DNA from: Termitidicoccus mucosus
Lineage (GTDB): Bacteria; Verrucomicrobiota; Verrucomicrobiia; Opitutales; Opitutaceae
Assembly (NCBI RefSeq): GCF_038725785.1
Contig: NZ_CP109796.1
Span: forward strand, 806,001 to 870,000
Direction: 5' to 3'
Length of the DNA stretch: 64,000 bases
The notes beneath the pieces are model-generated. The model ran no database searches. It worked only from the letters and a program-made list of their open reading frames with translations, and was not told the origin of the DNA. This document shows, one piece after another, positions 1 to 64,000 of this stretch; positions within the stretch are counted from its first letter, which is position 1; the number at the start of each line of letters is the position of its first letter. The position numbers and the translations under genes are program-made.

Positions 1-327
1 CAGCAGCTCCACCTCGCCACCGCGCATGTTTTTAAGCGCTTTCGCCAGAAACTGCTCGTCGGAGATTTTCTCAATCGCGGCATGCCGCACCCGCGGATCG
101 CCGGTGCTCGCGGCCACATCGGTGAGCAGCGCCTGCTCGCCTGCCGCCGCCAGCGTCTCCACGGACTCCATGCGTTTCTCAATGCTCGCGCCGTCGTCCT
201 TGGCAACGCGCGCCTGCGCCCTGTGCGTCTTCGAGCACCCGGGCAAAAACGGAAAAACAAACGCCGCGAGCACGGCGGCGAGGAACAGAGTGATGATATT
301 ATTGGGGAAACGACGGCATGGCTTCAT
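1..327 (-). CDS. HEAT/LRV-like repeat lipoprotein (N-terminal part, runs off the window)
   Basis: Read on the minus strand from ATG at 327, the frame stays open for 109 codons to the window edge. It begins MKPCRRFPNN, has one hydrophobic segment, and carries a lipobox FLPGC with the modifiable cysteine at residue 31, so it should be a lipid-anchored envelope protein. Repeat units of the form '..A.EQALLTDVAASTGDPRVRHAAIEKI' follow. The LPGCSKT lipobox region and repeats closely match the neighbour at 1908-4856, so this is a paralogue. It lies 71 bp downstream of the 399-1898 gene on the same strand and probably shares its transcript. Function is unknown; the repeats suggest a protein-binding solenoid. 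Confidence 0.75.
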   Translation of the reverse strand, partial: MKPCRRFPNNIITLFLAAVLAAFVFPFLPGCSKTHRAQARVAKDDGASIEKRMESVETLAAAGEQALLTDVAASTGDPRVRHAAIEKISDEQFLAKALKNMRGGEVELL

Positions 328-398
328 GGCAGGGTTGTGTTGGTGTGTTGGACGGGTGTGACGGTTGAAAAATACTCGCGGGCGCGGCGTTGGAAAAA

Positions 399-1898
399 TC
401 ACTCCGGGGTTGTCTGTGCGCCGGTGCACCGAGCCGCCTCCAGCGCCTTCAGCAGCCCGGCATAAAGGGATGCATCCATATCAACATGGGCGCATACGTT
501 GACATGCCCTTGTGCGCTCGAACCGGGCATGCCCGCAAAATATCCTCCTATTTCTTTCAGCGGGGCGTCCCACTTTTTTTCGCGTGTCGTCGTATATAAA
601 ACGCCGCCGTCGGTTGAGCGCAGCTCCACGGCAAGGCTTGTATGATAATAATCACCGGTGGTTCCCCCGGAATACTGAAAGGCGCTCCAAAATGAATGCC
701 CGATTTTGCAGTGCAGGATTGCGGACGCATTCCCGGCATCGTCCGTCATAAACACGCTGCCGGCGCTCCGGTGCTTGATTTCCTCGCAGAGTTCCTGGAA
801 GCGGCTGGAGACGAAGCCGTCCTTGCCGTCGTGCGACACGACCACGCAGATCGTGCGGGGCCGCGGGTGCGCGCCCGCCTTCGCCGATTGCGCCGGCCAG
901 TCCTCCGCCTTTATCACCGGGGTTTTCCAAGCATTCTCGATCCGCCGGCGCAAGTCTCCTGCATCCTTGTAATCCCCGATCAAACCAAGGATTCGCATGG
1001 CGTTTTCCTGCAAGTGGGTGGAATTGTTCGCCCTCCAAAAATGCCTGTCGGCGAGTTGGCGCGACACCTCGCCATAAAGTTTTTCCCTTATGTTTTCAGG
1101 CATGGGGGGCGCGTCATTTTTGATGATTTCCAGCAGGTTCATCCGGGCCTTCAGCATGGATTTGATATTCCCGCTCAAAATGCTGTCATAAAACGCTTTG
1201 TTTATCTCATCGGGCAATGACTTTCTTTCGAGGATTTCCCGCAGATAATTTCGCTCGCTGTCACTTAACAAATCCAGGGCATCGGATTCCTTTCCCAGCA
1301 GTTTTTCGATTTTTTCCAACGCGTATTGTTGAATCATCGCAGCGTTTCCGCCCTTGTGCGCGGCGTCCAGTTTCCCGAAAAAACCCGCGAGGAGATTGTG
1401 GGAATTGCCGCGGAGCAATTTGTCTGTGATGGCAAGCGACACCTCCAGCGCCCTGCCGGCGGCGTCCTTATAGTTTCCGGCCTTCAGGAACTGCCTGTAT
1501 GCCCGCTCGAGATCGCTTTTTGCAAAATCGTTTCTCCCGGCATATGCGATTCCCGAGCGGTAGGCAGCCTCCTTATACAAATCTATCGAATCTTTGTAAT
1601 CACCCAGTTCCCCAAACAGTTTTTCCGCATATGCGTAGTGTTTTTGTTTCCGTTCAAACGTTATCACCGTGTCCTCATTGGACGGGGAGGGTTTCTCCGC
1701 CTGCTCCATCTCGCGCCGCGCCGACATGTATTTTTCGTGTTTTTCGTTCTTGAGGCATCCGGCTGGCAACAGGCAAAGGGCGGCCAATGCCAGGAAGATG
1801 ACCGGGGCTTTCCAAGCCGGAGCCCTGTGTTCCACCCCGCGGGTTGCACTGACTTCCGGCTGGCGGGCGTCGTTTTTTGAGTGGCGGGTTGTTTTCAT
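399..1898 (-). CDS. repeat-containing lipoprotein of unknown function
   Basis: This 499-residue protein has a long polar N-terminus, then a hydrophobic stretch (residues about 30-45) ending in LLPAGC, a good lipobox with cysteine 48. Three spaced units, 'ELGDYKDSIDLYKEA', 'KAGNYKDAAGRALEV' and 'LIGDYKDAGDLRRRI', resemble the short helical GDYKDA repeats seen in bacterial solenoid proteins. The C-terminal third (from about residue 345) starts 'RPRTICVVVSHDGKDG', looks like a compact alpha/beta domain, and matches nothing I recognise. The start is 10 bp from the stop of the upstream WD40 lipoprotein gene, so the two are very probably co-transcribed. Envelope location is inferred from the lipobox; molecular function is unknown. 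Confidence 0.75.
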   Translation of the reverse strand: MKTTRHSKNDARQPEVSATRGVEHRAPAWKAPVIFLALAALCLLPAGCLKNEKHEKYMSARREMEQAEKPSPSNEDTVITFERKQKHYAYAEKLFGELGDYKDSIDLYKEAAYRSGIAYAGRNDFAKSDLERAYRQFLKAGNYKDAAGRALEVSLAITDKLLRGNSHNLLAGFFGKLDAAHKGGNAAMIQQYALEKIEKLLGKESDALDLLSDSERNYLREILERKSLPDEINKAFYDSILSGNIKSMLKARMNLLEIIKNDAPPMPENIREKLYGEVSRQLADRHFWRANNSTHLQENAMRILGLIGDYKDAGDLRRRIENAWKTPVIKAEDWPAQSAKAGAHPRPRTICVVVSHDGKDGFVSSRFQELCEEIKHRSAGSVFMTDDAGNASAILHCKIGHSFWSAFQYSGGTTGDYYHTSLAVELRSTDGGVLYTTTREKKWDAPLKEIGGYFAGMPGSSAQGHVNVCAHVDMDASLYAGLLKALEAARCTGAQTTPE

Positions 1899-1907
1899 GG
1901 CAAACCG

Positions 1908-4856
1908 CTACTCGCCATCCAGCGTTTTGATGAGTTTGCCATCGGGGAGACTCCAGAGTTTTATATTTCCGTCGCCGTCGCCCGTCAGCAGCAGTTTGTT
2001 GTCGGGCGAAAAGGTTGAAGCCCACACTTCGCCGATGGCGTCGGGCCGCACCGCGAGTCGACCTTCCGGCAGATGCCACAGGGCCGGTGGTTTCCACTCG
2101 GGATATTTTTTCATTTCCGACCCTTCCGGGCGTTCGTCGCTGGCTGCGAACAACCATTTTCCATTGGGGCTGACTGAGAATTCCCGTCGCTTTCCCGTCC
2201 TATATTTGTCCAGTGCGTTGGCGGGCACGCCGTCGGGCAAGCTCCAGAGTCTTACGGTATTCTCGCAGCCCGACACCAGCAGCTTTCCGTCCGCGCTGCA
2301 CGCCAGATAATCCACCGACGCCAGTTTGCCGCGGCGCTCCAACTCCAGCGTCTTGACGGTCGCGCACTCTGGCAGGCTCCAGAGTTTGATAAATCCATCG
2401 TCGCCTCCCGATGCCAGCAAACGCCCGTCGGGAGTGATGGAGAGGGCGCTCACGCGGTCGCCGTGCGTTTGCCGCATCGGCATCCGATGCCCGTGCGGCA
2501 GGCTCCAGAACTGGATGTTCCCGCGATGATCGCCGGTGACGAAATAGCGTTCATCGGGGCTGAAAACGGCGGAGTCCACGGTGTCGGGCAGCGTGCCCGG
2601 CTCGCTTTCAAAGGGCGCGCTCATGACAAGTTTTCCGTCCGGCAGGTGTCGGAGTTTGATTTTATGGTTGTCGTCGGCGGTGAGCAGCCATTTCCCGCCG
2701 GGACTAAGGGCGAGGCAATGCTCGCCGCGCAGTGTTTTCATATGCGCGCCTTCGGGCAGGCGCCACAATTTCGTTTCCGCCGCGACAGCGGACGACACCA
2801 GCAGTTTCCCGTCGTTGCTGATAAACAACGCATCAACGAGAATCGTGTGCGCGGGGAGTGTGCCGATGCCGGCGGATTCCTTCAGCCAGTGTTTCAACTC
2901 CCCCGCCCCAAGCTCCCTGTAAATATGAACCGCGTTGCTCCAGATGTTTTTCTTTTTAATATCAATGCCGGCATCGGCGCAAAGGCGCATCGCGGCGGCG
3001 GCCTCGGGTTCTTGAATCATCCTCCGCTCGGAGATTGGAGAAAAGCGACTGTCGCCAATCCTGGTTGTCCTCACTATGAGTTTGCCGAGGTCCTCGTAGT
3101 CGGCGTCGTCGGTGAGTATCCAGACGGCGGCTTGTTTGACTGCGAAAGCGGTGTTTTTCCCTTTTAAAAACGCCATGAGTTTTGCCAGCTCGTCCCCGTT
3201 CGGCAGGCTGCCGATGGTGAAGTGGTCGCTGCCGCCGGGGATATCCTTCGGCCTGTTGGCGCAGGCGACGGGAATGGCGTTCGCCCCTGTCTTCGTTTGC
3301 GACTCCGCCAGCGTGATGCGAACATCCTCGGTCGAGACCATGTTTTGCGCATTCGGATTGTCGCATACAAAATACGTCCCGGCGGGGATGAGGATTTCCA
3401 GCGAAGACGGGACGATTTTTTGCAAGTGAACATATATCCTCTGAATGTCGCTGCCGCCTATCTCGGCCAGAAGCTTTCCGTTTTTTATCAAATCAGCGAT
3501 GGTTTGCGGCGTTGTCCCCGGCGTTGCGCCGGACAGTTTTTCAGACGCGGCATTGCGCACGCGCTCGTCCGCGGTGTCCTTTGCAATTTTTGCGAGCAAC
3601 GTGCGGTCGGCCACGCGCCACAAGGCCCACAGCCGGGCGTTGGTGCTAGCGTTCTCGTCACCAGCGATTTCGGCCAGCATTTGCGGATCGGCGATTTTTT
3701 TGACAGCCGCCAGCGCGATGCCCTCGTCCTTGCCGCGCCTCGCGAGGCCAAACAGCGCCTGCGGGTCGGTCAGCCTGTTGGCCGCCTCCATGCGCACATG
3801 CTCGAAGTCATCCCCTCCGGCTATCTCGGCCAGCAATTTCTGGTCGGTCAATTTCTTCACGATTTCATCGTTGGCCTGGTTGTTTTTTAAAAGACGGACG
3901 AGCGCCTCCTGGTCGGTGATTTTTTCCAACACGACGGGAAAGGCAAAAGTCGGATGGGCGCTCATCGCAATGTCGGCGAGCGCGGCCTGATCGCTGATGC
4001 GCTCCAGCGTCGCCTCTAAAATCCGCTGGTCGTCTTTCCGCGACTCGAAGGTTATTTCGCCGGCGACGTTTTTGGCGATGTCGGCAAGCGCGCGCTGGTC
4101 GGTGAGCCGTTCCAGCGCCTTGAGACGAAGCGGCTCAAGGACGCTTCGCTCCTCGGCGTCCTTGCCTCCGGCCTTGGCAATCGCCGCCAAAATCCGCTGG
4201 TCGTCCAATCGCAAACCCGCCTCGGCACGGACGAGTTTGTCGGCCTTTTCGTTTTGCGCGAGACTGGCAAGCAAGGCTTGGTCGGTCACCCTGCGCGCAG
4301 CCGCCACGCGCACGAACTGCTCGCGCTCGTTGACTGCGATGTCGGCGAGCGCCGGGTCGGCCAGATTTTCGATGGCTCTTTTGCGGATGAGGCCATCCGC
4401 TCCATTCCGCGCTATGTCCGCCAGCAAAGCCTGGTCGCCCAGCGTGATTGCCGCCGTGACACGCACATTCAAGGAACGCGCCTCTCGGGCGAGCGACGCC
4501 AGCAATTGCGGGTCGGTGATCTTTTCCATTCGCGCGGCGGTGACAATCGAGTCACTCCGATGCTCGATGTCCTTGATGACATCGGCCAGCAGCCGCTCGT
4601 CGGTCAATTTGTCCAGCGCCGCGCCCTGCGTGTTCGCATCGGCGGCGTTCGCGGCCACGTCGGCGAGCAACGTCTGCTCGTTTGCCGCCGCCAGTGCGCG
4701 CACGGAGGCCAGGCGTTTTTGTTCGGAGTAATCCCCGCTCCCGTTCTTTGCGATGCGGGCGTGGTCCTCGGGTGTCTTGGAACAGCCGGGCAGCAGAAAC
4801 GCCGCGAGCAGGGCGACAAGGAGCGGGGTTATCGGAAAATAGCGTGCGGGAGGCAT
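1908..4856 (-). CDS. lipoprotein with HEAT/LRV-like solenoid, unknown middle domain and WD40 propeller
   Basis: I choose ATG at 4856 (MPPARYFPITPLLVALLAAFLLPGC), which puts the lipobox cysteine at residue 25; the frame is open further upstream but without a sensible signal. Residues about 40-450 hold many degenerate repeats of the type 'KLTDQ.LLADIA.....VR..A', like HEAT or LRV solenoids. Residues about 455-665 form a domain that I cannot name (key stretch IPAGTYFVCDNPNAQNMVST), shared with the next gene upstream. Residues about 669-982 contain seven WD40 units ending in variants of KLWSLPDG, enough for a complete beta-propeller. No catalytic motif is visible. An envelope scaffold or sensor is the safest reading. 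Confidence 0.85.
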   Translation of the reverse strand: MPPARYFPITPLLVALLAAFLLPGCSKTPEDHARIAKNGSGDYSEQKRLASVRALAAANEQTLLADVAANAADANTQGAALDKLTDERLLADVIKDIEHRSDSIVTAARMEKITDPQLLASLAREARSLNVRVTAAITLGDQALLADIARNGADGLIRKRAIENLADPALADIAVNEREQFVRVAAARRVTDQALLASLAQNEKADKLVRAEAGLRLDDQRILAAIAKAGGKDAEERSVLEPLRLKALERLTDQRALADIAKNVAGEITFESRKDDQRILEATLERISDQAALADIAMSAHPTFAFPVVLEKITDQEALVRLLKNNQANDEIVKKLTDQKLLAEIAGGDDFEHVRMEAANRLTDPQALFGLARRGKDEGIALAAVKKIADPQMLAEIAGDENASTNARLWALWRVADRTLLAKIAKDTADERVRNAASEKLSGATPGTTPQTIADLIKNGKLLAEIGGSDIQRIYVHLQKIVPSSLEILIPAGTYFVCDNPNAQNMVSTEDVRITLAESQTKTGANAIPVACANRPKDIPGGSDHFTIGSLPNGDELAKLMAFLKGKNTAFAVKQAAVWILTDDADYEDLGKLIVRTTRIGDSRFSPISERRMIQEPEAAAAMRLCADAGIDIKKKNIWSNAVHIYRELGAGELKHWLKESAGIGTLPAHTILVDALFISNDGKLLVSSAVAAETKLWRLPEGAHMKTLRGEHCLALSPGGKWLLTADDNHKIKLRHLPDGKLVMSAPFESEPGTLPDTVDSAVFSPDERYFVTGDHRGNIQFWSLPHGHRMPMRQTHGDRVSALSITPDGRLLASGGDDGFIKLWSLPECATVKTLELERRGKLASVDYLACSADGKLLVSGCENTVRLWSLPDGVPANALDKYRTGKRREFSVSPNGKWLFAASDERPEGSEMKKYPEWKPPALWHLPEGRLAVRPDAIGEVWASTFSPDNKLLLTGDGDGNIKLWSLPDGKLIKTLDGE

Positions 4857-4983
4857 GGAAAAGATTGGATTGGGGTGAAAATTGGGTTGGCGGGAATGCT
4901 GACACTGGTCACTCGGAGAACTTATAATAAACAACATTTTTACATAATTCATCAGGATTTGGAAAAATCTTCAAGCCAGCTCT

Positions 4984-6477
4984 TCAATGTCCCTCCGGAA
5001 GTCCTGCGAAGATTTTCACGCGGTCGTTCCAGATGTTTTTCTTTTTAATATCAATCCCGGCTTCCACGCACAGTTGCATCGCCTCGGCGGCCTCGATCTC
5101 GGTTATGGTCCTGAGAACGCGGCCGTCGCGGGATGTTTGCAGGGAGCCCAGGTCGTCGTAGCCCGCATTGTCGGTCACAATCCAGATGGCGGCCTGCTTG
5201 GTCGCGTAGGGAGCATCTTTTCCTTTCAAAACCGTCATGAGGCATTTCAGCTCCGCGTCGTCCGGCAGGCTGCCGATGGAAAAGACATCGGTCGCTTCGG
5301 GGATTTTTTTCGGCCGGCTCGCGCAGGCGACGGGGATGCGCGGATTCCAATAGTCGGCTTCCTCCAATACGACAGGCACATCTTCCGTCGAGACCATGTC
5401 TTGCGCCTCCGGGTTGTCACAGACAAAATAAGTCCCGGCGGGGATGAGGACTTCCAGCGGCCATGGCGTCATTTTTTTGAGGCTTATATATAAATGCTGA
5501 ATATCACCGCCCCCTATGCGGGCCAGCACCTTTCCCTCCCTTATCAAATCCGCCAGATCCGCGCGCGCGGCGTTTTTTTGCGCCCCGGCCAGCCTGGCGG
5601 ACGCGGCATTGCGGACGCGTTCCTCGGTGTCGCGCCTGGCGATCCCGTCCAGCAACTCCCTGTCGGCCAGCCGCCAGGCCGCCCACAGGCGGGCCTCGGC
5701 GCTGTTCCCGGGGCGGACGAGCGCGGCCAGCACCTGCGGGTCGTGCAGTTTCTTCAAGGCCGCCCATGCGATGTCCTTGTTTTTGTCATGCATCGCCATG
5801 CCGGCGAGAATCGCCTGGTCGGTTATTTTCTCCAGCGCGGCTGTTCGAATAGCATTATCAATATAGCGGGTATCATAATCGGCCTTCATGCTTTCCCCGG
5901 CGCCTGCGATGCCGGCCGGCACTCGCGGGTCATGCCGTTTTTTCAAGGCCGCCATGGGCGCATCCCCGCTTTTGTTATTCCAGACGATCTTCGTGGACAA
6001 TCCCTGATCGCCTGGTTTTTCCAACGCGGCCGGCCGCATGGGCTCGTTTTTGGGATTTTTTGCGACATAAGCCGGCGCGGGGCGGTCGGGGAGTCTTCCG
6101 GGGGCTTCACGGCGGTCATCCGCGTCTTTGTTGTCCCGCGCACTTTTCTCCGGTTCCGCCTGGTCATCCAGCGCACGCGCCACAGCGAGCCGGGCGGGCT
6201 CCGACACGACGGCCTCCCGCGCGGACAAGGCGGGCAATTGAGAAGCGGCGGTCGGCGTGCCCGCCGCCTCACGGCGGGTGCCGGCGCTGGCGGCCACATC
6301 GGCGGGCGGCGCCTGATCGTCCAGCAGCGGCACGGTCATCATTGCTTTCGCGTAATCCCCGCCGGTCATGGCGATTTGGGCGTGCCTTTCCGGGATTCTG
6401 ACGCATTCCGGCAAAAAACACGCCGCGAGCAAGGCGGCGAGCAGGGGAATGATCGAAAGGAACCGCGGCGGGTGCAT
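4984..6477 (-). CDS. paralogous solenoid lipoprotein without propeller
   Basis: This 497-residue protein is a shorter paralogue of the 1908-4856 product. It starts MHPPRFLSIIPLLAALLAAC; the paralogue's LPGC has become LPEC here, but LAAC at residues 17-20 is a canonical lipobox, so lipidation at Cys20 is likely. The solenoid region is much eroded (for example 'LPDRPAPAYVAKNPKNEPMRPAALEK'), while the C-terminal domain with IPAGTYFVCDNPEAQDMVST and KKNIWNDRVKIF is well kept. The WD40 part is absent; the protein ends where the propeller would begin. It is the first gene of the minus-strand array, 127 bp upstream of the next. Function is unknown. Confidence 0.8.
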   Translation of the reverse strand: MHPPRFLSIIPLLAALLAACFLPECVRIPERHAQIAMTGGDYAKAMMTVPLLDDQAPPADVAASAGTRREAAGTPTAASQLPALSAREAVVSEPARLAVARALDDQAEPEKSARDNKDADDRREAPGRLPDRPAPAYVAKNPKNEPMRPAALEKPGDQGLSTKIVWNNKSGDAPMAALKKRHDPRVPAGIAGAGESMKADYDTRYIDNAIRTAALEKITDQAILAGMAMHDKNKDIAWAALKKLHDPQVLAALVRPGNSAEARLWAAWRLADRELLDGIARRDTEERVRNAASARLAGAQKNAARADLADLIREGKVLARIGGGDIQHLYISLKKMTPWPLEVLIPAGTYFVCDNPEAQDMVSTEDVPVVLEEADYWNPRIPVACASRPKKIPEATDVFSIGSLPDDAELKCLMTVLKGKDAPYATKQAAIWIVTDNAGYDDLGSLQTSRDGRVLRTITEIEAAEAMQLCVEAGIDIKKKNIWNDRVKIFAGLPEGH

Positions 6478-6837
6478 GGGGAGAACTCATTCGGGTTGAA
6501 GCTGGCCTATAATTTTGCCATCAGATCCCCGTTTTCGCAAGTTACCTTAATTTAATATGATCGGGTGTCTTATCCGCGGAACCGTTTTCCCTGACCAAAT
6601 CGGCGGCGGAGGAACGCCCTGCCGCCACCTTCCCATTCTATAAATCGCTGTTTTCCCCGATGCGTTTCGATAGCGATGTCAAAGGCACTGGCATCACTTT
6701 CCGCACCTCGGTTCAACGGTTGACCTGAATTTTGAATGCGCCCGCCGCCCCAACCCGCCTACGCTGCAAAGGTCGTCGGCCTGCTTTCAACCGCAACAGC
6801 CAGCCCACCTCTCCCGAGTCCATCCCATTCACCCGTC
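6478..6837. other. divergent intergenic region
   Basis: About 360 bp separate the divergent lipoprotein array and the GH97 gene. No plausible ORF or RNA gene was seen. The left part is AT-richer than its surroundings and should contain the promoter of the lipoprotein array. The right part contains the inverted repeat TCAACGGTTGA listed separately. Confidence 0.5.
6712..6725. promoter_or_regulatory. putative operator, TCAACGGTTGA type
   Basis: TTCAACGGTTGACC contains the odd-length palindrome TCAAC-G-GTTGA. It lies about 113 bp before the GH97 start at 6838. Related sites occur at 39601-39613 before the GH106-like gene and, with direct rather than inverted half-sites, at 27239-27253 before the secreted protein gene. 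The regulator is not identifiable from this window. Confidence 0.4.
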
Positions 6838-8742
6838 ATGATCGCCACCTCCGTCCTTCTGGCTTCAACCCTCACGCTTGCCGGTCCCGCCGGCGGCAAC
6901 CGCGCCGTCTTGTCCTTCGACCCCGGCGGCACCGCGTCGGCCTACCGGTTCGAAGCCGGCCAGCGCCCGGTCACGCGCGACGCGTCCATGGGCATCACGG
7001 TGGACGGCATCCACTTCGGCCCGGGCGCGGAGGTTGTCTCGCAAAAAACATCGCGGCGCGTGGAAACGTTTCCCGTGCGCGGCAACCGCAGCGGGGCGGT
7101 GTCCATCGCGTTCAACGAACTCGCCGTGACGCTGCGCGATCCGAAAAGCAAACGCGAATGGCGGATCGAGGCGCGCATGTCGGACGACACGTTTGCATGG
7201 CGCTATGTCGTGCCGCCCGCGCCCGCATCCAATGGCGCCGGCATCGCGCAACGTGTCACCGCCGAGGCGTCGGAATTCCGCCCGGTGGATGGCTGCGCGG
7301 TCTGGCTCTCGGAGCGCCCCAACGCCTGGAAACTGAAAAGCTACGCGGGCTACTGGATGCGCACGGAATGGGCCAATCTTCCCGAGGTCTCGCGCGCCGG
7401 GCCGGTGCAGTGTCCGCCGCTGGTCGTGGAGCTGCCGGACGCCGGCGGCTGGCTGGTCTTCACCGAGGCGGGTCTGCGCGACTACAGCGGCATGCGCCTG
7501 CTCGCGACAAAGGACGGCGCGGCGCGCGCGGATTTCACCGAGGGTGAAAAAGGATTTTCCGTCGTGGGCGAGGTGGTGTCCCCGTGGCGGGTGGTGCGTT
7601 TTGCGAAAACCCTCGACGCGCTGGTCGGCACCACCGACGTGCTGGAGGCGCTCAGCCCGGCGGCGGACGCGGCGCTGTTTGCCGACAGTTCGTGGATAAA
7701 GGCCGGGCGCGTGACGTGGTTCTGGTGGAGCCAGCACCGCTGCGGCACGCCGGACGAAGAGGCTCAGGTGGTGCGCCGGGCGGCGGAACTGGGCTTCGAG
7801 TATTCGCTCGTGGATGAAGGCTGGCTGAAATGGGACGACCCGTGGGCGCGCGTGCGCGAACTGGTGAAATTCGGACGCGAACGGAACGTGGGCGTCCTGC
7901 TCTGGCGGCACATGCAGGACGTGATAAATCCGGAAAATGGATACGCGGACCTGCGCGCCTACCTCGACCAACTCGCCTCGGCGGGCGCGGCCGGGACGAA
8001 AATCGATTTTTTCAACGCGGAGTCGAAGGACATGGTCGACCTGCAAACCGCCATCATGCGCGAGGCGGCGAAGCGAAAGCTGCTCGTGTTTTTCCACGGC
8101 TGCCAGAAGCCGACCGGCGAGACGCGCACCTGGCCCAACCAGCTGACGCGCGAGGCGATTCGCGGGCTGGAATTGAACGGGATGAAGGAAGGGCCGATCA
8201 CGGCGGAGCATAATTGCGCCCTGCCCTTCACGCGGCTCGTGGTCGGCCCGGGCGATTACACGCCGCTCGGCTTTTCCTATCCGGGCGCGACCACCTGGGC
8301 GCACCAGCTCGCCACGACGGCGGCGTTCCTGTCGCCGTTGCAGGTGATCGCGGAGTTTCCCGAAATGCTGTTCACCGACGCGCGCTGCGCCCCCGCGCTG
8401 GACCTGCTCAAGGCGCTGCCGGCCGAATGGGACGAGACCCGCGTGCTCGCGCCGTCCGCCATCGGCGAGTGCGCCGTGCTGGCCCGGCGGCGCGCAGGCG
8501 AGTGGTGGGTGGCGGTGCTCAACGCGGAACCGCGCGACATCGCCGCGCTCGACCTCGGTTTTCTGGGCGGCGGCGTGTTTGACGCCGTCGTGGTGGGAAA
8601 CAATGCAAACGCAAGCGCGGGCATGGATGAAAAAGCGCCGCTGCGCCGCGAGGAATTGAAGCGCGTCACGCGGGACAGCGTGATCGCGCTGAAACTGCAA
8701 CGCGGCGACGGGGCGCTGTTGAGGTTCGTGCCGGCGAAATGA
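6838..8742 (+). CDS. secreted glycoside hydrolase family 97 (alpha-galactosidase/alpha-glucosidase type)
   Basis: From ATG at 6838 the product is 634 residues and starts with a signal peptide (MIATSVLLASTLTLAGPAGG). The N-terminal half is a beta-rich domain. The second half is a TIM-barrel with the GH97 landmarks FEYSLVDEGW, GVLLWRH, GTKIDFFNAES (the Asp after KI is the expected nucleophile in retaining GH97 enzymes), FFHGCQKPTGETRTWPN and a C-terminal beta domain. Family GH97 acts on alpha-linked galactose or glucose; the aspartate nucleophile points to the retaining alpha-galactosidase branch, but specificity is not proven. It is translationally coupled (ATGA overlap) to the following GH110-like gene, suggesting joint attack on galactosyl side chains. 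Confidence 0.85.
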   Translation: MIATSVLLASTLTLAGPAGGNRAVLSFDPGGTASAYRFEAGQRPVTRDASMGITVDGIHFGPGAEVVSQKTSRRVETFPVRGNRSGAVSIAFNELAVTLRDPKSKREWRIEARMSDDTFAWRYVVPPAPASNGAGIAQRVTAEASEFRPVDGCAVWLSERPNAWKLKSYAGYWMRTEWANLPEVSRAGPVQCPPLVVELPDAGGWLVFTEAGLRDYSGMRLLATKDGAARADFTEGEKGFSVVGEVVSPWRVVRFAKTLDALVGTTDVLEALSPAADAALFADSSWIKAGRVTWFWWSQHRCGTPDEEAQVVRRAAELGFEYSLVDEGWLKWDDPWARVRELVKFGRERNVGVLLWRHMQDVINPENGYADLRAYLDQLASAGAAGTKIDFFNAESKDMVDLQTAIMREAAKRKLLVFFHGCQKPTGETRTWPNQLTREAIRGLELNGMKEGPITAEHNCALPFTRLVVGPGDYTPLGFSYPGATTWAHQLATTAAFLSPLQVIAEFPEMLFTDARCAPALDLLKALPAEWDETRVLAPSAIGECAVLARRRAGEWWVAVLNAEPRDIAALDLGFLGGGVFDAVVVGNNANASAGMDEKAPLRREELKRVTRDSVIALKLQRGDGALLRFVPAK

Positions 8743-10730
8743 AAACGGGAAACCAATGGCTCCGCGCTTTTGGTGGAGGGCCGAGCTCCCGCGAGGCCGT
8801 CGTGGTTGAACGCAGCATTTTCCGGCGACGGCCTCGCGGGAGCTCGGCCCTCCATAAGTCCAGGCGCACACAGGAATGTCCGTGCAACTTTTCCAGCCTC
8901 CTCGCCGTGTTCGCGACCGTCCTCACGTTGACGGTCCCGGTGGTGCGCGCGGCGGAGATCGCCGCGGCGGATTTCGGCGTGCGGCCGGGGACGAAGGAGG
9001 ATTGCACGCAAGCGGCGCGGGCGGCATTGCGCGCGCTCATGGCCGCGCCGGACGGCGGCACGCTGGTGTTCGCGCCGGGCGAATATCATTTTTATCCGGA
9101 GCACGCGCGCCCGCTCGTGCGCTACGTCTCGAACCACGACAACAGTCGCGCGCCGCGGCGTTTTGTCTTTGACCTGAGCGGCGCGAAAGCCGTCACCATC
9201 GACGGACGCGGCGCGCGTTTCGTGATGCACGGAAACGTGACGCCGTTCTTGATCGAGGAATCCGAAACCGTGCGCGTGCGCGACATCGTCATCGACTGGT
9301 CGCCGCCGTTGCTCTACGAAGGCGAAGTGCTGGCGGCGGACGCGCGCGGCTTCGAGGTGCGCGTGCCCGCGGACGAACCGTTCGAGGTGGATGCCGGGGC
9401 GTTCGTGATTCGCGCCGACGGCGAGCGGCTGCCGATGGACTCGTGGTGCGAGTTCGCCGCGGACGGAAGCGGCCAGGCGGCGGGCTCCGGCGACACCTAT
9501 GGGTTTCGTTATCACGCGACGCAAACGGGAGCGCGCACGGTGCGCTTCGACGTGACCGGCGGCGGCGCGCTGCGGCGGCCCCCGGCGGTGGGCAATATCG
9601 TTTTCCTGCGCTGCAACCTGCGCGCCGCGCCCGCGTTTTTTCTGGAAAAATCAAAAAACGTTTCGCTGGAAGCCATCACCGTGCATCACGCGCCGGGCAT
9701 GGGATTGCTGGCGCAGCGCTGCGAGGACGTGACGCTGCGGCGCTTCTCCGTCGTGCCGAGCGAAAAGGCGGGCCGCCAGGTCTCGACCAACTACGACGCC
9801 ACGCACTTCGTCGGCTGCCGCGGGCGCGTGCTCATCGAGGACGGCGAGTTTCGCAACATGCTCGACGACGCCATGAACGTCCACGGCGTTTACCTGCAAG
9901 TCCTGCGCCGCATGGATGACCGCCGCCTGCTGGCGCGGATGGCGCATTTCCAGGCGCAAGGATTCACCGTCGTCGAGCCGGGCGACCGCGTGCGGCTGGT
10001 GAGCCAGGGCACGCTCATGCCCGCCGCCGAGGCCGTCGTCACGCGCGTGGAACGGCGCGGCCCCGACGGGCTGCTGCTCGCATTCGACGGGCCGCTCGCG
10101 GAAAAAGCGGAGCCGCTCGACGCGCTCGAAAACATCTCGTGGACCGCCGATGTGGTCTTCCGCCGCAACCGCGTCTCGGGCAACCGCGCGCGCAGCATCC
10201 TCGTGAGCACGCAGGGGCGGGTCGTGATCGAGGACAACGTCTTCAACGCCACCGGCTCGGCCATCCGCGTGTCGGGCGATGCGCGCAGTTGGTTTGAGTC
10301 CGGCCCGGTGGCCGACGTGCTCATCAAGGGCAACACGTTCCTCAACCCGATGCGCTGCGCCTACGGGCAGGCCGCCATCGACCTCGACCCGGAAGTCGAG
10401 ACGCCGCCCGGCGCGGGATTTTATCATCGCAACATCCGCATCCTCGAAAACCGCTTCCGTCTCTGCGACACCGGCGTGCTGCTCGCGCGTTCCGTGCACG
10501 GGCTGGAGTTTTCGGACAACGTCATCGACTACGCCGACGACTTCCCTGCGCTCAACCGGCAGGCGACGGCGTTCGAGCTGGTCCACTGTCGTGACGCTCG
10601 GCTGGAGCGCAACCGCATCAGCGGGCGCGCCGGCGCGGCCGTGCTCACCGCCGACCCCGCCAGCGCGGCGGCCACGCATGTCGCGCCGGGACAAGCCATC
10701 GTCGTGCGCGCGGAACCCGCGAGCCCATGA
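8739..10730 (+). CDS. GH110-like exo-alpha-1,3-galactosidase (right-handed beta-helix)
   Basis: The ORF begins with an ATGA overlap on the GH97 stop. The hydrophobic signal peptide (SLLAVFATVLTLTVPVVRAAE) appears only after about 50 residues, most of them encoded by the REPIN at 8775-8853. GTG at 8907 is the alternative start and would give a short conventional signal. The mature protein has repeated beta-helix rungs (VRVRDIVIDWS, VVIEDNVFNATGSAI, VLIKGNTF) plus the GH110-type motifs LDDAMNVHG and RSWFESG. GH110 enzymes remove terminal alpha-1,3-linked galactose. Pairing with a GH97 supports a galactan or host-glycan substrate. Family assignment is good; the start is uncertain. Confidence 0.75.
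   Translation: MKTGNQWLRAFGGGPSSREAVVVERSIFRRRPRGSSALHKSRRTQECPCNFSSLLAVFATVLTLTVPVVRAAEIAAADFGVRPGTKEDCTQAARAALRALMAAPDGGTLVFAPGEYHFYPEHARPLVRYVSNHDNSRAPRRFVFDLSGAKAVTIDGRGARFVMHGNVTPFLIEESETVRVRDIVIDWSPPLLYEGEVLAADARGFEVRVPADEPFEVDAGAFVIRADGERLPMDSWCEFAADGSGQAAGSGDTYGFRYHATQTGARTVRFDVTGGGALRRPPAVGNIVFLRCNLRAAPAFFLEKSKNVSLEAITVHHAPGMGLLAQRCEDVTLRRFSVVPSEKAGRQVSTNYDATHFVGCRGRVLIEDGEFRNMLDDAMNVHGVYLQVLRRMDDRRLLARMAHFQAQGFTVVEPGDRVRLVSQGTLMPAAEAVVTRVERRGPDGLLLAFDGPLAEKAEPLDALENISWTADVVFRRNRVSGNRARSILVSTQGRVVIEDNVFNATGSAIRVSGDARSWFESGPVADVLIKGNTFLNPMRCAYGQAAIDLDPEVETPPGAGFYHRNIRILENRFRLCDTGVLLARSVHGLEFSDNVIDYADDFPALNRQATAFELVHCRDARLERNRISGRAGAAVLTADPASAAATHVAPGQAIVVRAEPASP
8775..8853. repeat. 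REPIN, family A (GGAG head, TCCC loop)
   Basis: Two inverted copies of a REP-like unit are separated by about 23 bp. Each unit reads GGAG, then GGCCGAGC, loop TCCC, GCGAGGCC. The hairpin has outer GGCC/GGCC pairs, a tandem G-A/A-G mismatch and an inner GC/GC pair. The arms (about 28 bp each) are fully complementary. The element lies within the 5' part of the open frame of the GH110-like gene. Confidence 0.8.
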
Positions 10731-10801
10731 CGCTCTCTCCGAAAAACATCCGGTCTATCCGCCCGATTTGTCGTGTCATGCCATTTATGAACAAGCTTGT
10801 C

Positions 10802-10878
10802 CCATTGGGTAGGGCGAGGCGTCCCGCCGAGCCGCAAGCCGCCAACGGCTCGGCGGGACGCCTCGCCCTACCCAATGG
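10802..10878. repeat. REPIN, family B copy 1 (GTAG head, GTCCC loop)
   Basis: Perfect 33-bp arms begin with CCATTGGGTAGGGCGAGG and enclose an 11-bp spacer. Each arm holds GTAG, then GGCGAGGC, loop GTCCC and GCCGAGCC, again with a tandem G-A/A-G mismatch inside the stem. The core recurs at 42719-42783. It lies between the GH110-like and SGNH hydrolase genes. Confidence 0.85.
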
Positions 10879-10977
10879 CAGCTGTGGCGCCATTTTTATT
10901 CGTAAATGACGTCAGTCCCATCACTCCCATCGCACTCCCGTCCGCCCGCCGTTTTTATACTCATGCACTCATTCATC

Positions 10978-12342
10978 ATGACTGCCTCCCGCCTCCCTCG
11001 ATTCATCAGCGCCGCGTTCGCGCTCCTTTTGTGCGGAGCCATGCTTCGCGCCGCCGCGCTGCCGCCGGAGTTTTCCGCGCGCGACGGCCTGCCCAATGCC
11101 CGCGCCAAGGCACTCGCCGGCGGCCAGGTGCGCGTGGCGTTTCTCGGCGGCAGCATCACCGCCGCCAACGGCTGGCGCGTGCACACGCTGGAAATTTTGC
11201 GCGGTGTTTTTCCCAAGGCTGCTTTCACCGAAATCTATGCCGCCGTTTCCGGCACGGGCTCGAACTACGGCGCGGCGCGGCTCCAGCGCGATGTCCTCCG
11301 GCACAAACCCGACCTGCTCTTCGTCGAATTTGCCGTGAACGACAGCGGCCAGCGGACCGACGCCATCGCCGCGCAAATGGAAGGCATCGTCCGCCAGACT
11401 TGGGCGGCCTCGCCGGGCACCGACATCTGCTTCGTTTACACCCTCACGATAAACATGCTCGAACGCATCAAGGCCGGCGAATATCCGCCCTCCGCCGCCG
11501 CCATGGAAAAAGTCGCCGCGCATTACTGCATCCCGTCCGTGCAGTTCGGCGTCGAGGTGGCGCGGCGCGACGAGGCAGGCACGCTCGTTTTTCACGCCCC
11601 CTCGTCCGTGAAAGCCGACGCCGCGGGCAACGACGCGCAAGGCCGCCTCATTTTCACGCGCGACAAAACCCACCCGACCGACGCGGGCCACCGCATTTAC
11701 GCGGCCACGCTCAAACGCACGCTTCCGCCAATTCTGGAAACCGGCCGGCCCGGCCCGCATGCCATCGCCGCTCCGCTCACGGCGGACAATTGGCAGCGCG
11801 CTCAACTCGTCACCATCCCGGACTCCGCCGCCACGGCGCAGGCCGCTTCCGCATGGCGCAAACTCGCCCCCCGCGACACCGTCGCCGCGCAAGCCGGGAG
11901 CATGGCGCCGCCCATCTGGGTCGCGTTCACTCCGGGCGCCACCGCGGAATTCCGTTTCAAAGGCACGCGCATCGGGCTCATCGGCCTGAAAGGCGCCGAC
12001 AACGGGAAATTCCGCTGTTTCATCGACGGCCAGCCTGTCGCCACGGACACGCTCTTCGACTCGTTTTCCACCCCGGGCCGCCATCCGCTGAAACCGTGGT
12101 TTTTCCAGAACATGCTCTCCGATTCCGAGCACACCGTGCGCATCGAGCTTCTGGCCGAAAAAATCAACAAGGCCGCCATCATGAAAAAGGCCGGAGTCAA
12201 CGTCGCCGACCCGACGCCCGACGCCGTCACCAGCGCCGGTGCCGGGACCTCCGCCTACGACGGCCACGTGCTCTACCTGTGCGGCTTCCTGATCGTGGGC
12301 GAGCCAGTCGCCGCCCCCGTGCTCACCGCGCCGGCTCCTTGA
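10978..12342 (+). CDS. secreted SGNH/GDSL-family hydrolase (carbohydrate esterase type)
   Basis: With ATG at 10978 (alternative 10963) the 454-residue product has a signal peptide (RFISAAFALLLCGAMLRAAA). An SGNH domain follows: block I is VAFLGGSITAANGW with the serine nucleophile in GGSI, the oxyanion Asn lies in the FVEFAVNDSG region, and the catalytic Asp-His pair is in DKTHPTDAGH. A C-terminal beta-sandwich (about residues 270-454) could bind substrate. Such enzymes deacetylate xylan, rhamnogalacturonan or similar glycans. The exact substrate cannot be read from sequence. It sits among glycoside hydrolases, which supports a polysaccharide esterase role. Confidence 0.8.
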   Translation: MTASRLPRFISAAFALLLCGAMLRAAALPPEFSARDGLPNARAKALAGGQVRVAFLGGSITAANGWRVHTLEILRGVFPKAAFTEIYAAVSGTGSNYGAARLQRDVLRHKPDLLFVEFAVNDSGQRTDAIAAQMEGIVRQTWAASPGTDICFVYTLTINMLERIKAGEYPPSAAAMEKVAAHYCIPSVQFGVEVARRDEAGTLVFHAPSSVKADAAGNDAQGRLIFTRDKTHPTDAGHRIYAATLKRTLPPILETGRPGPHAIAAPLTADNWQRAQLVTIPDSAATAQAASAWRKLAPRDTVAAQAGSMAPPIWVAFTPGATAEFRFKGTRIGLIGLKGADNGKFRCFIDGQPVATDTLFDSFSTPGRHPLKPWFFQNMLSDSEHTVRIELLAEKINKAAIMKKAGVNVADPTPDAVTSAGAGTSAYDGHVLYLCGFLIVGEPVAAPVLTAPAP

Positions 12343-12469
12343 TGCACACGGGATATTCCCCGGCCCGGCGCCCCGCCTGCGCGTCAATCGGCGGTCAATC
12401 GCGTGACAGTTGCGAAAATTCGGCGGCGAACGGCTTGCGCGGACCGCGGCGCAAGGCATGCTCGTCCGC

Positions 12470-12491
12470 GGGGAGCGCATCCGCGCTCCCC
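12470..12491 (+). promoter_or_regulatory. REP-like hairpin just before the nucleotidase start
   Basis: GGGGAGCGC, loop ATCC, GCGCTCCCC form a 9-bp perfect stem with a four-base loop. It ends 11 bp before ATG 12503 and is followed by GTTTGTT. The GGAG plus ATCC loop resembles the REP grammar seen elsewhere. It could be an attenuator or a leader structure limiting initiation. Confidence 0.5.
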
Positions 12492-12502
12492 GTTTGTTCC
12501 CG

Positions 12503-14164
12503 ATGAAACATCACCCGCATTTCCCGCGTTCCGGCCTCGTCGCCCGGCTCGCGCTCGCCGTCATCCTCGGATTCTCCGCCGCGTGGCTCGCTGCCGCCGG
12601 GACAACTGTCAAGGTCACCGTGCTTTCCACCACCGATTTGCACGGCCGCGTGTATCCCGTCGATTACTACACCGGCAAGGCCGCCGAGGTCGGCCTTGCC
12701 AAGATCGCCACGCTCGTCCAGCGCGAGCGCAAGGACGACCCGGACCTGCTGCTCATCGACTGCGGCGACACCATCCAAGGCACGCCCATGGTCTATTATC
12801 ATAACCGCAGGCACAACGAGCCGACCGATCCGATGATGCTCGCGATGAACTCGCTCCGCTACGACGCGATGGTCCCGGGCAACCACGAATACAACTTCGG
12901 CCTGGCCGTGCTCCAAAAGGCGCGCTCCGAGGCCTCGTTTCCCTGGCTCTCCGCCAACACCATCGCCAAGTCCACCGGCAAGCCCGCCTACGACCCCTAT
13001 CTCGTGAAGGAAGTCCGCGGCGTGCGCATCGGCATTCTCGGCCTGACCACGCCCGGCATCCCGCGCTGGGAGGACCCGGAGCACTACGCGGGACTCGAAT
13101 TCCTCGAAACCGTCGGCGTCGCGGAAAAATACGTGCGCATCCTCCGCGAGCAGGAACACGTGGATGCGGTTGTCGTCGCCATGCACATGGGCATCGACGG
13201 CGATCCCGCGCTCGTCGAGCCCGCGAGCCCCCTGCGTCCCGCCGCCGAAAACGCCGCGCTCGCCATCGCGCGCCAAGTGCCGGGCATCGACCTGATTCTC
13301 ATGGCGCACACGCACCGCACCGTGTCCGCGCTCTCCGCCAACGGGGTGCTCCTGACCCAGGCCGGATACTGGGGCAACCATCTGGTGAAGGCGGAGTTGT
13401 TCTTTGCGCAGGAGGAATCCGGCGGATGGAAACTCCAGGCCAAGTCCGCCCGCGCCCAACCTGTCCACGCCGGCATCCCCGCCGACGAGGCCATCCTCGC
13501 GCTCATCCGCCCTTATCACGACGAGGCCCAGGCCTGGCTTGACACCAAGATCGGCGTCAGCGCGCGTGCCCTCGATGCGCGGGAAGGCTCGCTGCGCGAC
13601 ACCGCGCTCATCGACCTCATCCAGCGCGTGCAACTCGAAACCGGCCAGGCCGACGTGTCGCTCGCCGCCAACTACAACCGCAGCGCCTTCATTCCCGAGG
13701 GCGACGTGACGGTGCGCGACATCGCCGCGATCTACGTCTATGAAAACACGCTCTACGTCGTCGAAATCACGGGCGCGCAACTGAAAGCCGCGCTCGAGCA
13801 TGCCGCCGGATTCTTTCTCCCCTACGAACCCGGCAGGACGCCCGCCCAACTCATGAACCCGGAAATCCCCGCCTACAATTTCGACATGGCCGCGGGCGTC
13901 TCCTACGAGATCGACCTCCGCCGCGCGCCCGGCGACCGCATCCGGAACCTTGTTTTCAAAGGCGAGCCGCTCGCGCCCGGCCGCAAGCTCCGTCTCGCGA
14001 TCAACAACTATCGCTACAACGGCGGCGGCGGCTACACCATGCTCAAGGGCGCGCCGGTGTTGATGCGTTCCGGCGCCGAGATCCGCGACCTCATCATCGA
14101 CTGGGTGACCAAAAACAAAACCATCCCCGCCGAGCCGGATAACAACTGGCGCATCGTGCATTGA
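12503..14164 (+). CDS. secreted bifunctional metallophosphatase/5'-nucleotidase (UshA/CpdB family)
   Basis: From ATG at 12503 the 553-residue protein has a signal peptide (LVARLALAVILGFSAAWLAAAG) and the calcineurin-like metallophosphatase core. The dinuclear metal motifs are STTDLHGRVYP, DCGDTIQGTP, GNHEYNFG, AMHMGIDG and MAHTHRT. The C-terminal half is the 5'-nucleotidase substrate domain (YNRSAFIPEGDVTVRDI, NNYRYNGGGGYTML). The family hydrolyses nucleoside 5'-monophosphates or 2',3'-cyclic nucleotides in the periplasm to release phosphate and nucleosides. Which activity dominates cannot be told here. The open frame upstream of 12503 has no signal-like start. Confidence 0.9.
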   Translation: MKHHPHFPRSGLVARLALAVILGFSAAWLAAAGTTVKVTVLSTTDLHGRVYPVDYYTGKAAEVGLAKIATLVQRERKDDPDLLLIDCGDTIQGTPMVYYHNRRHNEPTDPMMLAMNSLRYDAMVPGNHEYNFGLAVLQKARSEASFPWLSANTIAKSTGKPAYDPYLVKEVRGVRIGILGLTTPGIPRWEDPEHYAGLEFLETVGVAEKYVRILREQEHVDAVVVAMHMGIDGDPALVEPASPLRPAAENAALAIARQVPGIDLILMAHTHRTVSALSANGVLLTQAGYWGNHLVKAELFFAQEESGGWKLQAKSARAQPVHAGIPADEAILALIRPYHDEAQAWLDTKIGVSARALDAREGSLRDTALIDLIQRVQLETGQADVSLAANYNRSAFIPEGDVTVRDIAAIYVYENTLYVVEITGAQLKAALEHAAGFFLPYEPGRTPAQLMNPEIPAYNFDMAAGVSYEIDLRRAPGDRIRNLVFKGEPLAPGRKLRLAINNYRYNGGGGYTMLKGAPVLMRSGAEIRDLIIDWVTKNKTIPAEPDNNWRIVH

Positions 14165-14371
14165 CTCGCCCGCCCCGCCTTGCCGCCGGACGCCGGACAA
14201 GCCCTCCGCCGTCCGGCGCCGGCGCGCCATGGCGCGCCGATATTGGAAACTCCAAATCCATCAGAATGTTGCCATGAAAGGCCGGCGTTCGTCGCATCCG
14301 CGCGGCGTAACTTTCCCCAAAATTTCCGGTCACCTTATTTTCCCGCATTGCGTCTTAACTCGCACTGTCAG

Positions 14372-14404
14372 GGACGCGGGCTTGTAAAACAGTCTCGCGT
14401 CCCA
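14372..14404. promoter_or_regulatory. inverted repeat upstream of the export operon
   Basis: GGGACGCG and CGCGTCCC are separated by about 17 bp and lie roughly 48 bp before the macA-like start at 14452. The arms are perfect. It may be an operator or a leader hairpin. The rest of the 287-bp gap (14165-14451) shows no ORF. Confidence 0.35.
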
Positions 14405-14451
14405 ATTTATTTCCATTCAACTCAACACCTTTCCCCTCTCCCGATCACTCC

Positions 14452-15849
14452 ATGGCAAAATCCAGCAAGTCCGGCGGCACCATCATCACCATCATCCTGC
14501 TCGCGGCCATCGCAGGCGGCGCATATTGGTATTGGAAGCGCAGCAACGAAAAGCCGCCCGAAATCATCACCACCATCGTCACTCGCGGCGACGTGATCCA
14601 GAGCATCACCGCCACCGGCATTCTCGAGGCGCCGACCAGCGTCGATGTGAGCTCGCAAATCTCGGGCAAGATCCTCGAGGTGCTGGTCGATTTCAATTCG
14701 CCCGTGAAGGAAGGCGATGTCCTGGCCCGCATCGACCCCGCCACCTACGAGTCGAAACACACGCAGGCCGAGGCGCAGCTCGCCAACACCCAGGCCAATT
14801 ACACCCTCACGAGCCTCAACACCGAGCGCACCCGCGAGCTCTTCAAAAAATCCCTCGTTTCGCAACAGGACCTCGACCAGGCCGAGGCGCTCCTCAAGCA
14901 GGCCGACGCGCAGCTCGCCATCCAGCGGGCCAACGTCAGCACCGCGAAAGTTGACCTCGAACGCTGCACCATCACCGCGCCCATCACCGGCATCGTCCTC
15001 GACCGCCAGACCGAGCCCGGCAAAACTGTCGCCGCCAGCCTCAACGCCCCCACCCTCTTCACCCTCATCACCGACCTCATTAAAATGCAGATCAGCGCCG
15101 ATGTCTCAGAGGCCGACATCGGGGCCATCGCCGAGGGGCAGGACGTCACGTTTACCGTGGACGCGTATCCCGAACGCCAGTTTCGCGGCAGAGTCTCCCA
15201 AATCCGCAACCTCCCCAAAACCGCGCAGTCCGTCGTCGTCTATTCCACCATCATCGAGGTGGACAACCGCGACCTGCGCCTCAAACCCGGCATGACGGCA
15301 AACGTCTCCATCATCACCGCGCGCCGCGACAATGTCCTCAAAATCGCCAACGCCGCCCTCCGCGCCCGCATCCCCGAATCCCTCCTCGACGGCGCACCCG
15401 GCGGCGGTTCCGCCTCCGAGCCCATCCTCGCCAGCCGCGAGCAAATCCAGTCGCTCATGCAGGAAGCCGGCGTCACCTTCACCCGGGGCCAGCCGATCGT
15501 CGCGGAAGATTTGGAAAAACTCAGGAAACTCGCCTCCGAACGCGGACTCGCCCTGCCCGAAAACTTCGGTTCCGGTCGTTTTCGCCGCCGCGACGGTGAA
15601 GCCTCATCCGGCGGCACCTCCGCGCGTCCGACTCCGCGCACCGTCTACATGCTCGCCAGCCCGCTGCCGAACCTGAAGATCACCTCCCGCGAAGCCCGTT
15701 TCGGCATCAGCGACGGCACCACGACCGAGGTCGTCAGCGGCCTGGAGGAAAACGACATCGTGGTGACCAACGCCTATCTTGCCGACGGCACCACCACCAC
15801 CGCGGCCGCCACCAGCAGCCCCTTCCAGCAACAACGCATCCGCCGGTAA
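14452..15849 (+). CDS. efflux periplasmic adaptor, MacA/HlyD type
   Basis: The 465-residue protein has one N-terminal membrane anchor (GGTIITIILLAAIAGGAYWYW) and a split lipoyl domain (GILEAPTSVDVSSQISGKI and later CTITAPITGIVLDR). Between these lies a coiled-coil hairpin rich in Ala, Gln and Leu (about residues 105-165), followed by beta-barrel and membrane-proximal domains (VSIITARRDNVLKI). This is the adaptor of a MacAB-type tripartite exporter linking an inner-membrane ABC transporter to an outer-membrane channel. The ATPase and permease follow directly. No TolC-like gene is in the window. The substrate is unknown. Confidence 0.88.
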   Translation: MAKSSKSGGTIITIILLAAIAGGAYWYWKRSNEKPPEIITTIVTRGDVIQSITATGILEAPTSVDVSSQISGKILEVLVDFNSPVKEGDVLARIDPATYESKHTQAEAQLANTQANYTLTSLNTERTRELFKKSLVSQQDLDQAEALLKQADAQLAIQRANVSTAKVDLERCTITAPITGIVLDRQTEPGKTVAASLNAPTLFTLITDLIKMQISADVSEADIGAIAEGQDVTFTVDAYPERQFRGRVSQIRNLPKTAQSVVVYSTIIEVDNRDLRLKPGMTANVSIITARRDNVLKIANAALRARIPESLLDGAPGGGSASEPILASREQIQSLMQEAGVTFTRGQPIVAEDLEKLRKLASERGLALPENFGSGRFRRRDGEASSGGTSARPTPRTVYMLASPLPNLKITSREARFGISDGTTTEVVSGLEENDIVVTNAYLADGTTTTAAATSSPFQQQRIRR

Positions 15850-15854
15850 CTCCC

Positions 15855-16631
15855 ATGCGCCCAGTCGTCAAACTCGAGGACATCCAGAAAACCTACAGCA
15901 ACGGTGAAATCGAGGTCCGCGCCGTGCGCGGAGTGACGCTCGATATCTATCCCGGCGAATTCGTCGCGCTCATGGGGGCGAGCGGCTCCGGCAAGTCCAC
16001 GCTCATGAACACGCTCGGCTGCCTCGACCGCCCGTCCGGAGGCAATTATTATCTCGATGGCGTGAACGTCTCCGAACTCGGCCGCAACGAGCGCGCCGAC
16101 ATCCGCAACCAGAAGCTCGGCTTCGTTTTTCAGGGCTTCAATCTCCTCTCGCGCACCACCGCGCTCGAAAACGTCGAACTGCCCATGCTCTACGGGTATG
16201 AGCGCGTCTCCGGCGCCGAGATGCGCAGCCGCGCGATGGATGCCCTCGAAATCGTCGGCCTCGCGAAGCGCTTCGACCATTATCCGAGCCAGCTTTCCGG
16301 CGGACAGCAGCAACGCGTCGCCATCGCCCGCGCCCTCGTCAACCGCCCGCAGGTCCTGCTCGCCGACGAACCCACCGGCAACCTCGACACCAAGACCTCC
16401 GTGGAGGTCATGGGCGTCTTCCAGAAACTCAACGACCAGGGCATCACCATCCTCATGGTCACGCACGAGCTCGACATCGCCCACTACTGCAAACGCAACC
16501 TCATCCTCCGGGACGGCCGGCTCGTAAGCGACATCCTTGTCCAGAACCGACTCAGCGCCGCCGAGGAAATGCGCAAACTCACCCAGGCCGAGGCCGAGGC
16601 CAAACTGCACGACGGCGACGGAGCGAAGTAA
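15855..16631 (+). CDS. ABC transporter ATP-binding protein, MacB/LolD type
   Basis: The 258-residue ATPase starts 5 bp after the adaptor stop. It shows Walker [11 protein letters not shown]-loop FQGFNLL, signature [15 protein letters not shown], Walker [12 protein letters not shown] and H-loop VTHE. The GNLD and [14 protein letters not shown] features are typical of the MacB/LolD (type VII ABC) group. Here the ATPase is a separate polypeptide from its permease, unlike the fused MacB of E. coli. With its neighbours it should power export or extraction across the envelope. Confidence 0.9.
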
Positions 16632-16653
16632 CAAATGCCAAGAGCGAAGTAAC

Positions 16654-16779
16654 AAGTATCAAGTGACAAGTGACAAGAATCACACCATGTCCTCTTCCCC
16701 GTCCCGCCCTCTCCCGCCTCCTCGTCACGCCGCCCAAGTATCCGACATCTTGATACCTGTCACTTGATACTTGTCACTT
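16654..16779. repeat. heptad-word inverted repeat (AAGTGAC/AAGTATC)
   Basis: The left arm consists of 7-bp words AAGTATC, AAGTGAC, AAGTGAC, and the right arm is their inverse (CTTGATAC, CTGTCA, CTTGATACTTGTCACTT). About 70 bp lie between the arms. The same words recur inside the rsmA coding region at 61670-61703. The repeat fills the gap between the ATPase and permease genes. Confidence 0.75.
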
Positions 16780-16787
16780 CCCTCCCC

Positions 16788-17996
16788 ATGCGCCTCCTCT
16801 CCACCATCATCATCGCCCTCCGCGCCCTGCGCCGAAACAAGATGCGCTCCACGCTCACCGCGCTCGGCATGATCATCGGCGTCGGCGCGGTCATCACCAC
16901 CGTCAGCCTCGGCAGCGGCGCCAAGGCGACCGTCGAGGCGCAGATCGCCAGCCTCGGCCAGAACCTCATCACCGTCTTCCCCGGCAACTTCACCACCGGC
17001 GGCGTGCGCGGCGGCTGGGGCTCCGCCAGTTCGCTCACCGTCGAGGACGCAGAGTCCATCAAACTCGAGGTGCCCGGCGTGATCGGCGCCAGCCCCACCA
17101 CGCGCGATTACACGCAGCTCATCGCGGGCGGACTCAACTGGCGCTCGCTCATCCAGGGCGAATCGGCCGACTTTCCTTCCATCCGCGCCTGGCCTCTCGC
17201 CTACGGGGATTTTTATACTGATCAGGACGTGCGCACCACCGCCAAGGTATGCGTCATCGGCAACACCGTAGCCGAGCAGCTTTACCCCGGCATCGACCCG
17301 ATCGGCCAGACGCTCCGCGTGCGCAACATCCCCCTGCGCATCGTCGGCGTGCTCAGCGCCAAGGGCTTCAACGCCGGCGGGCAGGACCAGGACGACATCG
17401 TTATCATCCCCTACACCACCGCGATGAAACGCGTCACCAAGCGCGACCGCATCAGCGCCATCACCGTCCAGGCGCAGAACGAAAACGTGATGAAGCGGGT
17501 GCAGAACGACATCAACGACCTGCTCCAGCAACGCCGCAAGGGCCGCGAGCCCGACTACACCGTCGTCAACCAGATCGAGATCGCCGAGGCGGCCAACAAA
17601 TCCTCCGAGACCATGCGCATGCTCATCCTTGCCGTGGCGGTGGTGTCGCTGGTCGTCGGCGGCATCGGCATCATGAACATCATGCTCGTGAGCGTGACGG
17701 AGCGCACCCGCGAGATCGGCATCCGCATGGCGGTCGGCGCGCACGGCAAGGACATCCTGCTCCAGTTTCTCACCGAGGCCGTCGTGCTCAGCGTGCTGGG
17801 CGGCACGCTCGGCATCCTGCTCGGCTTCGCCGCCTCGCAGACCATTGCTGTCTGGAAACACTGGCCCGTGCTCGTCTCCACGCCCGCGGTCGTGGTGTCT
17901 TTCGCGTTCAGCGCGCTGATCGGCATCTTCTTCGGCTTCTATCCCGCCCGCAAAGCCGCCCAGCTCGACCCCATCGACGCGCTGCGCTACGAGTGA
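16788..17996 (+). CDS. ABC transporter permease, MacB type (FtsX-like)
   Basis: With ATG at 16788 the 402-residue protein has the four-helix MacB topology. There is one N-terminal helix (RSTLTALGMIIGVGAVITTVSLG) and a large periplasmic MacB_PCD domain (about residues 45-275, including VFPGNFTTGG and YGDFYTDQDV). Three C-terminal helices follow, with the FtsX signature GIGIMNIMLVSVTERTREIGIRMAVGA. It completes the adaptor-ATPase-permease operon. The 157-bp gap to the ATPase gene is filled with the heptad-word repeat, so transcription may still be continuous. Confidence 0.9.
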   Translation: MRLLSTIIIALRALRRNKMRSTLTALGMIIGVGAVITTVSLGSGAKATVEAQIASLGQNLITVFPGNFTTGGVRGGWGSASSLTVEDAESIKLEVPGVIGASPTTRDYTQLIAGGLNWRSLIQGESADFPSIRAWPLAYGDFYTDQDVRTTAKVCVIGNTVAEQLYPGIDPIGQTLRVRNIPLRIVGVLSAKGFNAGGQDQDDIVIIPYTTAMKRVTKRDRISAITVQAQNENVMKRVQNDINDLLQQRRKGREPDYTVVNQIEIAEAANKSSETMRMLILAVAVVSLVVGGIGIMNIMLVSVTERTREIGIRMAVGAHGKDILLQFLTEAVVLSVLGGTLGILLGFAASQTIAVWKHWPVLVSTPAVVVSFAFSALIGIFFGFYPARKAAQLDPIDALRYE

Positions 17997-18060
17997 GCGA
18001 TTGTCCAGTCCCAAAGACTATTTTCCAGAAACCGTCAGCAAATTCGCGCGGCAGCGCGCC

Positions 18061-18117
18061 GTAGCGCAGGCATCCCTGCCTGCCGTCGAAAAAGAAGGCG
18101 CGAAGCGCCGCTGACTC
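18061..18117. repeat. REP element, family F half copy
   Basis: The unit has a GTAG head, stem GCAGGC, loop ATCCCT, GCCTGC, then the inner hairpin GGCGCGAAGCGCC. Only the left half of the full family-F element (see 32665-32801 and 55896-56023) is present. It lies between the convergent permease and metW genes. The left flank GCGCGGCAGCGCGCC is shared with the copy at 43624. Confidence 0.75.
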
Positions 18118-18125
18118 TCGCCCCC

Positions 18126-18767
18126 TTAAGGCCGCATCCCGGTGCCTGGCGCGCCGGTGGTCCTGCGCGTCAGATCGTAGAGCGCGTAGCCGGCAAAGAG
18201 ATTGGGCCGGCAGCCGCACGACGTTTTCCAGTCGCCGCGCAGCATCACGCGGCGAACCACGCGAATGCGTTTGCTGGCGCAAAAATGCTCGAAATCGGCC
18301 ACGCTCACCGGATTCGCCGGACGGCTCTCATGCCACTCGGTGGTGAAGACGGCGTTGCGCAGCTTGCGTCCGCGCCAGAGCATGCCGAGCCGGTTTTTCC
18401 AATACCCGTAATTGATGAACCCCACCGTCACCGCGCCGCCCACGCGCAACGCCTCGTCGATCACGGCCGCCGGATTGTCCACCTCCTCCAGCGTGCGGGA
18501 ACAGATCACGCGGTCGAAATGCCGGTCGGGAAACGCGCGCATGAACGCCATCATGTCACCCTGGTAGGCCGTAATGCCGCGCCGGATACACGCGGCGATC
18601 TTCTCCACGTCGAGGTCCACCCCGACCGCGAACACCTCCTTCGACTGCACGAGCGATTCGAGCAGCACGCCGCGGCCGCAGCCCAGGTCGAGCACGCGCG
18701 AGCGCGGCTCCACCCAGTCGGCGATGACCTGCATGTCCACGGAACGTTTGGCGGCGGTTTTCTGCAT
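18126..18767 (-). CDS. metW: MetW-family methyltransferase-like protein
   Basis: The 213-residue protein has the class I SAM-dependent fold with motif I VLDLGCGRGVLLESL, then VGVDLDVEKIAACIRRGI, YQGDM, and HFDRVICSRTLEEVDNPAAVIDEALRVG. The distal motifs YGYWKNRLGMLW, EWHESRPANPVSVADFEHFC and KTSCGCRPNLFAGYALYDL fit MetW. MetW acts with homoserine O-acyltransferase (MetX) in methionine synthesis in many bacteria. No metX is next to it here, so the pathway role is inferred from family only. Confidence 0.85.
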   Translation of the reverse strand: MQKTAAKRSVDMQVIADWVEPRSRVLDLGCGRGVLLESLVQSKEVFAVGVDLDVEKIAACIRRGITAYQGDMMAFMRAFPDRHFDRVICSRTLEEVDNPAAVIDEALRVGGAVTVGFINYGYWKNRLGMLWRGRKLRNAVFTTEWHESRPANPVSVADFEHFCASKRIRVVRRVMLRGDWKTSCGCRPNLFAGYALYDLTRRTTGAPGTGMRP

Positions 18768-18991
18768 CGACGGATAGCAGATACCGCCCTGCCCTTCTCA
18801 TCCAGCCAGAAGTTCAGTGTCATTGGCCTGCAATAAGTACCGGGTTTCCAAGGAAACCTGCGGAGGGCGCGCGAAGGACAGGAAATCCGTATTTATACAC
18901 TTGCGGCACGAAACGATTGCCTCTTACTCGACAGGCTGTTCGCGGAGGCTGTCAGGCGGCCTCTGCATCGCCCCTGCAAACTCTACCGACC

Positions 18992-20722
18992 ATGCCCACC
19001 ATTCTGGCAAGCATTACGACCCTTGAGCTTAAATTCGTCGATTATCTCATTATCGGCATTTATTTCGCCTTCGTGCTCGGCATCGGCTGGGTGCTGCGGC
19101 GGCAGATGACCGGCACCAAGGACTACCTCGAATCCGGCCGCTCGCTGCCCGCGTGGATCTGCGCGCTGGGCTTCATCGGCGCCAATCTGGGCGCGCAGGA
19201 GGTCATGGGCATGGCCGCCTCGGGCGCCAAGTACGGCATCATGACCAGCCATTTTTATTGGATCGGCGCGATTCCCGCGATGATCTTCGTGGCCATCTTC
19301 ATGATGCCGTTTTATTACGGTTCCAAGGCGCGCTCAGTGCCCGAATACCTGAAGCTGCGCTTCGACGAGAAGACGCGCGGGTTCAACGCCCTCACCTTCG
19401 CCGGCATGACCGTGATGTCCTCGGGCATCTCGATGTATGCGCTGGCCAAGCTCCTCAACCTCATCCTCGGCTGGAACTTCCACGGCTGCATCATCGTCTC
19501 CGGGCTGATCGTGCTCGCCTACATTCTCATGGGCGGCCTCACCTCCGCCATCTACAACGAGGTGCTCCAGTTTTTCCTCATCGTGTTCGGCTTCCTGCCG
19601 CTTGTGCTGCTCGGCCTCAAAAACGTCGGCGGCTGGGAGGGACTGAAAACGAAGCTCATGCCCGTGGCGGAAAACGCCGGCTTCGCCAGCGATGCGTGGA
19701 CGCACTCGTGGAGCTTCACCGGCTCGCCGGCGACCAATCCGATGGGCGTGGAGTGGTTCGGCTTGGCGATGGGATTGGGCTTCGTGCTTTCGTTCGGCTA
19801 CTGGTGCACGGACTTTCTTGTCATCCAGCGCGCCATGGCCGCGAAGGACATGGGCGCGGCGCGACGCACCCCCATTCTCGCGGCGATTCCCAAGATGCTT
19901 TTCCCCGCGCTGGTGATCGCGCCGGGCATGATCGCCATCGCGATGCACAGCATGGCCGACAGCAGCTTCCACCTGCCCGCCAAGGGCGACAGCCTCGACT
20001 ATGACCTGGTCGTGCCGACGATGCTCTCGTATTATTTTCCCACCGGCATGCTCGGCATCGGCCTGACCGCGCTGATGGCCTCGTTCATGAGCGGCATGGC
20101 GGGCAACGTGACCGCCTTCAATACCGTCTTCACCTACGACATTTACCAGAGCTATATCAAGAAGGACGGTTCCGACCGGCACTACCTCAACGTCGGTCGC
20201 TGGACGACCGTTTTCGGCATCCTCTTCAGCATGGGCGCGGCGTATTTCGCGGCGGCCTTCAACAATATCATGGACGTGCTGCAACTGGTGTTCGCCTTTG
20301 TGAACGCGCCGCTCTTCGCCACGTTCCTGCTCGGCATGTTCTGGCGCCGCACGACCGGCCACGCGGCGTTTTCCGGGCTCGTGCTCGGCACGGTCGCCGC
20401 CGCCATCCATCACGGTCTCTCGCTGCCGGAAAAAGCCGTGGCCGGAATCAAGGGGGGCTGGCTCTCGATCCAGCACGTTTACCCGAGCGAAATGGCGCAG
20501 AACTTCTGGACCGCGATCTGGGCATGGAGCACTTGCTTCGTAATCACCATCCTCGTCTCGCTCGCGACCAAACGCACCAAGACCGATGACGAACTGCGCG
20601 GTCTGGTCTATTCGCTCACGGAAAAGATCAAGGAACACGACACGGCCTGGTGGAAACGCCCGGCGGTGTTCGGCACCGTGGTGCTCCTGTGCGCCGTCGT
20701 GCTCAACATCCTCTTCTTCTAA
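18992..20722 (+). CDS. sodium:solute symporter (SSS family)
   Basis: From ATG at 18992 the 576-residue protein begins MPTILASITTLELKFVDYLIIGIYFAFVLGIGWVLRRQM and has about 14 predicted transmembrane helices. SSS hallmarks are DYLESGRSLPAWICALGFIGANLGAQEVMGMAASGAKYG, GGLTSAIYNEVLQFFLIVFG and GLTALMASFMSGMAGNVTAFNTVFTYDIYQ. The family couples Na+ to uptake of sugars, myo-inositol, carboxylates or similar solutes; the SGLT-like length suggests a sugar. A small two-helix protein follows 21 bp later. Substrate is not deducible. Confidence 0.88.
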   Translation: MPTILASITTLELKFVDYLIIGIYFAFVLGIGWVLRRQMTGTKDYLESGRSLPAWICALGFIGANLGAQEVMGMAASGAKYGIMTSHFYWIGAIPAMIFVAIFMMPFYYGSKARSVPEYLKLRFDEKTRGFNALTFAGMTVMSSGISMYALAKLLNLILGWNFHGCIIVSGLIVLAYILMGGLTSAIYNEVLQFFLIVFGFLPLVLLGLKNVGGWEGLKTKLMPVAENAGFASDAWTHSWSFTGSPATNPMGVEWFGLAMGLGFVLSFGYWCTDFLVIQRAMAAKDMGAARRTPILAAIPKMLFPALVIAPGMIAIAMHSMADSSFHLPAKGDSLDYDLVVPTMLSYYFPTGMLGIGLTALMASFMSGMAGNVTAFNTVFTYDIYQSYIKKDGSDRHYLNVGRWTTVFGILFSMGAAYFAAAFNNIMDVLQLVFAFVNAPLFATFLLGMFWRRTTGHAAFSGLVLGTVAAAIHHGLSLPEKAVAGIKGGWLSIQHVYPSEMAQNFWTAIWAWSTCFVITILVSLATKRTKTDDELRGLVYSLTEKIKEHDTAWWKRPAVFGTVVLLCAVVLNILFF

Positions 20723-20743
20723 CCCTCAACCTTGCGCAAAACC

Positions 20744-20950
20744 ATGCAACTCGACGTCCGCCTCCCGATGGGTCTTCTCTTTCTGATTCTGGGAGTGATC
20801 CTGCTCATCTACGGGTTCGTTTCCGACCCTGCAATCTACTCCGCGCACCATAATTACGGGCTGAATATCAACATCGCCTCGGGCGTTGTTTTCGGCGTGT
20901 TCGGCCTGGCGATGCTGTTTCTGGCAAAACGCGGAAAAAACAAATCGTAG
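20744..20950 (+). CDS. small two-helix membrane protein
   Basis: ATG at 20744 gives 68 residues (MQLDVRLPMGLLFLILGVILLIYGFV...). Two hydrophobic helices (about residues 8-27 and 45-62) flank a short loop, SDPAIYSAHHNYGLNINI, and the tail is basic (KRGKNKS). It follows the SSS symporter by 21 bp and is probably co-transcribed, so it may be an accessory subunit. No family name can be given with confidence. Confidence 0.7.
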   Translation: MQLDVRLPMGLLFLILGVILLIYGFVSDPAIYSAHHNYGLNINIASGVVFGVFGLAMLFLAKRGKNKS

Positions 20951-21074
20951 CAGACAGAATGAACGACCGCCGCGTGCCGACGGTCGTCCCATTATTATCG
21001 TGTTGGGTATTTTGGCTTTTGGCCTGCCAGCCCATGAGGCATCCCACGGCATGGCAATGCCCATTCACAGGCGC

Positions 21075-21167
21075 GGCTCGACGCAAGGTCGAGCCCTACG
21101 GGCACTGTCGCACCAGCGGCATTCCGCGGCGGCGTTGGCACCGTAGGGCCTGACCTTGCGTCAGGCC
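21075..21167. repeat. REP pair, family E (heads facing inward, CTTGC loop)
   Basis: The two units are GTAG plus GGCCTGAC-CTTGC-GTCAGGCC (right) and, inverted, GTAG plus GGCTCGAC-CTTGC-GTCGAGCC (left). The stem bases differ between the units but remain paired in each, a compensatory change. The pair sits between the convergent small membrane protein and phosphodiesterase genes, in a 250-bp gap with nothing else visible. Confidence 0.8.
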
Positions 21168-21200
21168 GCGAACCGCCCTTCCTGTGGGACGGCGGTGGTT

Positions 21201-22646
21201 TCACTTCATGATTTCGTCCAGCACCCTGCCGTCCGTGTCCGGCAGCGAGAGCCCCAGCAATGACGCCCCCGTCGGCGCGACGTCGGTGTTGTTGATTTCA
21301 CCCAGTGTCACACCGGCCTTTATGCCCGCGCCCCACGCGACAAAACACGCCTTCAGCTTCTGGCTGTCCGGCAGATAGCCATGCGCGCCCTTGGTGTCTG
21401 ATATTTTATAAATCACGGAGGACCGGTTCACCCTCGCGGAAAATGCATAGCCGTCCTTCGCCGACAGCATCACGTCCGCCGCCCGCCAGTCTTTTCCGAC
21501 GACCGCCTGCCCGCGTTTCGCCAGATCATCGGGCAGCATGATCGCCTCGATGCCCTCGACCTCCTTCAAGGCCGGCAGCAGTTTTTTCATGATCGCATCA
21601 CGGTCGCGTCCGCTTTTGATATAAATCCCCGCGGCCCCGCCCATCGAAACAAAAGCGACATCGCCCCCGGTCACCTTTCCCTTGGATACATTCACCAAGC
21701 CCGCGTCGTGCAACGCCATGTTGATATTGATCTGTTTCTGGTAACTCCTGAATCCGTGATCGGACACGACGAACAAAGTCGTCCGCTCCCTGCGCCCGGA
21801 TTTTTCGACCGCCTCCACGATTTGCCCGAGCATCCGGTCCGCTTCCGCGCATGCGGCATACGCAAACTCCGTGTCCCGCCCCGACTGGTGCTGATAGGCA
21901 TCCACCGCGTCGAAGTGGAGCAGGAGCAGATTCGGGCTGTGCGCCTCCAGCACATGCAGCGCGACTTGGGTGTGCAGGCGATCCCATTCCGTCTTTCCCT
22001 CCGCGCCGCGCTTGCTCAGCTCCGGCTTTTGCTCGTCATGGGCCGGCGGTTGCTTGGATGCCCACAACCCCTTGTGTTGATAGGGAACTTTTTTCGCCTC
22101 CAGTTCTCGCAACAAGGAAGGCGTGCTGTATTGGTCGTTCAACGTCTGGTCGATCACGCACGGGATCTGCCAGTCCAGGGCGGGCGCGTTGCGGCTGGCC
22201 GGCCACGAGATGCCCGCGGTTTTGAGCCCGGCCCGGTGGGCGACATCATACAGTGTCGGGGCGGTGACGATCTGGTCCTTGTCAAAGACCGGATCCCACA
22301 ACAGCATCACCTCCTTCTCGGTATTTCGGTCGTAATAGGAATTGCCGATCACGCCATGTCGCGCCGGGGTGACGCCCGTGATCATGCTCGTGTGGTTTGC
22401 CCATGTCACGGTGGGAAACACGCTCATCATGGTCTGCGCCCGCGCCCCCTCGCGGATCAACCGGTGCAACACCGGCATTTTCACCGCGGCATTGTCAATA
22501 TAATCCGCCGGCAGCCCGTCGATGCTGACAATGATCAGCGTCCGGTCTTTCTCGGGTGTTGTTACTCCGGCACTCGCGCATGCGAAATGCGCTGGCCCCC
22601 ATACGAGCGCTGCCAAGGCAGTGATTTTTGAAATCAATATTTTCAT
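21201..22646 (-). CDS. secreted ectonucleotide pyrophosphatase/phosphodiesterase (alkaline phosphatase superfamily)
   Basis: ATG at 22646 gives a 481-residue protein with a signal peptide (MKILISKITALAALVWGPAHFACA). It has the NPP-type metal sites: TLIIVSIDGLPADY, the nucleophile in FPTVTWANHTSMITG, GNSYYD, LLLHFDAVDAYQHQSG and VVSDHGFRSY. NPP-family enzymes hydrolyse pyrophosphate or phosphodiester bonds of nucleotides, nucleotide sugars or lipids. A periplasmic phosphate or nucleotide scavenging role fits. It stands alone, 410 bp downstream of the XRE-cupin gene on the same strand. Confidence 0.85.
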   Translation of the reverse strand: MKILISKITALAALVWGPAHFACASAGVTTPEKDRTLIIVSIDGLPADYIDNAAVKMPVLHRLIREGARAQTMMSVFPTVTWANHTSMITGVTPARHGVIGNSYYDRNTEKEVMLLWDPVFDKDQIVTAPTLYDVAHRAGLKTAGISWPASRNAPALDWQIPCVIDQTLNDQYSTPSLLRELEAKKVPYQHKGLWASKQPPAHDEQKPELSKRGAEGKTEWDRLHTQVALHVLEAHSPNLLLLHFDAVDAYQHQSGRDTEFAYAACAEADRMLGQIVEAVEKSGRRERTTLFVVSDHGFRSYQKQININMALHDAGLVNVSKGKVTGGDVAFVSMGGAAGIYIKSGRDRDAIMKKLLPALKEVEGIEAIMLPDDLAKRGQAVVGKDWRAADVMLSAKDGYAFSARVNRSSVIYKISDTKGAHGYLPDSQKLKACFVAWGAGIKAGVTLGEINNTDVAPTGASLLGLSLPDTDGRVLDEIMK

Positions 22647-23056
22647 AATATATTTGATGCTCCTCAAAATTTACCACAGCCGGCGAATGAACCTACTGGT
22701 CGTGTTTCGCGCGCGGCCCTTATCCCAAGCGTAACCGCGTCTTGGATGCTTCCATTAATGGCAAGCCAAGGATGTTTTTTAGGATATGCTTATGTTGTCG
22801 GATAAGAAACATTGGGACAAAACCTTTTTGCTTCGATGTGGATGCGGGGTGATTGTCGTTTATAATTGCTGAATTGATTTAGCGGTCAAGCATTTTCTAG
22901 GCTTCCCCAAGAAACCTTTCATATCGGGCGATCCCCCAACACGGCGGGGGGCAGGATGAGGCGGGTGATGAAATTATCCGGATCCAGATAATTTCTGCAT
23001 GATTGCCAATATCATCGTCCGTCCGTATTGCCATGGCATTGCGAGGTCGCCCGTGA
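22647..23056. other. AT-richer intergenic region
   Basis: About 410 bp upstream of the phosphodiesterase gene and downstream of the XRE-cupin gene have lower GC than the flanking genes and no convincing ORF or RNA gene. The only clear structure is the inverted repeat at 22970-22995. A short frame near 22790 (SDKKHWDKTFLLRCGCG) resembles nothing I can name. Confidence 0.4.
22970..22995. promoter_or_regulatory. inverted repeat GAAATTATC/GATAATTTC
   Basis: Perfect 9-bp arms flank the 8-bp spacer CGGATCCA. It lies 62 bp past the stop of the XRE-cupin gene. It may be an operator or, less likely, a terminator, since no T-run follows on the minus strand. Confidence 0.35.
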
Positions 23057-23620
23057 TCACGCACCGCCGCGCTCAAGAAACACGCAGAGCACGCGCGCCG
23101 GCTTGTTTGTCATGTTGAACAGGCGGTGGTCCGTCTCGGCGTCAAAATACAGGCTGTCTCCTGTCGCGAGCGAATGCACCTTCCCGTCAAATTCAAATTC
23201 CACCCGTCCGGCCAGCACGGTGAGAAACTCCTCCCCTTCGTGGGGCATCGCCACCGAGCGTCCGCCATGCGCCGGAATCAGAAGCTCGAACGGGTCCATC
23301 GCCCGGTGGGCGCGGCCATGGGCGAGCGAATAATAAACGATGTTGGAATTCGCGGCATCGCGCTCCATCTGCTTGCGCTTGTCGCGCGGCACGATGCAGA
23401 GCTTCGGTTTTTCCTCGAGCCCGTCCACCAGTTCCGACAGGCGCACGCCCAATGTCTCGCACAGCTTGACCAGTGTCGGCAGTGTTGGTGTCACGCGGAA
23501 GTTCTCCACTTTTGAGATCAATCCCTTGGCCAGTCCGGATGACTCGGCGACCTGGTCGAGCGTCAATCCGCGTCCGACGCGGGCGGTGCGTATTCGTTGG
23601 GCAAGTTCTACGATATTCAT
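23057..23620 (-). CDS. XRE-family transcriptional regulator with cupin domain
   Basis: This 187-residue protein has an N-terminal helix-turn-helix (IRTARVGRGLTLDQVAESSGLAKGLISKVENFRVTPTLPTLVKL, residues about 10-55). A C-terminal cupin follows, with the metal-ligand pattern HEGEEFLTVLAGRVEFEFDG and later LYFDAETDHRLFN. This architecture (like PuuR or SutR) senses a small molecule with the cupin and represses nearby genes. The target is not evident. The icd gene lies upstream on the same strand, 155 bp away. Confidence 0.88.
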   Translation of the reverse strand: MNIVELAQRIRTARVGRGLTLDQVAESSGLAKGLISKVENFRVTPTLPTLVKLCETLGVRLSELVDGLEEKPKLCIVPRDKRKQMERDAANSNIVYYSLAHGRAHRAMDPFELLIPAHGGRSVAMPHEGEEFLTVLAGRVEFEFDGKVHSLATGDSLYFDAETDHRLFNMTNKPARVLCVFLERGGA

Positions 23621-23706
23621 GGGGCGGTCGGTGGTTTAAACGACCACGGAGTTTCCCGCCAAGCAAAATTTCGCGCTAAAAAGAAACCAGGGGGATAAAC
23701 GAGAGT

Positions 23707-23747
23707 GAGGCCAGCCGGAGCGGCGGGGACACCGCCGCTCCGGCTGG
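23707..23747. repeat. long REP-like hairpin, family G
   Basis: Perfect 18-bp arms (GGCCAGCCGGAGCGGCGG and complement) surround a 5-base loop, GGACA, which reads TGTCC on the other strand. On that strand the inner part is GGAG plus CGGCGG-TGTCC-CCGCCG plus CTCC, matching the REP grammar. It lies between icd and the XRE-cupin gene and could also act as a terminator for icd. Confidence 0.75.
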
Positions 23748-23775
23748 CCGCGTAACCTCTCCTTCGTAAATGGCC

Positions 23776-26067
<2,292 letters not shown>

Positions 26068-26176
26068 TCAAAAAAACGGAAAATGCAGGCATTCAGGAAA
26101 GGTGGAAAAGCGCGGTGCTGATTGGGAAATGACGGAGGGGATGACATCCCCTGCCCTGCCCGCCCCCGCCTCCACC

Positions 26177-26362
26177 TCATAATGCCAGCCCGATCACCTG
26201 TTTCTGCCTGCGCAGGATTTCGCGGAGCCGGGTGACGTCAATTTCCTGGACCGGCGCATCCGCGCGGACCGCCAACGCCACCGCGACACCGCTCGCTTGC
26301 CGCAGGCTCATGCAATCCGATTCCGGTCCGGGCTCCGCCCAAAAATCGAGGCCGGTGAAATC
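26177..26362 (-). pseudogene. C-terminal remnant of an FAD-dependent oxidoreductase
   Basis: Directly after the TGA of the 26363 gene and in the same frame, the minus strand reads FTGLDFWAEPGPESDCMSLRQASGVAVALAVRADAPVQEIDVTRLREILRRQKQVIGLAL and stops. The SLRQASGVAVALA...VTRLREILRRQ pattern resembles the extreme C-terminus of FAD_oxidored-type proteins, where a conserved Ala/Gly-rich helix contacts FAD. No N-terminal Rossmann motif exists nearby. I therefore read it as a decayed gene end. Family assignment is from memory of the pattern and is tentative. Confidence 0.45.
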
Positions 26363-27151
26363 TCACCGGATAAACTCGATCTTCACATCATCCACCGCCA
26401 GCGCGTTGCCGGTGGATTTGGCATGGGTGGGATAATACCAACGGATGGCAAAGCTGGCGCCCCGCGGCACGGGACGGTCAAAGACGATTTCGACCGGGGC
26501 GAATTCGCGCATGCATTGCGGCGCGGTGCCGTTGTGCACATTGGCCCCCGAGGTCCGGGGCGCGGTGAATATCAACGAGTCCGGTGCGTCCGTCCAAAAC
26601 TGTTTTGCCCGCGGGGCAAAAGTGCCGGCGTCAAAGGTGAAGCCGAGCCAGCGCCACCCCACCACCAGCGTCGAGGCGGCTTCACTCTGCCGGCGCCATT
26701 GGCGTCCGGTATAAGCGACTTTCACGCCCTTGATGGGCGTTTCCGTCTTGTTTTGAAAAACGACCGCCACGGCCGCGTCACGGTAAAGCCCCTGCGTGCT
26801 GCGAAAGCCGACGGAACGATTGCCCTGCCCGTCCATCCCGTAATTGAAAAAGACCGGGGCGTCCACGTAGGCGCCGCTGCCGGAAAAGTCTCCCTTTGAG
26901 GAGGCGACATCCCGAAACCAGCCCGGCAGGGTTTCGTTGTTCTTCCAGTCCAGCGCGCCGGCCTTGTCCGGTTTCGTTGCAGCCGCGGTGGGCAGGGAAT
27001 CGAAGTTTTGTGCATAGACCTCACTCACTGAGATCTCGGCCGGCGAGGATGCCTTGCCGCTGATAATGGAAACCTGGGCGGGCAGCGTGCTGACAGCCCC
27101 TCCCGCGCACAGGGCGAAAGCCAACAGTTGTCTTGCGATATGGGTGGTCAT
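26363..27151 (-). CDS. secreted beta-sandwich protein of unknown function
   Basis: ATG at 27151 gives 262 residues with a signal peptide (MTTHIARQLLAFALCAGGAVSTLPAQ). The mature part starts with the 'YAQNFDSLPT....W.NNETLPGWF' pattern seen in exported Verrucomicrobiota and Planctomycetes proteins, and ends with LAVDDVKIEF, typical of a concanavalin-like jelly roll. No sorting signal or catalytic motif is visible. It lies downstream of the TonB receptor on the same strand and has the repeat TTGACCGTTGACC about 90 bp before the start. It may bind glycan; function is unknown. Confidence 0.65.
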   Translation of the reverse strand: MTTHIARQLLAFALCAGGAVSTLPAQVSIISGKASSPAEISVSEVYAQNFDSLPTAAATKPDKAGALDWKNNETLPGWFRDVASSKGDFSGSGAYVDAPVFFNYGMDGQGNRSVGFRSTQGLYRDAAVAVVFQNKTETPIKGVKVAYTGRQWRRQSEAASTLVVGWRWLGFTFDAGTFAPRAKQFWTDAPDSLIFTAPRTSGANVHNGTAPQCMREFAPVEIVFDRPVPRGASFAIRWYYPTHAKSTGNALAVDDVKIEFIR

Positions 27152-27238
27152 GGAAGCGGGGAAACTGGCCCTGCCGGCATGGCAGGGACGTATGGGCAGA
27201 ACAGATGACGCAATGGCGGCAAGCGCAACCAACGGATG

Positions 27239-27253
27239 GGTTGACCGTTGACC
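27239..27253. promoter_or_regulatory. putative operator, tandem GTCAAC half-sites
   Basis: On the minus strand it reads GGTCAACGGTCAACC, sharing the core TCAACGGT with the sites at 6712 and 39601. It is about 90 bp upstream of the start at 27151. Half-sites are direct repeats here but inverted at the other two sites. Confidence 0.35.
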
Positions 27254-27319
27254 TGCCTGCCGGCCCTTCTTTCCTTGTCGGACGCTGGCCACGGCCAACG
27301 CCGATACTCCTGATTGGCG

Positions 27320-29679
27320 CTAGAAAGCAACCTTCACCGTGAATCTCGCCTCGCGCCCATTCGGACCAAAGGACGCCTGCGAAATCGTCCGCTTGTCGAA
27401 GAGGTTCAAAATGTTGACCGAAAAGTCCACCTGCATCCCGTTCCGCAGCCTGACCTCGTAACCGGCAAACATGGACCAGTCGCTTGAGGAGGGGATTTGA
27501 TAATCGGTTCGCGCCAGGCTGCCACTGGATCGCCCCACCGCCCTTATGCGCAACGCCTCCGCGATATATTTATAACTGACGCCGATCCGGGTCCCCTTGA
27601 GGATGCGCTGCGGCCTGTAGGTCATGCCCACGCCAAACGTGCGGCTCGGAATATTAAGCGGACGTGTTCCCACCAGGGAGGGATCCTCCATGTTTTTGAC
27701 CACCTCGGCCGCCACCCATGACGCATTTCCAATCATGGTAAGGCCGGGGAGCAAACGCCCGGAGAGATCGATCCCGATGCCTTTTCCCCGCGTGGAACCG
27801 CCGTCGATATAATAAGGGATCGTGGTGTCGTCGGGATATATAAGGGACTCGGGATTTCTTGTCGTCTCATTGTCCTGCGTAACCTGATAAAAGGAAATGG
27901 TGTAGGAGAACCGTTCCTGCATGAGCAGGCCCTTGAATCCGACTTCCCCGCCCTCTGCCGTCGTGTTCCCATAAATGGTCCCCACGTTTGGGTCCACCGT
28001 CGGCTCTGGATTAAACGAGGTGCCATAGCTGGCGTAGGCGATGAATTTTTTGGGAATGATGTTGTAGGTCAGCCCGACGCTGTAAGAAAAATTGTCTTCA
28101 TTGCTTTTGGCGCTGCTCAAGTTCCCATTGGCGCTCAGAGGCCGCCGGTTCTTGATCGAAGAGAAATCCTGCCGTATGGAGCCGGTCAGGTTCAGACGCC
28201 CGTCAAGCATCTCCACTGTATGATTGAACAGCGCGCCGTAGAACGTCAGATCGGTGCTGTAGGTGCTGGCATCCGTCCCTGTCCAGCCCGCGCCTGGATC
28301 AAAAGACGGCAGCAGTGAGTATTTGGGCTCGGTGTTAAACGGATCCGCCGCCCTCCATCCCTGCCACTCCGCGCTGTCCAGGCCAAGGGACATCACGGCA
28401 TTCATCAAGTTTGTCCCCGACAGTCCCCACTGCCAGTTGTGCTGCTTGTTTCTAAACCAATCGAATGTCAGCAGGCTGCGCTGCCTCACGCGGGATTTCC
28501 AAGTCTTGGTGAAATCGAGCTGGCCTCCATATTGATCATAATCTATCGTCTGGTAATTCATGCTCGTCCGATAGGCCTGGGCGGTTCCGGCGGTGTTGCT
28601 CCAGCGATTGTTATATGGGTCCCACAGCGCCAATGATCCCGGCCAAAGCTGCCAGAAGTCACGGCTTGTATAACCCAGGTTGGCACGCATGCTCAAGTCC
28701 GGGGCCAGGCGGTGTTCAAGCTGTATATAATATGAATCATTTTTCTGCTGGTCCGGCGCTCCTCGCCGCTCACGTTGAAATTGACCAGCCGCTCGGCAAT
28801 CCGGCGGTCAGGCAGGTCGTACACGCTGCCTGAGATTACCCAGTCCGCGGGGTCGTCGGATCCTCTGCGGTCAATGTATCTGGCTTGGGCGTAATAGTTG
28901 TTCATCATTCTGTCCGTATGCTCAACCTCAAAGGTAAGGGAGGTGTTGGGGGATATTTTATAAGTCACACCCGCGGATAGATTGAATGTGCGGTTAAACC
29001 AGAATTCCGTGGCCCTCTCCATGTCGTAATATGCGACATCCAGGCGGTAATACAGCCTGTCCTTCACCAAGGGCCCCGTCACATATGCGTCGACTCGGTT
29101 ATAATCGTATGAACCGGCAATTGCCGCAATCCCCGTGCGAAACTTGGTCTGGGGCTTTTTCGAGATATAATTCACCACGCCGCCGGGCGCAACTCTCCCG
29201 TAGATGGCGGACTGCGGTCCCTTGATCACCTCGACCCGCTCAATGCTGTTTGATTCCGGCGTCTGGCTGCGGTAGAAGCCGTTGCGAAAATAAGGCACAT
29301 TAAACCCGCGAAGCCTCGTTCCGCCGCCACCGCCGGTCGCCGGATCACCCGGAGCCATGCCGCTGATAAAGGGCACTTGTTCATCGAGATCAAATAGCTG
29401 GAAATCATTGATAAAGTCCGCCGTCAACACTTGGACGGAATAAGGCAGGCTGGAGATCGGCATGGCGATGCGGGTCCCCGAAGTGGATTCGGTGGCCAGA
29501 TAAGAACCATCGTCTTTCCCTTGAACACTGAATTCAGGAAGCACCACAACATCCGTAAAGTCATTATCGGGCGACGCCGGCCTGACCTGGGCATCAAGCG
29601 GAGAAATGCCCGGCGCACACATCGTCACGCATAACACGCATGCTAATAATATATAACGAATTTCATGAGAAGGATTCAT
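27320..29679 (-). pseudogene. TonB-dependent (siderophore-type) receptor interrupted by a frameshift
   Basis: The N-terminal piece starts at ATG 29679 with a signal peptide (IRYILLACVLCVTMCAPGISPLDA), then the plug domain (PYSVQVLTADFINDFQ, TRLRGFNVPYFRNGFYRSQTPESNSIERVEVIKGPQSAIYGRVAPGGVVNYISKKP). It runs into a stop at about 28693. The C-terminal piece continues in the -1 frame and ends ARFTVKVAF with a terminal Phe, typical of outer-membrane barrels. Adding one A to the A5 run at 28740-28744 joins the pieces (SRKNDSYYIQLEHRLAPD). Rejoined length is about 785 residues, normal for FhuA-like receptors. It could be a true pseudogene, a phase-variable gene or a sequencing error. Confidence 0.85.
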
Positions 29680-29904
29680 TGGATTTATTATATAGTTGGA
29701 GGAACACCGAGGATTGCCGGACGCACTCAGCAATATCGCCATCCCCCGGACACCTTTTCGTATGGCCGGAGCATCTGCGATGCATTGCAAAGACGATTGG
29801 TGACTTTGCGATGGCGGGGTGGTCACGAATTCAGGGAATCCGTTTTGCGGAAGACAATCGGACAAAAAGTTAATGATGGAAGATTGCGACAAAACTGCAT
29901 TCCG

Positions 29905-30033
29905 CAAATGGATTATGAGTTTACCGTTGACTTGGCCATGCTGTCATTCAGGCACGAGGGTGCGGACGGACTGGTTATGGAAGGCAACACCTTCCAAAAT
30001 ACACCCTACCCCATTCTTGAAGTGGCAATTTGA
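29905..30033 (+). pseudogene. possible beta-helix protein C-terminal remnant
   Basis: The plus strand reads MDYEFTVDLAMLSFRHEGADGLVMEGNTFQNTPYPILEVAI before a stop. GLVMEGNTFQNT resembles a rung of right-handed beta-helix enzymes such as the GH110-like protein at 8739-10730 (VLIKGNTFLNP). Nothing upstream continues it convincingly. It may be the end of a lost glycosidase gene. Confidence 0.3.
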
Positions 30034-30072
30034 ACGTCGGGCCTCAACCTGCCGCCACTGAAATGTAACTCA

Positions 30073-30206
30073 GGGCATTTTTCGTTCAATTGATCGCAAA
30101 CAAGGCGGAGGGACGGCCTCCGTGCCGTCCGGTTTGGGTGAGCGCGGACGACACGGAGGCCGTCCCTCCAAAAACCATATGCGACGGAATAAACGAAAAA
30201 TGCTCT
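30073..30206. repeat. nested inverted repeat carrying REPIN family D
   Basis: The inner REPIN (30107-30169) has two GGAG units with stem GGACGGC, loop CTCCGT and GCCGTCC in inverted orientation. It is enclosed by a second imperfect inverted repeat, GCATTTTTCGTT and AACGAAAAATGC. The REP unit recurs singly at 42791-42813. The two-layer structure suggests insertion of a REPIN into an existing hairpin, or one composite element. Confidence 0.8.
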
Positions 30207-30319
30207 AAACGAAAATTGCCCCAATAGTGTGCATTCCCAGCGAAATCGGGTATATTTCGAACGGAATAAACCGGCGACGATATTATCTGAAACGTTCCAA
30301 ACCGCATTCAACAGGCCGG

Positions 30320-32509
30320 CTACACCCGGCGGACAAGACGAATTTTCGCTGGTTCGCCGCCGAGTTCCTCGAAGAGCACGAGGCGGTTCTGGTCGCGCAG
30401 CCATTCGGACGGGATATGATAATAACGCTGGGTCGCCACGCCGCTGGGCGCACCGACGAGGCTGCGCTTCATCCAGTCCATCCACGGCCCCATGGGGTCG
30501 CTTTCCGGGATGAGCCAGTGGCGTCCGAGGCAGCGGCCGTTGAGCCAGACCATGCCCTTGCCCATCGCGCCCAGATCGAACGCGAACGGGCCGCGCGCCG
30601 AAGGGCGCGGGAAAGTCGTCTCGAGCCATGCAAGCGGCGCGACGCGCGCGGCCGTTTTTTTCAACGGCTTCCACGGCGCGAAGCAGCCCGGGGCGTCAAA
30701 CACCCGGGCGCGCTCGCCCGCCAGTCCGGGCTGCATGCGCCAGGCGCCGCGCAAGGGGCGGCCATTCCAGCGGGCGGCCCCCCACAAGCCTTTGCGCTCC
30801 TCCGCCATGTTAGCGTAGCCGAGCATCCAGTCGCCCTTGATGAGGCCGAGCGCGCAACAAAGCAGCGACAGCCGGTGACTGCCGGCGGGCAGCGCGAGTT
30901 CGAAGCTTTGCTTGAAAGCCAGTCCGTCCAACAGTCCGCGGCGTTCGCGCAGCGGCCCTGGCGTGCTCGCGGCGAGCTTTCCGTCCACGAACACGTGCAC
31001 GATGTCGGCAGTGCCGTCGAGTTGCAGGCGGCGCGGCGCCCCGGCCTCGGATTTCGCGACGGCGAGCGTGGTTTCATACCAGCAGTAATCGGTCTCGTCG
31101 CGCGTGAGCGAGAGCTGTTCGACGGGCTTGGCCGAGACCCGCGGCGTCTGCAACGCGGCGAGCCACTCCTCCGGGAGCGGTTCCCTCCAGACGCGGAACG
31201 GTGCGAGACGGGCCGCGGTGCGGAATGCTCTCGTCACCGGGCGGGGGAGCGTGGCGGAGTCGAAGAGCACACGTCCGTTTTCCGCGATGATTTTCACGGA
31301 GCGCGGCGCGAGCGCATGGTCGCGGCCGTCATGGCGGATCGTCGCGGCGGCGTGCTCGTCGTCGTTGCAAAGAAACGCGACGCCGCCTTCGTAGGCGCAG
31401 ACAACCTGGGCGGGACCGGCAGACGCGATGCTCGGGCGTTCGGAGGCGAGCATCCGGTCGGCGCAGGCGAGAAGCGCGTGATTGAGTTTCGCGAGGTGCG
31501 CGGATTTCGTCGTGGGCAGGCCGTATTCGTCAAGCGGGGCGCCGAACTCGAAACTGGTTATATTAAGATACATGCCCTCGCGCCCGAAATTGGTGCCGCC
31601 GTGCCAGAGATAGTAGTTCACCCCCGCGCCGCCCGCGGCGAAAAAGCGGGCGGTGGAATAGGCGAGTTCCTCCGCCGGGCGCTTGGGCAGCAGACCGCCC
31701 CAAGTTTGATACCAGCCGACCCAGTTTTCCGTCCAGAGCGCGGGCAGTCCGGGATGTTTTTGGGAAAACGCGTCGAGCACCTCGTGGGCTCGAAAAGTGT
31801 TGATGGTTTCGAGGGAGCCGTCGGCGCTGGCGACGTCGTTCGGCCCGGCCTCGGCGGCGCGCCCCGCCGCGCAGGTGACCCACGGGATGCCGAGGTTGAG
31901 CGAGCGGGCGAGATCGACCGCCCATTGCAGGTAGGCGCGGCCCTCGTCGCCGTAGGTGGCGGCGATGTTGTCGTATTCGTTTTCAATCTGGGCGAGGATG
32001 ATGGGACCACCGTTGGGCGCGCAGAGCGGGCGGATGATTTCCGCGACGAGGCGGACCCAGCGCTCCATCTCGCGCTTGAACGGCTCGTTGTCGGTGCGCA
32101 TCTGCACGCCGGGAAGCTCGCGCAGCCACGCGGGCAGGCCGCCGTAGTTGGTCTCGGCGCAGACATAGGGGCCGATGCGGAGGATCACATGCAGGCCGTG
32201 CTCCTGCGCGAGGCGGCAGAAGCGGGGAAGATCGAGACGGTCGGAAAAATCAAGGACACCGCGACGGCGCTCGTGGTGGTTCCAGAACACATAGGTCTCG
32301 ATGGTGTTGAGGCCGCCGCGGCGGGCCTGCTTCATGAGCGCCGGCCACATGGCGGGCGTGCTCCGCGGGTAGTGCATGGCGCCGCTGAGGATGAGCGTGC
32401 GGCAGCCGTCGATGAGCAGTGCGCGCTGGTCGAAGGATACGTTTTTCGGGGCGAATGCGGAGTGCGGGATGCGAGGTGCGGGATGAGTCGAGGATGGTGC
32501 TGTTTTCAT
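30320..32509 (-). CDS. beta-galactosidase, glycoside hydrolase family 35
   Basis: This 729-residue protein has the GH35 TIM-barrel with LSGAMHYPRSTPAMWPALMKQARRGGLNTIETYVFWN, LRIGPYVCAETNYGGLPAWL, the acid/base Glu in PIILAQIENEYD and the nucleophile Glu in LPALWTENWVGWYQTWG. Beta-sandwich domains follow (YCWYETTL, WLNGRCLGRHWLI). There is no clear signal peptide, so it may be cytoplasmic. The perfect palindrome at 32576-32595 lies 67 bp upstream, identical in its core to that beside the LacI gene. It probably releases galactose (or arabinose-like sugars) from oligosaccharides and is induced through the LacI protein. Confidence 0.9.
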   Translation of the reverse strand: MKTAPSSTHPAPRIPHSAFAPKNVSFDQRALLIDGCRTLILSGAMHYPRSTPAMWPALMKQARRGGLNTIETYVFWNHHERRRGVLDFSDRLDLPRFCRLAQEHGLHVILRIGPYVCAETNYGGLPAWLRELPGVQMRTDNEPFKREMERWVRLVAEIIRPLCAPNGGPIILAQIENEYDNIAATYGDEGRAYLQWAVDLARSLNLGIPWVTCAAGRAAEAGPNDVASADGSLETINTFRAHEVLDAFSQKHPGLPALWTENWVGWYQTWGGLLPKRPAEELAYSTARFFAAGGAGVNYYLWHGGTNFGREGMYLNITSFEFGAPLDEYGLPTTKSAHLAKLNHALLACADRMLASERPSIASAGPAQVVCAYEGGVAFLCNDDEHAAATIRHDGRDHALAPRSVKIIAENGRVLFDSATLPRPVTRAFRTAARLAPFRVWREPLPEEWLAALQTPRVSAKPVEQLSLTRDETDYCWYETTLAVAKSEAGAPRRLQLDGTADIVHVFVDGKLAASTPGPLRERRGLLDGLAFKQSFELALPAGSHRLSLLCCALGLIKGDWMLGYANMAEERKGLWGAARWNGRPLRGAWRMQPGLAGERARVFDAPGCFAPWKPLKKTAARVAPLAWLETTFPRPSARGPFAFDLGAMGKGMVWLNGRCLGRHWLIPESDPMGPWMDWMKRSLVGAPSGVATQRYYHIPSEWLRDQNRLVLFEELGGEPAKIRLVRRV

Positions 32510-32575
32510 GAGGCGGAGGCGTTCCGGGGTTGCGATGGGTCGCGAGGAAAGGATGCAAACCGGAGGGCGGCAAGG

Positions 32576-32595
32576 TTTCGTAAACGTTTACGAAA
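32576..32595. promoter_or_regulatory. LacI-type operator, 20-bp perfect palindrome
   Basis: TTTCGTAAACGTTTACGAAA is fully self-complementary with the central CG typical of LacI-family operators. It lies 67-86 bp upstream of the GH35 start. The 16-bp core recurs at 33934-33949 next to the LacI-family gene, so autoregulation and control of GH35 are likely. Confidence 0.85.
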
Positions 32596-32664
32596 ATCAA
32601 GCTCAATATTTGCAAGAAAGGGATCCCGCACGGGTGTGGAGTGGCGGGACGGACACGGACGCGC

Positions 32665-32801
32665 CGGCACGTGGCGCAGGCATCCTGCCTGCCGTCGATC
32701 CATTATCGCGCGAAGCGCGGCATTTGTTTTTTGAAAGGAGAGTCAGCGGCGCTTCGCGCCTTCGGTTCTGCTGGCAGGCAGGATGCCTGCGCTACGTGCC
32801 G
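32665..32801. repeat. REPIN, family F full copy
   Basis: The outer arms carry GTGG or GTAG heads, stem GCAGGC, loop ATCCT and GCCTGC, with about 28 complementary bases. Inside are hairpins GCGCGAAGCGCGGC and GGCGCTTCGCGCC around a T-rich stretch. The lacI-family gene ends inside the right arm, and its TAG stop is the GTAG head. Confidence 0.85.
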
Positions 32802-33877
32802 GGCCGCGCGGGGCGCAGGCAGCGGCAGGACCGGCGCTTCACGAAATCGGGGATGATGAGATATTCCTTCCGCAACGCGCCTCGCGCGGCCCGGAGCTTG
32901 CGCGTGCCGAGTTGCGTGGCGAGCAGGGTGAGGGTCTCGACCACGCGGGGAATGTGCACGTCGAAGGTGGTCAGCGGCGGGTCCAGCTCGGAGGTGACCG
33001 CGAGGTTGTCGTAGCCGATCAGGCTGATGTCGTCCGGCACGCGGAGCCCGGCGTCGCGCGCGGCCTTGCGCCCGCCGATGGCGAGCCAGTCGGAGGCAAA
33101 AATAACGGCCGAGGGACGGACTCGTTTTTTGAGGAGCGGCAGCACGGCGGCGCACGCGCCGTCCTTGTTGCAGGCGGCGGCGTCCAGCGCGACAACCCAC
33201 TCCGGGCGGACGGGCAGGTTGAACTCCGCCATCGCCGCCGGGAACGTTTCCAGATAGTTGTGGAAATACTGCTCGCCCGAGGGCCCCGTGACCATCGCGA
33301 TGCGCTCATGGCCGAGCGCGGCGAGATACTGCACCGCCATGCCACAACTGCGGCTCGTGTCGGCCATGAGCGACACCTGGTCCTCGTGCGCCGAGCGCTT
33401 GTCGTAGAGGATGGCGGGGATGCCCAGCCCGTGCGCGACGTCAAACGCCGGCGCCTCGAAGTGCCCGTAAAACAGTCCCACGTCCACGCCTTCGGCCTGG
33501 GCGCGCAGTTCCTCGTCGTCCTTGTAATAGAGCACGCGCAATTCCGCGCCGTGCTCCGCCAGGCTGGCGCGCAGGGCCTCGATGAGATTGAGCGCGGCGG
33601 GGTTGATCTCGCGGTTCGGCCCGTAGTAGGGGGCGAAAAAAAGCCCGAGTTGAAGCGAGGGGCGGTGGCGCAGCCGGCGGGCGGCGCCATTGGGCAGAAA
33701 ATTGTGTGCGCGCGCCGCCTCCAGCACGCGGCGGCGGGTGTCGGGGTTCACCCCGTAGCGGTTGTTGAGCGCCCGCGAGACGGTGCCGATGCTCACGCCG
33801 ACGAGGCGGGCGAGGCTCTTGATATCGACCGGGGCGGAGGCGGCGGACGGGACGGGGGCTTTGGATTTTGCAGCCAT
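32792..33877 (-). CDS. LacI-family transcriptional regulator
   Basis: I prefer ATG at 33877, since the alternative at 33934 overlaps the operator. The 361-residue protein starts MAAKSKAPVPSAASAP and has the LacI HTH (VDIKSLARLVGVSIGTVSRALNNRYGVNPDTRRRVLEAA). The periplasmic-binding-protein-like sensor domain follows (LGLFFAPYYG, GIPAILYDKRS, HERIAMVTGPSGEQYFHNYLETF, PSAVIFASDWLAIGGRKAARDAGLRVPDDISLIGYDN). It probably represses GH35 and the divergent large secreted protein through the TCGTAAACGTTTACGA palindromes, with a sugar as inducer. The C-terminal residues CRCLRPARPGT are encoded by REPIN sequence. Confidence 0.9.
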   Translation of the reverse strand: MAAKSKAPVPSAASAPVDIKSLARLVGVSIGTVSRALNNRYGVNPDTRRRVLEAARAHNFLPNGAARRLRHRPSLQLGLFFAPYYGPNREINPAALNLIEALRASLAEHGAELRVLYYKDDEELRAQAEGVDVGLFYGHFEAPAFDVAHGLGIPAILYDKRSAHEDQVSLMADTSRSCGMAVQYLAALGHERIAMVTGPSGEQYFHNYLETFPAAMAEFNLPVRPEWVVALDAAACNKDGACAAVLPLLKKRVRPSAVIFASDWLAIGGRKAARDAGLRVPDDISLIGYDNLAVTSELDPPLTTFDVHIPRVVETLTLLATQLGTRKLRAARGALRKEYLIIPDFVKRRSCRCLRPARPGT

Positions 33878-33933
33878 GGAATTCCGGACAAAATGAGGCG
33901 CGCGACGGCGAAGGGCAAGTTTTTGCATTGACA

Positions 33934-33949
33934 TCGTAAACGTTTACGA
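33934..33949. promoter_or_regulatory. LacI-type operator between divergent genes
   Basis: TCGTAAACGTTTACGA is a 16-bp perfect palindrome, identical to the core of the site at 32576-32595. It ends 4 bp before the ATG at 33954, and so would block initiation of the divergent 1170-residue gene as well as the lacI promoter. Confidence 0.85.
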
Positions 33950-33953
33950 ACCT

Positions 33954-36900
33954 ATGATGCGCATCATGCCGGAACTACCCTTCCCTAAGCTCGCCGCCTG
34001 CCTGCTTGCCTGCGCGGCGTTTGTCTCCGCGCCTCTTTGCGCGTCCGACTCCGACGCCACGCTGCTCGTCGAACCCGAGACGTTCGTCGCGCTCGGCTCG
34101 TGGCAAAAAACCGGGATTCACATCCAGTCCAGCAACATGCCGGGAACCGCCTTCGCCGGCGTCAACATCACGCGCCCCGGCGTTTACCAGATCTGGACGC
34201 GCACGCAGGATTTTCCCGCCAGCCAGCCCGGAACCCGCCGCTGCCTCATCAAGCTCGACGGGCGGCCCGCGGCCCGCGAGTCGGGCCAGCATGGAAAGGA
34301 CGGCTGGTACTGGGAGCACGTGGGCGAGGCGCGGCTGGAGGCAGGAGTGCGGTTGCTGGAAATCGAGGACTCCGCGCGGTTCTACGCGCGCCTCGATGCG
34401 GTTCTGCTGACTGCGGGCGGACTGGACCCGAACAGCGTGGGCCGGGATGCGCTGAACAAATACCGCGTGGACGTCGTGCAGCCGCGCCGCGTCGCGCCCG
34501 GTGGCGAGATGAAGCCCGCCGCCCCCGACCGCGAAGCGCCCCCGCTGGCGGCGCTGGACGCGCCCGGCGCCACGCTGGTGTTTCGTGCGGCGCGGGCAGA
34601 GGACGGCTCGGCCCGCGTATGGCGCGAGGTCGCGCACAAGACAGCCGGCGGCCCGGCAGTCACGGTCGAGGCGGGCGTGGAGCCGTTGATAGTGATCGGA
34701 AGCGCGGAAAACACCGCGTCGTTCGAGGGATATTTTCCGGGATGGAAAGGGAACGCGGTGGCGGAGTGGCGGCTGGGCGGGCGGGTGCTTTCACGCCCGG
34801 CGGACCCGCGCGATCCGTTTGTCGCCGGAGAGCAGGCAAGACTCGAGCCCGTCGCGGCGCGGCGCATAAAAACCGTCGGCGGCGCGGACGCGGTCGAAGT
34901 GGAATACCGCGAGATTCTGCCCGCCGGAGCCGCTTCGGGGCGCGCGCCGAAAACCGCCCGCGCCCTCTGGCACGCGCCGACGGAGGGCTTTGCCACGCGC
35001 GTGGAGGTGGAGCATGAGACGGAGGCGGACGGCTGGTATTCGTTCGCGTTTGCCTCCGGCGCCGCCGTGCCCCGCGACGAGGTGGCCGCGGTGCAACTGC
35101 CGCCATTGTTTCAATTCCGCCGGGTGCCGGACGCGGCGGAGATGATCACGTCCTCGCTGACCTCGCATCCGTTTGCACTGGTCGAGCGCCGCGCAAAAGG
35201 AGACGCCGCCGGGGTGACCTTCGGTGTGGTCGCCGCGCCAGAGTTTCTCTCGCGCGAATGGCCGACGAAGCACAACGCACGTTGCGGGTTCGCCCTGGTC
35301 GCCCCGTCGGGCGATGCGCAGGGATGGATTTTCGCGCCCATCCTGGGCGGGGACAACTCGCACGCGAAGCGTGGCGAAAAAGTGCGCGCGACCTGGTGGG
35401 CGGTGGCCGCGCCGCAGTCGTGGGCGGAAGTCATGCGCGCGGCCGACACGAAGATCTTCGGGCTCGCCGACTACCGCGAACCGGTCGCCGCCTCGCTCAC
35501 GGAGCAGGCGCTCAACATCATCGACCTGATGGCTGACGACGAGGCTTCGGGCTGGGATGCGCGGCTGAAGGGGCCGGCGAACATCGAGAGCCCGAACACC
35601 GTGACGCACGCCGCTCCCCTGGCCTATTTCACGGCAGCCCGGCTCACGCGCGACGAGGCGTTTTTCGACCGCCGCGCGCTGCCCGCGCTGGAGTATCTGC
35701 TCAGCCGCCCAAGCGCGCATTTCGCCCTGAGCGCGGAGGGCAATCTTTACGTCACGAAACGAACCGCCCGCATCGACTTCAAAAACATTTTTTTCGGCTC
35801 CGCCGTCTGGCAGGGCGCGGACGACCTCACGGGCGGCCTGAATCCATGGCTGCTCGACTACATGCGCACCGCCGAGGGGCGCCCGCTCAAGCCCGCCAAC
35901 AACAGCGCCGAGACCGACTGGTCGGGCTGGCTGGCGCTGCTCCGCCAAAAGCCGGATGCCGCCCTGCTCAAGCGCGTGCAGGCCAATGTGGACGGCTGGA
36001 TCAAGCGCGCCTTTGAGGACAATCCCGCTCTGGGCAAAACGGCCGGCATCCAGCCGTTCTACAATGTCACATTTTATCCCTACTGGTGGGACCTGCTCGA
36101 CCTGTGGCAGCTCACCGGCGAGCCGCGTTATCTCGACGCGGCCCGGTCCGGCGCCTGGCAGACCGTGGCCGGCCAGTGGGTGACGCCGACGCCGGGCAAG
36201 GGAACGCTCACGTTGTATCCTGAAAACAAATACACCAGCCTGCACCACGTCTGGTGGCGGGGCGACAAGACCTGGCGCATGGGCTGGCCCGAGGGCATCA
36301 AGCCGCACGTCCGCGCGCGCGTCTCCTTTGCGATTCCCGAAAAAACCGTTCCCGACTGGGTCGTGTCGCCCTCCGGCCTCGGCGTGGAGCAGCCGATCAC
36401 GTATTTCAGCGCGTCGGACAAGATGAGCAACATCCAGCTCGCCGTCTGGGCGCCGAGCCTGCTGCGCCTTTACGGCGGGACGGGCGACGATTACTGGCGC
36501 GTGTTCGCCCGCAACGCCATCATCGGGCGCGGCGCAAATTATCCCGGTTATTATCTCTCCGATTATATCGACGTGATGCAGCGGCCCGACTATCCGCGCG
36601 CGGGGCCGGACCTGACTTCGTTTTACTGGCACCACGTGCCGGTGCACCTGGCGATGCTGCTCGACTATCTCGTCACCGACGCCGACGTGCGCACGAAGGG
36701 CGCGGTGCGCTTCCCCTATGCGCGCCAGCAGGGCTACGTGTGGTTCACCTCGCGCGTTTACGGCGGGCGCGCTGGACGGGTTTTCGACGACGAGGACTGC
36801 CGCCTGTGGCTGGACCGGACGAAATTCCGCGTGGACACGCCGCTGGTCGATTATTTCGGCGCGCGCGGGAAAAACCAGTTTCACCTCGTGCTGCTCAACC

Positions 36901-37466
36901 AGTCCCGCGGCGAGGTCACGGCGGGCATCGAACTCGACACCGCCGTGCTCGGGATTGCACCCGGCGCCCGCCCGGACCTTCGCACCGCCTGCGACCCGGA
37001 AAAAAAGACCAAGCTCGTGCTCAAGAAGGACGGCCGCCGCCTCGTCACGCTTCCGCCCGGCGGGCTCGCCGTGCTCACGTTTGACGCGGCGGAGGAAACA
37101 GTGACCCCGGTCATTCCCAAGCTCGAAACCAGGCCGGTCTCGGCGGACCTCGGGAAAACGTGGGGCGAAATGCGGGCGTTCCGCATCCGCTCGCCCTTTG
37201 GCAACGACGCGGTGTATGTCGTGCTGGACGGCCGGCCCGGCTCGGGGGCGACCGCGCGGCTGGAGATCGAAGGCGGCGACGACGCTCCTGCCGGTGGCGG
37301 CCCGCGTGCCGATGCGTTCCCGTATGAATTTTCCATCCCGCGCGTGGACATGACACGCGACATCCGTCTGAGGCTTCACCTTGCCGAGTCCGGCCAGCCG
37401 GAGACCGCGACACCGTGGTTCGAGCTTCCCGGCACGAAGGAAAAGGCTGAAGGGCTGAAAAACTGA
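33954..37466 (+). CDS. large secreted protein, probable new carbohydrate-active enzyme
   Basis: This protein of about 1170 residues starts MMRIMPELPFPKLAACLLACAAFVSAPLCASDS (ATG at 33966 is also possible), a clear signal peptide. The N-terminal part has a carbohydrate-binding-like beta domain (LVEPETFVALGSWQKTGIHIQSSNMPGTAFAGVNITRPGVYQIWTRT). The middle (about residues 510-900) is rich in aromatic helical pairs such as WDLLDLWQLTGEPRYLDAARSGAW and TSFYWHHVPVHLAMLLDYL, suggesting an (alpha/alpha) toroid as in six-hairpin glycosidases and polysaccharide lyases. A beta-rich tail follows. I cannot assign a CAZy family. Its operator ties it to the GH35/LacI regulon. Confidence 0.7.
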   Translation: MMRIMPELPFPKLAACLLACAAFVSAPLCASDSDATLLVEPETFVALGSWQKTGIHIQSSNMPGTAFAGVNITRPGVYQIWTRTQDFPASQPGTRRCLIKLDGRPAARESGQHGKDGWYWEHVGEARLEAGVRLLEIEDSARFYARLDAVLLTAGGLDPNSVGRDALNKYRVDVVQPRRVAPGGEMKPAAPDREAPPLAALDAPGATLVFRAARAEDGSARVWREVAHKTAGGPAVTVEAGVEPLIVIGSAENTASFEGYFPGWKGNAVAEWRLGGRVLSRPADPRDPFVAGEQARLEPVAARRIKTVGGADAVEVEYREILPAGAASGRAPKTARALWHAPTEGFATRVEVEHETEADGWYSFAFASGAAVPRDEVAAVQLPPLFQFRRVPDAAEMITSSLTSHPFALVERRAKGDAAGVTFGVVAAPEFLSREWPTKHNARCGFALVAPSGDAQGWIFAPILGGDNSHAKRGEKVRATWWAVAAPQSWAEVMRAADTKIFGLADYREPVAASLTEQALNIIDLMADDEASGWDARLKGPANIESPNTVTHAAPLAYFTAARLTRDEAFFDRRALPALEYLLSRPSAHFALSAEGNLYVTKRTARIDFKNIFFGSAVWQGADDLTGGLNPWLLDYMRTAEGRPLKPANNSAETDWSGWLALLRQKPDAALLKRVQANVDGWIKRAFEDNPALGKTAGIQPFYNVTFYPYWWDLLDLWQLTGEPRYLDAARSGAWQTVAGQWVTPTPGKGTLTLYPENKYTSLHHVWWRGDKTWRMGWPEGIKPHVRARVSFAIPEKTVPDWVVSPSGLGVEQPITYFSASDKMSNIQLAVWAPSLLRLYGGTGDDYWRVFARNAIIGRGANYPGYYLSDYIDVMQRPDYPRAGPDLTSFYWHHVPVHLAMLLDYLVTDADVRTKGAVRFPYARQQGYVWFTSRVYGGRAGRVFDDEDCRLWLDRTKFRVDTPLVDYFGARGKNQFHLVLLNQSRGEVTAGIELDTAVLGIAPGARPDLRTACDPEKKTKLVLKKDGRRLVTLPPGGLAVLTFDAAEETVTPVIPKLETRPVSADLGKTWGEMRAFRIRSPFGNDAVYVVLDGRPGSGATARLEIEGGDDAPAGGGPRADAFPYEFSIPRVDMTRDIRLRLHLAESGQPETATPWFELPGTKEKAEGLKN

Positions 37467-37501
37467 AGGACTGAAAAGACCTCTCATCCACGCATATGAA
37501 A

Positions 37502-37580
37502 TCTTTCTTCTTTCCTCTTTATCTTTATCTTTCTCGCTTTTGGGCACATCGCGGAAAAGAGAAAGATAAAGAGGAAAGGA
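37502..37580. repeat. low-complexity inverted repeat (CTTTCTTC/GAAAG words)
   Basis: The left arm is pyrimidine words TCTTTCTTC, TTTCCTC, TTTATC, TTTATC, TTTCTC, and the right arm is GAGAAAG, ATAAAG, AGGAAAGGA. About 23 bp lie between the arms. The same words form the repeat at 47265-47377. It lies between the large secreted protein and SSS symporter genes. Confidence 0.75.
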
Positions 37581-37611
37581 CTGTTGAATCAATTTAGTCA
37601 CCTCTTCCGCC

Positions 37612-39567
37612 ATGCACATCGGCCTGCTCGACTGGATTATCATCATCGGAGTGGCCGGCCTGTTTCTCGGCAGCGCCGTCTATCTGAAAAAATATACACG
37701 CAGCGTGGCGGACTTTCTCGCCGCCGACCGCTGCGCGGGGCGCTACCTCGTGTCGGTCGGCCAGGGCATGAGCCTGTTTGGCGTCACGGCCATGGTCGCC
37801 AATTTCGAGAAATTCTTCCAGGCCGGGTTCGGCGCGATGTGGTGGGAGTTCATGCTCGCGCCCGTGGGCCTGATCGTGGCCATGAGCGGCTGGGTCGTGT
37901 ATCGCTTCCGGGCGACGCGGGCGCTCACGCTCGCGCAGTTCTTCGAGATGCGCTACACGCGGCGCTTCCGCATCATGTCGGGCATGCTCGGGTTCGTGTC
38001 GGGGCTGCTGAACTACGGCGTGTTTCCCGGCATCGTCGCCAACGTGCTCATCCAGCTCGCCGACCTGCCCGCGCAAACCGTCATCCTCGGCCTCGGCGTG
38101 GACACGCGCGCGCTCGTCATGCTGCCGCTGATGCTGGTGCCGCTGTTGATCACGCTCTATGGCGGGATGATCACGTGCATCGTGACCAATTTTCTCCAGG
38201 GCATGTTCATGATCGCCGTGTATGTGGCGATCACGCTTTATTTGCTGAAACGCTTCGATTGGGCCGTGATGATGGAAAGCGTGTCAGCCGCGCCCGCCGG
38301 GGCTTCGCTGCTGGACCCGTTCGACCAGAAGGCCATCGCGGATTTTAATATCTGGTTTTTCCTCATTTTCACGTTCAAGGCTTTTTATAACTGCCTCGGC
38401 TGGCAAAACGCACAGGGCTTCAATGCCGCCGCGACCTCGCCGCACGAGGCCCGCATGGCGAGCGTGCTCAGCGAGTGGCGGCGCGGCTTTTTATATATCG
38501 TGCCGCTGGTGATCCCGATTTGCGCCTACACCGTGCTGCACCACGCGGGGCTGACCGACCTGGGCGCGCTCGTGCAGTCGCGCCTCGGCGAAATCGGCGA
38601 CCCGCAAATCCGCAGCCAGATGACCGTGCCGGTCACGCTCGCGGTGATCCTGCCCACCGGGTTGCTGGGATTGTTCATCGCCTCGATTATCGGCGGTTCC
38701 ACGGCGGCCGACGCCAGCCAGCTCCATTCCTGGGGCAGCATTTTTATCCAGGATGTCGTGCTGCCGCTGCGCAAAAAACCGTTCACGCCCGCGGAGCAGT
38801 TGCGCTGCCTGCGCCTTGCGGCGGCGGGCGTGGCGCTTTTCGCGTATCTGTGGAGCCTGTTCTTCCCGATGCGCGACCATATTTTTATGTATTTTCTCAT
38901 CACCGGGACGATTTATCTCGGCGGCTCCGGCGCGGTCATCATCGGCGGACTCTACTGGCGCCGCGCCACCGTGCAGGGCGCATGGACGGCGATGATCACC
39001 GGCGCAGTGGTGGCCCTGCTCGGCGTCGGCCTGCAAACGGTGTGGCCCTCGGTGCCGTTCCTCCTGAGCCTCGCGCCCCGCATGCCGCTCAACGGCGCGT
39101 GGCTGGCGATGGTCGCCTACGTGGCCTCGATCGCCGGCTTCATCGTCGTCTCGCTGGTGACCTCGCACGGAAAACGCTTCGACCTCGACCGCATGCTCGG
39201 ACGGACGGGTGAAGCCGGCGCCCCGGAAACCGCGGAAAAGGTCGCGGAAAAATCCTCCACGACCGCCAGACCGCGCGACATCTACACGCGCGAAGACCGC
39301 TGGACCATCGGCCTGAAGGTCGGATGGACGACGGTCTTCACGGCCGCGTTTGTCATCGGCACGGTGCTGGGCGTCGCGGGTTGGCTCCGGATCGAGTGGT
39401 GGCGCGGCTGGTGGGGCTTCACCGTGCTCGTGTCGATGCTCGCGGCGGTGGCGACGGTGGTGTGGTTTGTCATCGGCGGACGCCGCGACCTGCAAAAACT
39501 TTTCACCCACCTGCGCACCGCCAGCCGCGACGAGGAGGACAACGGAACGGTGGACGCGAAAAAATGA
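37612..39567 (+). CDS. sodium:solute symporter (SSS family)
   Basis: The 651-residue protein has about 14 transmembrane helices, from LLDWIIIIGVAGLFLGSAVYL to VLVSMLAAVATVVWFVIGG. SSS features are ADFLAADRCAGRYLVSVGQGMSLFGVTAMVANFEKFFQ, LYGGMITCIVTNFLQGMFMIAV and PTGLLGLFIASIIGGSTAADASQLHSWGSIFIQDV. A longer hydrophilic linker (about residues 520-560) precedes the last two helices. It follows the operator-controlled 1170-residue gene and most likely imports the sugar released by the locus. The substrate is unknown. Confidence 0.88.
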   Translation: MHIGLLDWIIIIGVAGLFLGSAVYLKKYTRSVADFLAADRCAGRYLVSVGQGMSLFGVTAMVANFEKFFQAGFGAMWWEFMLAPVGLIVAMSGWVVYRFRATRALTLAQFFEMRYTRRFRIMSGMLGFVSGLLNYGVFPGIVANVLIQLADLPAQTVILGLGVDTRALVMLPLMLVPLLITLYGGMITCIVTNFLQGMFMIAVYVAITLYLLKRFDWAVMMESVSAAPAGASLLDPFDQKAIADFNIWFFLIFTFKAFYNCLGWQNAQGFNAAATSPHEARMASVLSEWRRGFLYIVPLVIPICAYTVLHHAGLTDLGALVQSRLGEIGDPQIRSQMTVPVTLAVILPTGLLGLFIASIIGGSTAADASQLHSWGSIFIQDVVLPLRKKPFTPAEQLRCLRLAAAGVALFAYLWSLFFPMRDHIFMYFLITGTIYLGGSGAVIIGGLYWRRATVQGAWTAMITGAVVALLGVGLQTVWPSVPFLLSLAPRMPLNGAWLAMVAYVASIAGFIVVSLVTSHGKRFDLDRMLGRTGEAGAPETAEKVAEKSSTTARPRDIYTREDRWTIGLKVGWTTVFTAAFVIGTVLGVAGWLRIEWWRGWWGFTVLVSMLAAVATVVWFVIGGRRDLQKLFTHLRTASRDEEDNGTVDAKK

Positions 39568-39600
39568 CGGGGTGCCGGCAAACGTTCGCATTTCCCTGAT

Positions 39601-39613
39601 GTCAACGGTTGAC
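39601..39613. promoter_or_regulatory. putative operator, GTCAAC-G-GTTGAC
   Basis: GTCAACGGTTGAC is a perfect odd palindrome 58 bp before the GH106-like start at 39671. The same core occurs at 6712-6725 before the GH97 gene. Confidence 0.45.
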
Positions 39614-39670
39614 CGTGGACGGGTTTGCCGCGGCGGGGTGTGCCATCGGAAGATGGGCGCATACCCTGTC

Positions 39671-42646
39671 ATGACCTATCTATCTGGATTGAAATATAAA
39701 CTGAGCATCCTGTGTGCCCTTGTCCTCGCGGTCGTGCATTGCCACGGCAAGGACGGGCCGGTGGAGGGCGGCATTGATCCGGCGGACTTCCGGTCGCCGA
39801 AAAAAGCATCGGGACCGTATGTCTGGTGGCACTGGGTGGGATACAACGTTGACAAGGAGGGAATCACAAAGGACCTGGAGTCCATGAGGGACGCCGGCGT
39901 GGCCGGCGCGACGCTCTTCCAGCTCGTCTCGACCGCGACCGACCGATACCCCCCCGTGGCCAATACTTATTCCCGGGGCATCGATTATTTTAATGAAAAA
40001 TGGTGGGAGCTGGTGAGGCACTCGGCGGCGGAGGCCAAAAGGCTCGGGCTGGAACTGGGCATGCACAACTGCATAGGCTGGTCGGTCAGCGGCGGCCCCT
40101 GGATACAACCGGAAAACGCCATGCAGCATGTCGTCTGGTCGGAGACCAAAATTTCGGGTCCGAGGCGATTCACTGGCTACCTGAGCCAGCCCGCGGCCAA
40201 ATTGAATTATTATAACGACATAGCCGTGCTCCTGGTGCCGGACGGCGAGCCCGCGCCCAAGGACATGATTGATATTTCCGGCAAGATGCAGGCCGATGGA
40301 AAGATAATATGTGAAATTCCGAAAGGCTCCTATACCATATACCGTTTCGGCCATACCCCGACCGGGGCGAAACCGACCTCGGCGCCCGAAAATATCGACG
40401 CGCTGGAGGCGGACAAGATGAGCGCCGAGGCAATGACTTTTCACATGCGGAATATTCTGGCTCCGCTGAAAGCGCATGTCGGCCAATATCTCGGCAGCAC
40501 GCTCAATTACATGCTCTTCGACAGTTATGAGGCCGGCGACCAGAATTGGACGGCCCGGATGAGGCCGGAATTTTTGGCCCGAAAAGGCTACGACATCATT
40601 CCGTGGCTGCCCGTCCTGGCGGGACGCATCGTCGAAAGCCAGGAGGCCACGGAAGGGTTCAAGTGGGACCTGAAGACCGCCGTATCGGACATGTTTGTCG
40701 AGTATAGCTATCAACTCCCGAAAAAAATGCTCCGGGAACTGGGCATGCAAATACAGATCGAGCCCTACGCCACGGGGCCGGTAAACGTCCCGCGCCCGTT
40801 CAACACCTTTGACGCCGCCCGCGTGGCCGATCTGCCCACGACCGAGTTCTGGACCCGCATGAGGAAAAGCGACATCGACAAATGGCATGTCAACGCGGCC
40901 ATTCCTTTCTTTGGCATAAACCTGTTGAGCGCGGAGGCCTTCACCGGCGGCGGCACGCAGAGCCGCTGGACCGAGACACCCGCGCAGCTCAAGTTCAGCG
41001 GCGACGTGGCCTTTTCCAAGGGCGTCAACCGGATGATCCTGCACCACTGGGTCCACCAGCCGTTTCCCGATCATATAAAACCGGGCATGAGCATGGGGCC
41101 ATGGGGAACGCATTTCGGCCGCAATCAGACCTGGTTCGAGCCGGGAAAGGCTTGGATCGCCTATCTGAGCCGGTCGCAATATCTATTGCAAAAAGGGGAA
41201 CGGGTCAGCGATTTCGTCTCGCTGGACGCTTACATTCCGGGCGGGGACATAATCTCGGAAAAAACCTTGATCAATCACACCGAAACGAGGAATGGCAAAA
41301 TCGTCAGCCCTTTCGGGAGGACATATTCCCTGCTCGCGGTGCCCCATGAGGGCGGGCTTTCGCTGGACGCCTTGATAAAACTCGAGAAACTGGTGACCCA
41401 AGGAGCGATTGTATTCGGCCCGCGTCCGGCAAGGGCCAAAGGATACAGGGACCTCGCGGCCAATGAAGAGAAATTCAAAAAGTTGACCGATCTTATCTGG
41501 GGAAAGGATATTTCTACGGGAATCCAGGAAAACATCCACGGGAAAGGCAGGGTATTATGGGGCGGCGGCATTGAAGACGCATTGCGGAAGTTAAATATAG
41601 CGTCCAGCGTGATATTCCACGGCGGCGGCGATGACTCCATCTGCTGGCTGCACCGCCGCGCCGGTGACGCGGATATTTTTTATTTCGCCAACACGGAAGC
41701 GACGGCCAGGCATATAAGAGTCGCCTTGAGGGCCCAAAACAAGACGCCGGAAACCTGGGATCCCGAGACCGGGGACATTGCCCCTCTTGCTGTCTGGAGT
41801 CCGACCGGCAATGGCGCCGACGTGTCCCTGCACCTGAAACCCAACCAGGCGCTGTTTGTTGTCTTCCGGAATCCGATTGCGCAGGACGATTTTGTCACCG
41901 CGGTCACCGCCCGGTCGCCCGACGACACATTTGCCATAGAAACAAACACGGCGGGAAACTGGATCGTGAAATCCGGACGACCGGGCGAATTTGCATTGCA
42001 GACCACCAAAGGCAAAAAGCTGCATGCCGCCATCGACACCGTGCCTGTCGATATTGTCATCGGCGGAGCGTGGCAGGTTGAATTCAAGCCCCCGGTCGGG
42101 AGCCCCTTCCCTGCCAAATTTGAAAAGCTTGAATCGTGGACGCTTTCAAACGACGAACGCATCCGGTATTTTGCTGGAACCGCCACCTATTCAAACCGGT
42201 TTCGCGCGCCTGACGCCATCGCGGGGGGCGACCTGTCCGTTTCCCTTGATCTGGGCGTTGTCAAGGAACTGGCCTCGGTCTCGATCAACGGGAAACCGGT
42301 CGCGACGCTCTGGCACGCTCCGTTCGAGGTGGACATCACCGAATTTATAAAACCCGGCGAGAATGAAATCGCCGTTTCCGTGACCAACACCTGGGCCAAC
42401 CGGTTGATCGGTGACAACAACCACCCGGATGATTGCGAATGGGGTCCTCCCGTGGATGCGGAAGGACGGGCGCTGCGGGTTTTCCCCGAATGGCTGATCG
42501 CGGGAAATCCGCGTCCGTCAAAACAAAGGGCGGCGTTCTCTTCCTGGAATTATTTCAATGAAAAATCCGCTCTGCTCGATGCCGGTTTATTGAGCGAGGT
42601 GAAACTGCAATTCCGAAAAAAGGCGGCCTTCCAAAGCCAGTTTTAG
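39671..42646 (+). CDS. secreted glycoside hydrolase, GH106-like (alpha-L-rhamnosidase type)
   Basis: ATG at 39671 gives about 991 residues with a signal peptide (YKLSILCALVLAVVHCHG). The N-terminal region has the GH106 pattern YVWWHWVGYNVDKEGITKDLESMRDAGVAGATLFQL, followed by GLELGMHNCIGWSVSGGPWI and QHVVWSE, within a large TIM-barrel (SYEAGDQNWT, QIEPYATGPVN, NRMILHHWVHQPF). Carbohydrate-binding beta-sandwich domains follow at the C-terminus (SVSINGKPVATLWHAPFEVDIT). GH106 members cleave alpha-L-rhamnosides. The family fit is by pattern, and the substrate may differ. It carries the GTCAACGGTTGAC site rather than the LacI palindrome. Confidence 0.8.
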   Translation: MTYLSGLKYKLSILCALVLAVVHCHGKDGPVEGGIDPADFRSPKKASGPYVWWHWVGYNVDKEGITKDLESMRDAGVAGATLFQLVSTATDRYPPVANTYSRGIDYFNEKWWELVRHSAAEAKRLGLELGMHNCIGWSVSGGPWIQPENAMQHVVWSETKISGPRRFTGYLSQPAAKLNYYNDIAVLLVPDGEPAPKDMIDISGKMQADGKIICEIPKGSYTIYRFGHTPTGAKPTSAPENIDALEADKMSAEAMTFHMRNILAPLKAHVGQYLGSTLNYMLFDSYEAGDQNWTARMRPEFLARKGYDIIPWLPVLAGRIVESQEATEGFKWDLKTAVSDMFVEYSYQLPKKMLRELGMQIQIEPYATGPVNVPRPFNTFDAARVADLPTTEFWTRMRKSDIDKWHVNAAIPFFGINLLSAEAFTGGGTQSRWTETPAQLKFSGDVAFSKGVNRMILHHWVHQPFPDHIKPGMSMGPWGTHFGRNQTWFEPGKAWIAYLSRSQYLLQKGERVSDFVSLDAYIPGGDIISEKTLINHTETRNGKIVSPFGRTYSLLAVPHEGGLSLDALIKLEKLVTQGAIVFGPRPARAKGYRDLAANEEKFKKLTDLIWGKDISTGIQENIHGKGRVLWGGGIEDALRKLNIASSVIFHGGGDDSICWLHRRAGDADIFYFANTEATARHIRVALRAQNKTPETWDPETGDIAPLAVWSPTGNGADVSLHLKPNQALFVVFRNPIAQDDFVTAVTARSPDDTFAIETNTAGNWIVKSGRPGEFALQTTKGKKLHAAIDTVPVDIVIGGAWQVEFKPPVGSPFPAKFEKLESWTLSNDERIRYFAGTATYSNRFRAPDAIAGGDLSVSLDLGVVKELASVSINGKPVATLWHAPFEVDITEFIKPGENEIAVSVTNTWANRLIGDNNHPDDCEWGPPVDAEGRALRVFPEWLIAGNPRPSKQRAAFSSWNYFNEKSALLDAGLLSEVKLQFRKKAAFQSQF

Positions 42647-42718
42647 GGAAAGCTCCATTCAATTTGCCGCATTTTCCGGGCCCATTGTAATACCATTTCC
42701 GAACGAACTTTATATTTC

Positions 42719-42783
42719 AGGTAGGGCGAGGCGTCCCGCCGAGCCGCGAGCGCCAACGGCTCAGCGGGACGCCTCGCCCTACC
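42719..42783. repeat. REPIN, family B copy 2
   Basis: The arms AGGTAGGGCGAGGCGTCCCG and complement enclose a short spacer. The element is nearly identical to the copy at 10802-10878 in the core, with one arm base changed (GGCTCAGC for GGCTCGGC), but lacks its CCATTGG flanks. It lies between convergent GH106-like and hisH genes. Confidence 0.85.
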
Positions 42784-42790
42784 TAAACCT

Positions 42791-42813
42791 GACGGCACGG
42801 AGGCCGTCCCTCC
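42791..42813 (-). repeat. single REP unit, family D
   Basis: On the minus strand it reads GGAG, GGACGGC, loop CTCCGT, GCCGTC, matching one arm of the 30107-30169 REPIN. It directly follows the family B REPIN, so two unrelated REP families are stacked in one gap. Confidence 0.7.
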
Positions 42814-42868
42814 AAAAAGACAGGGGTCGCTAAGATCCCGAAAGGACCAAAATGTCTTGATGCGCGGG

Positions 42869-43513
42869 CTATCCCTGCGCGCGTGTCACATTGACGAAAT
42901 TCCGATACAGTTGCAGTCCGCGCGACTGGCTTTTTTCCGGGTGAAATTGCGTCGCGAAACACTGGCCGCGCGCGATGGCCGCCGTGAAGGCGCCGCCGTA
43001 ATCGCACTCCGCCAGCACCAGCGACGCATCCTCCGGCACGCAGTGATAGCTGTGCACGAAATAAAACGCCTCGCCCTCCGTCTTCAGTCCCTCGGCCAGC
43101 GGCGATGACGGCTGCCGGAAGCGGATCGCGTTCCAGCCCATGTGCGGAATTTTGTATTCCGGCGGGCGTCGAAAAAGCTCCACCCGCCCGGGAAACACGC
43201 CGAGCCCGGTGACATCGCCTTCCTCGGAAAAGTCAAACAACGCCTGCATGCCGAGGCATATCCCGAGAAACGGCCGCCCCTCGCCGATCCAGCCGCGCAC
43301 CGTGTCGGCCAGCCCCGAGGCGCGCAGCGACGCCACGCAATCGCCCAACGCGCCCACGCCCGGCAGCACGAGCCCGGCGGCATCGCTTCCGATCTCGGCC
43401 GGCGCGCGCACCACGCGCGGCGTTGCGCCCACGGCCTCAAGCGCCTTGGTGACGCTCCGCAGGTTGCAAATCCCGTTGTCGATGGTGGCGATGATTGGCG
43501 ATTCTGTCTTCAC
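42869..43513 (-). CDS. hisH: imidazole glycerol phosphate synthase, glutamine amidotransferase subunit
   Basis: GTG at 43513 is chosen because GGGAG sits a few bases before it; the longer frame upstream runs through a REPIN. The 214-residue class I amidotransferase has IATIDNGICNLRSVTKALEAVG, LPGVGALGDC, the nucleophile Cys in FLGICLGMQALFDFSEE, and the His-Glu pair in CFATQFHPEKS. It supplies ammonia from glutamine to HisF in histidine biosynthesis. No hisF or hisA is adjacent; hisB and hisC are 13 kb away, so the pathway is dispersed. Confidence 0.93.
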   Translation of the reverse strand: MKTESPIIATIDNGICNLRSVTKALEAVGATPRVVRAPAEIGSDAAGLVLPGVGALGDCVASLRASGLADTVRGWIGEGRPFLGICLGMQALFDFSEEGDVTGLGVFPGRVELFRRPPEYKIPHMGWNAIRFRQPSSPLAEGLKTEGEAFYFVHSYHCVPEDASLVLAECDYGGAFTAAIARGQCFATQFHPEKSQSRGLQLYRNFVNVTRAQG

Positions 43514-43623
43514 GCGTCTCCCAAAAGCGCACGCCCGCCCGCGGCTGGCAAACCCAGAAATCAAAAACATACGGAGCGCGCCAAGGAGATGTCTGTCGCG
43601 GAAAGCACGCGCGGCAGCGCGCC

Positions 43624-43751
43624 GTAGCGCAGGCATCTTGCCTGCCGTCGAAAACGAAGGCGCGAAGCGCCGCTGATTTTTCTTTCCCTTGAAAAAGTGC
43701 AGCGCTTCGCACGACCTCTGGGTGACGGCAGGCACGGACGCCTGCGCCACG
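43624..43751. repeat. REPIN, family F diverged copy
   Basis: The left arm has GTAG, GCAGGC, loop ATCTT, GCCTGC and the GGCGCGAAGCGCC hairpin. The right arm (GACGGCAGGCACGGACGCCTGCGCCAC) is diverged. The left flank GCGCGGCAGCGCGCC is shared with the half copy at 18061. It lies between tonB and hisH. Confidence 0.75.
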
Positions 43752-43771
43752 GGCTGCCGCCTGTCGTCCGC

Positions 43772-44614
43772 TCACCCCCGGTCGAGGCTGAAGATGATCC
43801 GCACCACGCACTCGCGCGCCGCCTGGCCGCCGCGATGGAAACGCCATTGGCGCGACACGACATTCCGCGCCGCCTCGTCCAGATCGGCGTGCCCCGACGA
43901 GTGCGCCACGCTCACCCAATCCGCCCGCCCGTGCGCCCCCACGCCAACGGCAAGCTCGACCACGCCTTCCCGCCGCTCCCGCCGCGCCAGCTCCGGGTAA
44001 AGCGGGTCGGGCATGAACGCCGCCGACGCCGCTCCACCCAGGCGCGATCCGCCGCGCAACGCCCCGGGATTTCCCGTGAACGCGCCCGAGCCGCCGTAGC
44101 CCGCGCTGCCGCCGCGCCAGGCTGGTGTGCCGAGATCCCCGGCGCTGACACCGAACCCCGCGCCCGTCACGCCCGCGCCGCCGTTGACCGGCACGAGTAT
44201 GAAAGCCGACGCGTCCACGCTCGTCATCGCCGTCCGCACCTCCGCCAGCGCCTCATCCGCCGCCGCCGCGAGCGCGTCCGCATCCGGTGGCGCCCCGGCT
44301 TCGCCGTCCGACGACTCGCCGCGTTCGCCGCCCTGCGCGCCGCCGCTCGCGGCATCGAGCCAGGCGTCGCCCGACAAGCCGACCGTGGACAATTGCATCG
44401 CCTCCGCATCCTCGGCGCCGCCGGAACCGAAGCGCCAGCCTTCGCCCGGCATGAACAAAACCGCTGCATGCAACCCCGCCGCCAGCACGACCGGCACCGC
44501 ATACTGCCGCGCCAGTTTGCGGACAAACTTCACGCCCGCTCTCTCGCGCCAGCCGCCCTCCTCCCCTTCCCCGGACCCGGACTCTACGCGCGCCGCACTG
44601 GCATTGCGCATGGC
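43772..44614 (-). CDS. tonB: energy transducer TonB
   Basis: From the internal ATG at 44614 the protein has 280 residues; longer starts exist at 44668 and a GTG at 44752. It has one transmembrane helix (YAVPVVLAAGLHAAVLFMPG), a Gly/Ala-rich periplasmic spacer and a C-terminal TonB domain (PDPLYPELARRERREGVVELAVGVGAHGRADWVSVAHSSGHADLDEAARNVVSRQWRF). The Tyr-Pro YP motif and the RREGVV strand are diagnostic. It transduces proton-motive force to outer-membrane receptors, presumably including the two encoded downstream on the opposite strand. No exbB or exbD is in the window. Confidence 0.82.
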   Translation of the reverse strand, partial: AMRNASAARVESGSGEGEEGGWRERAGVKFVRKLARQYAVPVVLAAGLHAAVLFMPGEGWRFGSGGAEDAEAMQLSTVGLSGDAWLDAASGGAQGGERGESSDGEAGAPPDADALAAAADEALAEVRTAMTSVDASAFILVPVNGGAGVTGAGFGVSAGDLGTPAWRGGSAGYGGSGAFTGNPGALRGGSRLGGAASAAFMPDPLYPELARRERREGVVELAVGVGAHGRADWVSVAHSSGHADLDEAARNVVSRQWRFHRGGQAARECVVRIIFSLDRG

Positions 44615-44800
44615 ACCATGCACAGCCAGTGAATCGACAACCAGTGCCTTGCTCGAAGATCGCAACATTAACAACGACGGAAGTTTTGACAATATTTCAC
44701 CGCGAATGAGATTGACTCCCAGTAGCTCACGCTTGAGCCTGCTTGGCCACACAATTTTTTACCTGTGGTCAATAAAGTCCAGTTGCCGTTATCTATCAAA

Positions 44801-45394
44801 ATGAAACAAAATCATTGCCTCCTGCGCGCGACCTCTGCCGCCTTGCTATCGCTTCTCATTCTCGCGCCCGCGCTCCGCGCTGATGACGCAGCCAAGCCTG
44901 TCACCGTTTCCCAGCTCCTCTCCGCGATCGATACCCATGTCGGCAAGGAAGTGACCGTCGAAGGCATGGCCGTCTGGGTCTGTCCGCACATGGGCTGCAA
45001 GGCGCAACTCACCGACGCCGATGGCGCCTCCAAGCAAAAGCTCCTCGTCAGCCAAGGCGCCAAAATGGACAAGTTCACCACCGAACTCCAAGGCGACACG
45101 CTGCGCGTCACGGGCATTTTCCGCGAACGCCGTGTCACCGCCGCCGACCTCGACGCGCAGGAAGCCGCGATCAAAAACCCGCCGCCCGCCGCGCATGACC
45201 ACGCGCACGGCGGCGCCGACTGCGCCAACTGCCCCGACAAAAAGGCCGCCGCCGCCGATCCTGAAAAAGCCGCCAAGGCCAGGGAAAACCAACTCGCGCA
45301 AATCGCCAAACAACGCGAAATGCTCGCCAAATCCTCCAAGGGCTATCTCTCCTTTGTCTCCATCGAGGGAGAAAAGTGGGCCAGGGCCGAATAA
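44801..45394 (+). CDS. secreted OB-fold-like protein with Cys/His motifs
   Basis: ATG at 44801 gives 197 residues with a signal peptide (RATSAALLSLLILAPALRADDA). The core (VTVSQLLSAIDTHVGKEVTVEGMAVWVCPHMGCKAQLTDADG...LLVS...GDTLRVTGIFRERRV) looks like an OB-fold. VCPHMGC and HDHAHGGADCANC could bind a metal or heme. The tail is a helical Lys/Ala/Gln-rich segment. It is the first gene of the plus-strand PepSY/ABC/receptor cluster, divergent from tonB. A periplasmic metal or redox role is an inference. Confidence 0.65.
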   Translation: MKQNHCLLRATSAALLSLLILAPALRADDAAKPVTVSQLLSAIDTHVGKEVTVEGMAVWVCPHMGCKAQLTDADGASKQKLLVSQGAKMDKFTTELQGDTLRVTGIFRERRVTAADLDAQEAAIKNPPPAAHDHAHGGADCANCPDKKAAAADPEKAAKARENQLAQIAKQREMLAKSSKGYLSFVSIEGEKWARAE

Positions 45395-45472
45395 AGCCGC
45401 CACCCCGTTATTTGCGACCACGCGGCCTGACACGAGACAGAGGTCGGGCCCCGCAATTCGCTGTCGGCAAAG

Positions 45473-46093
45473 TTGAATCCCAACGCAAAAAATCCCGCCG
45501 TCGCGCCGGCGCAACCCGTGCGCTGGCGCATGTGGTTTCGCTTCCTGCACCGCGACCTCGGTTATCTTTTTTTCGGCATGACCGTCGTGTATGCCATTTC
45601 CGGCCTCGCCGTGAATCACCGCGCCGACTGGAATCCCAACTACCGGGTCGAACGACGCCAGTTCACCCTGCCCCCTCCCGGCTCCGGCGCGGACGCCGCC
45701 GCCGTATCCGAAAAAAACTACACCAAGGCGGACATCGCCGCACTCCTCGCCGAGGCCGGCGTGAAGGGCCGCTACAAGAAACACTACGCGCCCGACGACC
45801 GCCACGTGCGCGTTTTCCTGGAAAACGGCACGGCCACGCTCGACCGGGTGGCCCGCGTGCTCGACATCGAGCTGCTCCACCGCCGCCCGCTGCTGCACAC
45901 CTTCAACCGGCTCCACCTCAACCCCGGACGCTGGTGGCTCTGGTTCGCCGACGCCTTCGCCGTCGCGCTGCTCGTGATCGCGACTACCGGCCTTTTCCTC
46001 CTGCGCGGAAAACATGGCATCACCCGTCGCGGCGGCGTGCTCACCGCCCTCGGCATCATCGTCCCGGGCATCATCGTTTATCTAAACCTCTGA
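45473..46093 (+). CDS. PepSY-associated membrane protein
   Basis: The 206-residue frame starts at TTG 45473; ATG at 45530 is the alternative. It has an N-terminal helix (WFRFLHRDLGYLFFGMTVVYAISGLAVNH), a periplasmic PepSY-like part (YTKADIAALLAEAGVKGRYKKHYAPDDRHVRVFLENGTATLDRVARVLD) and two C-terminal helices (LWFADAFAVALLVIATTGLFLL, GVLTALGIIVPGIIVYL). The FLHRDLGYLF and TFNRLHLNPGRWW motifs fit PepSY-TM families, which often accompany TonB receptors and include iron/siderophore reductase-like proteins. It probably works in the uptake system encoded here. Confidence 0.8.
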   Translation: MNPNAKNPAVAPAQPVRWRMWFRFLHRDLGYLFFGMTVVYAISGLAVNHRADWNPNYRVERRQFTLPPPGSGADAAAVSEKNYTKADIAALLAEAGVKGRYKKHYAPDDRHVRVFLENGTATLDRVARVLDIELLHRRPLLHTFNRLHLNPGRWWLWFADAFAVALLVIATTGLFLLRGKHGITRRGGVLTALGIIVPGIIVYLNL

Positions 46094-46098
46094 CAAAA

Positions 46099-46299
46099 AT
46101 GGACACACCTCATGACACCATCACCCGCTATGAATGGCATGGGAGCGCGTTTCTTCTCGCGCTCCTCTTCCTCAGCGGAATCTTCATTCCTTACGCGGCG
46201 GTGTATTTTATAAAAAACATTGTCGCCCTCGAAACCCGCGTGCCCGACGCCGAGGCATTCGCGGCTTTTCTGTCGAAAAAAGACGCCAAGAAAAATTAA
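46099..46299 (+). CDS. small single-helix membrane protein
   Basis: ATG at 46099, 5 bp after the PepSY gene stop, opens a 66-residue frame: MDTPHDTITRYEWHGSAFLLALLFLSGIFIPYAAVYFIKN, then a short charged tail ending SKKDAKKN. One strong transmembrane helix (about residues 15-38) is visible. Tight spacing says it is part of the operon and may be a small subunit of the PepSY or ABC complex. No family is recognised. Confidence 0.65.
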   Translation: MDTPHDTITRYEWHGSAFLLALLFLSGIFIPYAAVYFIKNIVALETRVPDAEAFAAFLSKKDAKKN

Positions 46300-46362
46300 C
46301 CACTCCCTCCGGCTCCGTGCCCCCCGTGGTTAAATAAATCCAGCCCTTCAGCCCTTTCTCCC

Positions 46363-47250
46363 ATGCCTCCCGTCATCGAATGCCGCAATCTCACGCACTA
46401 CTACGGCGACAAGCCCGCCTTGCAGGACGTGTCGTGGATGCTGCGCCCCGGACGCATCTGCGGCCTGCTCGGGCGCAACGGCGCGGGCAAGACCACCACC
46501 ATCAACATCCTCAATTCCTTCCTCACCCCGCGCTCCGGCCGCTGCCTGCTCCTCGGCGAGGATTCGCATCAGCTCACCCCGCGCACCAAGGCCCGCATCG
46601 GTTACCTCATCGAGGGCCACATCCAATACGGTTTCTTCAACATCCGCCAGATCGAGCGTTTCTACTCGCGCTTCTATCCCAACTGGACGCCGGCCATCTA
46701 TTATCACCTCATGTCGAAACTCGACATCACGCCGCGCCAGCGCATCGCCACCATGTCCTGCGGCCAGCGCTCCCAGGTCGCCCTCGGCCTCATCCTCGCG
46801 CAAAATCCCGACCTCATCATCTTCGACGACTACTCCATGGGGCTCGATCCCGGCTACCGCCGCCTCTTCATCGAAGTCATCCGCGACTACGCCGACGACG
46901 GCAAACGCAGCATCCTGCTCACCTCGCACATCATTCAGGACCTCGAAAACCTCATCGACGACTGCGTCATCTACCAGCGGGGCCGCGTGCTGCTCGACAT
47001 GGAGGCGGACCGCTTCCGCAACGGCTTTCGCAAATACGCCTTCGCCACCACGCCCGCTGTCGCCGACGCCCATGACGACGCGCGCCACATCCATGTCGAG
47101 CGCGGCGAAAAGCACTCGGCCCTGTATGGTTTTCTCGACGAGCGCGCCGCCCGCGACGAACTCGCCGCCCGAGGCATCCCCGCCCCCGACCTCCGCCCCG
47201 AGCCCATCACGCTCGAGGACACCTTTATCGCCCTGACCGGAAAATATTAA
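46363..47250 (+). CDS. ABC transporter ATP-binding protein (ABC-2/YtrB type)
   Basis: The 295-residue ATPase has Walker A GLLGRNGAGKTTT, Q-loop region GYLIEGHIQYGFF, signature in the unusual form MSCGQRSQVALGLILAQ (instead of LSGGQ), Walker B LIIFDDYSMGLD with Asp in place of the usual catalytic Glu, and H-loop LTSHI. The C-terminal extension (HVERGEKHSALYGFLDERAARDELAARGI) is regulatory-like. The altered signature and Asp suggest slow or regulated ATP hydrolysis. It pairs with the membrane protein at 47385. Confidence 0.88.
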   Translation: MPPVIECRNLTHYYGDKPALQDVSWMLRPGRICGLLGRNGAGKTTTINILNSFLTPRSGRCLLLGEDSHQLTPRTKARIGYLIEGHIQYGFFNIRQIERFYSRFYPNWTPAIYYHLMSKLDITPRQRIATMSCGQRSQVALGLILAQNPDLIIFDDYSMGLDPGYRRLFIEVIRDYADDGKRSILLTSHIIQDLENLIDDCVIYQRGRVLLDMEADRFRNGFRKYAFATTPAVADAHDDARHIHVERGEKHSALYGFLDERAARDELAARGIPAPDLRPEPITLEDTFIALTGKY

Positions 47251-47264
47251 CCCATGCCCGTCTC

Positions 47265-47377
47265 ATCTTTCTTCTTTCCTCTTTCTCTTTCTTCTTTCTC
47301 CCATCGCGAAAGAGGACCGGGAGAAAACGCATGCCCTGAAATGAGAAAGATAAAGAGGAAAGAAGAAAGAGAAAGAT
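47265..47377. repeat. low-complexity inverted repeat (CTTTCTTC/GAAAG words)
   Basis: The left arm (47265-47300) is a run of TCTTTC, TTCTTTCC, TCTTTC words and the right arm (47343-47377) is the purine complement. The spacer is 42 bp and includes CGCGAAAGAGG. The same words occur at 37502-37580. It occupies the gap between the ATPase and membrane-protein genes, and its right arm ends 7 bp before the ATG. Confidence 0.75.
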
Positions 47378-47384
47378 TATAAGC

Positions 47385-48056
47385 ATGACCCGCGCCCTCC
47401 TCTACAAAGAATGGATCAAGCTGCGTCTCTGGTGGACGCTCATGCTTGCCGCCAGCGTCGCGTTCGCGCTCTTCCTGTTTTTCAAACTGCGCTACGTCGT
47501 CAACGCCAACGAGGCCGTCACGGTCTGGAGCACTTGGATCTTCAAGGGCTGGCTCTTCTTCCGCCCCTTCCAATACGCCCCGCTCGTGTTCGGCGTCACG
47601 CTCGGCTTCCTGCAATTTCTGCCGGAGGTGCAGGCCCAGCGCATCCGCCTCGCCCTCCATCTCCCGCTCGGCGAAACCCGCGCCATCGCGCTCCATCTCG
47701 CCGCCGGCGCCCTCCTGCTCGCGCTTGTCCTGCTGCCCGCCGCGCTCGTCTTCTCCCTCGGCGGCGCGCTCTGGTTTCCCGGCGAATGGCAGGGCAACCT
47801 CTTCCGCGTATTTACTCCCTGGATACTCACCGGCTACGGCGCGTATCTCGCCGCCGCCGCCATCCTGCTTGAGACCAACTGGCGCCACCGCGTCTTTTAC
47901 CTGCTCCTCTCCGCCGGGGCGCTCCGTCTCTTCCTGCTCGAAACCGCCTACGACACCTACGCCCGCATCCTGCCCGCGCTCGCGCTCTGGGTGCTCGCGC
48001 TGGTCCTCGTCCCGCTCTTCTCCAGCCATCGTTTCAGAAAGGGTCTCGCGCGATGA
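47385..48056 (+). CDS. ABC-2-type membrane protein
   Basis: The 223-residue protein has about six hydrophobic helices, starting MTRALLYKEWIKLRLWWTLMLAASVAFALFLFF. It includes YAPLVFGVTLGFLQFLPEVQAQRIRLALHLPLGETRAIALHL, a pattern of ABC-2 permeases (short amphipathic 'LPL' coupling region). ATGA overlaps with the next gene show translational coupling. Together with 46363 it forms an ABC-type complex of unknown substrate inside a TonB-receptor operon. Confidence 0.75.
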   Translation: MTRALLYKEWIKLRLWWTLMLAASVAFALFLFFKLRYVVNANEAVTVWSTWIFKGWLFFRPFQYAPLVFGVTLGFLQFLPEVQAQRIRLALHLPLGETRAIALHLAAGALLLALVLLPAALVFSLGGALWFPGEWQGNLFRVFTPWILTGYGAYLAAAAILLETNWRHRVFYLLLSAGALRLFLLETAYDTYARILPALALWVLALVLVPLFSSHRFRKGLAR

Positions 48057-49363
48057 AACACGCCGCCCGCATCTTCCTCCTCGTCACCGGCGCGGCTCTC
48101 CTCGCGCACTACCTTCCCTTCGGCTGGCACATCCTCACGGCCAAGCGCCAGCGCGCCCCCGTCGTTTACTACAGCGACACCGGCGCCGGTTTTCTTTTTA
48201 TCCGCATGGAAGGAACGGGCGGCAACACCCGCGTCCTCTACACCGACGCCACCGGGCGCACCCTCGAACGCGACGCCTTCGAGTCGCTGCTGCCGCTCAC
48301 CTACTACGCCCAGCTCTACAAGAACGGCACCATGCCGAAGGAAATCGGCGGCGTGGCCATCATCCCCGGCGCGCTCCGGCGCGAACAGTTCAACCTCCGC
48401 GTCCGCCCCGAGCAACTCGACACCCCGCTCGTCCCGCTGCTCCCCGTGTTCGAAGCCGACGACGGCCGCGCGCGCCTCGAACCCCCGCCCGACTTCATGC
48501 GCATCACCGGAGCGGCGGCGTCCACGCCGCCGGACGCACGCGGGCGCGCCATCGAGTTTCTCGACCCCAAAACCAACACCATCCTCCCCGAAAAAAGCGC
48601 CCTCTACTCCGATGCCTTCGCCCGCGCCCGGTTTGTCTTTCCCGTCACCGCCGCCGGCTCCAATCCCACCTCCCTCAAACCCTACGACGAAGGCATCTAC
48701 CTCGCCGACGCCGGGGGCCAGACCTTCCTGCTGCGGCAGGAACGCGGCCAGCCCGTCCTCCTCCGCGTGGCCGACCACGCCGCCGATCCCGAGGCGTGGC
48801 GCGCGCTCCGCCCCCGTCACATCATCGTCAACGAAATCGAAACCCGCGAACTCCGCGCCCTCATCATCGACGCCGACGGCAAACCTTGGCTCGCCGTCGG
48901 CGAGAATCACCGCCTGGTTCCGCTCCCCGTCACCCATTACAATCCCGCCTCCGACGCCCTCAGCCTGCGCGGCAACCTCCTACACCGCCTCATCGTCGTC
49001 CAGACCGACACCACCCTCGAAGCCGTGGCGCTCGACCGCGACTACCGCATCCTTGACCGCCACGAGGAGACGCTGCCCGACCCCGAGGCGCGTCCCGCCG
49101 CCCGCGTCGGACGGGTGCTTTTTCCCCTCGCCTGGTGGCTGTCCGACAGCACCTCCGGTTATCTCGGCTTCCACTTCCGCGCCACAACCCGCGACCTCCT
49201 TCCCGCCGCGTTCGGGCTCAACGCCCTGCTCCTCGCCGCGCACGTGATCATCCTCCGCCGCCGCAAAACCCTCACCCCCGCCCGCCTCCCCGACCTCGCG
49301 GCCACCGCCGTCCTCGGCCTCTGCGGCCTGATCCCCGCGCTGCTGCTTCCCCGTTCCGACTGA
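48053..49363 (+). CDS. DUF4857-like membrane-anchored protein
   Basis: The 436-residue protein overlaps the permease stop by 4 bp. It has an N-terminal helix (IFLLVTGAALLAHYLPFGW), a large periplasmic domain with a repeated beta pattern (VVYYSDTGAGFLFIRMEGTGGNTRVLYTDATGRTLER...; AEAGGQTFLLRQERGQPVLLRV-like) and two C-terminal helices (LLPAAFGLNALLLAAHVIIL, LAATAVLGLCGLIPALLL). This topology and genetic company match proteins annotated DUF4857 in Bacteroidota. The domain name is from memory and tentative. It may present substrate or sense receptor status. Confidence 0.65.
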   Translation: MKHAARIFLLVTGAALLAHYLPFGWHILTAKRQRAPVVYYSDTGAGFLFIRMEGTGGNTRVLYTDATGRTLERDAFESLLPLTYYAQLYKNGTMPKEIGGVAIIPGALRREQFNLRVRPEQLDTPLVPLLPVFEADDGRARLEPPPDFMRITGAAASTPPDARGRAIEFLDPKTNTILPEKSALYSDAFARARFVFPVTAAGSNPTSLKPYDEGIYLADAGGQTFLLRQERGQPVLLRVADHAADPEAWRALRPRHIIVNEIETRELRALIIDADGKPWLAVGENHRLVPLPVTHYNPASDALSLRGNLLHRLIVVQTDTTLEAVALDRDYRILDRHEETLPDPEARPAARVGRVLFPLAWWLSDSTSGYLGFHFRATTRDLLPAAFGLNALLLAAHVIILRRRKTLTPARLPDLAATAVLGLCGLIPALLLPRSD

Positions 49364-49404
49364 TTCTCCAGTCGCAAAATCCCGCCTCAGCTTCCCTAAC
49401 CGTC

Positions 49405-52059
49405 ATGAAAACAAGCATATCGCACCACCAAAAATTGAGACTGAGTCCCGCAGCCATCACTGGCCTGCTCCTCGTCGTGCTCTCCGTCGGCCTCCCCGCG
49501 GCCCCCAGCGCCTCGCCGACCACCTCCGGCACGTCCAAGCCAGCGCAAACCCCGGCATCATCCACCGGAACTGACGTCATCGAAAGAGAAGTTTATGCCA
49601 CGCGCGACCAAGCGGGCAAATTCGTCATCGAACAGGAAACCATAAGCATGACGCCCTCGACCACCGGCACCATCGAAGAAGTCCTCCGCGCGCGCTCCGT
49701 GGCGCAATTCGACCTCAACTCCCGCAACAGCGAGTTGGGCGGCGAAATCACTCCCCCGCGCTTTTCCATCCGCGGCGGCAGTTATTATGCCAACAACTTC
49801 ATGATAAACGGTGTCAGCAACAACAATTACTTCGGACAGGGCGGCTTTCTCGACACCAATGTCGCCGCCAACTCATCTCCGATGGGCGAGGCGCAGGCTA
49901 TCTTTGTCAACCCGGACCTGATTGGCGCTGTTGTTGTATATACCGACAACGTTCCCGTCGAATACGGCGGCTTCACGGGCGGCGTTTTCGATGCAAAAAT
50001 CCGCGACCCGAAAACCGACGGTTTTCATGCCTCGCTGAATTTTGGAAACTATACGCGTGACTCGTGGACCAGTCAGAAATTCGCGGAGAGCGCGGATCCC
50101 GAGCGCACGACGAACACCAACAATCACCAGCCGCTCTTTGAAAGATACTCTTTCTCCGCAAGCGTCGAAGGTCCGCTCACGAAAAACATCGCCGGCTTTC
50201 TTTCATATTCGGAAGTTCGCTCAATCGTTCCCGTTTGGGACACGCTTACGCCCGCAAGCAAATTCAAAAATCATTCAATCAACCGCAATCTTCTCGCCAA
50301 ACTCACCACTTACGGTCTCGACGACTTCCACGCGGCGCTCACCACCACTTACGCACCCTACGAGCGCGAATGGCGGGCCTCCTCTTCTCGCAAGGGCAGC
50401 CCTCTCACCAGCGAAGGCGGCGGCTACAGCGCGATGCTTGAAGTCGAAAAGAAACTCCCGTTCGGGAAACTTTCCGGCGATGTTTCATACCGCGACAGTG
50501 ACATCTCCCGCGACACCGCCACAAACAAAACGTTCTCATGGGCAAATAGCGCCACCAACGCCTACGCCAACTGGGGCGGCTCCAGTGCGACTGCCTCCGA
50601 GGGCAACGGCGGCGATTACGAGCAGCACCAAAAGACATTCGCCGCGAACGCGAAACTGGCAGTCGTGGAGTTCGGTCCAAAATATTTCAGAAACAATATC
50701 ACGACCGGCATCCAGTTTAAAGCCATCCGCATGGAGCGCGAAACCGAAGACTCCCTCTCGTTTTCATGGCTCGCCGCCAACAGCCCGTCCGGGGCAAACC
50801 GCATGGATCCCGCCTCCACCGGCGACAAGGAGAACGGCGTCATCACCGGCGAGCAGTGGCTGAACTACCTCGTCTTTTACGGAGCGTCGAACAAGGCGGT
50901 CAGCCAGACCGAAATCGCCGCCTATGCGGAGGACAAAATCAAAGTGGAACGCTTCACCGCGACCGCCGGCATCCGCGTTGACCATGAGACATTCCTTGGC
51001 ACGACCGCATGGTCGCCGCGTCTCGCGCTCAATGCTGACGTTTTGAACAACGGCATATTGAACATATTCGCCGGCGCCGCCCGCTATACGCAAAGCGGGG
51101 TGCCTTCCTTCAAATACGTCCTCTTCAACAACCGGACGCAGGTAAGGCAAAGACGCGCGAATTACGACGCGGAATGGGAGCCCTACCAAGAGGTCACTTC
51201 CCTGCCCTACAACACCGGCAACCTGAAGGCGCCCCACGCCGATGCCTTCAATCTCGGTGCCTCCACCGTTTGGAGCGGTTATGTTTTCCGCCTCGACGGC
51301 AGCATCCGCCGGCACCGCGACATTATCCGTTCCAAGCCCGGCTCACCCGGCTTCACCCGGGAATACCTGAACTCGGGAAAAGCGGATTACAAGGGTGTCA
51401 CCTTTGAAATTGAAAAGAAAACGCCCGACCTCGGTTGGGCCGGCCAGCACAATCTGCTGCTCTCGTTCACCTACGCAAAAACCGACAGCAACTCCCGCGA
51501 GGACTACGCGATGGAGGAAAACGAAGGCGGCAATTTTACGCCCTACTTCGTCATATACAATGGCGAACTCGCACCCTCCGACAACCTGCCCGCGACAAAC
51601 TTCAGCACGCCGCTGGTCGTGACATTCTCCGACATGGCGAGTTTTTGGGGAGGGCGTGTCCGCCTGTATAACACGCTCCGCTTTGAAAAAGGCGGCGACG
51701 GCCTCGCGCAAACGAGCAGGGACCCGAGCAAGCTGCCCGGCGACCCCGACTACAATAAATATTATATTTTGAATGATGGCCGGGATCCCAGCCAGGGTGG
51801 CGCGTATGCGAGCAGCATTCCGACCAACCAGGCGCGAGCCGTTTATTTTTACACCAATAGAAAATACGACAATATCATCTTCTGGGACATGTCGCTGGAC
51901 TATGATGTCGTGCAAACCCGCGCCGGCACGCTCACATTGCAACTGCGCCTGACCAACATCCTGAACCGCCATGACCACGTGGACACTTCGATTGACGCCA
52001 GCGGCGACATCTATACCGCCGGTCGCCAGCTCTACGCGGGCATCCAATACAAATTCTAA
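49405..52059 (+). CDS. TonB-dependent outer-membrane receptor
   Basis: ATG at 49405 gives 884 residues with a signal peptide (AAITGLLLVVLSVGLPAAPSA). The plug domain reads TGTIEEVLRARSVAQFDLNSRNSELGGEITPPRFSIRGGSYYANNFMINGVSNNNYF...NPDLIGAVVVYTDNVPVEYGGFTGGVFDAKIRDPKT, and a beta-barrel follows, ending in Phe (QLYAGIQYKF). The leader MKTSISHHQKLRLSP is nearly the same as in the receptor at 53269 (MKTAISYQIKLRLSP). With the PepSY and ABC genes upstream it likely imports a metal chelate or similar small ligand. Confidence 0.9.
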   Translation: MKTSISHHQKLRLSPAAITGLLLVVLSVGLPAAPSASPTTSGTSKPAQTPASSTGTDVIEREVYATRDQAGKFVIEQETISMTPSTTGTIEEVLRARSVAQFDLNSRNSELGGEITPPRFSIRGGSYYANNFMINGVSNNNYFGQGGFLDTNVAANSSPMGEAQAIFVNPDLIGAVVVYTDNVPVEYGGFTGGVFDAKIRDPKTDGFHASLNFGNYTRDSWTSQKFAESADPERTTNTNNHQPLFERYSFSASVEGPLTKNIAGFLSYSEVRSIVPVWDTLTPASKFKNHSINRNLLAKLTTYGLDDFHAALTTTYAPYEREWRASSSRKGSPLTSEGGGYSAMLEVEKKLPFGKLSGDVSYRDSDISRDTATNKTFSWANSATNAYANWGGSSATASEGNGGDYEQHQKTFAANAKLAVVEFGPKYFRNNITTGIQFKAIRMERETEDSLSFSWLAANSPSGANRMDPASTGDKENGVITGEQWLNYLVFYGASNKAVSQTEIAAYAEDKIKVERFTATAGIRVDHETFLGTTAWSPRLALNADVLNNGILNIFAGAARYTQSGVPSFKYVLFNNRTQVRQRRANYDAEWEPYQEVTSLPYNTGNLKAPHADAFNLGASTVWSGYVFRLDGSIRRHRDIIRSKPGSPGFTREYLNSGKADYKGVTFEIEKKTPDLGWAGQHNLLLSFTYAKTDSNSREDYAMEENEGGNFTPYFVIYNGELAPSDNLPATNFSTPLVVTFSDMASFWGGRVRLYNTLRFEKGGDGLAQTSRDPSKLPGDPDYNKYYILNDGRDPSQGGAYASSIPTNQARAVYFYTNRKYDNIIFWDMSLDYDVVQTRAGTLTLQLRLTNILNRHDHVDTSIDASGDIYTAGRQLYAGIQYKF

Positions 52060-52115
52060 TCATAATATTTATAAAAATGATTCCCCACTGTTTTCGGCGG
52101 CCATAGCAAGAGCAC

Positions 52116-52191
52116 TTAACCACGGATTGCACGGATGAACACGGATAAAGGCAGAAATGCCTTGGTTTTTATCCATGCAATCCGTGGTTAA
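52116..52191. repeat. long inverted repeat (TTAACCACGGATTGCA)
   Basis: Arms TTAACCACGGATTGCA and TGCAATCCGTGGTTAA are perfect, and an inner pair GGATAAA/TTTATCC extends the stem. It lies in the 293-bp gap between the receptor and the AT-rich orphan gene and follows the receptor stop by 56 bp. A terminator or mobile repeat is possible. Confidence 0.75.
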
Positions 52192-52257
52192 ATGCCTTTT
52201 TTCAGCCATTCGAAGCAGCGGGGAACCATAAAAATGTAATTCTACTTCTAATAAATA

Positions 52258-52272
52258 AATCCGCAATCTAGC
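52258..52272 (+). repeat. 15-bp direct repeat, copy 1
   Basis: AATCCGCAATCTAGC occurs here, 81 bp before the ATG of the orphan gene, and again at 53172-53186, 83 bp before the ATG of the next receptor. It may be a shared promoter element or the edges of an inserted segment. Confidence 0.6.
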
Positions 52273-52352
52273 GGAGTAGCGCCAATGAAAAATAAGCGTT
52301 TCAGCCAAATCATTTTCCCCCGAACAGGGAATAATAAACAACAACAAACAAC

Positions 52353-53048
52353 ATGAAAAAACCCATACTCATTATATGCAAAATAGCCTGCCTGGCATGC
52401 CTCTGCATAGGCATTTCCTCTGCCCAAAAGGCAGAGGAAACGATCATTGGCAATGATGCCAAAAAAACAATAAATCTCAAGGAGACAATATTCTACGCCA
52501 TCGATTATTATATTCCAGAACTTATAGGTGATTTTGAATTAGCTGAACTCATTCAAACCAAAGTACCGGAGGAAATCGAATGGGATAATTTAACAACTAT
52601 CTCCGACCTAATCGCAACCGACACTCAACAAGATACATACCTGTATTGGGAAATATATAAAAGTCCCGAGGGATTGGCATGCCTCAGCTTGGAAATATCC
52701 GTCAATAAAACAATAACTACCAAAACAATCGTTATAGACGGCGATGTGTTGATGCTCGATCAGGTTATTTCAGGATTCTCATCGACAATTGCACCATCCG
52801 TTGAGGTTCAAAAAGCGCAAAGGTATGCCATAATTTATTTTAATCCGAATGCGTATCTCGGTGATGGCGCGGCTATTGCGGCAGATCCAACAGGTGAGTT
52901 AGAAGGTTGGATTACAGCAATTCTAGAAAAAAGACCTGCCCCACCCTTCTTCGGTCCTATACTCAGGCAATCGGCTATAGACATTGTTAACGCTGATCCG
53001 GCTGGTGCTTTTACGTTTCGGGATTGTCCAGATTTTGAAGGAAACTAG
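52353..53048 (+). CDS. AT-rich secreted orphan protein
   Basis: The 231-residue protein has a signal peptide (MKKPILIICKIACLACLCIGISSA), then a polar alpha/beta domain (TINLKETIFYAIDYYIPELIGDFELAELIQTKVPEEIEWDNLTTISDLIAT...LACLSLEISVNKTITTKTIVIDGDVLMLD). No family is recognised. Codon use is markedly AT-rich compared with both flanking receptors. The gene lies between two TonB receptors and is bracketed by 15-bp direct repeats. Foreign origin is likely. It could be a periplasmic partner of the receptors or an unrelated insertion. Confidence 0.65.
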   Translation: MKKPILIICKIACLACLCIGISSAQKAEETIIGNDAKKTINLKETIFYAIDYYIPELIGDFELAELIQTKVPEEIEWDNLTTISDLIATDTQQDTYLYWEIYKSPEGLACLSLEISVNKTITTKTIVIDGDVLMLDQVISGFSSTIAPSVEVQKAQRYAIIYFNPNAYLGDGAAIAADPTGELEGWITAILEKRPAPPFFGPILRQSAIDIVNADPAGAFTFRDCPDFEGN

Positions 53049-53073
53049 AGAGCCCGAACGTGCACCTCAGTTC

Positions 53074-53110
53074 CGGTAAGGAGGCCTCTCCGAGGCAGGC
53101 CTCCCTACCG
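53074..53110. repeat. REP-like hairpin, family I
   Basis: Arms CGGTAAGGAGGCCT and AGGCCTCCCTACCG differ by one base and surround a 9-bp centre. An inner hairpin GCCT, loop CTCCG, AGGC again has a TCC loop after GGAG. It lies 25 bp after the orphan gene stop. Confidence 0.6.
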
Positions 53111-53171
53111 CTTTCGGCCATTTTTCAAACCGCTCTATATTCATAAAAGCATATTTCGTTTCCATAGAAGC

Positions 53172-53186
53172 AATCCGCAATCTAGC
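53172..53186 (+). repeat. 15-bp direct repeat, copy 2
   Basis: Second exact copy of AATCCGCAATCTAGC, 83 bp before the receptor ATG at 53269 (see 52258-52272). Confidence 0.6.
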
Positions 53187-53213
53187 TACACGCCCCCTCC
53201 CTGCGACAGCGCT

Positions 53214-53242
53214 CCCTTGAAGCCAATCCCGGGCTTCAAGGG
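53214..53242 (+). promoter_or_regulatory. leader hairpin before the second receptor
   Basis: CCCTTGAAGCC and GGCTTCAAGGG form an 11-bp perfect stem with a 7-base loop AATCCCG. It ends 26 bp before the ATG at 53269. It may control translation or terminate upstream transcripts. Confidence 0.45.
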
Positions 53243-53268
53243 ATTCCCCGTTTTTCCCTAAACCCACA

Positions 53269-55827
53269 ATGAAAACCGCAATATCATATCAAATAAAATT
53301 GAGACTGAGTCCATATCGCGTGCTAAACGTACTCATTCTCGCCGTCGCATTGGCATGCCAAGCGCATGCCCAGACTGCCATCGACACCGGCACCGCCTCA
53401 CCCGCCAAGCCCGCCGAAATCGAGGTCACGGTGACCGCCGATCCCGCCGAAAATCCCGCCACCGGCCGCTATGTGCTCACCGCCGGGCAGATCGAAACCC
53501 GCCCCATGGCCAACAGCAACCTCACCGACTTGCTGCGCAGCCATCCGGTCGTGCAATTCTCCAACCACAGCCAGAACAGCCTCACGCAGGGCGAGATCAA
53601 GCCCGACGCCATTTCCATGCACGGCTCGCGCCCCTATGAGGGTTTGTTCACCCTCGACGGCGTCCGCATGAACAACGACCTCGACCCGGTCGATCCCGGC
53701 AACGGCGTCACGCTGGCCTACGGCACTTCCAGCGAGCAGGGATTCTACCTCGACAGCCGCCTGATCGAAAGCCTCGCGGTTTACGACTCCAACATCTCCG
53801 CGCGCTACAGCGGCTTCACCGGCGGCGTGGTCGAGGCCGGTTCGCGCAGTTGGAAGGGCGGACAGGGCGGACGGATTTTCTTCCGCCACACCGACTCGGA
53901 TTGGAACGAGACCATCACCGACGACCGCCTCGAATTCGACAGCGCCAACAACGACCGCTCCAATCCCGCGCGCTTCCAGCCCGACTACAAAAAAAGCGAC
54001 TACGGCGCGTGGGCCGAGACCGGCCTGACCAAAAACCTCGGCATCGTCGTCAGCGCCTCGCGCCGCGACTCGAAAATCCCCATGCTGTATCTGGGCGGAG
54101 CGAGCTATGACATCGAGGGCGAGGAGCTGGTCGAGATCGACAGCCCGACCGGCTACAGAAACCAACGCCGCCAGTCCGACAACCTTTCCGCCAAGCTCTC
54201 CTGGTATCCCACGGCGGAAACCACCCTCCACTGGACGATGCTGTATTCCGGTTACGAGGAGGACATGTTCATGAACGGCTCGGCCAATTCCGGCTATCAC
54301 AACGAGCACGACGGCCTCGGCGGCATCCTCAACCTCGAGCAGGCGACCCGGCTCGGCAAACTGGAGCTCACCGCCAGCTATCGCGACATGAAGGACGCGC
54401 GCGACAGCGACACCCACTATCAGGTGCAGGTGCTGGATTACACCGACTGGGAAAACCAGAAATCATTTGTGTCCGGCGGTCCCGGCAGTCTGGACAGCCG
54501 CCAAAAAAATGCGGAGCTGGATGCCGTGTTCACCTTTGACCGTTTCCAGACCGGCGCGGTCGGCCACCGGATGCTTGCCGGCGCGGGGCTGAACCATGTG
54601 AAAGCCGACTTCACCCGGGATGAAACGCATTACGCCCCCACCTTCATTATTTCGGGCGGCTATGTCATGCCCTATCAGGCCGACGCCTTTTTTGCCGGCT
54701 CGGAGGACGCCCGCTACACCAGCTACCACGTCTTCGCGGAGGATGCGATGAAATGGAAACGTTTGACCCTGCGCCTCGGCCTGCGCATGGACCGCGACGA
54801 TTTCATCGGCCGCAACAACCTCGCCCCGCGCGCGTCCCTCTCGCTGGATGTTTTCGGCGACGAGCGCAGCGTCGTCACCGTCGGCGCCAACCGCTACTAC
54901 GGCAGCTCGATGCTCACCTACGCGCTCTACGGCGCGCAAAACAACGGGCTCAACCACGTTTATTACGGCTTCACCCTCCCGCTCGACAGCCCGGACAACG
55001 ACTGGACGCCGACCCATGACTACGAGGGTCTCGACAGCCTGAAAACACCCTACAGCGACGAGCTGATGGTGGCCCTGAACCAACGCTGGCGCAACAGCCA
55101 GTGGTTTCTCCAATACGTCCACCGCGCGCATCGCGACGAAGTGCGCAGCCGCCCCAAGTATGATGCGGACCCCGGCACCGGTTATGAATTCTGGCGCAGC
55201 ATCCGCGAATTCACCAATGACAGCGAGACCGACAGCGACAACGTTTTCCTGAGCGTGCGGAACATCAAGCCCGTGGTCTGGCGCGGCATCGGGAACACCT
55301 TCGGCGCCTCCGTGGCATGGCAGGAAACCAAAAGCGACACCGCCCTCGAACTCGGCTACTCCGAACTCGACCTGACCCTGAATGTCGATCCGCGCTACGC
55401 GTGGTACAACGGCAGCGTGATCGACGCCAGGGACCTGCCCGCGACCGATTTCAACGCGCCGTGGAAAGTCAATCTGGACTGGCAGGCGGAATGGAAGAAG
55501 GCCGGCCTGTCGATGTTCAACCGCGTGACGTGGGAAAGCAGCCGCGACCAAGTGTATAAACACAATTCCGGCACGGATGACTATTACCCGCTGCCCGACG
55601 GCCGGCGCGCGCGCAAATACAGCACGGCGCGCATCGGCTCGCTCTGGCGCTGGGACGTCACCCTGCAATGGCAGCCCGCCTTCGCCCGCGGCCTCGGTTT
55701 CAGCGCGGAGGTCAGCAATGTGTTCAACCGGAAAAACCAGGCTGACGTGATGACATGGAATGACACGACCTACAAGGTTTACCAACCCGGGCGCCAAGTC
55801 TGGCTCGGCGTGTTTTTCGATTTCTGA
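53269..55827 (+). CDS. TonB-dependent outer-membrane receptor
   Basis: The 852-residue receptor has a signal peptide (VLNVLILAVALACQAHAQT). The plug is NLTDLLRSHPVVQFSNHSQNSLTQGEIKPDAISMHGSRPYEGLFTLDGVRMNNDLD...LIESLAVYDSNISARYSGFTGGVVEAGSRSW, and the barrel ends in Phe (QVWLGVFFDF). It shares the leader KLRLSP and the YSGFTGGVVEA plug motif with the receptor at 49405, indicating an old duplication, although the barrels are very different. It is the last gene of the TonB/PepSY/ABC cluster. Confidence 0.9.
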   Translation: MKTAISYQIKLRLSPYRVLNVLILAVALACQAHAQTAIDTGTASPAKPAEIEVTVTADPAENPATGRYVLTAGQIETRPMANSNLTDLLRSHPVVQFSNHSQNSLTQGEIKPDAISMHGSRPYEGLFTLDGVRMNNDLDPVDPGNGVTLAYGTSSEQGFYLDSRLIESLAVYDSNISARYSGFTGGVVEAGSRSWKGGQGGRIFFRHTDSDWNETITDDRLEFDSANNDRSNPARFQPDYKKSDYGAWAETGLTKNLGIVVSASRRDSKIPMLYLGGASYDIEGEELVEIDSPTGYRNQRRQSDNLSAKLSWYPTAETTLHWTMLYSGYEEDMFMNGSANSGYHNEHDGLGGILNLEQATRLGKLELTASYRDMKDARDSDTHYQVQVLDYTDWENQKSFVSGGPGSLDSRQKNAELDAVFTFDRFQTGAVGHRMLAGAGLNHVKADFTRDETHYAPTFIISGGYVMPYQADAFFAGSEDARYTSYHVFAEDAMKWKRLTLRLGLRMDRDDFIGRNNLAPRASLSLDVFGDERSVVTVGANRYYGSSMLTYALYGAQNNGLNHVYYGFTLPLDSPDNDWTPTHDYEGLDSLKTPYSDELMVALNQRWRNSQWFLQYVHRAHRDEVRSRPKYDADPGTGYEFWRSIREFTNDSETDSDNVFLSVRNIKPVVWRGIGNTFGASVAWQETKSDTALELGYSELDLTLNVDPRYAWYNGSVIDARDLPATDFNAPWKVNLDWQAEWKKAGLSMFNRVTWESSRDQVYKHNSGTDDYYPLPDGRRARKYSTARIGSLWRWDVTLQWQPAFARGLGFSAEVSNVFNRKNQADVMTWNDTTYKVYQPGRQVWLGVFFDF

Positions 55828-55844
55828 ACCCCGGCCTGCGCCAT

Positions 55845-55878
55845 TCTCCCCCGGCCCGCATGGCGGGCCGCAGGGAGA
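55845..55878 (+). terminator. hairpin after the second receptor gene
   Basis: GGCCCGC, loop ATG, GCGGGCC with outer TCTCCC/GGGAGA pairing lies 18 bp after the stop codon. There is no T-run, so rho-independent termination is uncertain. Confidence 0.4.
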
Positions 55879-55895
55879 GGCGACCGGCCCGTGGC

Positions 55896-56023
55896 GTAGC
55901 GCAGCATCCTTGCCTGCCGTCAAAACAGAAGGCGCGAAGCGCCGCTGACTTTTTCTCTCCTTCCCAAAAGAATGCCGCGCTTCGCGCGACCATTTTCGAC
56001 GGCAGGCAATGATGCTGCGCTAC
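55896..56023. repeat. REPIN, family F full copy with changed arms
   Basis: The left arm is GTAG, GCAGCATCCTTGCC and the right arm is its inverse with one mismatch. Both arms carry the same deviation from the family (CAGCAT for CAGGCAT). Inner hairpins GGCGCGAAGCGCC and GCGCTTCGCGC flank a T-rich centre. It separates the convergent receptor and hisB genes. Confidence 0.85.
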
Positions 56024-56077
56024 GGACGGCTGGCGCGGGGTCGCTGGCATCCGCTTCCTGTCGCGCCCGGGGAGCGG

Positions 56078-56674
56078 TTACAATTTTCCCTTCGTGCTCG
56101 GCAACTGCCCGGCGGCGCGGGGGTCGATCCGGGTGGCGGCGTCAAGGGCGCGGGCAAGGCCCTTGAAAATCGCCTCGGCGACGTGGTGCGGCTCCTCGCC
56201 GTATTCGAGCTTCACATGCAGGTTGCAGGCCAGCGCGTTGCTGAAGGCGCGGCAAAATTCCTTCACCAGAATGATGTTGAAATCGCGCACGAACATCGTC
56301 GGCGCATCGGCCTCATACACGAGATGCGCGCGGCCGCCGAGGTCCACGACCACGCGGGCCAGCGCCTCGTCCATGGGCAGCAGGAAAAACCCATAACGGC
56401 GGATGCCGAGCTTGTCGCCCAGCGCGGCGCGAAACGCCTCGCCGAGCACGATGCCGGTGTCCTCGACCGTGTGGTGATAATCGACCGCGACGTCGCCGAC
56501 GCATTTCACGTCGAGGTCGAAAAGGCCGTGCCTGGCGAAGAGCGTGAGCATGTGGTCGAAAAACGGCACGCCCGTGTCGATGCGCGATTTGCCCGCGCCG
56601 TCGATTGCCAGCGTGAGCGTGATGTCGGTTTCGGCGGTTTTCCGCGCGATTTTTGCTATGCGTTCGTTAGCCAT
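56078..56674 (-). CDS. hisB: imidazoleglycerol-phosphate dehydratase
   Basis: ATG at 56674 gives 198 residues, the standard length for monofunctional HisB. Metal-binding motifs are [44 protein letters not shown] and [21 protein letters not shown], with the final [17 protein letters not shown] typical of the C-terminus. It catalyses the sixth step of histidine biosynthesis. It overlaps the 3' end of hisC by 19 bp, so the two are co-transcribed and probably coupled. Confidence 0.96.
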
Positions 56675-57813
56675 GCTTGAAGGGATTGGTGGACGGCGTC
56701 CATTTCGGCGTCGGTGCCCACGCTGATGCGCAGGAACGACGCGGTCAAGGGATGTCCGGGGAAATATCGCACGAGGATCTTGTTCGCGCGCAGGTGCTCG
56801 TAGGCTGCGGCGGCGACGGCGGGGCCGGTCTCGCCGCGGGCGTTGCACGGCTCGGTGAAAATGAAGTTCGCCTGCGAGGGATAAGTGAACCAGCCGAGCC
56901 CGCCGGTTTCCGGCGGGCCGCCCCAGCGCGCGAGGTGGAGGTCGCGCGTGTGTTTTATTTTTGCGATGACATCGTCGTAATAGGCGGTGTCGCCGATGGC
57001 GGCGAGCGCGGCGGCTTGTGAGAGGCGCGAGACGTTGTAGCTGTCGCGCACGCGGTCGAGGATGGCGATGGTGCCGGCGTGCGCGAGCGCGTAGCCGACG
57101 CGGATGCCGGCGAGCGCATGGGCCTTGGAAAGCGTGCGCGTGACGACCAGGTTCGGATAACGCGCGAGCAGCGGCACCGCGTCCTCGCGCGCGAACGGCG
57201 CGTAGGCTTCGTCCACCACGAGCAAACCGCGATAGGCCGCGAGCACCCGCTCGATCTCGGCTCGTCCGAACGCGACGCCGGTGGGCGCGTTGGGCGAGGT
57301 CAGGATAAACGCGCGGGCCGGCGACGCGGCGATCTTTTCAACCGGCAGCCGCATCGTCCGCTCAAACTCCACCGCCTCCGCGCGGCCGTCCTGGATGGCG
57401 ACGAGCACCGGATAAAGCGAGTAGCTCGGCACGGTGAAGCTCAGCGCGGCTTCCGGCGAGCAAAAGGCGCGCACGAGGAGATTCAGCACATCGTCGGAGC
57501 CGTTGCCCACGCAGACGTTGGCCGCGCGCAGGCCGTGGCCGTGATGCGCTGCGATCGCCTCGCGCAGGGGCGCGCTCGTCGGGCTCGGGTAAAGCCGCAG
57601 GCTCGCGCCATCCTCGCCCAGTTCGCGCCGCACCGCCTCGGCCACGCGCGGGCTGGGCGGATACGGGCACTCGTTGGTGTTGAGCTTTATCCAGCCCGGT
57701 TCGGTCGGCTGGAGTCCCGGCGTGTAGGCGTGGAGCCGCGCGACATGCGGAAGCGCGAGGTCGTCGATGGAGGCGGCGGAGGGAATGGGAGACGATGTGT
57801 TGGCTGCGGTCAT
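56656..57813 (-). CDS. hisC: histidinol-phosphate aminotransferase
   Basis: ATG at 57813 gives 385 residues. This fold-type I PLP aminotransferase has [56 protein letters not shown], the PLP lysine in [17 protein letters not shown], and the arginine region FLRISVGT. It makes histidinol phosphate. The N-terminal extension before [12 protein letters not shown] is short and Ser/Ala-rich. It precedes hisB in the same operon and is divergent from the NCS2 permease gene. Confidence 0.95.
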
Positions 57814-57994
57814 GGATGGGATTCGCAGGCGCTGAAACGTCGCGAAAGGCGGCGATTCACGCAAAAAACGGCTCATTTGGCGAGGGGAAGAATGCGCATG
57901 GGGCGCCCCATGACAGCAAAAAATGCCCTGAAATGATGCTGGCGCCCGCGGCCCCGTTCGCGCAAAGCTCGACGGCTTCCATCCCCTCATCCAC

Positions 57995-59350
57995 ATGTTC
58001 AAGCTTCAGGAAAACAAAACCACCGTCAGCCGCGAGCTTCAGGCCGGGCTGACCACGTTTGCCGCGATGGCCTACATCCTCGCGGTCAACCCCGCCATCC
58101 TCGCCAACAGCTACGGCGCCGGCATGAACCAGGCCGCGCTCGTCACCATCACCGCGCTCAGCGCCGCGACCGCGACCATCCTGATGGCGCTCATGACCAA
58201 CTACCCCCTCGCGCTCGCGCCGGGCATGGGCATCAACGCCATGTTTTCCTTCTACATTTGCGGCCAGCTCCAGGTTCCGTGGAGCGATGCGCTTGGCATG
58301 GTCTGCATCAACGGCTGCATCTTCCTGCTCCTCTCGCTCACCGGCGTGCGCGAGCGCATCGTGAAGGCGATCCCGCATTCGCTCAAGATCGCCATCACCT
58401 GCGGCATCGGCATGTTCATCGCGTTCATCGGCCTGAAAAACGCCGGTGTGATCGTGAGCAACCCCGCCACATTTGTCGCGGCCGGCGATTTCACCGGCGG
58501 CTCCGCCGCGCTCTGCCTCGCGGGCATCGTGCTCATCGCCATCCTCGTCGCGCGCCGCGTGCCTGGCGCCATCGTCATCGGCATTCTCGCCATCACCATC
58601 GTCGGCGCGTTTGTGACCGGCACCCCGGCCACCGGCGCCGAGCCCGCCAAAATGGTTACGCAACTGCCGGGCTCGCTCGCGGGCTTTTTCAGCCTGCCCT
58701 CCTCGCCCGAGCCCCACTTTCTCAAGCTGACCTTCGGCTTCCTCACCACCAAGGCCGCGTTCTTCGCCGCGCTGCCCGTCATCCTCACGCTCCTGCTCAT
58801 CGACATGTTTGACAACATCGGCACGCTCATCGGCGTGACCAAGCGCGCCGGCTTCCTCGACAAGGACGGCAACCTCCCCAAGGTCGGCCGCGCCCTCGTG
58901 GCCGATTCCATCGCCGCCATCCTCAGTTCGCTCTTCGGCACGTCCACCGTGGTCAGCTACGTCGAGTCCGCTTCCGGCGTCGAGGCCGGCGGACGCACCG
59001 GCCTCACCTCCGTCACGACCGCCGTGCTCATGCTGCTGGCGCTTTTCCTCACGCCACTCATCCTCGCCATCCCCGCCGCCGCAACCGCGCCCGCGCTCGT
59101 GATCGTCGGCGTCTTCATGATGCAGTCCGTGATCGAAATCAAAATGGAGGACTTCGCCACCGCCGTGCCGGCCATCCTCACCATCTTCGCGATTCCGCTC
59201 ACGTTCAGCATCGCCGAGGGCATCGGCATCGGCCTCATCAGCGCCGTGCTCCTCGCCGTGTTCACCGGCAAGGCCCGCTCCATCTCCCTTGTCGGCTACG
59301 CGATCGCGGTTATATTCTTTCTCCAATTCTTCAAGATCTTCCCATTCTAA
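57995..59350 (+). CDS. NCS2-family nucleobase permease (AzgA-like, guanine/hypoxanthine type)
   Basis: This 451-residue protein has about 13 hydrophobic segments. AzgA-type motifs are RELQAGLTTFAAMAYILAVNPAILA, ALAPGMGINAMFSFYICG, ITCGIGMFIAFIGLKNAG, LLLIDMFDNIGTLIGVTKRAGFLDKDGNLPKVGRALVADSIAAI and GTSTVVSYVESASGVEAGGRTGLTSV. The family imports purine bases with protons. Its neighbour is a GTP-cyclohydrolase-like gene, so the pair may deal with purine or pyrimidine metabolism. Confidence 0.9.
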   Translation: MFKLQENKTTVSRELQAGLTTFAAMAYILAVNPAILANSYGAGMNQAALVTITALSAATATILMALMTNYPLALAPGMGINAMFSFYICGQLQVPWSDALGMVCINGCIFLLLSLTGVRERIVKAIPHSLKIAITCGIGMFIAFIGLKNAGVIVSNPATFVAAGDFTGGSAALCLAGIVLIAILVARRVPGAIVIGILAITIVGAFVTGTPATGAEPAKMVTQLPGSLAGFFSLPSSPEPHFLKLTFGFLTTKAAFFAALPVILTLLLIDMFDNIGTLIGVTKRAGFLDKDGNLPKVGRALVADSIAAILSSLFGTSTVVSYVESASGVEAGGRTGLTSVTTAVLMLLALFLTPLILAIPAAATAPALVIVGVFMMQSVIEIKMEDFATAVPAILTIFAIPLTFSIAEGIGIGLISAVLLAVFTGKARSISLVGYAIAVIFFLQFFKIFPF

Positions 59351-59352
59351 AA

Positions 59353-59370
59353 GGCGGCGGCTGCGCCGCC
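59353..59370 (+). terminator. GC hairpin after the permease gene
   Basis: GGCGGC, loop GGCTGC, GCCGCC lies 3 bp after the stop codon and is followed by an AT-rich stretch (AGTTTAAG). It is plausible as a weak terminator. Confidence 0.45.
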
Positions 59371-59443
59371 AGTTTAAGTCTCAAGTTTAAGTTTAAGCCC
59401 ACCCCTTCGCATTTTAACTTCAACTTAAACTTCAACTTCAACT
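59371..59443. repeat. low-complexity inverted repeat (AAGTTTAAG words)
   Basis: Left arm AGTTTAAGTCTCAAGTTTAA and right arm CTTCAACTTAAACTTCAACT are built of short AAGTTT/AACTTC words. They are separated by about 22 bp. It lies between the permease and cyclohydrolase genes. Confidence 0.65.
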
Positions 59444-59489
59444 GCCCGCGCAGCGACATCCTTCGCGGCCCGATAAACCCGCCCGTCCC

Positions 59490-61100
59490 TTGAGCAAAAT
59501 CGTCAAATTCACCACCCTCCAAAACACCGCCGCCGCCCGCGCCGCCGAGCCGGGCGGCGTGCCTGACTTTGCCACGCTTATCCGCGAGTTCCAGCACGGC
59601 TTCGGCAGCGCCCGCTCGCCCGGCTCGCCCGACGACCGCCCGCTCTACGGCCAGACCCTCTACATCGCGAGTTGTGCGCTCGACATGCGCTTCGGGGCGT
59701 TCCGTGCGCACATTTTCCAGGACATCATCGACAAGCACTACATCATCGCGCTCGTCCACGGCGACATCTGCGGCGCGGAAACCCTTTACACCCGGCTTCA
59801 CTCTTCCTGCGTCACCAGCGAAACGCTCCGCGGCATCGACTGCGACTGCGTCCAGCAACTCGAAGGCGCCCTCGAAGTCATCGCGAAAAAAGGCCGCGGC
59901 ATCCTCTTCTACCTCATGCAGGAAGGCCGCGGTGTCGGTTACACCGGCAAGGCCCGCGACCGCATGCTCGTGCAGGCCTCGCTTGACCAACTCGACACCT
60001 TCCAGGCCTACGCCGCCATGGGCCTGCGCAAGGACCACCGCAACTACGACAACATCTCGCACATCTGCCATCTCCTCGGCATCACCGCCTCGTTCATCGT
60101 CCTCACCAACAACCCCGACAAACTCGACGCCCTTCGCGCTCAGGGCATCAACGTCGTCGCCGCCGAGCCCATCGAGTTCGAGCCCTCGCCGTTCAACCTC
60201 TCCTACCTCACCTCGAAGGCCACCGGCGGCCATCACCTCACCCGCCCCGCCGCCTCCGACATCGAGCGCGCCCTGCCGCCCGAGCCCGTCACCGCCTTCC
60301 GCCCGCACGCCCTCGCCCACGCGCGCCGCTTCATCTACGCGGCGAGTTATTTCCTGCCCATCAAGCCCGTTGACAACGAGATCCTGCTCAACGCCGCCCA
60401 GTTTCCCAAAATCTTCCCCGACGGCACCCTTGAACGCCATCTGACCGGCCCCCGCCCGCTCATCACCGGCTACCGGCTTATCCGCAACAACCGCTTCTTG
60501 GTCCGCATCGACAAGCCCGCCCTCGTCACCCATGCCCGCGCGCATCCCGACGATCCCGTGACCGGCCTCCTCACCACGCCCTACTGGTTCCGCACCCACG
60601 TTTACTACGACATCGTCACCAGCCAGGACTTCGTCGTCCTCACCCACGGCGCGCCCGGCCTCGCCGACATCCCCGTCATCCGCATCCACAGCGAATCCCT
60701 CTTCAACCGCTTTCCGCTGCGCGCCGTCGCCAACCGCGACAAAATGAAGCAGTCCATTCACCACATCGTCACCTACGGCGTCGGCGCGATGCTCCTTCTC
60801 CATAACGACGGGCGCGGGGCCGGCTTCGGCGCCTACGCGACCGACCGCATGATGTCCGAGACCGGCCAGGCGCTTTCCACCGACGAAGCCTACCGCAAGC
60901 TTGGCGTGGGCTACGACAGCCGCGACTACGACGCCGCGATGCTTCTCCTGCGCCACCACATACCCAACGAAAAAATCCAGATGATCATGAACTCCCCGGC
61001 GAGCCTGGTGAAAAAAAACGAATACGCCGCCGCGCTCAACGCCCACAAGTTCGACATCGAGAAATGGATCTTCCTCGACGACCATGCGGACGAAAAGTGA
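59490..61100 (+). CDS. tandem-domain GTP cyclohydrolase II-like protein
   Basis: The start is TTG at 59490; 536 residues. The N-terminal GCH2 domain keeps the zinc cysteines (C107 in RLHSSCVTS, C118 and C120 in DCDC), GRGILFYLMQEGRGVGY, and the catalytic Asp182/Arg184 in KDHRNY. A second domain (about residues 325-520) repeats the plan but has S403 instead of the first cysteine (RIHSESLF), lacks the CDC pair (NRDKMKQSI), and keeps DGRGAGF and D476/R478. Ordinary RibA is about 200 residues with one domain. A riboflavin role or a URC1-like pyrimidine-catabolism role (suggested by the adjacent nucleobase permease) are both open. Confidence 0.8.
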   Translation: MSKIVKFTTLQNTAAARAAEPGGVPDFATLIREFQHGFGSARSPGSPDDRPLYGQTLYIASCALDMRFGAFRAHIFQDIIDKHYIIALVHGDICGAETLYTRLHSSCVTSETLRGIDCDCVQQLEGALEVIAKKGRGILFYLMQEGRGVGYTGKARDRMLVQASLDQLDTFQAYAAMGLRKDHRNYDNISHICHLLGITASFIVLTNNPDKLDALRAQGINVVAAEPIEFEPSPFNLSYLTSKATGGHHLTRPAASDIERALPPEPVTAFRPHALAHARRFIYAASYFLPIKPVDNEILLNAAQFPKIFPDGTLERHLTGPRPLITGYRLIRNNRFLVRIDKPALVTHARAHPDDPVTGLLTTPYWFRTHVYYDIVTSQDFVVLTHGAPGLADIPVIRIHSESLFNRFPLRAVANRDKMKQSIHHIVTYGVGAMLLLHNDGRGAGFGAYATDRMMSETGQALSTDEAYRKLGVGYDSRDYDAAMLLLRHHIPNEKIQMIMNSPASLVKKNEYAAALNAHKFDIEKWIFLDDHADEK

Positions 61101-61287
61101 CAAGGTGAAAATCCCAAATCACGAAATCCCTTCCGAGCGAAGCGAGAAGCCTGACAATTCCAAAAAAATTCCAATGGAAGAAATCCCAAATCTCAAAAGA
61201 GCGCGGCGCCGCTCTCCTTTGTTTTTTTTGAAATTTGGATATTTGGAATTTTTTTTGTGATTTGGAAATTTGTGATTTGGAAATTTC
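61099..61287. repeat. low-complexity inverted repeat (AAATCCCAAATC/GATTTGGAAATTT words)
   Basis: The left part has AAATCCC, AAATCAC, GAAATCCC, AATTCCAA and similar words; the right part has GAAATTTGG, ATTTGGAATT, GATTTGGAAATTT. Arms are imperfect. It begins at the end of the cyclohydrolase gene and fills most of the 229-bp gap before rsmA. Confidence 0.65.
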
Positions 61288-61329
61288 CCCGCAGCCATTC
61301 CATTCCTTTTCCACCGCCCAGCCTCCCCG

Positions 61330-62229
61330 ATGCCGCTCTCGCCCTCAGCCACGCGCGAATTGCTCGCGAAACTCGGACACCATCCGAAACGCTTCCTCGG
61401 GCAAAACTTCCTTGTCGATGGCAACATTGTCCGCAAATCCCTCGAACTCGCCCGCATCGCCCCCGGCGACATCGTGGTCGAAATCGGCCCCGGCCTCGGC
61501 ACGCTGACCTCCGCCCTGCTCCGCGCCGGCGCGACCGTGTGGGCCGTGGAAAAAGACCGCGCGCTCCACGCCCACCTCGCCGCCACGCTCGCCCGCGAGT
61601 TTCCCGAAACCTTTCACCTCCTCGAAGGCGACGCCGTCGAGCACCCGATCGCCGGACTGCCGTCCGGCGAAGTGACAAGTGACAAGTATCAAGTGGCAAG
61701 TGAAGCGTCCGGCACGGCAGCGCCCCACTCCGCAGCCCGCACTCCGCCGCCCGCCTTCAAGATCGTCGCCAACCTCCCCTATGCCATCTCGACCCCTTGG
61801 ATGGACGCGATCCTCGGCGGCCCGCTGCCCGCGCGCATGGTGCTCATGCTGCAACAGGAAGCCGCCCAGCGCTACGCCGCCACGCCCGGTTCGAAACAAT
61901 TCAGCGCCATCTCGATTTTCCTGCAAAACGCCTACGATCTCGCCCCCGGCCACAAAGTCGCCGCCGCCTGCTTCCATCCGCGCCCCGAGGTCGAGTCCTG
62001 CCTGCTTCACCTCGTGCGCAAATCCGAGCCCTTCGTGTTTTCCCCGCAGGCGAAGGCCGCCATCCGCGCCTGCTTCCAGCAACGCCGCAAGCAACTCGGC
62101 GCGCTCCTGCGCAACCGCCTGCCCGACCACGGCCGCGCCTGGCTCGACACCCTCGCCGCCCACGGCCACGACGCCCGCTCCCGCCCCGAGCAAATCCCGC
62201 CCGCGCTCTGGACCGCGCTCGGCCGATGA
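61330..62229 (+). CDS. rsmA: 16S rRNA dimethyladenosine transferase with repeat-derived insertion
   Basis: The 299-residue KsgA-type enzyme has KRFLGQNFLVDGNIVRKSLELA, SAM motif VEIGPGLGTLTSALL, motif VWAVEKDR, the catalytic NLPYAIST, and the C-terminal FHPRPEVESCLLHL. It dimethylates two adenosines in 16S rRNA helix 45. Residues about 112-141 (EVTSDKYQVASEASGTAAPHSAARTPPPA) lie just before the FKIVANLPY strand, where the family normally has a short loop. Part of this insert is encoded by the AAGTGAC repeat words at 61670-61703. Confidence 0.93.
   Translation: MPLSPSATRELLAKLGHHPKRFLGQNFLVDGNIVRKSLELARIAPGDIVVEIGPGLGTLTSALLRAGATVWAVEKDRALHAHLAATLAREFPETFHLLEGDAVEHPIAGLPSGEVTSDKYQVASEASGTAAPHSAARTPPPAFKIVANLPYAISTPWMDAILGGPLPARMVLMLQQEAAQRYAATPGSKQFSAISIFLQNAYDLAPGHKVAAACFHPRPEVESCLLHLVRKSEPFVFSPQAKAAIRACFQQRRKQLGALLRNRLPDHGRAWLDTLAAHGHDARSRPEQIPPALWTALGR
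61670..61703 (+). repeat. heptad-word repeat inside rsmA
   Basis: Words AAGTGAC, AAGTGAC, AAGTATC, AAGTGGC, AAGTG follow each other in frame within rsmA. They are the same as in the intergenic repeat at 16654-16779. It encodes SDKYQVAS in the protein. Confidence 0.75.
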
Positions 62230-62433
62230 CCCGGAAGTGATGCCGCCCGTTTTCCAAGTCTTTCTTCTTGGCAGACTCCCGCCTCGCCCGAAACTCTTTC
62301 CGCCCAGCCATGTCCATTTGCAGGGAGGGAAACCGGGCGATGACACCGCCGCCGATTTCACACCTGTTTTCTCGCGCTTGAAAAAGCCGCCCGCGTCTTC
62401 ATTACTTTTTCCTTTCGTTCGAAACTCCACTCT

Positions 62434-63192
62434 ATGACCATCCGCCGCCTGATCACTCCCGGCATTCTTGCCTGCATTTCCCTCCTTCTTCCGGTCGCGC
62501 ACGCCCAAACCCCTTCCCCGGCGGCGGCGGACCTCCCTGACGAGGAGCCGAATCCGCTCGTCGGCCGCATCACGGGCAAGACCTACTACGCGCCCGGCGA
62601 CGTTTACCACATGAGCATTCCCGTGCTGCCGGAACTCGGCGGCACGGTCGAGGACACGCCGACCACCGTCACATTCCAGGACGCGTTCGACACCTTCGTC
62701 CTCGTAGGCTGCGTGCAGTTGGACACCGCCATGACCGCCGACGACCACCTCCGCGGGCGCAAGGATTTCCTCACTTCGTTTTTCACCACCCATCTCCAGC
62801 CCGACATCCAGCGCGCCCTGCCCGGCTCGCGGGTGGAAAAAGCCCTCTTCCTCCGCGAACGGGAAGGCGGCGCGCTGCTCGTTTACATGCTTCTCCCCGG
62901 CGGCTCCATGTTCAACGACCTGATCTTCATCCCCAGCTACGAAAGGCCCCCGGTCGCCAAGCGCGGCAACCTGCTCTTCGTGAAAAACGGCTACGTCTTC
63001 ATCATCAGCACCGAACTCGCCGACAAAGTGCTCACGCGCACCACTTACAACAAAACCGAGGGCGAGGAGAACACCATCCTGCGCCAGTCCCTGCTCAACA
63101 CCCTCGATCGGATCACCTTCACCATGCCGCCGGTGAGCGCCACGCCCGCCTCGGGAACGTCCGCAGCGACCCCGTCCGCGCCGGCCCGGTGA
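62434..63192 (+). CDS. secreted protein of unknown function
   Basis: The 252-residue protein has a signal peptide (LITPGILACISLLLPVAHAQT) and a soluble domain with KTYYAPGDVYHMSIPVLPELGGTVEDTPTTVTFQDAFDTFVLVGCVQL, then YMLLPGGSMFNDLIFIPSYERPP and a Pro/Ala/Ser-rich tail. I recognise no family. It lies 26 bp upstream of the lptE-like gene and is probably co-transcribed with it, which hints at an envelope role. The 204-bp gap before it shows nothing. Confidence 0.65.
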   Translation: MTIRRLITPGILACISLLLPVAHAQTPSPAAADLPDEEPNPLVGRITGKTYYAPGDVYHMSIPVLPELGGTVEDTPTTVTFQDAFDTFVLVGCVQLDTAMTADDHLRGRKDFLTSFFTTHLQPDIQRALPGSRVEKALFLREREGGALLVYMLLPGGSMFNDLIFIPSYERPPVAKRGNLLFVKNGYVFIISTELADKVLTRTTYNKTEGEENTILRQSLLNTLDRITFTMPPVSATPASGTSAATPSAPAR

Positions 63193-63217
63193 GCCCGCGC
63201 ACCCGCGACGCCGCCCC

Positions 63218-63784
63218 ATGCATCAGGAAAACAACTACACCCCGTCCTCCCGTTTTCGCATCCTCGCCTGCTTCGCCGCGGTCGCGTGCCTCCTGCTGTC
63301 GGCCGCCTGCTCGCACTACCGGCTGGGGACGGGCGGCACGCTCGCCTTCTCCACGCTCTACGTCGCGCCGGTGGAAAACGAGGCCAATCTCCCTCAGGGC
63401 GCCGCGCTTTTTTCCACGCAACTCCGCGAGGCCTTCCTGCGCGACAGCCGGGTGACGCTGGTCAACGACCCCGCCTCCGCCGATGCCACGCTCACCGTGG
63501 AGCTTGTCCGCCTCGACCGCGCCATGACGAGCGCGCGCACCTACGACACCGGCCTCGCGCGCAAGTTCGACCTCACGCTCGCCTCGCGCTGCACGCTCCG
63601 CGACAACCGCGCCGGCAGGCTCCTCATCGACAAGCGTCCCGTCACCGCCACCCGCCAGGTTTTTTCGACCCCCGCGCCCGCCGCCACGCAAAGCGACCAA
63701 CTCCAGGCCGAATACAACACCATGCCGCTCCTCGCCGGCGCGCTCGCGGAAAACATTTCCCACGCCGTGCTGGACGTGTGGTGA
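63218..63784 (+). CDS. lptE: LptE-like LPS-assembly lipoprotein
   Basis: The 188-residue protein has a lipobox LSAAC (cysteine at about residue 31) followed by SHYRLGTGGTLAFSTLYVAPVENEANLPQGAALFSTQLREAFLRDSRVTLVNDPASADATLTVEL. The Y-R-L-G, 'L.V.PV.N' and 'L...L...F..D.R..LV' pattern is typical of LptE-family lipoproteins, which plug the LptD pore in the outer membrane for lipopolysaccharide export. LptD is not in the window. The similarity is by pattern, so the symbol is a proposal. Confidence 0.75.
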   Translation: MHQENNYTPSSRFRILACFAAVACLLLSAACSHYRLGTGGTLAFSTLYVAPVENEANLPQGAALFSTQLREAFLRDSRVTLVNDPASADATLTVELVRLDRAMTSARTYDTGLARKFDLTLASRCTLRDNRAGRLLIDKRPVTATRQVFSTPAPAATQSDQLQAEYNTMPLLAGALAENISHAVLDVW

Positions 63785-63861
63785 ACGACGCGGCGGTGGT
63801 GTGGGAGGCGGGGAGACACCACCCGCCGCGGATGCGACCGGAAGTGAAATCAGCCCCGTGT

Positions 63862-64000
63862 TGCCGCGGCAGCGACTGGGAGCGCCGGCTTCCAGCCGGC
63901 AGACGACGCGCAGCGTCGCCAAATCCACGGCGATCCACCCGTGCCATCCTACCCAAACCTTGCCGGCTGGAAGCCGGCGCTCCCAGTCGCTCACGCGGCA
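63862..64000. repeat. REPIN, family H (GGAG head, TTCCA loop), cut by the window edge
   Basis: Each unit reads GGGAGC, GCCGGC, loop TTCCA, GCCGGC, and the two lie in inverted orientation about 60 bp apart. Outer sequence AGCGACTGGGAG pairs with CTCCCAGTCGCT and TGCCGCG with CGCGGCA. The arm reaches base 64000, so the element may extend further. Confidence 0.8.

Follow-up and report, generated by a model that had tools for sequence, protein, structure and literature searches.

A cluster of lipoprotein genes at one end of the window (the whole stretch of DNA that was analysed, 64,000 nucleotides in length) most likely encodes a modular and horizontally mobile set of surface adhesins built on a rearranged thioester domain (TED), as judged from sequence comparisons. 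Four lipoproteins, A, B, X and C in reading order, form one cluster on the minus strand (Table 1). Their genes are separated by short gaps of 127 (A–B), 9 (B–X) and 71 (X–C) bases, so a single transcription unit is plausible. The earlier note had described paralogous lipoproteins at these positions and a domain that it could not name, and both observations hold. A, B and C are 55–62% identical over approximately 180 residues of a shared beta/alpha domain of about 190 residues, which is far beyond chance, and a search of both contigs of the genome (7.9 Mb) found only these three copies of the domain. The claim that a propeller is present in only one of the proteins was an effect of the window edge. 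Both B and C have a WD40 propeller, and that of C lies outside the window together with its TED-like domain and most of its stalk. A, B and C all start with a signal peptide that contains a lipobox, and all carry a helical repeat stalk. The lipobox of B is LPGC (Cys25), and for A the candidates are LAAC (Cys20) and LPEC (Cys25). Lipoprotein X has a counterpart in the relative L010, where it occupies the equivalent site between B and C and carries an internal deletion. It is reasonably probable that the domain of A–C is a rearranged TED, with its Gln strands placed ahead of the Cys strand, and that it is carried by modular surface adhesins.

Table 1. Features of the lipoprotein array, with positions in the window.
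Feature	Position	Strand	Remarks
Lipoprotein A, 497 aa	4984..6477	(-)	Signal peptide, short eroded repeat stalk, C-terminal TED-like domain, no propeller
TED-like domain of A, residues 309-497	4987..5553	(-)	Sequence alignment and AlphaFold2 model
Candidate bond-forming Gln359 of A (Gln51 of domain)	5401..5403	(-)	AQDMV, PhiQzetaPhiPhi motif
Candidate bond-forming Cys385 of A (Cys77 of domain)	5323..5325	(-)	VACAS
TQxxPhiW-type motif of A, QAAIW, Gln428 and Trp432	5182..5196	(-)	Both residues invariant in 30/30 family members
Lipoprotein B, 982 aa, start at lipobox-proximal ATG	1908..4856	(-)	HEAT-like stalk, TED-like domain, WD40 propeller
HEAT-like repeat stalk of B, about residues 30-453	3498..4769	(-)	Below Pfam thresholds; type inferred from L015
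TED-like domain of B, residues 454-647	2916..3497	(-)	Gln504, Cys532, Gln575, Trp579
WD40 beta-propeller of B	1908..2864	(-)	PF00400 E 1.5e-34, 5 stretches, over cut-off
Lipoprotein X, 499 aa, lipobox LPAGC	399..1898	(-)	Unrelated to A-C
Lipoprotein C, N-terminal part	1..327	(-)	Full protein 1089 aa, L005:7058-10327

TEDs are defined by the motifs [YFL]C, PhiQzetaPhiPhi and TQxxPhiW (PMC4450167, PMC6194298). In an alignment of 30 family members, four residues stand out, namely the Gln of [AV]Q[ND]MV, the Cys of [AYF]C, and the Gln and Trp of QxA[VI]W. The last two are found in every member (30/30), and the window proteins carry KQ, not TQ, at this motif. The candidate bond-forming Gln is present in 24/30 members; in A, B and C, it stands within AQDMV or AQNMV, which fits PhiQzetaPhiPhi. 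The Cys of the window proteins is set in ACAS or ACAN, outside the [YFL]C-type motif, while the relatives L027 (YCLD) and L011 (FCFN) fit this motif. Both candidate bond residues are present in all three window proteins. The alignment of the 30 members contains no further conserved Gln column, and none after the TQ-type motif.

The domain is very probably a remote homologue of the TED (PF08341). When the profile of the 30 members was run against 177,635 PDB sequences, the best two matches were both TEDs, 4c0z_A and 5a0l_A, at a modest E value (0.006 for each), and in both of them the three motifs were all aligned. The aligned Cys (chain position 49) and Gln (201) of 5a0l_A are 152 residues apart. 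This spacing equals that of the SfbI thioester pair, Cys109–Gln261 (PMC4450167); thus, in the alignment the bond-forming Gln is the counterpart of the family Gln, and the Gln of QxAVW corresponds to the structural Gln of TEDs. Further evidence comes from L027, a small secreted protein of another Verrucomicrobiota genome, which was found by a family profile built without it (E 4e-11). L027 scores above the gathering score of PF08341 (24.3 vs 22, and 25.8 in another run), and its match covers profile positions 2–100 of 102. In NCBIfam, the domain of A matched TIGR03934 (TQXA) weakly (E 0.0056), and weak matches to NF012162 (thioester-forming) appeared in two members (best E 0.0059).

Not all of the comparisons point to TEDs. 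The domain could be an unrelated beta/alpha domain in which the QxAVW helix and the Cys resemble those of TEDs by chance. QxAVW occurs in designed armadillo repeats too, and such a repeat was the best PDB match of a smaller family profile, through QEAVW. The window proteins miss the TED models: they did not reach the cut-off of PF08341 in Pfam, where their sole family match was the WD40 in B. A search of 57 relatives with TIGR03934 gave no match, and no control matched either. Neither a profile–profile comparison against four class II TEDs nor a half-profile test with shuffles reached significance. The best local profile–profile match paired the N-terminal strands of the family with the C-terminal strands of TEDs (P 0.08), as a permutation predicts. 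An artificially permuted profile (A5) found the same TEDs in the PDB, with matches no better than those of the native order. A chance likeness is nevertheless rather improbable, given that three separate motifs align to functional residues of the two TEDs at the top of the PDB list and that L027 lies over the TED cut-off of Pfam along almost the full profile.

The probable homology to TEDs is accompanied by a different order of elements. In TEDs, strands A-B-C(Cys)-D are followed by helices 1–3 and strands P-Q(Gln), whereas in the family the Gln strand comes before the Cys. In A, the Gln is 26 residues ahead of the Cys. The L027 protein ends approximately 37 residues past the TQ-type motif, which leaves no room for a C-terminal Gln strand. 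The AlphaFold2 model of the A domain is confident (pLDDT 89, pTM 0.85), as is a second family model (pLDDT 95), and after the Cys strand the models show a strand, a helix, the TQ helix and a helix. This is the order that has been described for TEDs (PMC6194298). With the N-terminal Gln, the TED-like order after the Cys and the lack of another conserved Gln, the best reading of the motif alignment is a TED that was circularly permuted or had a hairpin transposed. When the two confident models were searched with Foldseek and VIA-align, no TED was among the matches listed (top Z 5.6 and 4.5); both tools align in sequence order, and VIA-align re-examines Foldseek candidates only. The top Foldseek match of the A model was a bacterial alpha-2-macroglobulin, which was insignificant (E 0.017, TM 0.23). 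The lack of a TED in these sequence-order fold searches also counts in favour of an unrelated domain. If the DSSP strings are taken to describe a simple meander, the Gln and the Cys would not come to lie side by side.

Whether a rearranged TED also performs the chemistry can be approached through the conservation of its residues. Both Gln and Cys are present in 21 members, Gln only in 3, Cys only in none, and neither (Glu/Ser) in 6 (n = 30). A TED fold that acts without the chemistry, as a module for structure or non-covalent binding whose Cys–Gln pair is a relic or rarely reactive, would explain why the Cys is less conserved than the Gln and Trp of the TQ motif. It would also explain why the domain is otherwise kept where the Cys is gone (L015 and L023, paralogues in relatives that keep the Gln) or where Ser occurs together with a change of Gln to Glu (the Chloroflexi clade). 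The six Glu/Ser sequences probably belong to that single clade, so this co-loss may be one event. Such a module is unlikely, since the Cys and Gln are kept together in 21 members across several phyla, at identities down to 14–28%, and the Cys never occurs without the Gln. The Cys of the domain might alternatively be bonded in a disulphide (Cys353 with Cys385 in A), and the Gln would then be incidental. Both Cys are indeed found in A, B, C and most array-type relatives; L008, L009, L011, L026, L034 and L035, however, keep the second Cys without the first, and the reverse is true of L015 and L023, where the second is lost and the first remains. This pattern across relatives makes a disulphide very improbable.

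The domain is combined with exchangeable modules. In the family, it is found at the C-terminus or ahead of a propeller. The stalk of B matched neither PF02985 nor PF13646, and the window stalks are similar in look but too diverged for the Pfam thresholds. PF02985 was found in the stalks of relatives, namely L015 (E 5e-28) and L036 from another phylum (E 7e-6), while L026 carries a different helical repeat of the YfiO type. A has a shorter stalk that has eroded further, with 42% identity to B compared with 62% for the domain. Exchange is seen between B and its nearest relative, in L010, which are 90% identical in stalk and domain and 33% identical in the propeller, with DNA identity dropping at the end of the domain. 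Other B-type propellers that were compared are 61–75% alike, so by these comparisons it was the B of the window that received a different propeller. C and its L010 relative are 87% identical in the stalk and 77% in the domain, and the propeller is missing in the L010 relative. The unequal divergence seen in the earlier note is therefore real and comes partly from the exchange of whole modules. Additionally, the purine enzyme PurH is just 68% identical between the window genome and the L010 genome, compared with 90% for the stalk and domain of B, and so the array has probably moved horizontally.

The occurrence of the family is patchy, with relatives in 6/273 genomes of the order and 3/388 of the phylum. 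Array-type relatives (L006, L007 and L010) are found in Opitutaceae and Puniceicoccales MAGs. Single or stalked copies come from other members of the Verrucomicrobiota (L026, L027) and from two more phyla, that of L011, which is recorded as Bacteroidetes (L034–L037), and that of L009, which is recorded as Chloroflexi (L038–L050). The alignments exclude L047, whose match is a different protein. No relative was found in the viral contigs, phages and plasmids that were searched. L008 comes from an archaeal MAG, on a contig of 3.2 kb, and could reflect an error of binning.

This distribution also bears on the idea that the lipoproteins are periplasmic scaffolds with a housekeeping or envelope-assembly function instead of adhesins. 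The HEAT and WD40 folds serve as generic scaffolds, and the surface location of the array proteins is a prediction. The patchy distribution, the tandem paralogues, the exchange of propellers and the transfer between families are unlike housekeeping genes, and a scaffold function thus has a low probability. Where the earlier note would have counted a housekeeping domain with single-copy conservation against its view, a resemblance to an adhesin domain and a patchy distribution were found. Of the binding, defence or contact roles that it had suggested, binding is the best reading of the domain. A defence role for the array was dropped, as PADLOC gave no match for A, B and C; for X, the sole match was a marginal, helical one to BrxC (E 0.0014). 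The secretion or toxin genes that had been suggested as neighbours in relatives were not found among the neighbouring reading frames with family matches in L006 and L010. These frames encode a protein resembling esterases, a DUF3829-like lipoprotein and a solute-binding protein.

If the lipoproteins act as adhesins, an internal thioester would link the side chains of the Gln and Cys, and the TQxxPhiW-type helix would pack against the bond. A nucleophile on the target, e.g., a lysine amine, would attack the Gln carbonyl and release the Cys, and a covalent bond would then join the lipoprotein to its partner. The stalk would keep the domain at a distance from the membrane, and non-covalent specificity would come in addition from the propeller, which can be exchanged. 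The thioester and its reaction with lysines are inferred from characterised TEDs, and the adhesive role and any target are putative. The more complete proposal is tentative and falls a little short of probable: the domain may be a circularly permuted TED with a functional Cys–Gln thioester, through which lipoproteins of Verrucomicrobiota, Bacteroidota and Chloroflexota would bind host, particle or bacterial surfaces covalently, and the horizontally moving arrays would swap propellers to change targets. If this is true, covalent adhesion would be extended to the lipoproteins of Gram-negative-type envelopes. As a permutation that arose in nature, the family would also help in the study of thioester formation, and its compact chemistry could be put to use in coupling proteins.

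Thioester proteins of Gram-negative bacteria also include bacterial alpha-2-macroglobulin. It is a large multidomain protein with a CxEQ-type thioester formed by close-set residues, and no such motif occurs in this family. The closest known system is that of the TED/TIE adhesins (SfbI, Cpa, BaTIE and TIE-pLS20; classes I and II; PMC4450167, PMC6194298, PMC8092201). The Cys–Gln thioester of TEDs allows some Gram-positive bacteria to attach to host proteins by a covalent bond. The family has in common with TEDs a Cys motif followed by a TQxxPhiW-type helix, the PhiQzetaPhiPhi motif of the Gln, the succession of the Cys strand, a strand and three helices, and a secreted, stalk-borne architecture. 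The TED fold itself is a six-stranded barrel with a three-helix bundle, with which the family was compared by means of predicted models. The differences concern the anchor, which is a lipid in A–C and LPXTG in TIE adhesins, and the stalk, which is HEAT-like in the array and made of Ig-like CnaB domains in TIE adhesins (Pfam found no CnaB match in the window proteins). The domain is C-terminal or ahead of a propeller in the family, whereas it is N-terminal in TIE adhesins. TEDs were reported by Walden in 2015 only in Gram-positive bacteria (PMC4450167), in contrast to the Verrucomicrobiota, Bacteroidota and Chloroflexota that host the family. According to a 2025 survey, it is not known whether covalent intramolecular bonds other than isopeptides have as broad a distribution (PMC12617251). 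L027 shows the same rearranged order (Gln59, Cys98, QSALW), and it differs from A–C in its canonical Cys motif (YCLD) and in having neither a stalk nor a propeller. Because of the strand order, the anchor, the Cys motif and the Pfam score of the window proteins, the domain of A–C is not filed as a member of the TED/TIE class; it most probably works like one.

The thioester-domain-like (TED-like) domain of the window lipoproteins A, B and C is also carried by Chloroflexi lipoproteins (L042-L046, L048-L050), some of which are arranged in tandem pairs. Cysteine is replaced by serine in these proteins and glutamine by glutamate in most of them; they form a group in which the domain is retained but the residues predicted to form the bond are not. 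The domain is further found in L008, on a 3.2 kb low-coverage contig that was assigned to an Aenigmatarchaeota MAG and is probably misbinned.

The Puniceicoccales contig L010 encodes a relative of X, the unrelated lipoprotein of the same cluster, which is preserved at its beginning and in its final residues (AARCTGAQTTP) but lacks about 335 internal residues, with the junction at a repeated ALE. The same contig carries a CRISPR-like array with a spacing of 70–72 bp, about 3 kb upstream of the relative of lipoprotein B.

Features in the window and on contig L010
Feature	Location	Details
Lipoprotein X gene	window 399-1898	
Relative of lipoprotein X	L010:9741-10211	
CRISPR-like array	L010:1-3240	~40 repeat copies, unit 36-37 bp, GCCGCACAAACCGCGCTTTCAGGAATCATCAGGCGG

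The helical resemblance of X residues 194-276 to BrxC/PglY is marginal (E 0.0014 with PADLOC, E 0.047 with Pfam DUF6079) and is probably an effect of composition. A class II-like canonical TED with CnaB-like repeats occurs in L052, from a genome of the window organism's class; its best plasmid relatives are Clostridia, so L052 may be a contaminating contig.

Follow-up and report, generated by a model that had tools for sequence, protein, structure and literature searches.

Do the many GC-rich hairpins of one stretch of the Termitidicoccus mucosus genome, which differ in stem sequence and resemble one another in outline, belong to mobile systems, and if so, to how many? The stretch in question, hereafter the window, comprises 64,000 nucleotides of contig NZ_CP109796.1 (positions 806,001 to 870,000). 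We hypothesize, with a probability of roughly 0.86, that these hairpins form several coexisting REP/REPIN families, non-autonomous elements copied by RAYTs (transposases of the HUH/Y1 type), and that their common plan is the signal by which RAYTs recognize them.

Repeat families of the window and their design

The first-pass annotation of the window proposed about eight REP/REPIN-type families, and this has been borne out by genome copy counts, by the head-out pairing of arms and by the linkage of head and loop: at the positions named, a hairpin at 12470 aside, units are present, and families A to H are all dispersed repeats. Family B forms a REPIN at 8774..8854 (arms 8775-8798, plus strand, and 8830-8853, minus strand) with a GGAG head, a tandem GA mismatch and the loop TCCC. 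Family A forms REPINs at 10802..10878 (arms 10809-10833, plus, and 10847-10871, minus; head GTAG, built as GGC-GA-GGCG-TCC-CGCC-GA-GCC) and at 42719..42784 (arms 42721-42745, plus, and 42758-42782, minus), the latter adjoined by a lone family C arm on the minus strand (42790..42813); the family C REPIN lies at 30107..30169 (arms 30107-30130, plus, and 30146-30169, minus; head GGAG, loop CTCCGT). Family D is represented by a diverged plus-strand arm at 18061..18084 with the 4-base loop TCCC, after which comes an inner hairpin, GCGCGAAGCGCCGCTGA, at 18098; by a REPIN at 32664..32802 (arms 32671-32693, with a GTGG head, and 32773-32795, minus) with inverted inner hairpins; by a plus-strand arm at 43624..43646 with the loop TCT, an inner hairpin at 43660 and, judged by eye, a decayed downstream partner; and by a diverged REPIN at 55895..56024 that has the inner hairpins. 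At 21072..21170 lie two arms of family E that differ in stem, the one at 21075 (minus) having CTCG and the one at 21143 (plus) CCTG, with their heads inward. Family G is present as a plus-strand arm at 53076..53096, with GTAA replacing GTAG and a truncated partner, and a family H REPIN at 63862..64000 (arms 63879-63900, plus, and 63962-63983, minus) is cut by the window end. Several arms within the window stand single, without a partner.

None of families A to H is single-copy; all repeat in the genome or in a sample of 1.664 Mb, which consists of the window and 80 further 20-kb stretches, eight of which have a transposase gene at their centre. Genome counts, for all of which the reversed pattern gave 0 matches, reached 150 copies for B, 104 for A, 104 for E and 169 for a degenerate J/D-type pattern, all at ≤1 mismatch, and 102 for C and 22 for G at ≤2 mismatches; the last figure replaces a query with the divergent window copy of G, which returned 5 matches in the sample and 5 in a shuffle. 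H and D have 19 and 20 copies, respectively, at ≤6 mismatches in the sample only (0 in one shuffle), and the F core GGAGCGGCGGYGTCCCCGCCGC has 13 copies at ≤1 mismatch, a count made in the sample only and without a shuffle. Inverted repeats of every kind, many of them not REPs, number 135 in 864 kb, compared with 3 in one shuffle. The 12470 hairpin, suggested earlier as a possible further REP, was rejected: it is a single copy in the 1.664 Mb sample, its nearest matches lying 3-4 mismatches away in 22 positions.

The inverted layout expected of REPINs holds for most pairs: across families A-E, H, I and J, 82 of 83 distinct pairs are head-out (83 of 84 before one double count was removed), as are 55 of the 56 in which both arms lie within 4 mismatches. 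It does not hold for the window pair 21075/21143, the sole inward one among 40 E pairs scored, nor for family F, whose element at 23709..23749, rejected as a REPIN at 23707, is one long 18-bp hairpin (at 23717; core GGAGCGGCGGTGTCCCCGCCGC, minus strand), none of its 15 copies at ≤2 mismatches being paired. Counted more loosely, at ≤6 mismatches, F has 34 copies against 6 in a shuffle, and these pair ten times, always head-out, although the arms of the pairs are only 71% alike; 28 of the 34 copies lie away from other families. The F core resembles that of family I, which is absent from the window, and recurs as unpaired units.

The proposed common plan of head and loop is also upheld. Among GC-rich hairpins in the 1.664 Mb sample, 199 strand readings have the head G[TG][AG]G, a four-base motif conserved 5' of the hairpin foot, and on the head strand the loop contains TCC in 106 of these and GGA in 3, compared with 12 and 3 of the 73 headed readings in a one-shuffle control; of the readings that lack the head, 104 of 1493 have a TCC loop. 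The tandem GA mismatch is indeed carried by both A and B, not quite at the same depth as first described, since it starts after 3 bp in A and 4 bp in B as read from the sequence. Stems vary even within a family: E comprises four compensated stem types with one head and loop, three of which flank one RAYT, and its stem changes are compensated in 21 of 23 copies that were chosen without using the right arm.

The families probably have one design because related transposases acting on single-stranded DNA read it. RAYTs would recognize the G[TG][AG]G head as a guide 5' of the hairpin foot, together with the loop and the irregularities of the stem, and for the inner stem bases it may be mainly pairing that matters, at least in E and A.

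RAYT genes in T. mucosus and its relatives

Three RAYT genes of T. mucosus lie between REPs: one at C1:276 kb in family E, one at C1:1,041 kb in H, around which the REPs are of the same type as the window H REPIN, and one at C1:2,928 kb in I. All three pass the Pfam model Y1_Tnp, and their translations contain, by eye, an HUH-type motif and a Y...NP region; only the C1:276 kb gene passes NCBIfam NF047646, the scores being 84.0, 76.7 and 73.7 bits, in that order, against a cutoff of 80. Other candidates were set aside: the longer Y1 transposases at C1:3,973 kb and C1:6,629 kb, for which no bridging REP was found; the C1:2,974 kb gene, which matches IS200; and a RAYT-like gene at C1:3,855 kb, around which no REP was found. 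A gene at C1:4,356 kb is, as read by eye, related to the longer Y1 transposases.

The expectation that a RAYT sits beside each REP family thus holds for E, H and I only. In the T. mucosus genome no RAYT adjoins A, B, C, D, G or J; for these six, a cognate RAYT flanked by its own REP was found in other genomes only. In a congener an A-flanked RAYT stands beside leuS, and no such RAYT was found at the leuS locus of T. mucosus; this synteny spans the leuS side alone, as the downstream genes differ (by eye) between T. mucosus and the genome G002, and the contig of the genome G061 ends within the RAYT, and the names leuS, leuB and alaS were assigned by eye. RAYTs flanked by C are found in the relative G027, by D and by G in the relative G053, and by J in family members. 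B-flanked RAYTs come from other species only, one Opitutia MAG and one Phycisphaeraceae MAG; these two RAYTs are 52% identical and have the exact B REP in common, its GA mismatch included. The B unit has one near match in 60 sampled family members.

Across the family, 54 of 61 genomes contain a match to NF047646 at E≤1e-8, and in 36 it exceeds the cutoff. A strict caller found matching REPs on both flanks at 70 of 118 RAYT loci (117 distinct); among the 48 at which it failed, some lie at contig ends and three A-type loci carry the GA mismatch that it penalizes. On rescoring of flank orientation 17 loci were weak, five of which were reset later. The RAYTs fall into about four lineages, one of which is common to D, H, I and J, and those of A and B belong to groups distinct from the groups of the resident RAYTs; the families are therefore not unrelated, as had been claimed. 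Mapped onto a quick RAYT tree with many weak branches (73 rows, three labelled by hand: L208, L114 and L119), the loop changes 17 times, the head 13 times and the stem 32 times, compared with 31-38, 23-26 and 50-56 changes in the six shuffles listed out of 30. The RAYT trees have 117 rows each, L209 having been dropped as a repeat of L172, and the second leaves out L107 and L051 and adds two B-RAYTs.

We infer that about four RAYT lineages founded these families and copied them in the past, and that T. mucosus has retained the RAYTs beside E, H and I and probably lost others, which would leave A, B, C, D, G and J orphaned. In the RAYT-bearing families, the sampled copies identical to the consensus number 5 of 26 (E), 5 of 19 (H) and 4 of 16 (I). 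The orphans A (15 of 36), B (14 of 34) and D (9 of 20) show no greater decay than these, which fits an old loss of their RAYTs badly. Decay as a sign of old loss holds only for the varied families C and J, in which 1 of 46 and 2 of 77 sampled copies, respectively, equal the consensus.

Competing accounts

As an alternative to the loss of RAYTs, the three resident enzymes may mobilise the orphan families in trans by virtue of the head and TCC loop that these share with H and I. This account, which we regard as possible but unlikely, draws on the abundance of A and B and their many consensus-identical copies despite the missing adjacent RAYT, on a head and TCC loop that recur across lineages, and on the three stem types at one RAYT locus within E. 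Yet the RAYT groups of A and B differ from the resident ones, the same B unit beside two such divergent RAYTs suggests that the hairpin is read specifically and as a whole, and a recent loss of RAYTs explains the same facts, the orphans C and J moreover being varied. The choice first offered, several RAYTs or one with relaxed stem recognition, can be narrowed: several RAYTs stand, with relaxed stem reading within E, and a single fully relaxed RAYT is unlikely as a general account since each of the six orphan families has RAYTs of its own elsewhere and since one B unit accompanies RAYTs that are 52% identical. A further doubtful proposal concerns the arms, whose identity may stem mainly from hairpin-templated correction of one by the other, in which case near-perfect arms would be a poor sign of recent RAYT activity. 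In B the arms differ on average by 0.69 of 24 positions within an element and by 1.59 between elements (0 of 5000 shuffles as low), and changes unseen in other sampled elements occur on both arms, as in L090 (B) and L009:1738 (C). The corresponding values are 2.67 within and 3.07 between elements in C (505 of 5000 shuffles as low) and 4.86 and 4.91 in the noisy matches of A (2219 of 5000), where variants are mixed at 6 mismatches and the comparison is unreliable; E arms are mostly unlike each other (33 of 40 pairs), and a few founder elements spreading as units also predict concordant arms.

Two other accounts dispense with RAYTs altogether. The elements could be kept for a host role, as transcription terminators, mRNA ends or gyrase sites, and the plan would then reflect selection for function and not mobility; REP roles of this kind are described in the compared parts of published work (PMC3733652, PMC6006769), many window copies do lie, by eye, in gaps between longer open reading frames, and long perfect hairpins at gene ends look like terminators. 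This is improbable as the main explanation, given families that are dispersed, keep a fixed element length (B arms are spaced by 55 bases in 13 of 15 elements) and bracket RAYT genes, and given a strand-specific head placed 5' of the stem, for which a terminator would have no use, although a secondary host role is compatible with mobility. That GC-rich hairpins of a genome with 62% GC merely happen to have GTAG or GGAG and TCC finds some backing in the 73 headed readings of shuffled sequence, 12 of them with TCC, but is refuted for A to H by their repetition, the empty reversed-pattern controls and the excess of TCC over GGA on the head strand; apart from the 12470 hairpin, which may be due to chance, we give it almost no credence.

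Relation to known systems and implications

REPs, REPINs, RAYTs, genomes with several families and orphan families are already published, and our comparisons refer to the parts of each source that were compared. The nearest case is that of the GTAG REPs of Opitutus terrae and others (Di Nocera et al. 2013, PMC3733652), the O. terrae genome being likewise verrucomicrobial, with several GTAG families, inverted dimers, heterodimers, intragenic REPs, REP-flanked RAYT genes and complementary stem changes; among the matches listed it is the only literature on RAYTs of Opitutaceae. Unlike there, the RAYTs are assigned here to their adjoining REPs in many members of the family, six families have no adjacent RAYT, and GGAG heads occur besides GTAG and GTGG; 'GGAG' is absent from the main text of that paper, the consensus figure lying outside the comparison, and such heads extend beyond the GT[AG]G of PMC6006769. 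In Pseudomonas and Stenotrophomonas (Nunvar et al. 2013, PMC3686654), REP classes are likewise tied to RAYTs, several per genome, orthologous RAYTs may have differing stems ('orthoswitch'), and orphan classes are ascribed to RAYT loss or orthoswitch; the present families differ in that they belong to another phylum, in that the orphans A and B equal or exceed the RAYT-bearing families in uniformity, and in that E holds several stem types beside one RAYT.

For Group 3 TnpA-REP enzymes (NAR 2021, PMC8266576), the compared sections report a requirement for perfect stems and a role for GTAG and for particular loop bases, with an unpaired patch being important for the E. coli enzyme; this matches the fixed head and loop and variable paired stem of E and the GA mismatch kept in A and B, although that biochemistry is of proteobacterial enzymes. 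As in the REPINs described by Bertels and Rainey (2011, PMC3116915) and in Genetics (2021, PMC8049555), inverted REP pairs would be copied as units and form long-lived populations within one genome. According to the part of PMC8049555 compared, RAYTs are vertically inherited, with no evidence of significant transfer at the species level; here, by contrast, the same B unit occurs, with a RAYT beside it, in MAGs labelled as two phyla.

The uniformity of the orphans A and B and the exact REP common to RAYTs only 52% identical are the notable points. The families of T. mucosus provide a natural test set for RAYT reading, with E stem variants at a fixed head and loop, a stem mismatch kept in two RAYT lineages (A and B), and families of which some have a resident enzyme and others have none. 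Two questions thereby become open to test: the persistence or movement of REP populations that lack a RAYT of their own, and the distance that REP/RAYT pairs cover between lineages. A REP hairpin may even outlive and outtravel its transposase, as the B unit suggests, which we consider a long shot; if true, it would imply a hairpin strongly locked in by its enzyme, horizontal spread of REP/RAYT pairs between phyla, and upkeep of orphan REPINs by non-cognate RAYTs with the same head and loop.

Copy number and shared anatomy of the hairpin families

The Termitidicoccus mucosus genome comprises 7.92 Mb on two contigs, with a GC content of 62%, and the window spans C1:806001-870000. The listed sites were inspected singly, and units were then counted, with mismatches allowed, in two samples. 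The smaller, of 864 kb, joins the window to 40 stretches of 20 kb each; the larger, of 1.664 Mb, joins it to 80 such stretches and is not fully random because eight of the 80 were centred on transposase genes. Family patterns were also scanned over the whole genome, each with a reversed-pattern control. The REP/REPIN families A to H of the window are repeated rather than single-copy, as the first-pass annotation had proposed: the genome scans, with all reversed-pattern controls at zero, returned 150 copies of B, 104 of A and 104 of E (≤1 mismatch), 102 of C and 22 of G (≤2 mismatches), and 169 for a single degenerate pattern spanning the J- and D-type units (≤1 mismatch). Within the 1.664 Mb sample alone, D has 20 copies and H 19 (≤6 mismatches; none of either in one shuffle), and the core of the family F hairpin (23707) has 13 sample copies (≤1 mismatch), none of them paired. 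Further families lie outside the window: I (CTTGCGCAAGGAGCGGCGGCGTCCC...), whose core is close in sequence to that of F, and J (GTGGCACGGGCGTCCCGCCCGTG).

A survey of perfect GC-rich hairpins (stem ≥7, loop 3-6) in the 1.664 Mb yielded 846, with G[TG][AG]G standing no more than two bases upstream (5') of the stem in 199 strand readings. The same-strand loop contains TCC in 106 of these and GGA, that is TCC on the wrong strand, in three; a single shuffle produced 73 readings with a head, of which 12 carry TCC and 3 GGA, so the proposed linkage of head and loop sets these units apart from random GC-rich hairpins. Unheaded readings carry TCC in 104/1493 cases and GGA in 207/1493, the latter including the opposite strand of most of the 106 headed TCC cases. 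Sampled pairs of families A-E and H-J are head-out, the usual REPIN layout, in 83/84 cases (82/83 after removal of one double count; 55/56 when each arm has at most four mismatches). The one exception lies in the window: the heads of the E pair at 21075 point inward, an arrangement that recurs in none of the other E pairs among the 40 scored genome-wide. Family F is unpaired.

Other repeats were also observed. A second, internal hairpin, GCGCGAAGCGCCGCTGA, is present in family D elements, either following the D arms or lying between them (window 18098, 32743, 43660 and 55932), and a similar hairpin adjoins a D-type RAYT (REP-associated Y1 transposase) of a related genome, G053. Inverted pairs of AT-rich or pyrimidine-rich short near-repeats (TTTCTTCTTTCCTCTTTATC, ATTACGAATTACGAAT, CACAAAGGCACAAAGG, AACCGCGAAGGACGCGAAG), with REPIN-like spacing and without the GTAG head, occur in stretches L008-L047 and in the window, for example at L010:17181-17322, L024:4416-4590 and window 16642-16784 and 47266-47370. 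Long minus-strand ORFs at window 1-6500 contain direct repeats of 35-45 nt that belong to several families, a pattern such as would be expected of repeat-domain proteins.

RAYT genes beside REP families

This genome has seven Y1 genes by Pfam Y1_Tnp, and 11 matches in eight genes to NCBIfam NF047646 (E≤10). Three Y1 genes are REP-flanked: an E-type gene at C1:276 kb, surrounded by E units with three different stem types; an I-type gene at C1:2,928 kb, between family I units; and an H-type gene at C1:1,041 kb, bracketed by a pair of inverted H units in the interval between leuB and alaS (both read by eye). Both flanking H units reach into the open frame of the last (G000:C1:1,040,965-1,041,303 region; L009, L049), one at either end, so that translation of the REP would be expected (AGILPA close to the N terminus). 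The tests made at the remaining Y1 genes revealed no REP flanks, including at three related genes of about 340 codons (C1:3,973 kb, 4,356 kb and 6,629 kb), of which the one at 4,356 kb is split over two frames and two have the upstream sequence GGGACAGGT in common. The idea that each RAYT sits beside its own REP family is thus borne out for E, H and I, but no RAYT adjoining A, B, C, D, G or J in this genome is visible to these searches.

Across the bacterial family, NF047646 matches occur in 54/61 genomes, this one included (E≤1e-8), and exceed the model cutoff in 36/61. We examined 118 RAYT loci (117 distinct), a subset of all the matches that includes 80 picked by place in addition to the matches listed, and found matching REPs on both sides at 70/118 with a strict caller, which known A-type loci fail because it penalises mismatched stems and requires both flanks. 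RAYTs flanked by identical or similar units of the remaining families are known from related genomes: those flanked by C (in a variant also present exactly in this genome) occur in G027, by D and by G in G053, and by J in G005, G024 and G060. An A-flanked RAYT lies immediately 3' of leuS in G061, of the same genus, with exact A units, and likewise after leuS in G002, with a compensated A variant; the two proteins are identical at 101/148 residues. The leuS end was found in this genome at 93% identity, and the sequence read there holds no RAYT and no NF047646 match; the genes downstream differ (by eye), so that we infer, rather than observe, a RAYT loss at this site.

A degenerate 24-base B unit matched 50 stretches in the GTDB species collection: 29 from one Opitutia MAG, 10 from one Phycisphaeraceae MAG, one from Phycisphaerales and 10 from other Verrucomicrobiota, including Lacunisphaera, Opitutus, Didemnitutus and Puniceicoccales MAGs. 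Four of the B loci scanned (L215-L272) have a RAYT match, and at two of the four, L262 (Opitutia MAG) and L258 (Phycisphaeraceae MAG), B units bracket it. The B-type RAYT protein has no close match in this genome, only distant ones, from the E-type gene (best, 33% identity) down to a frame near leuS (weakest, E 0.29).

Stem variation and RAYT ancestry

Among 100 genome rows listed, family E has stem types CCTG, CGCG, CTCG and CCCG, each with a matching partner strand, around a mostly constant GTAGGG, closing GAC/GTC and CTTGC/T loop; of the copies chosen without regard to the right arm, 21/23 have a complementary middle triplet. E pairs combine two unlike stem types in 33/40 cases, where random pairing would give 24.0 (P about 5e-5), an excess inflated by founder copying, since six CCTG-CGCG pairs have one common spacing. 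At the A-type RAYT loci of G061, G002 and G059, compensated changes occur at inner stem bases but the GA/GA mismatch is kept. B behaves in the opposite way, one 24-base form recurring without change next to two RAYTs that share 52% identity, and stem freedom may therefore differ among RAYT lineages.

A tree of 117 RAYT rows, built by a quick method and with many weak branches, groups A with G types, B with C types, D, H, I and J types together, and E with other CTTG-loop types. Support is high for the 24-row group holding D, H, I and J (95), the eight-row group holding the B types (98) and the A pair (99), and low for A with G (67), B rows with L202 (63) and E with L174 (65). On the 73 rows with REP labels, three set by hand, loop changes 17 times, head 13 and stem 32, compared with 31-38, 23-26 and 50-56 in six shuffles of 30 run; loop and head thus track RAYT ancestry, and stem slightly less. 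Several RAYTs do stand behind the families, as had been suggested, but the families are not unrelated, and judged from sequence one hairpin grammar would span about four RAYT lineages.

Passages in PMC8266576 and PMC6006769 describe TnpA-REP enzymes as binding REP hairpins in single-stranded form, being guided to the cleavage site by the tetranucleotide, and depending on loop bases or an unpaired stem patch, and the REP anatomy here fits each of these points. GGAG heads keep the AG, which would pair with a CT site.

Families without an adjacent RAYT

Sampled copies equal to consensus number 15/36 in A, 14/34 in B and 9/20 in D among the orphan families, and 5/26 in E, 5/19 in H and 4/16 in I among those with a RAYT, fractions that hinge on the consensus chosen and, for E, are lowered by its stem types; the orphans C (1/46) and J (2/77) are varied. 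The distance between B arms is 55 bases in 13/15 sampled elements, and between elements the equal-length spacers differ by 34% and the arms by 1.59 of 24 bases. This orphan uniformity and B spacing might reflect recent RAYT loss after long activity, mobilisation in trans, or correction between arms, three readings that we leave unranked.

Part of this picture has precedent: PMC3733652 reports, in passages on Opitutus terrae and others, several GTAG families, REP-flanked RAYTs, heterodimers and intragenic REPs, and PMC3686654, in passages on pseudomonads and stenotrophomonads, orphan REP classes and stem switching. New features, should they hold, would be a B unit common to MAGs labelled as two phyla, mis-binning of a MAG being possible, and the existence of uniform A and B populations without an adjoining RAYT.
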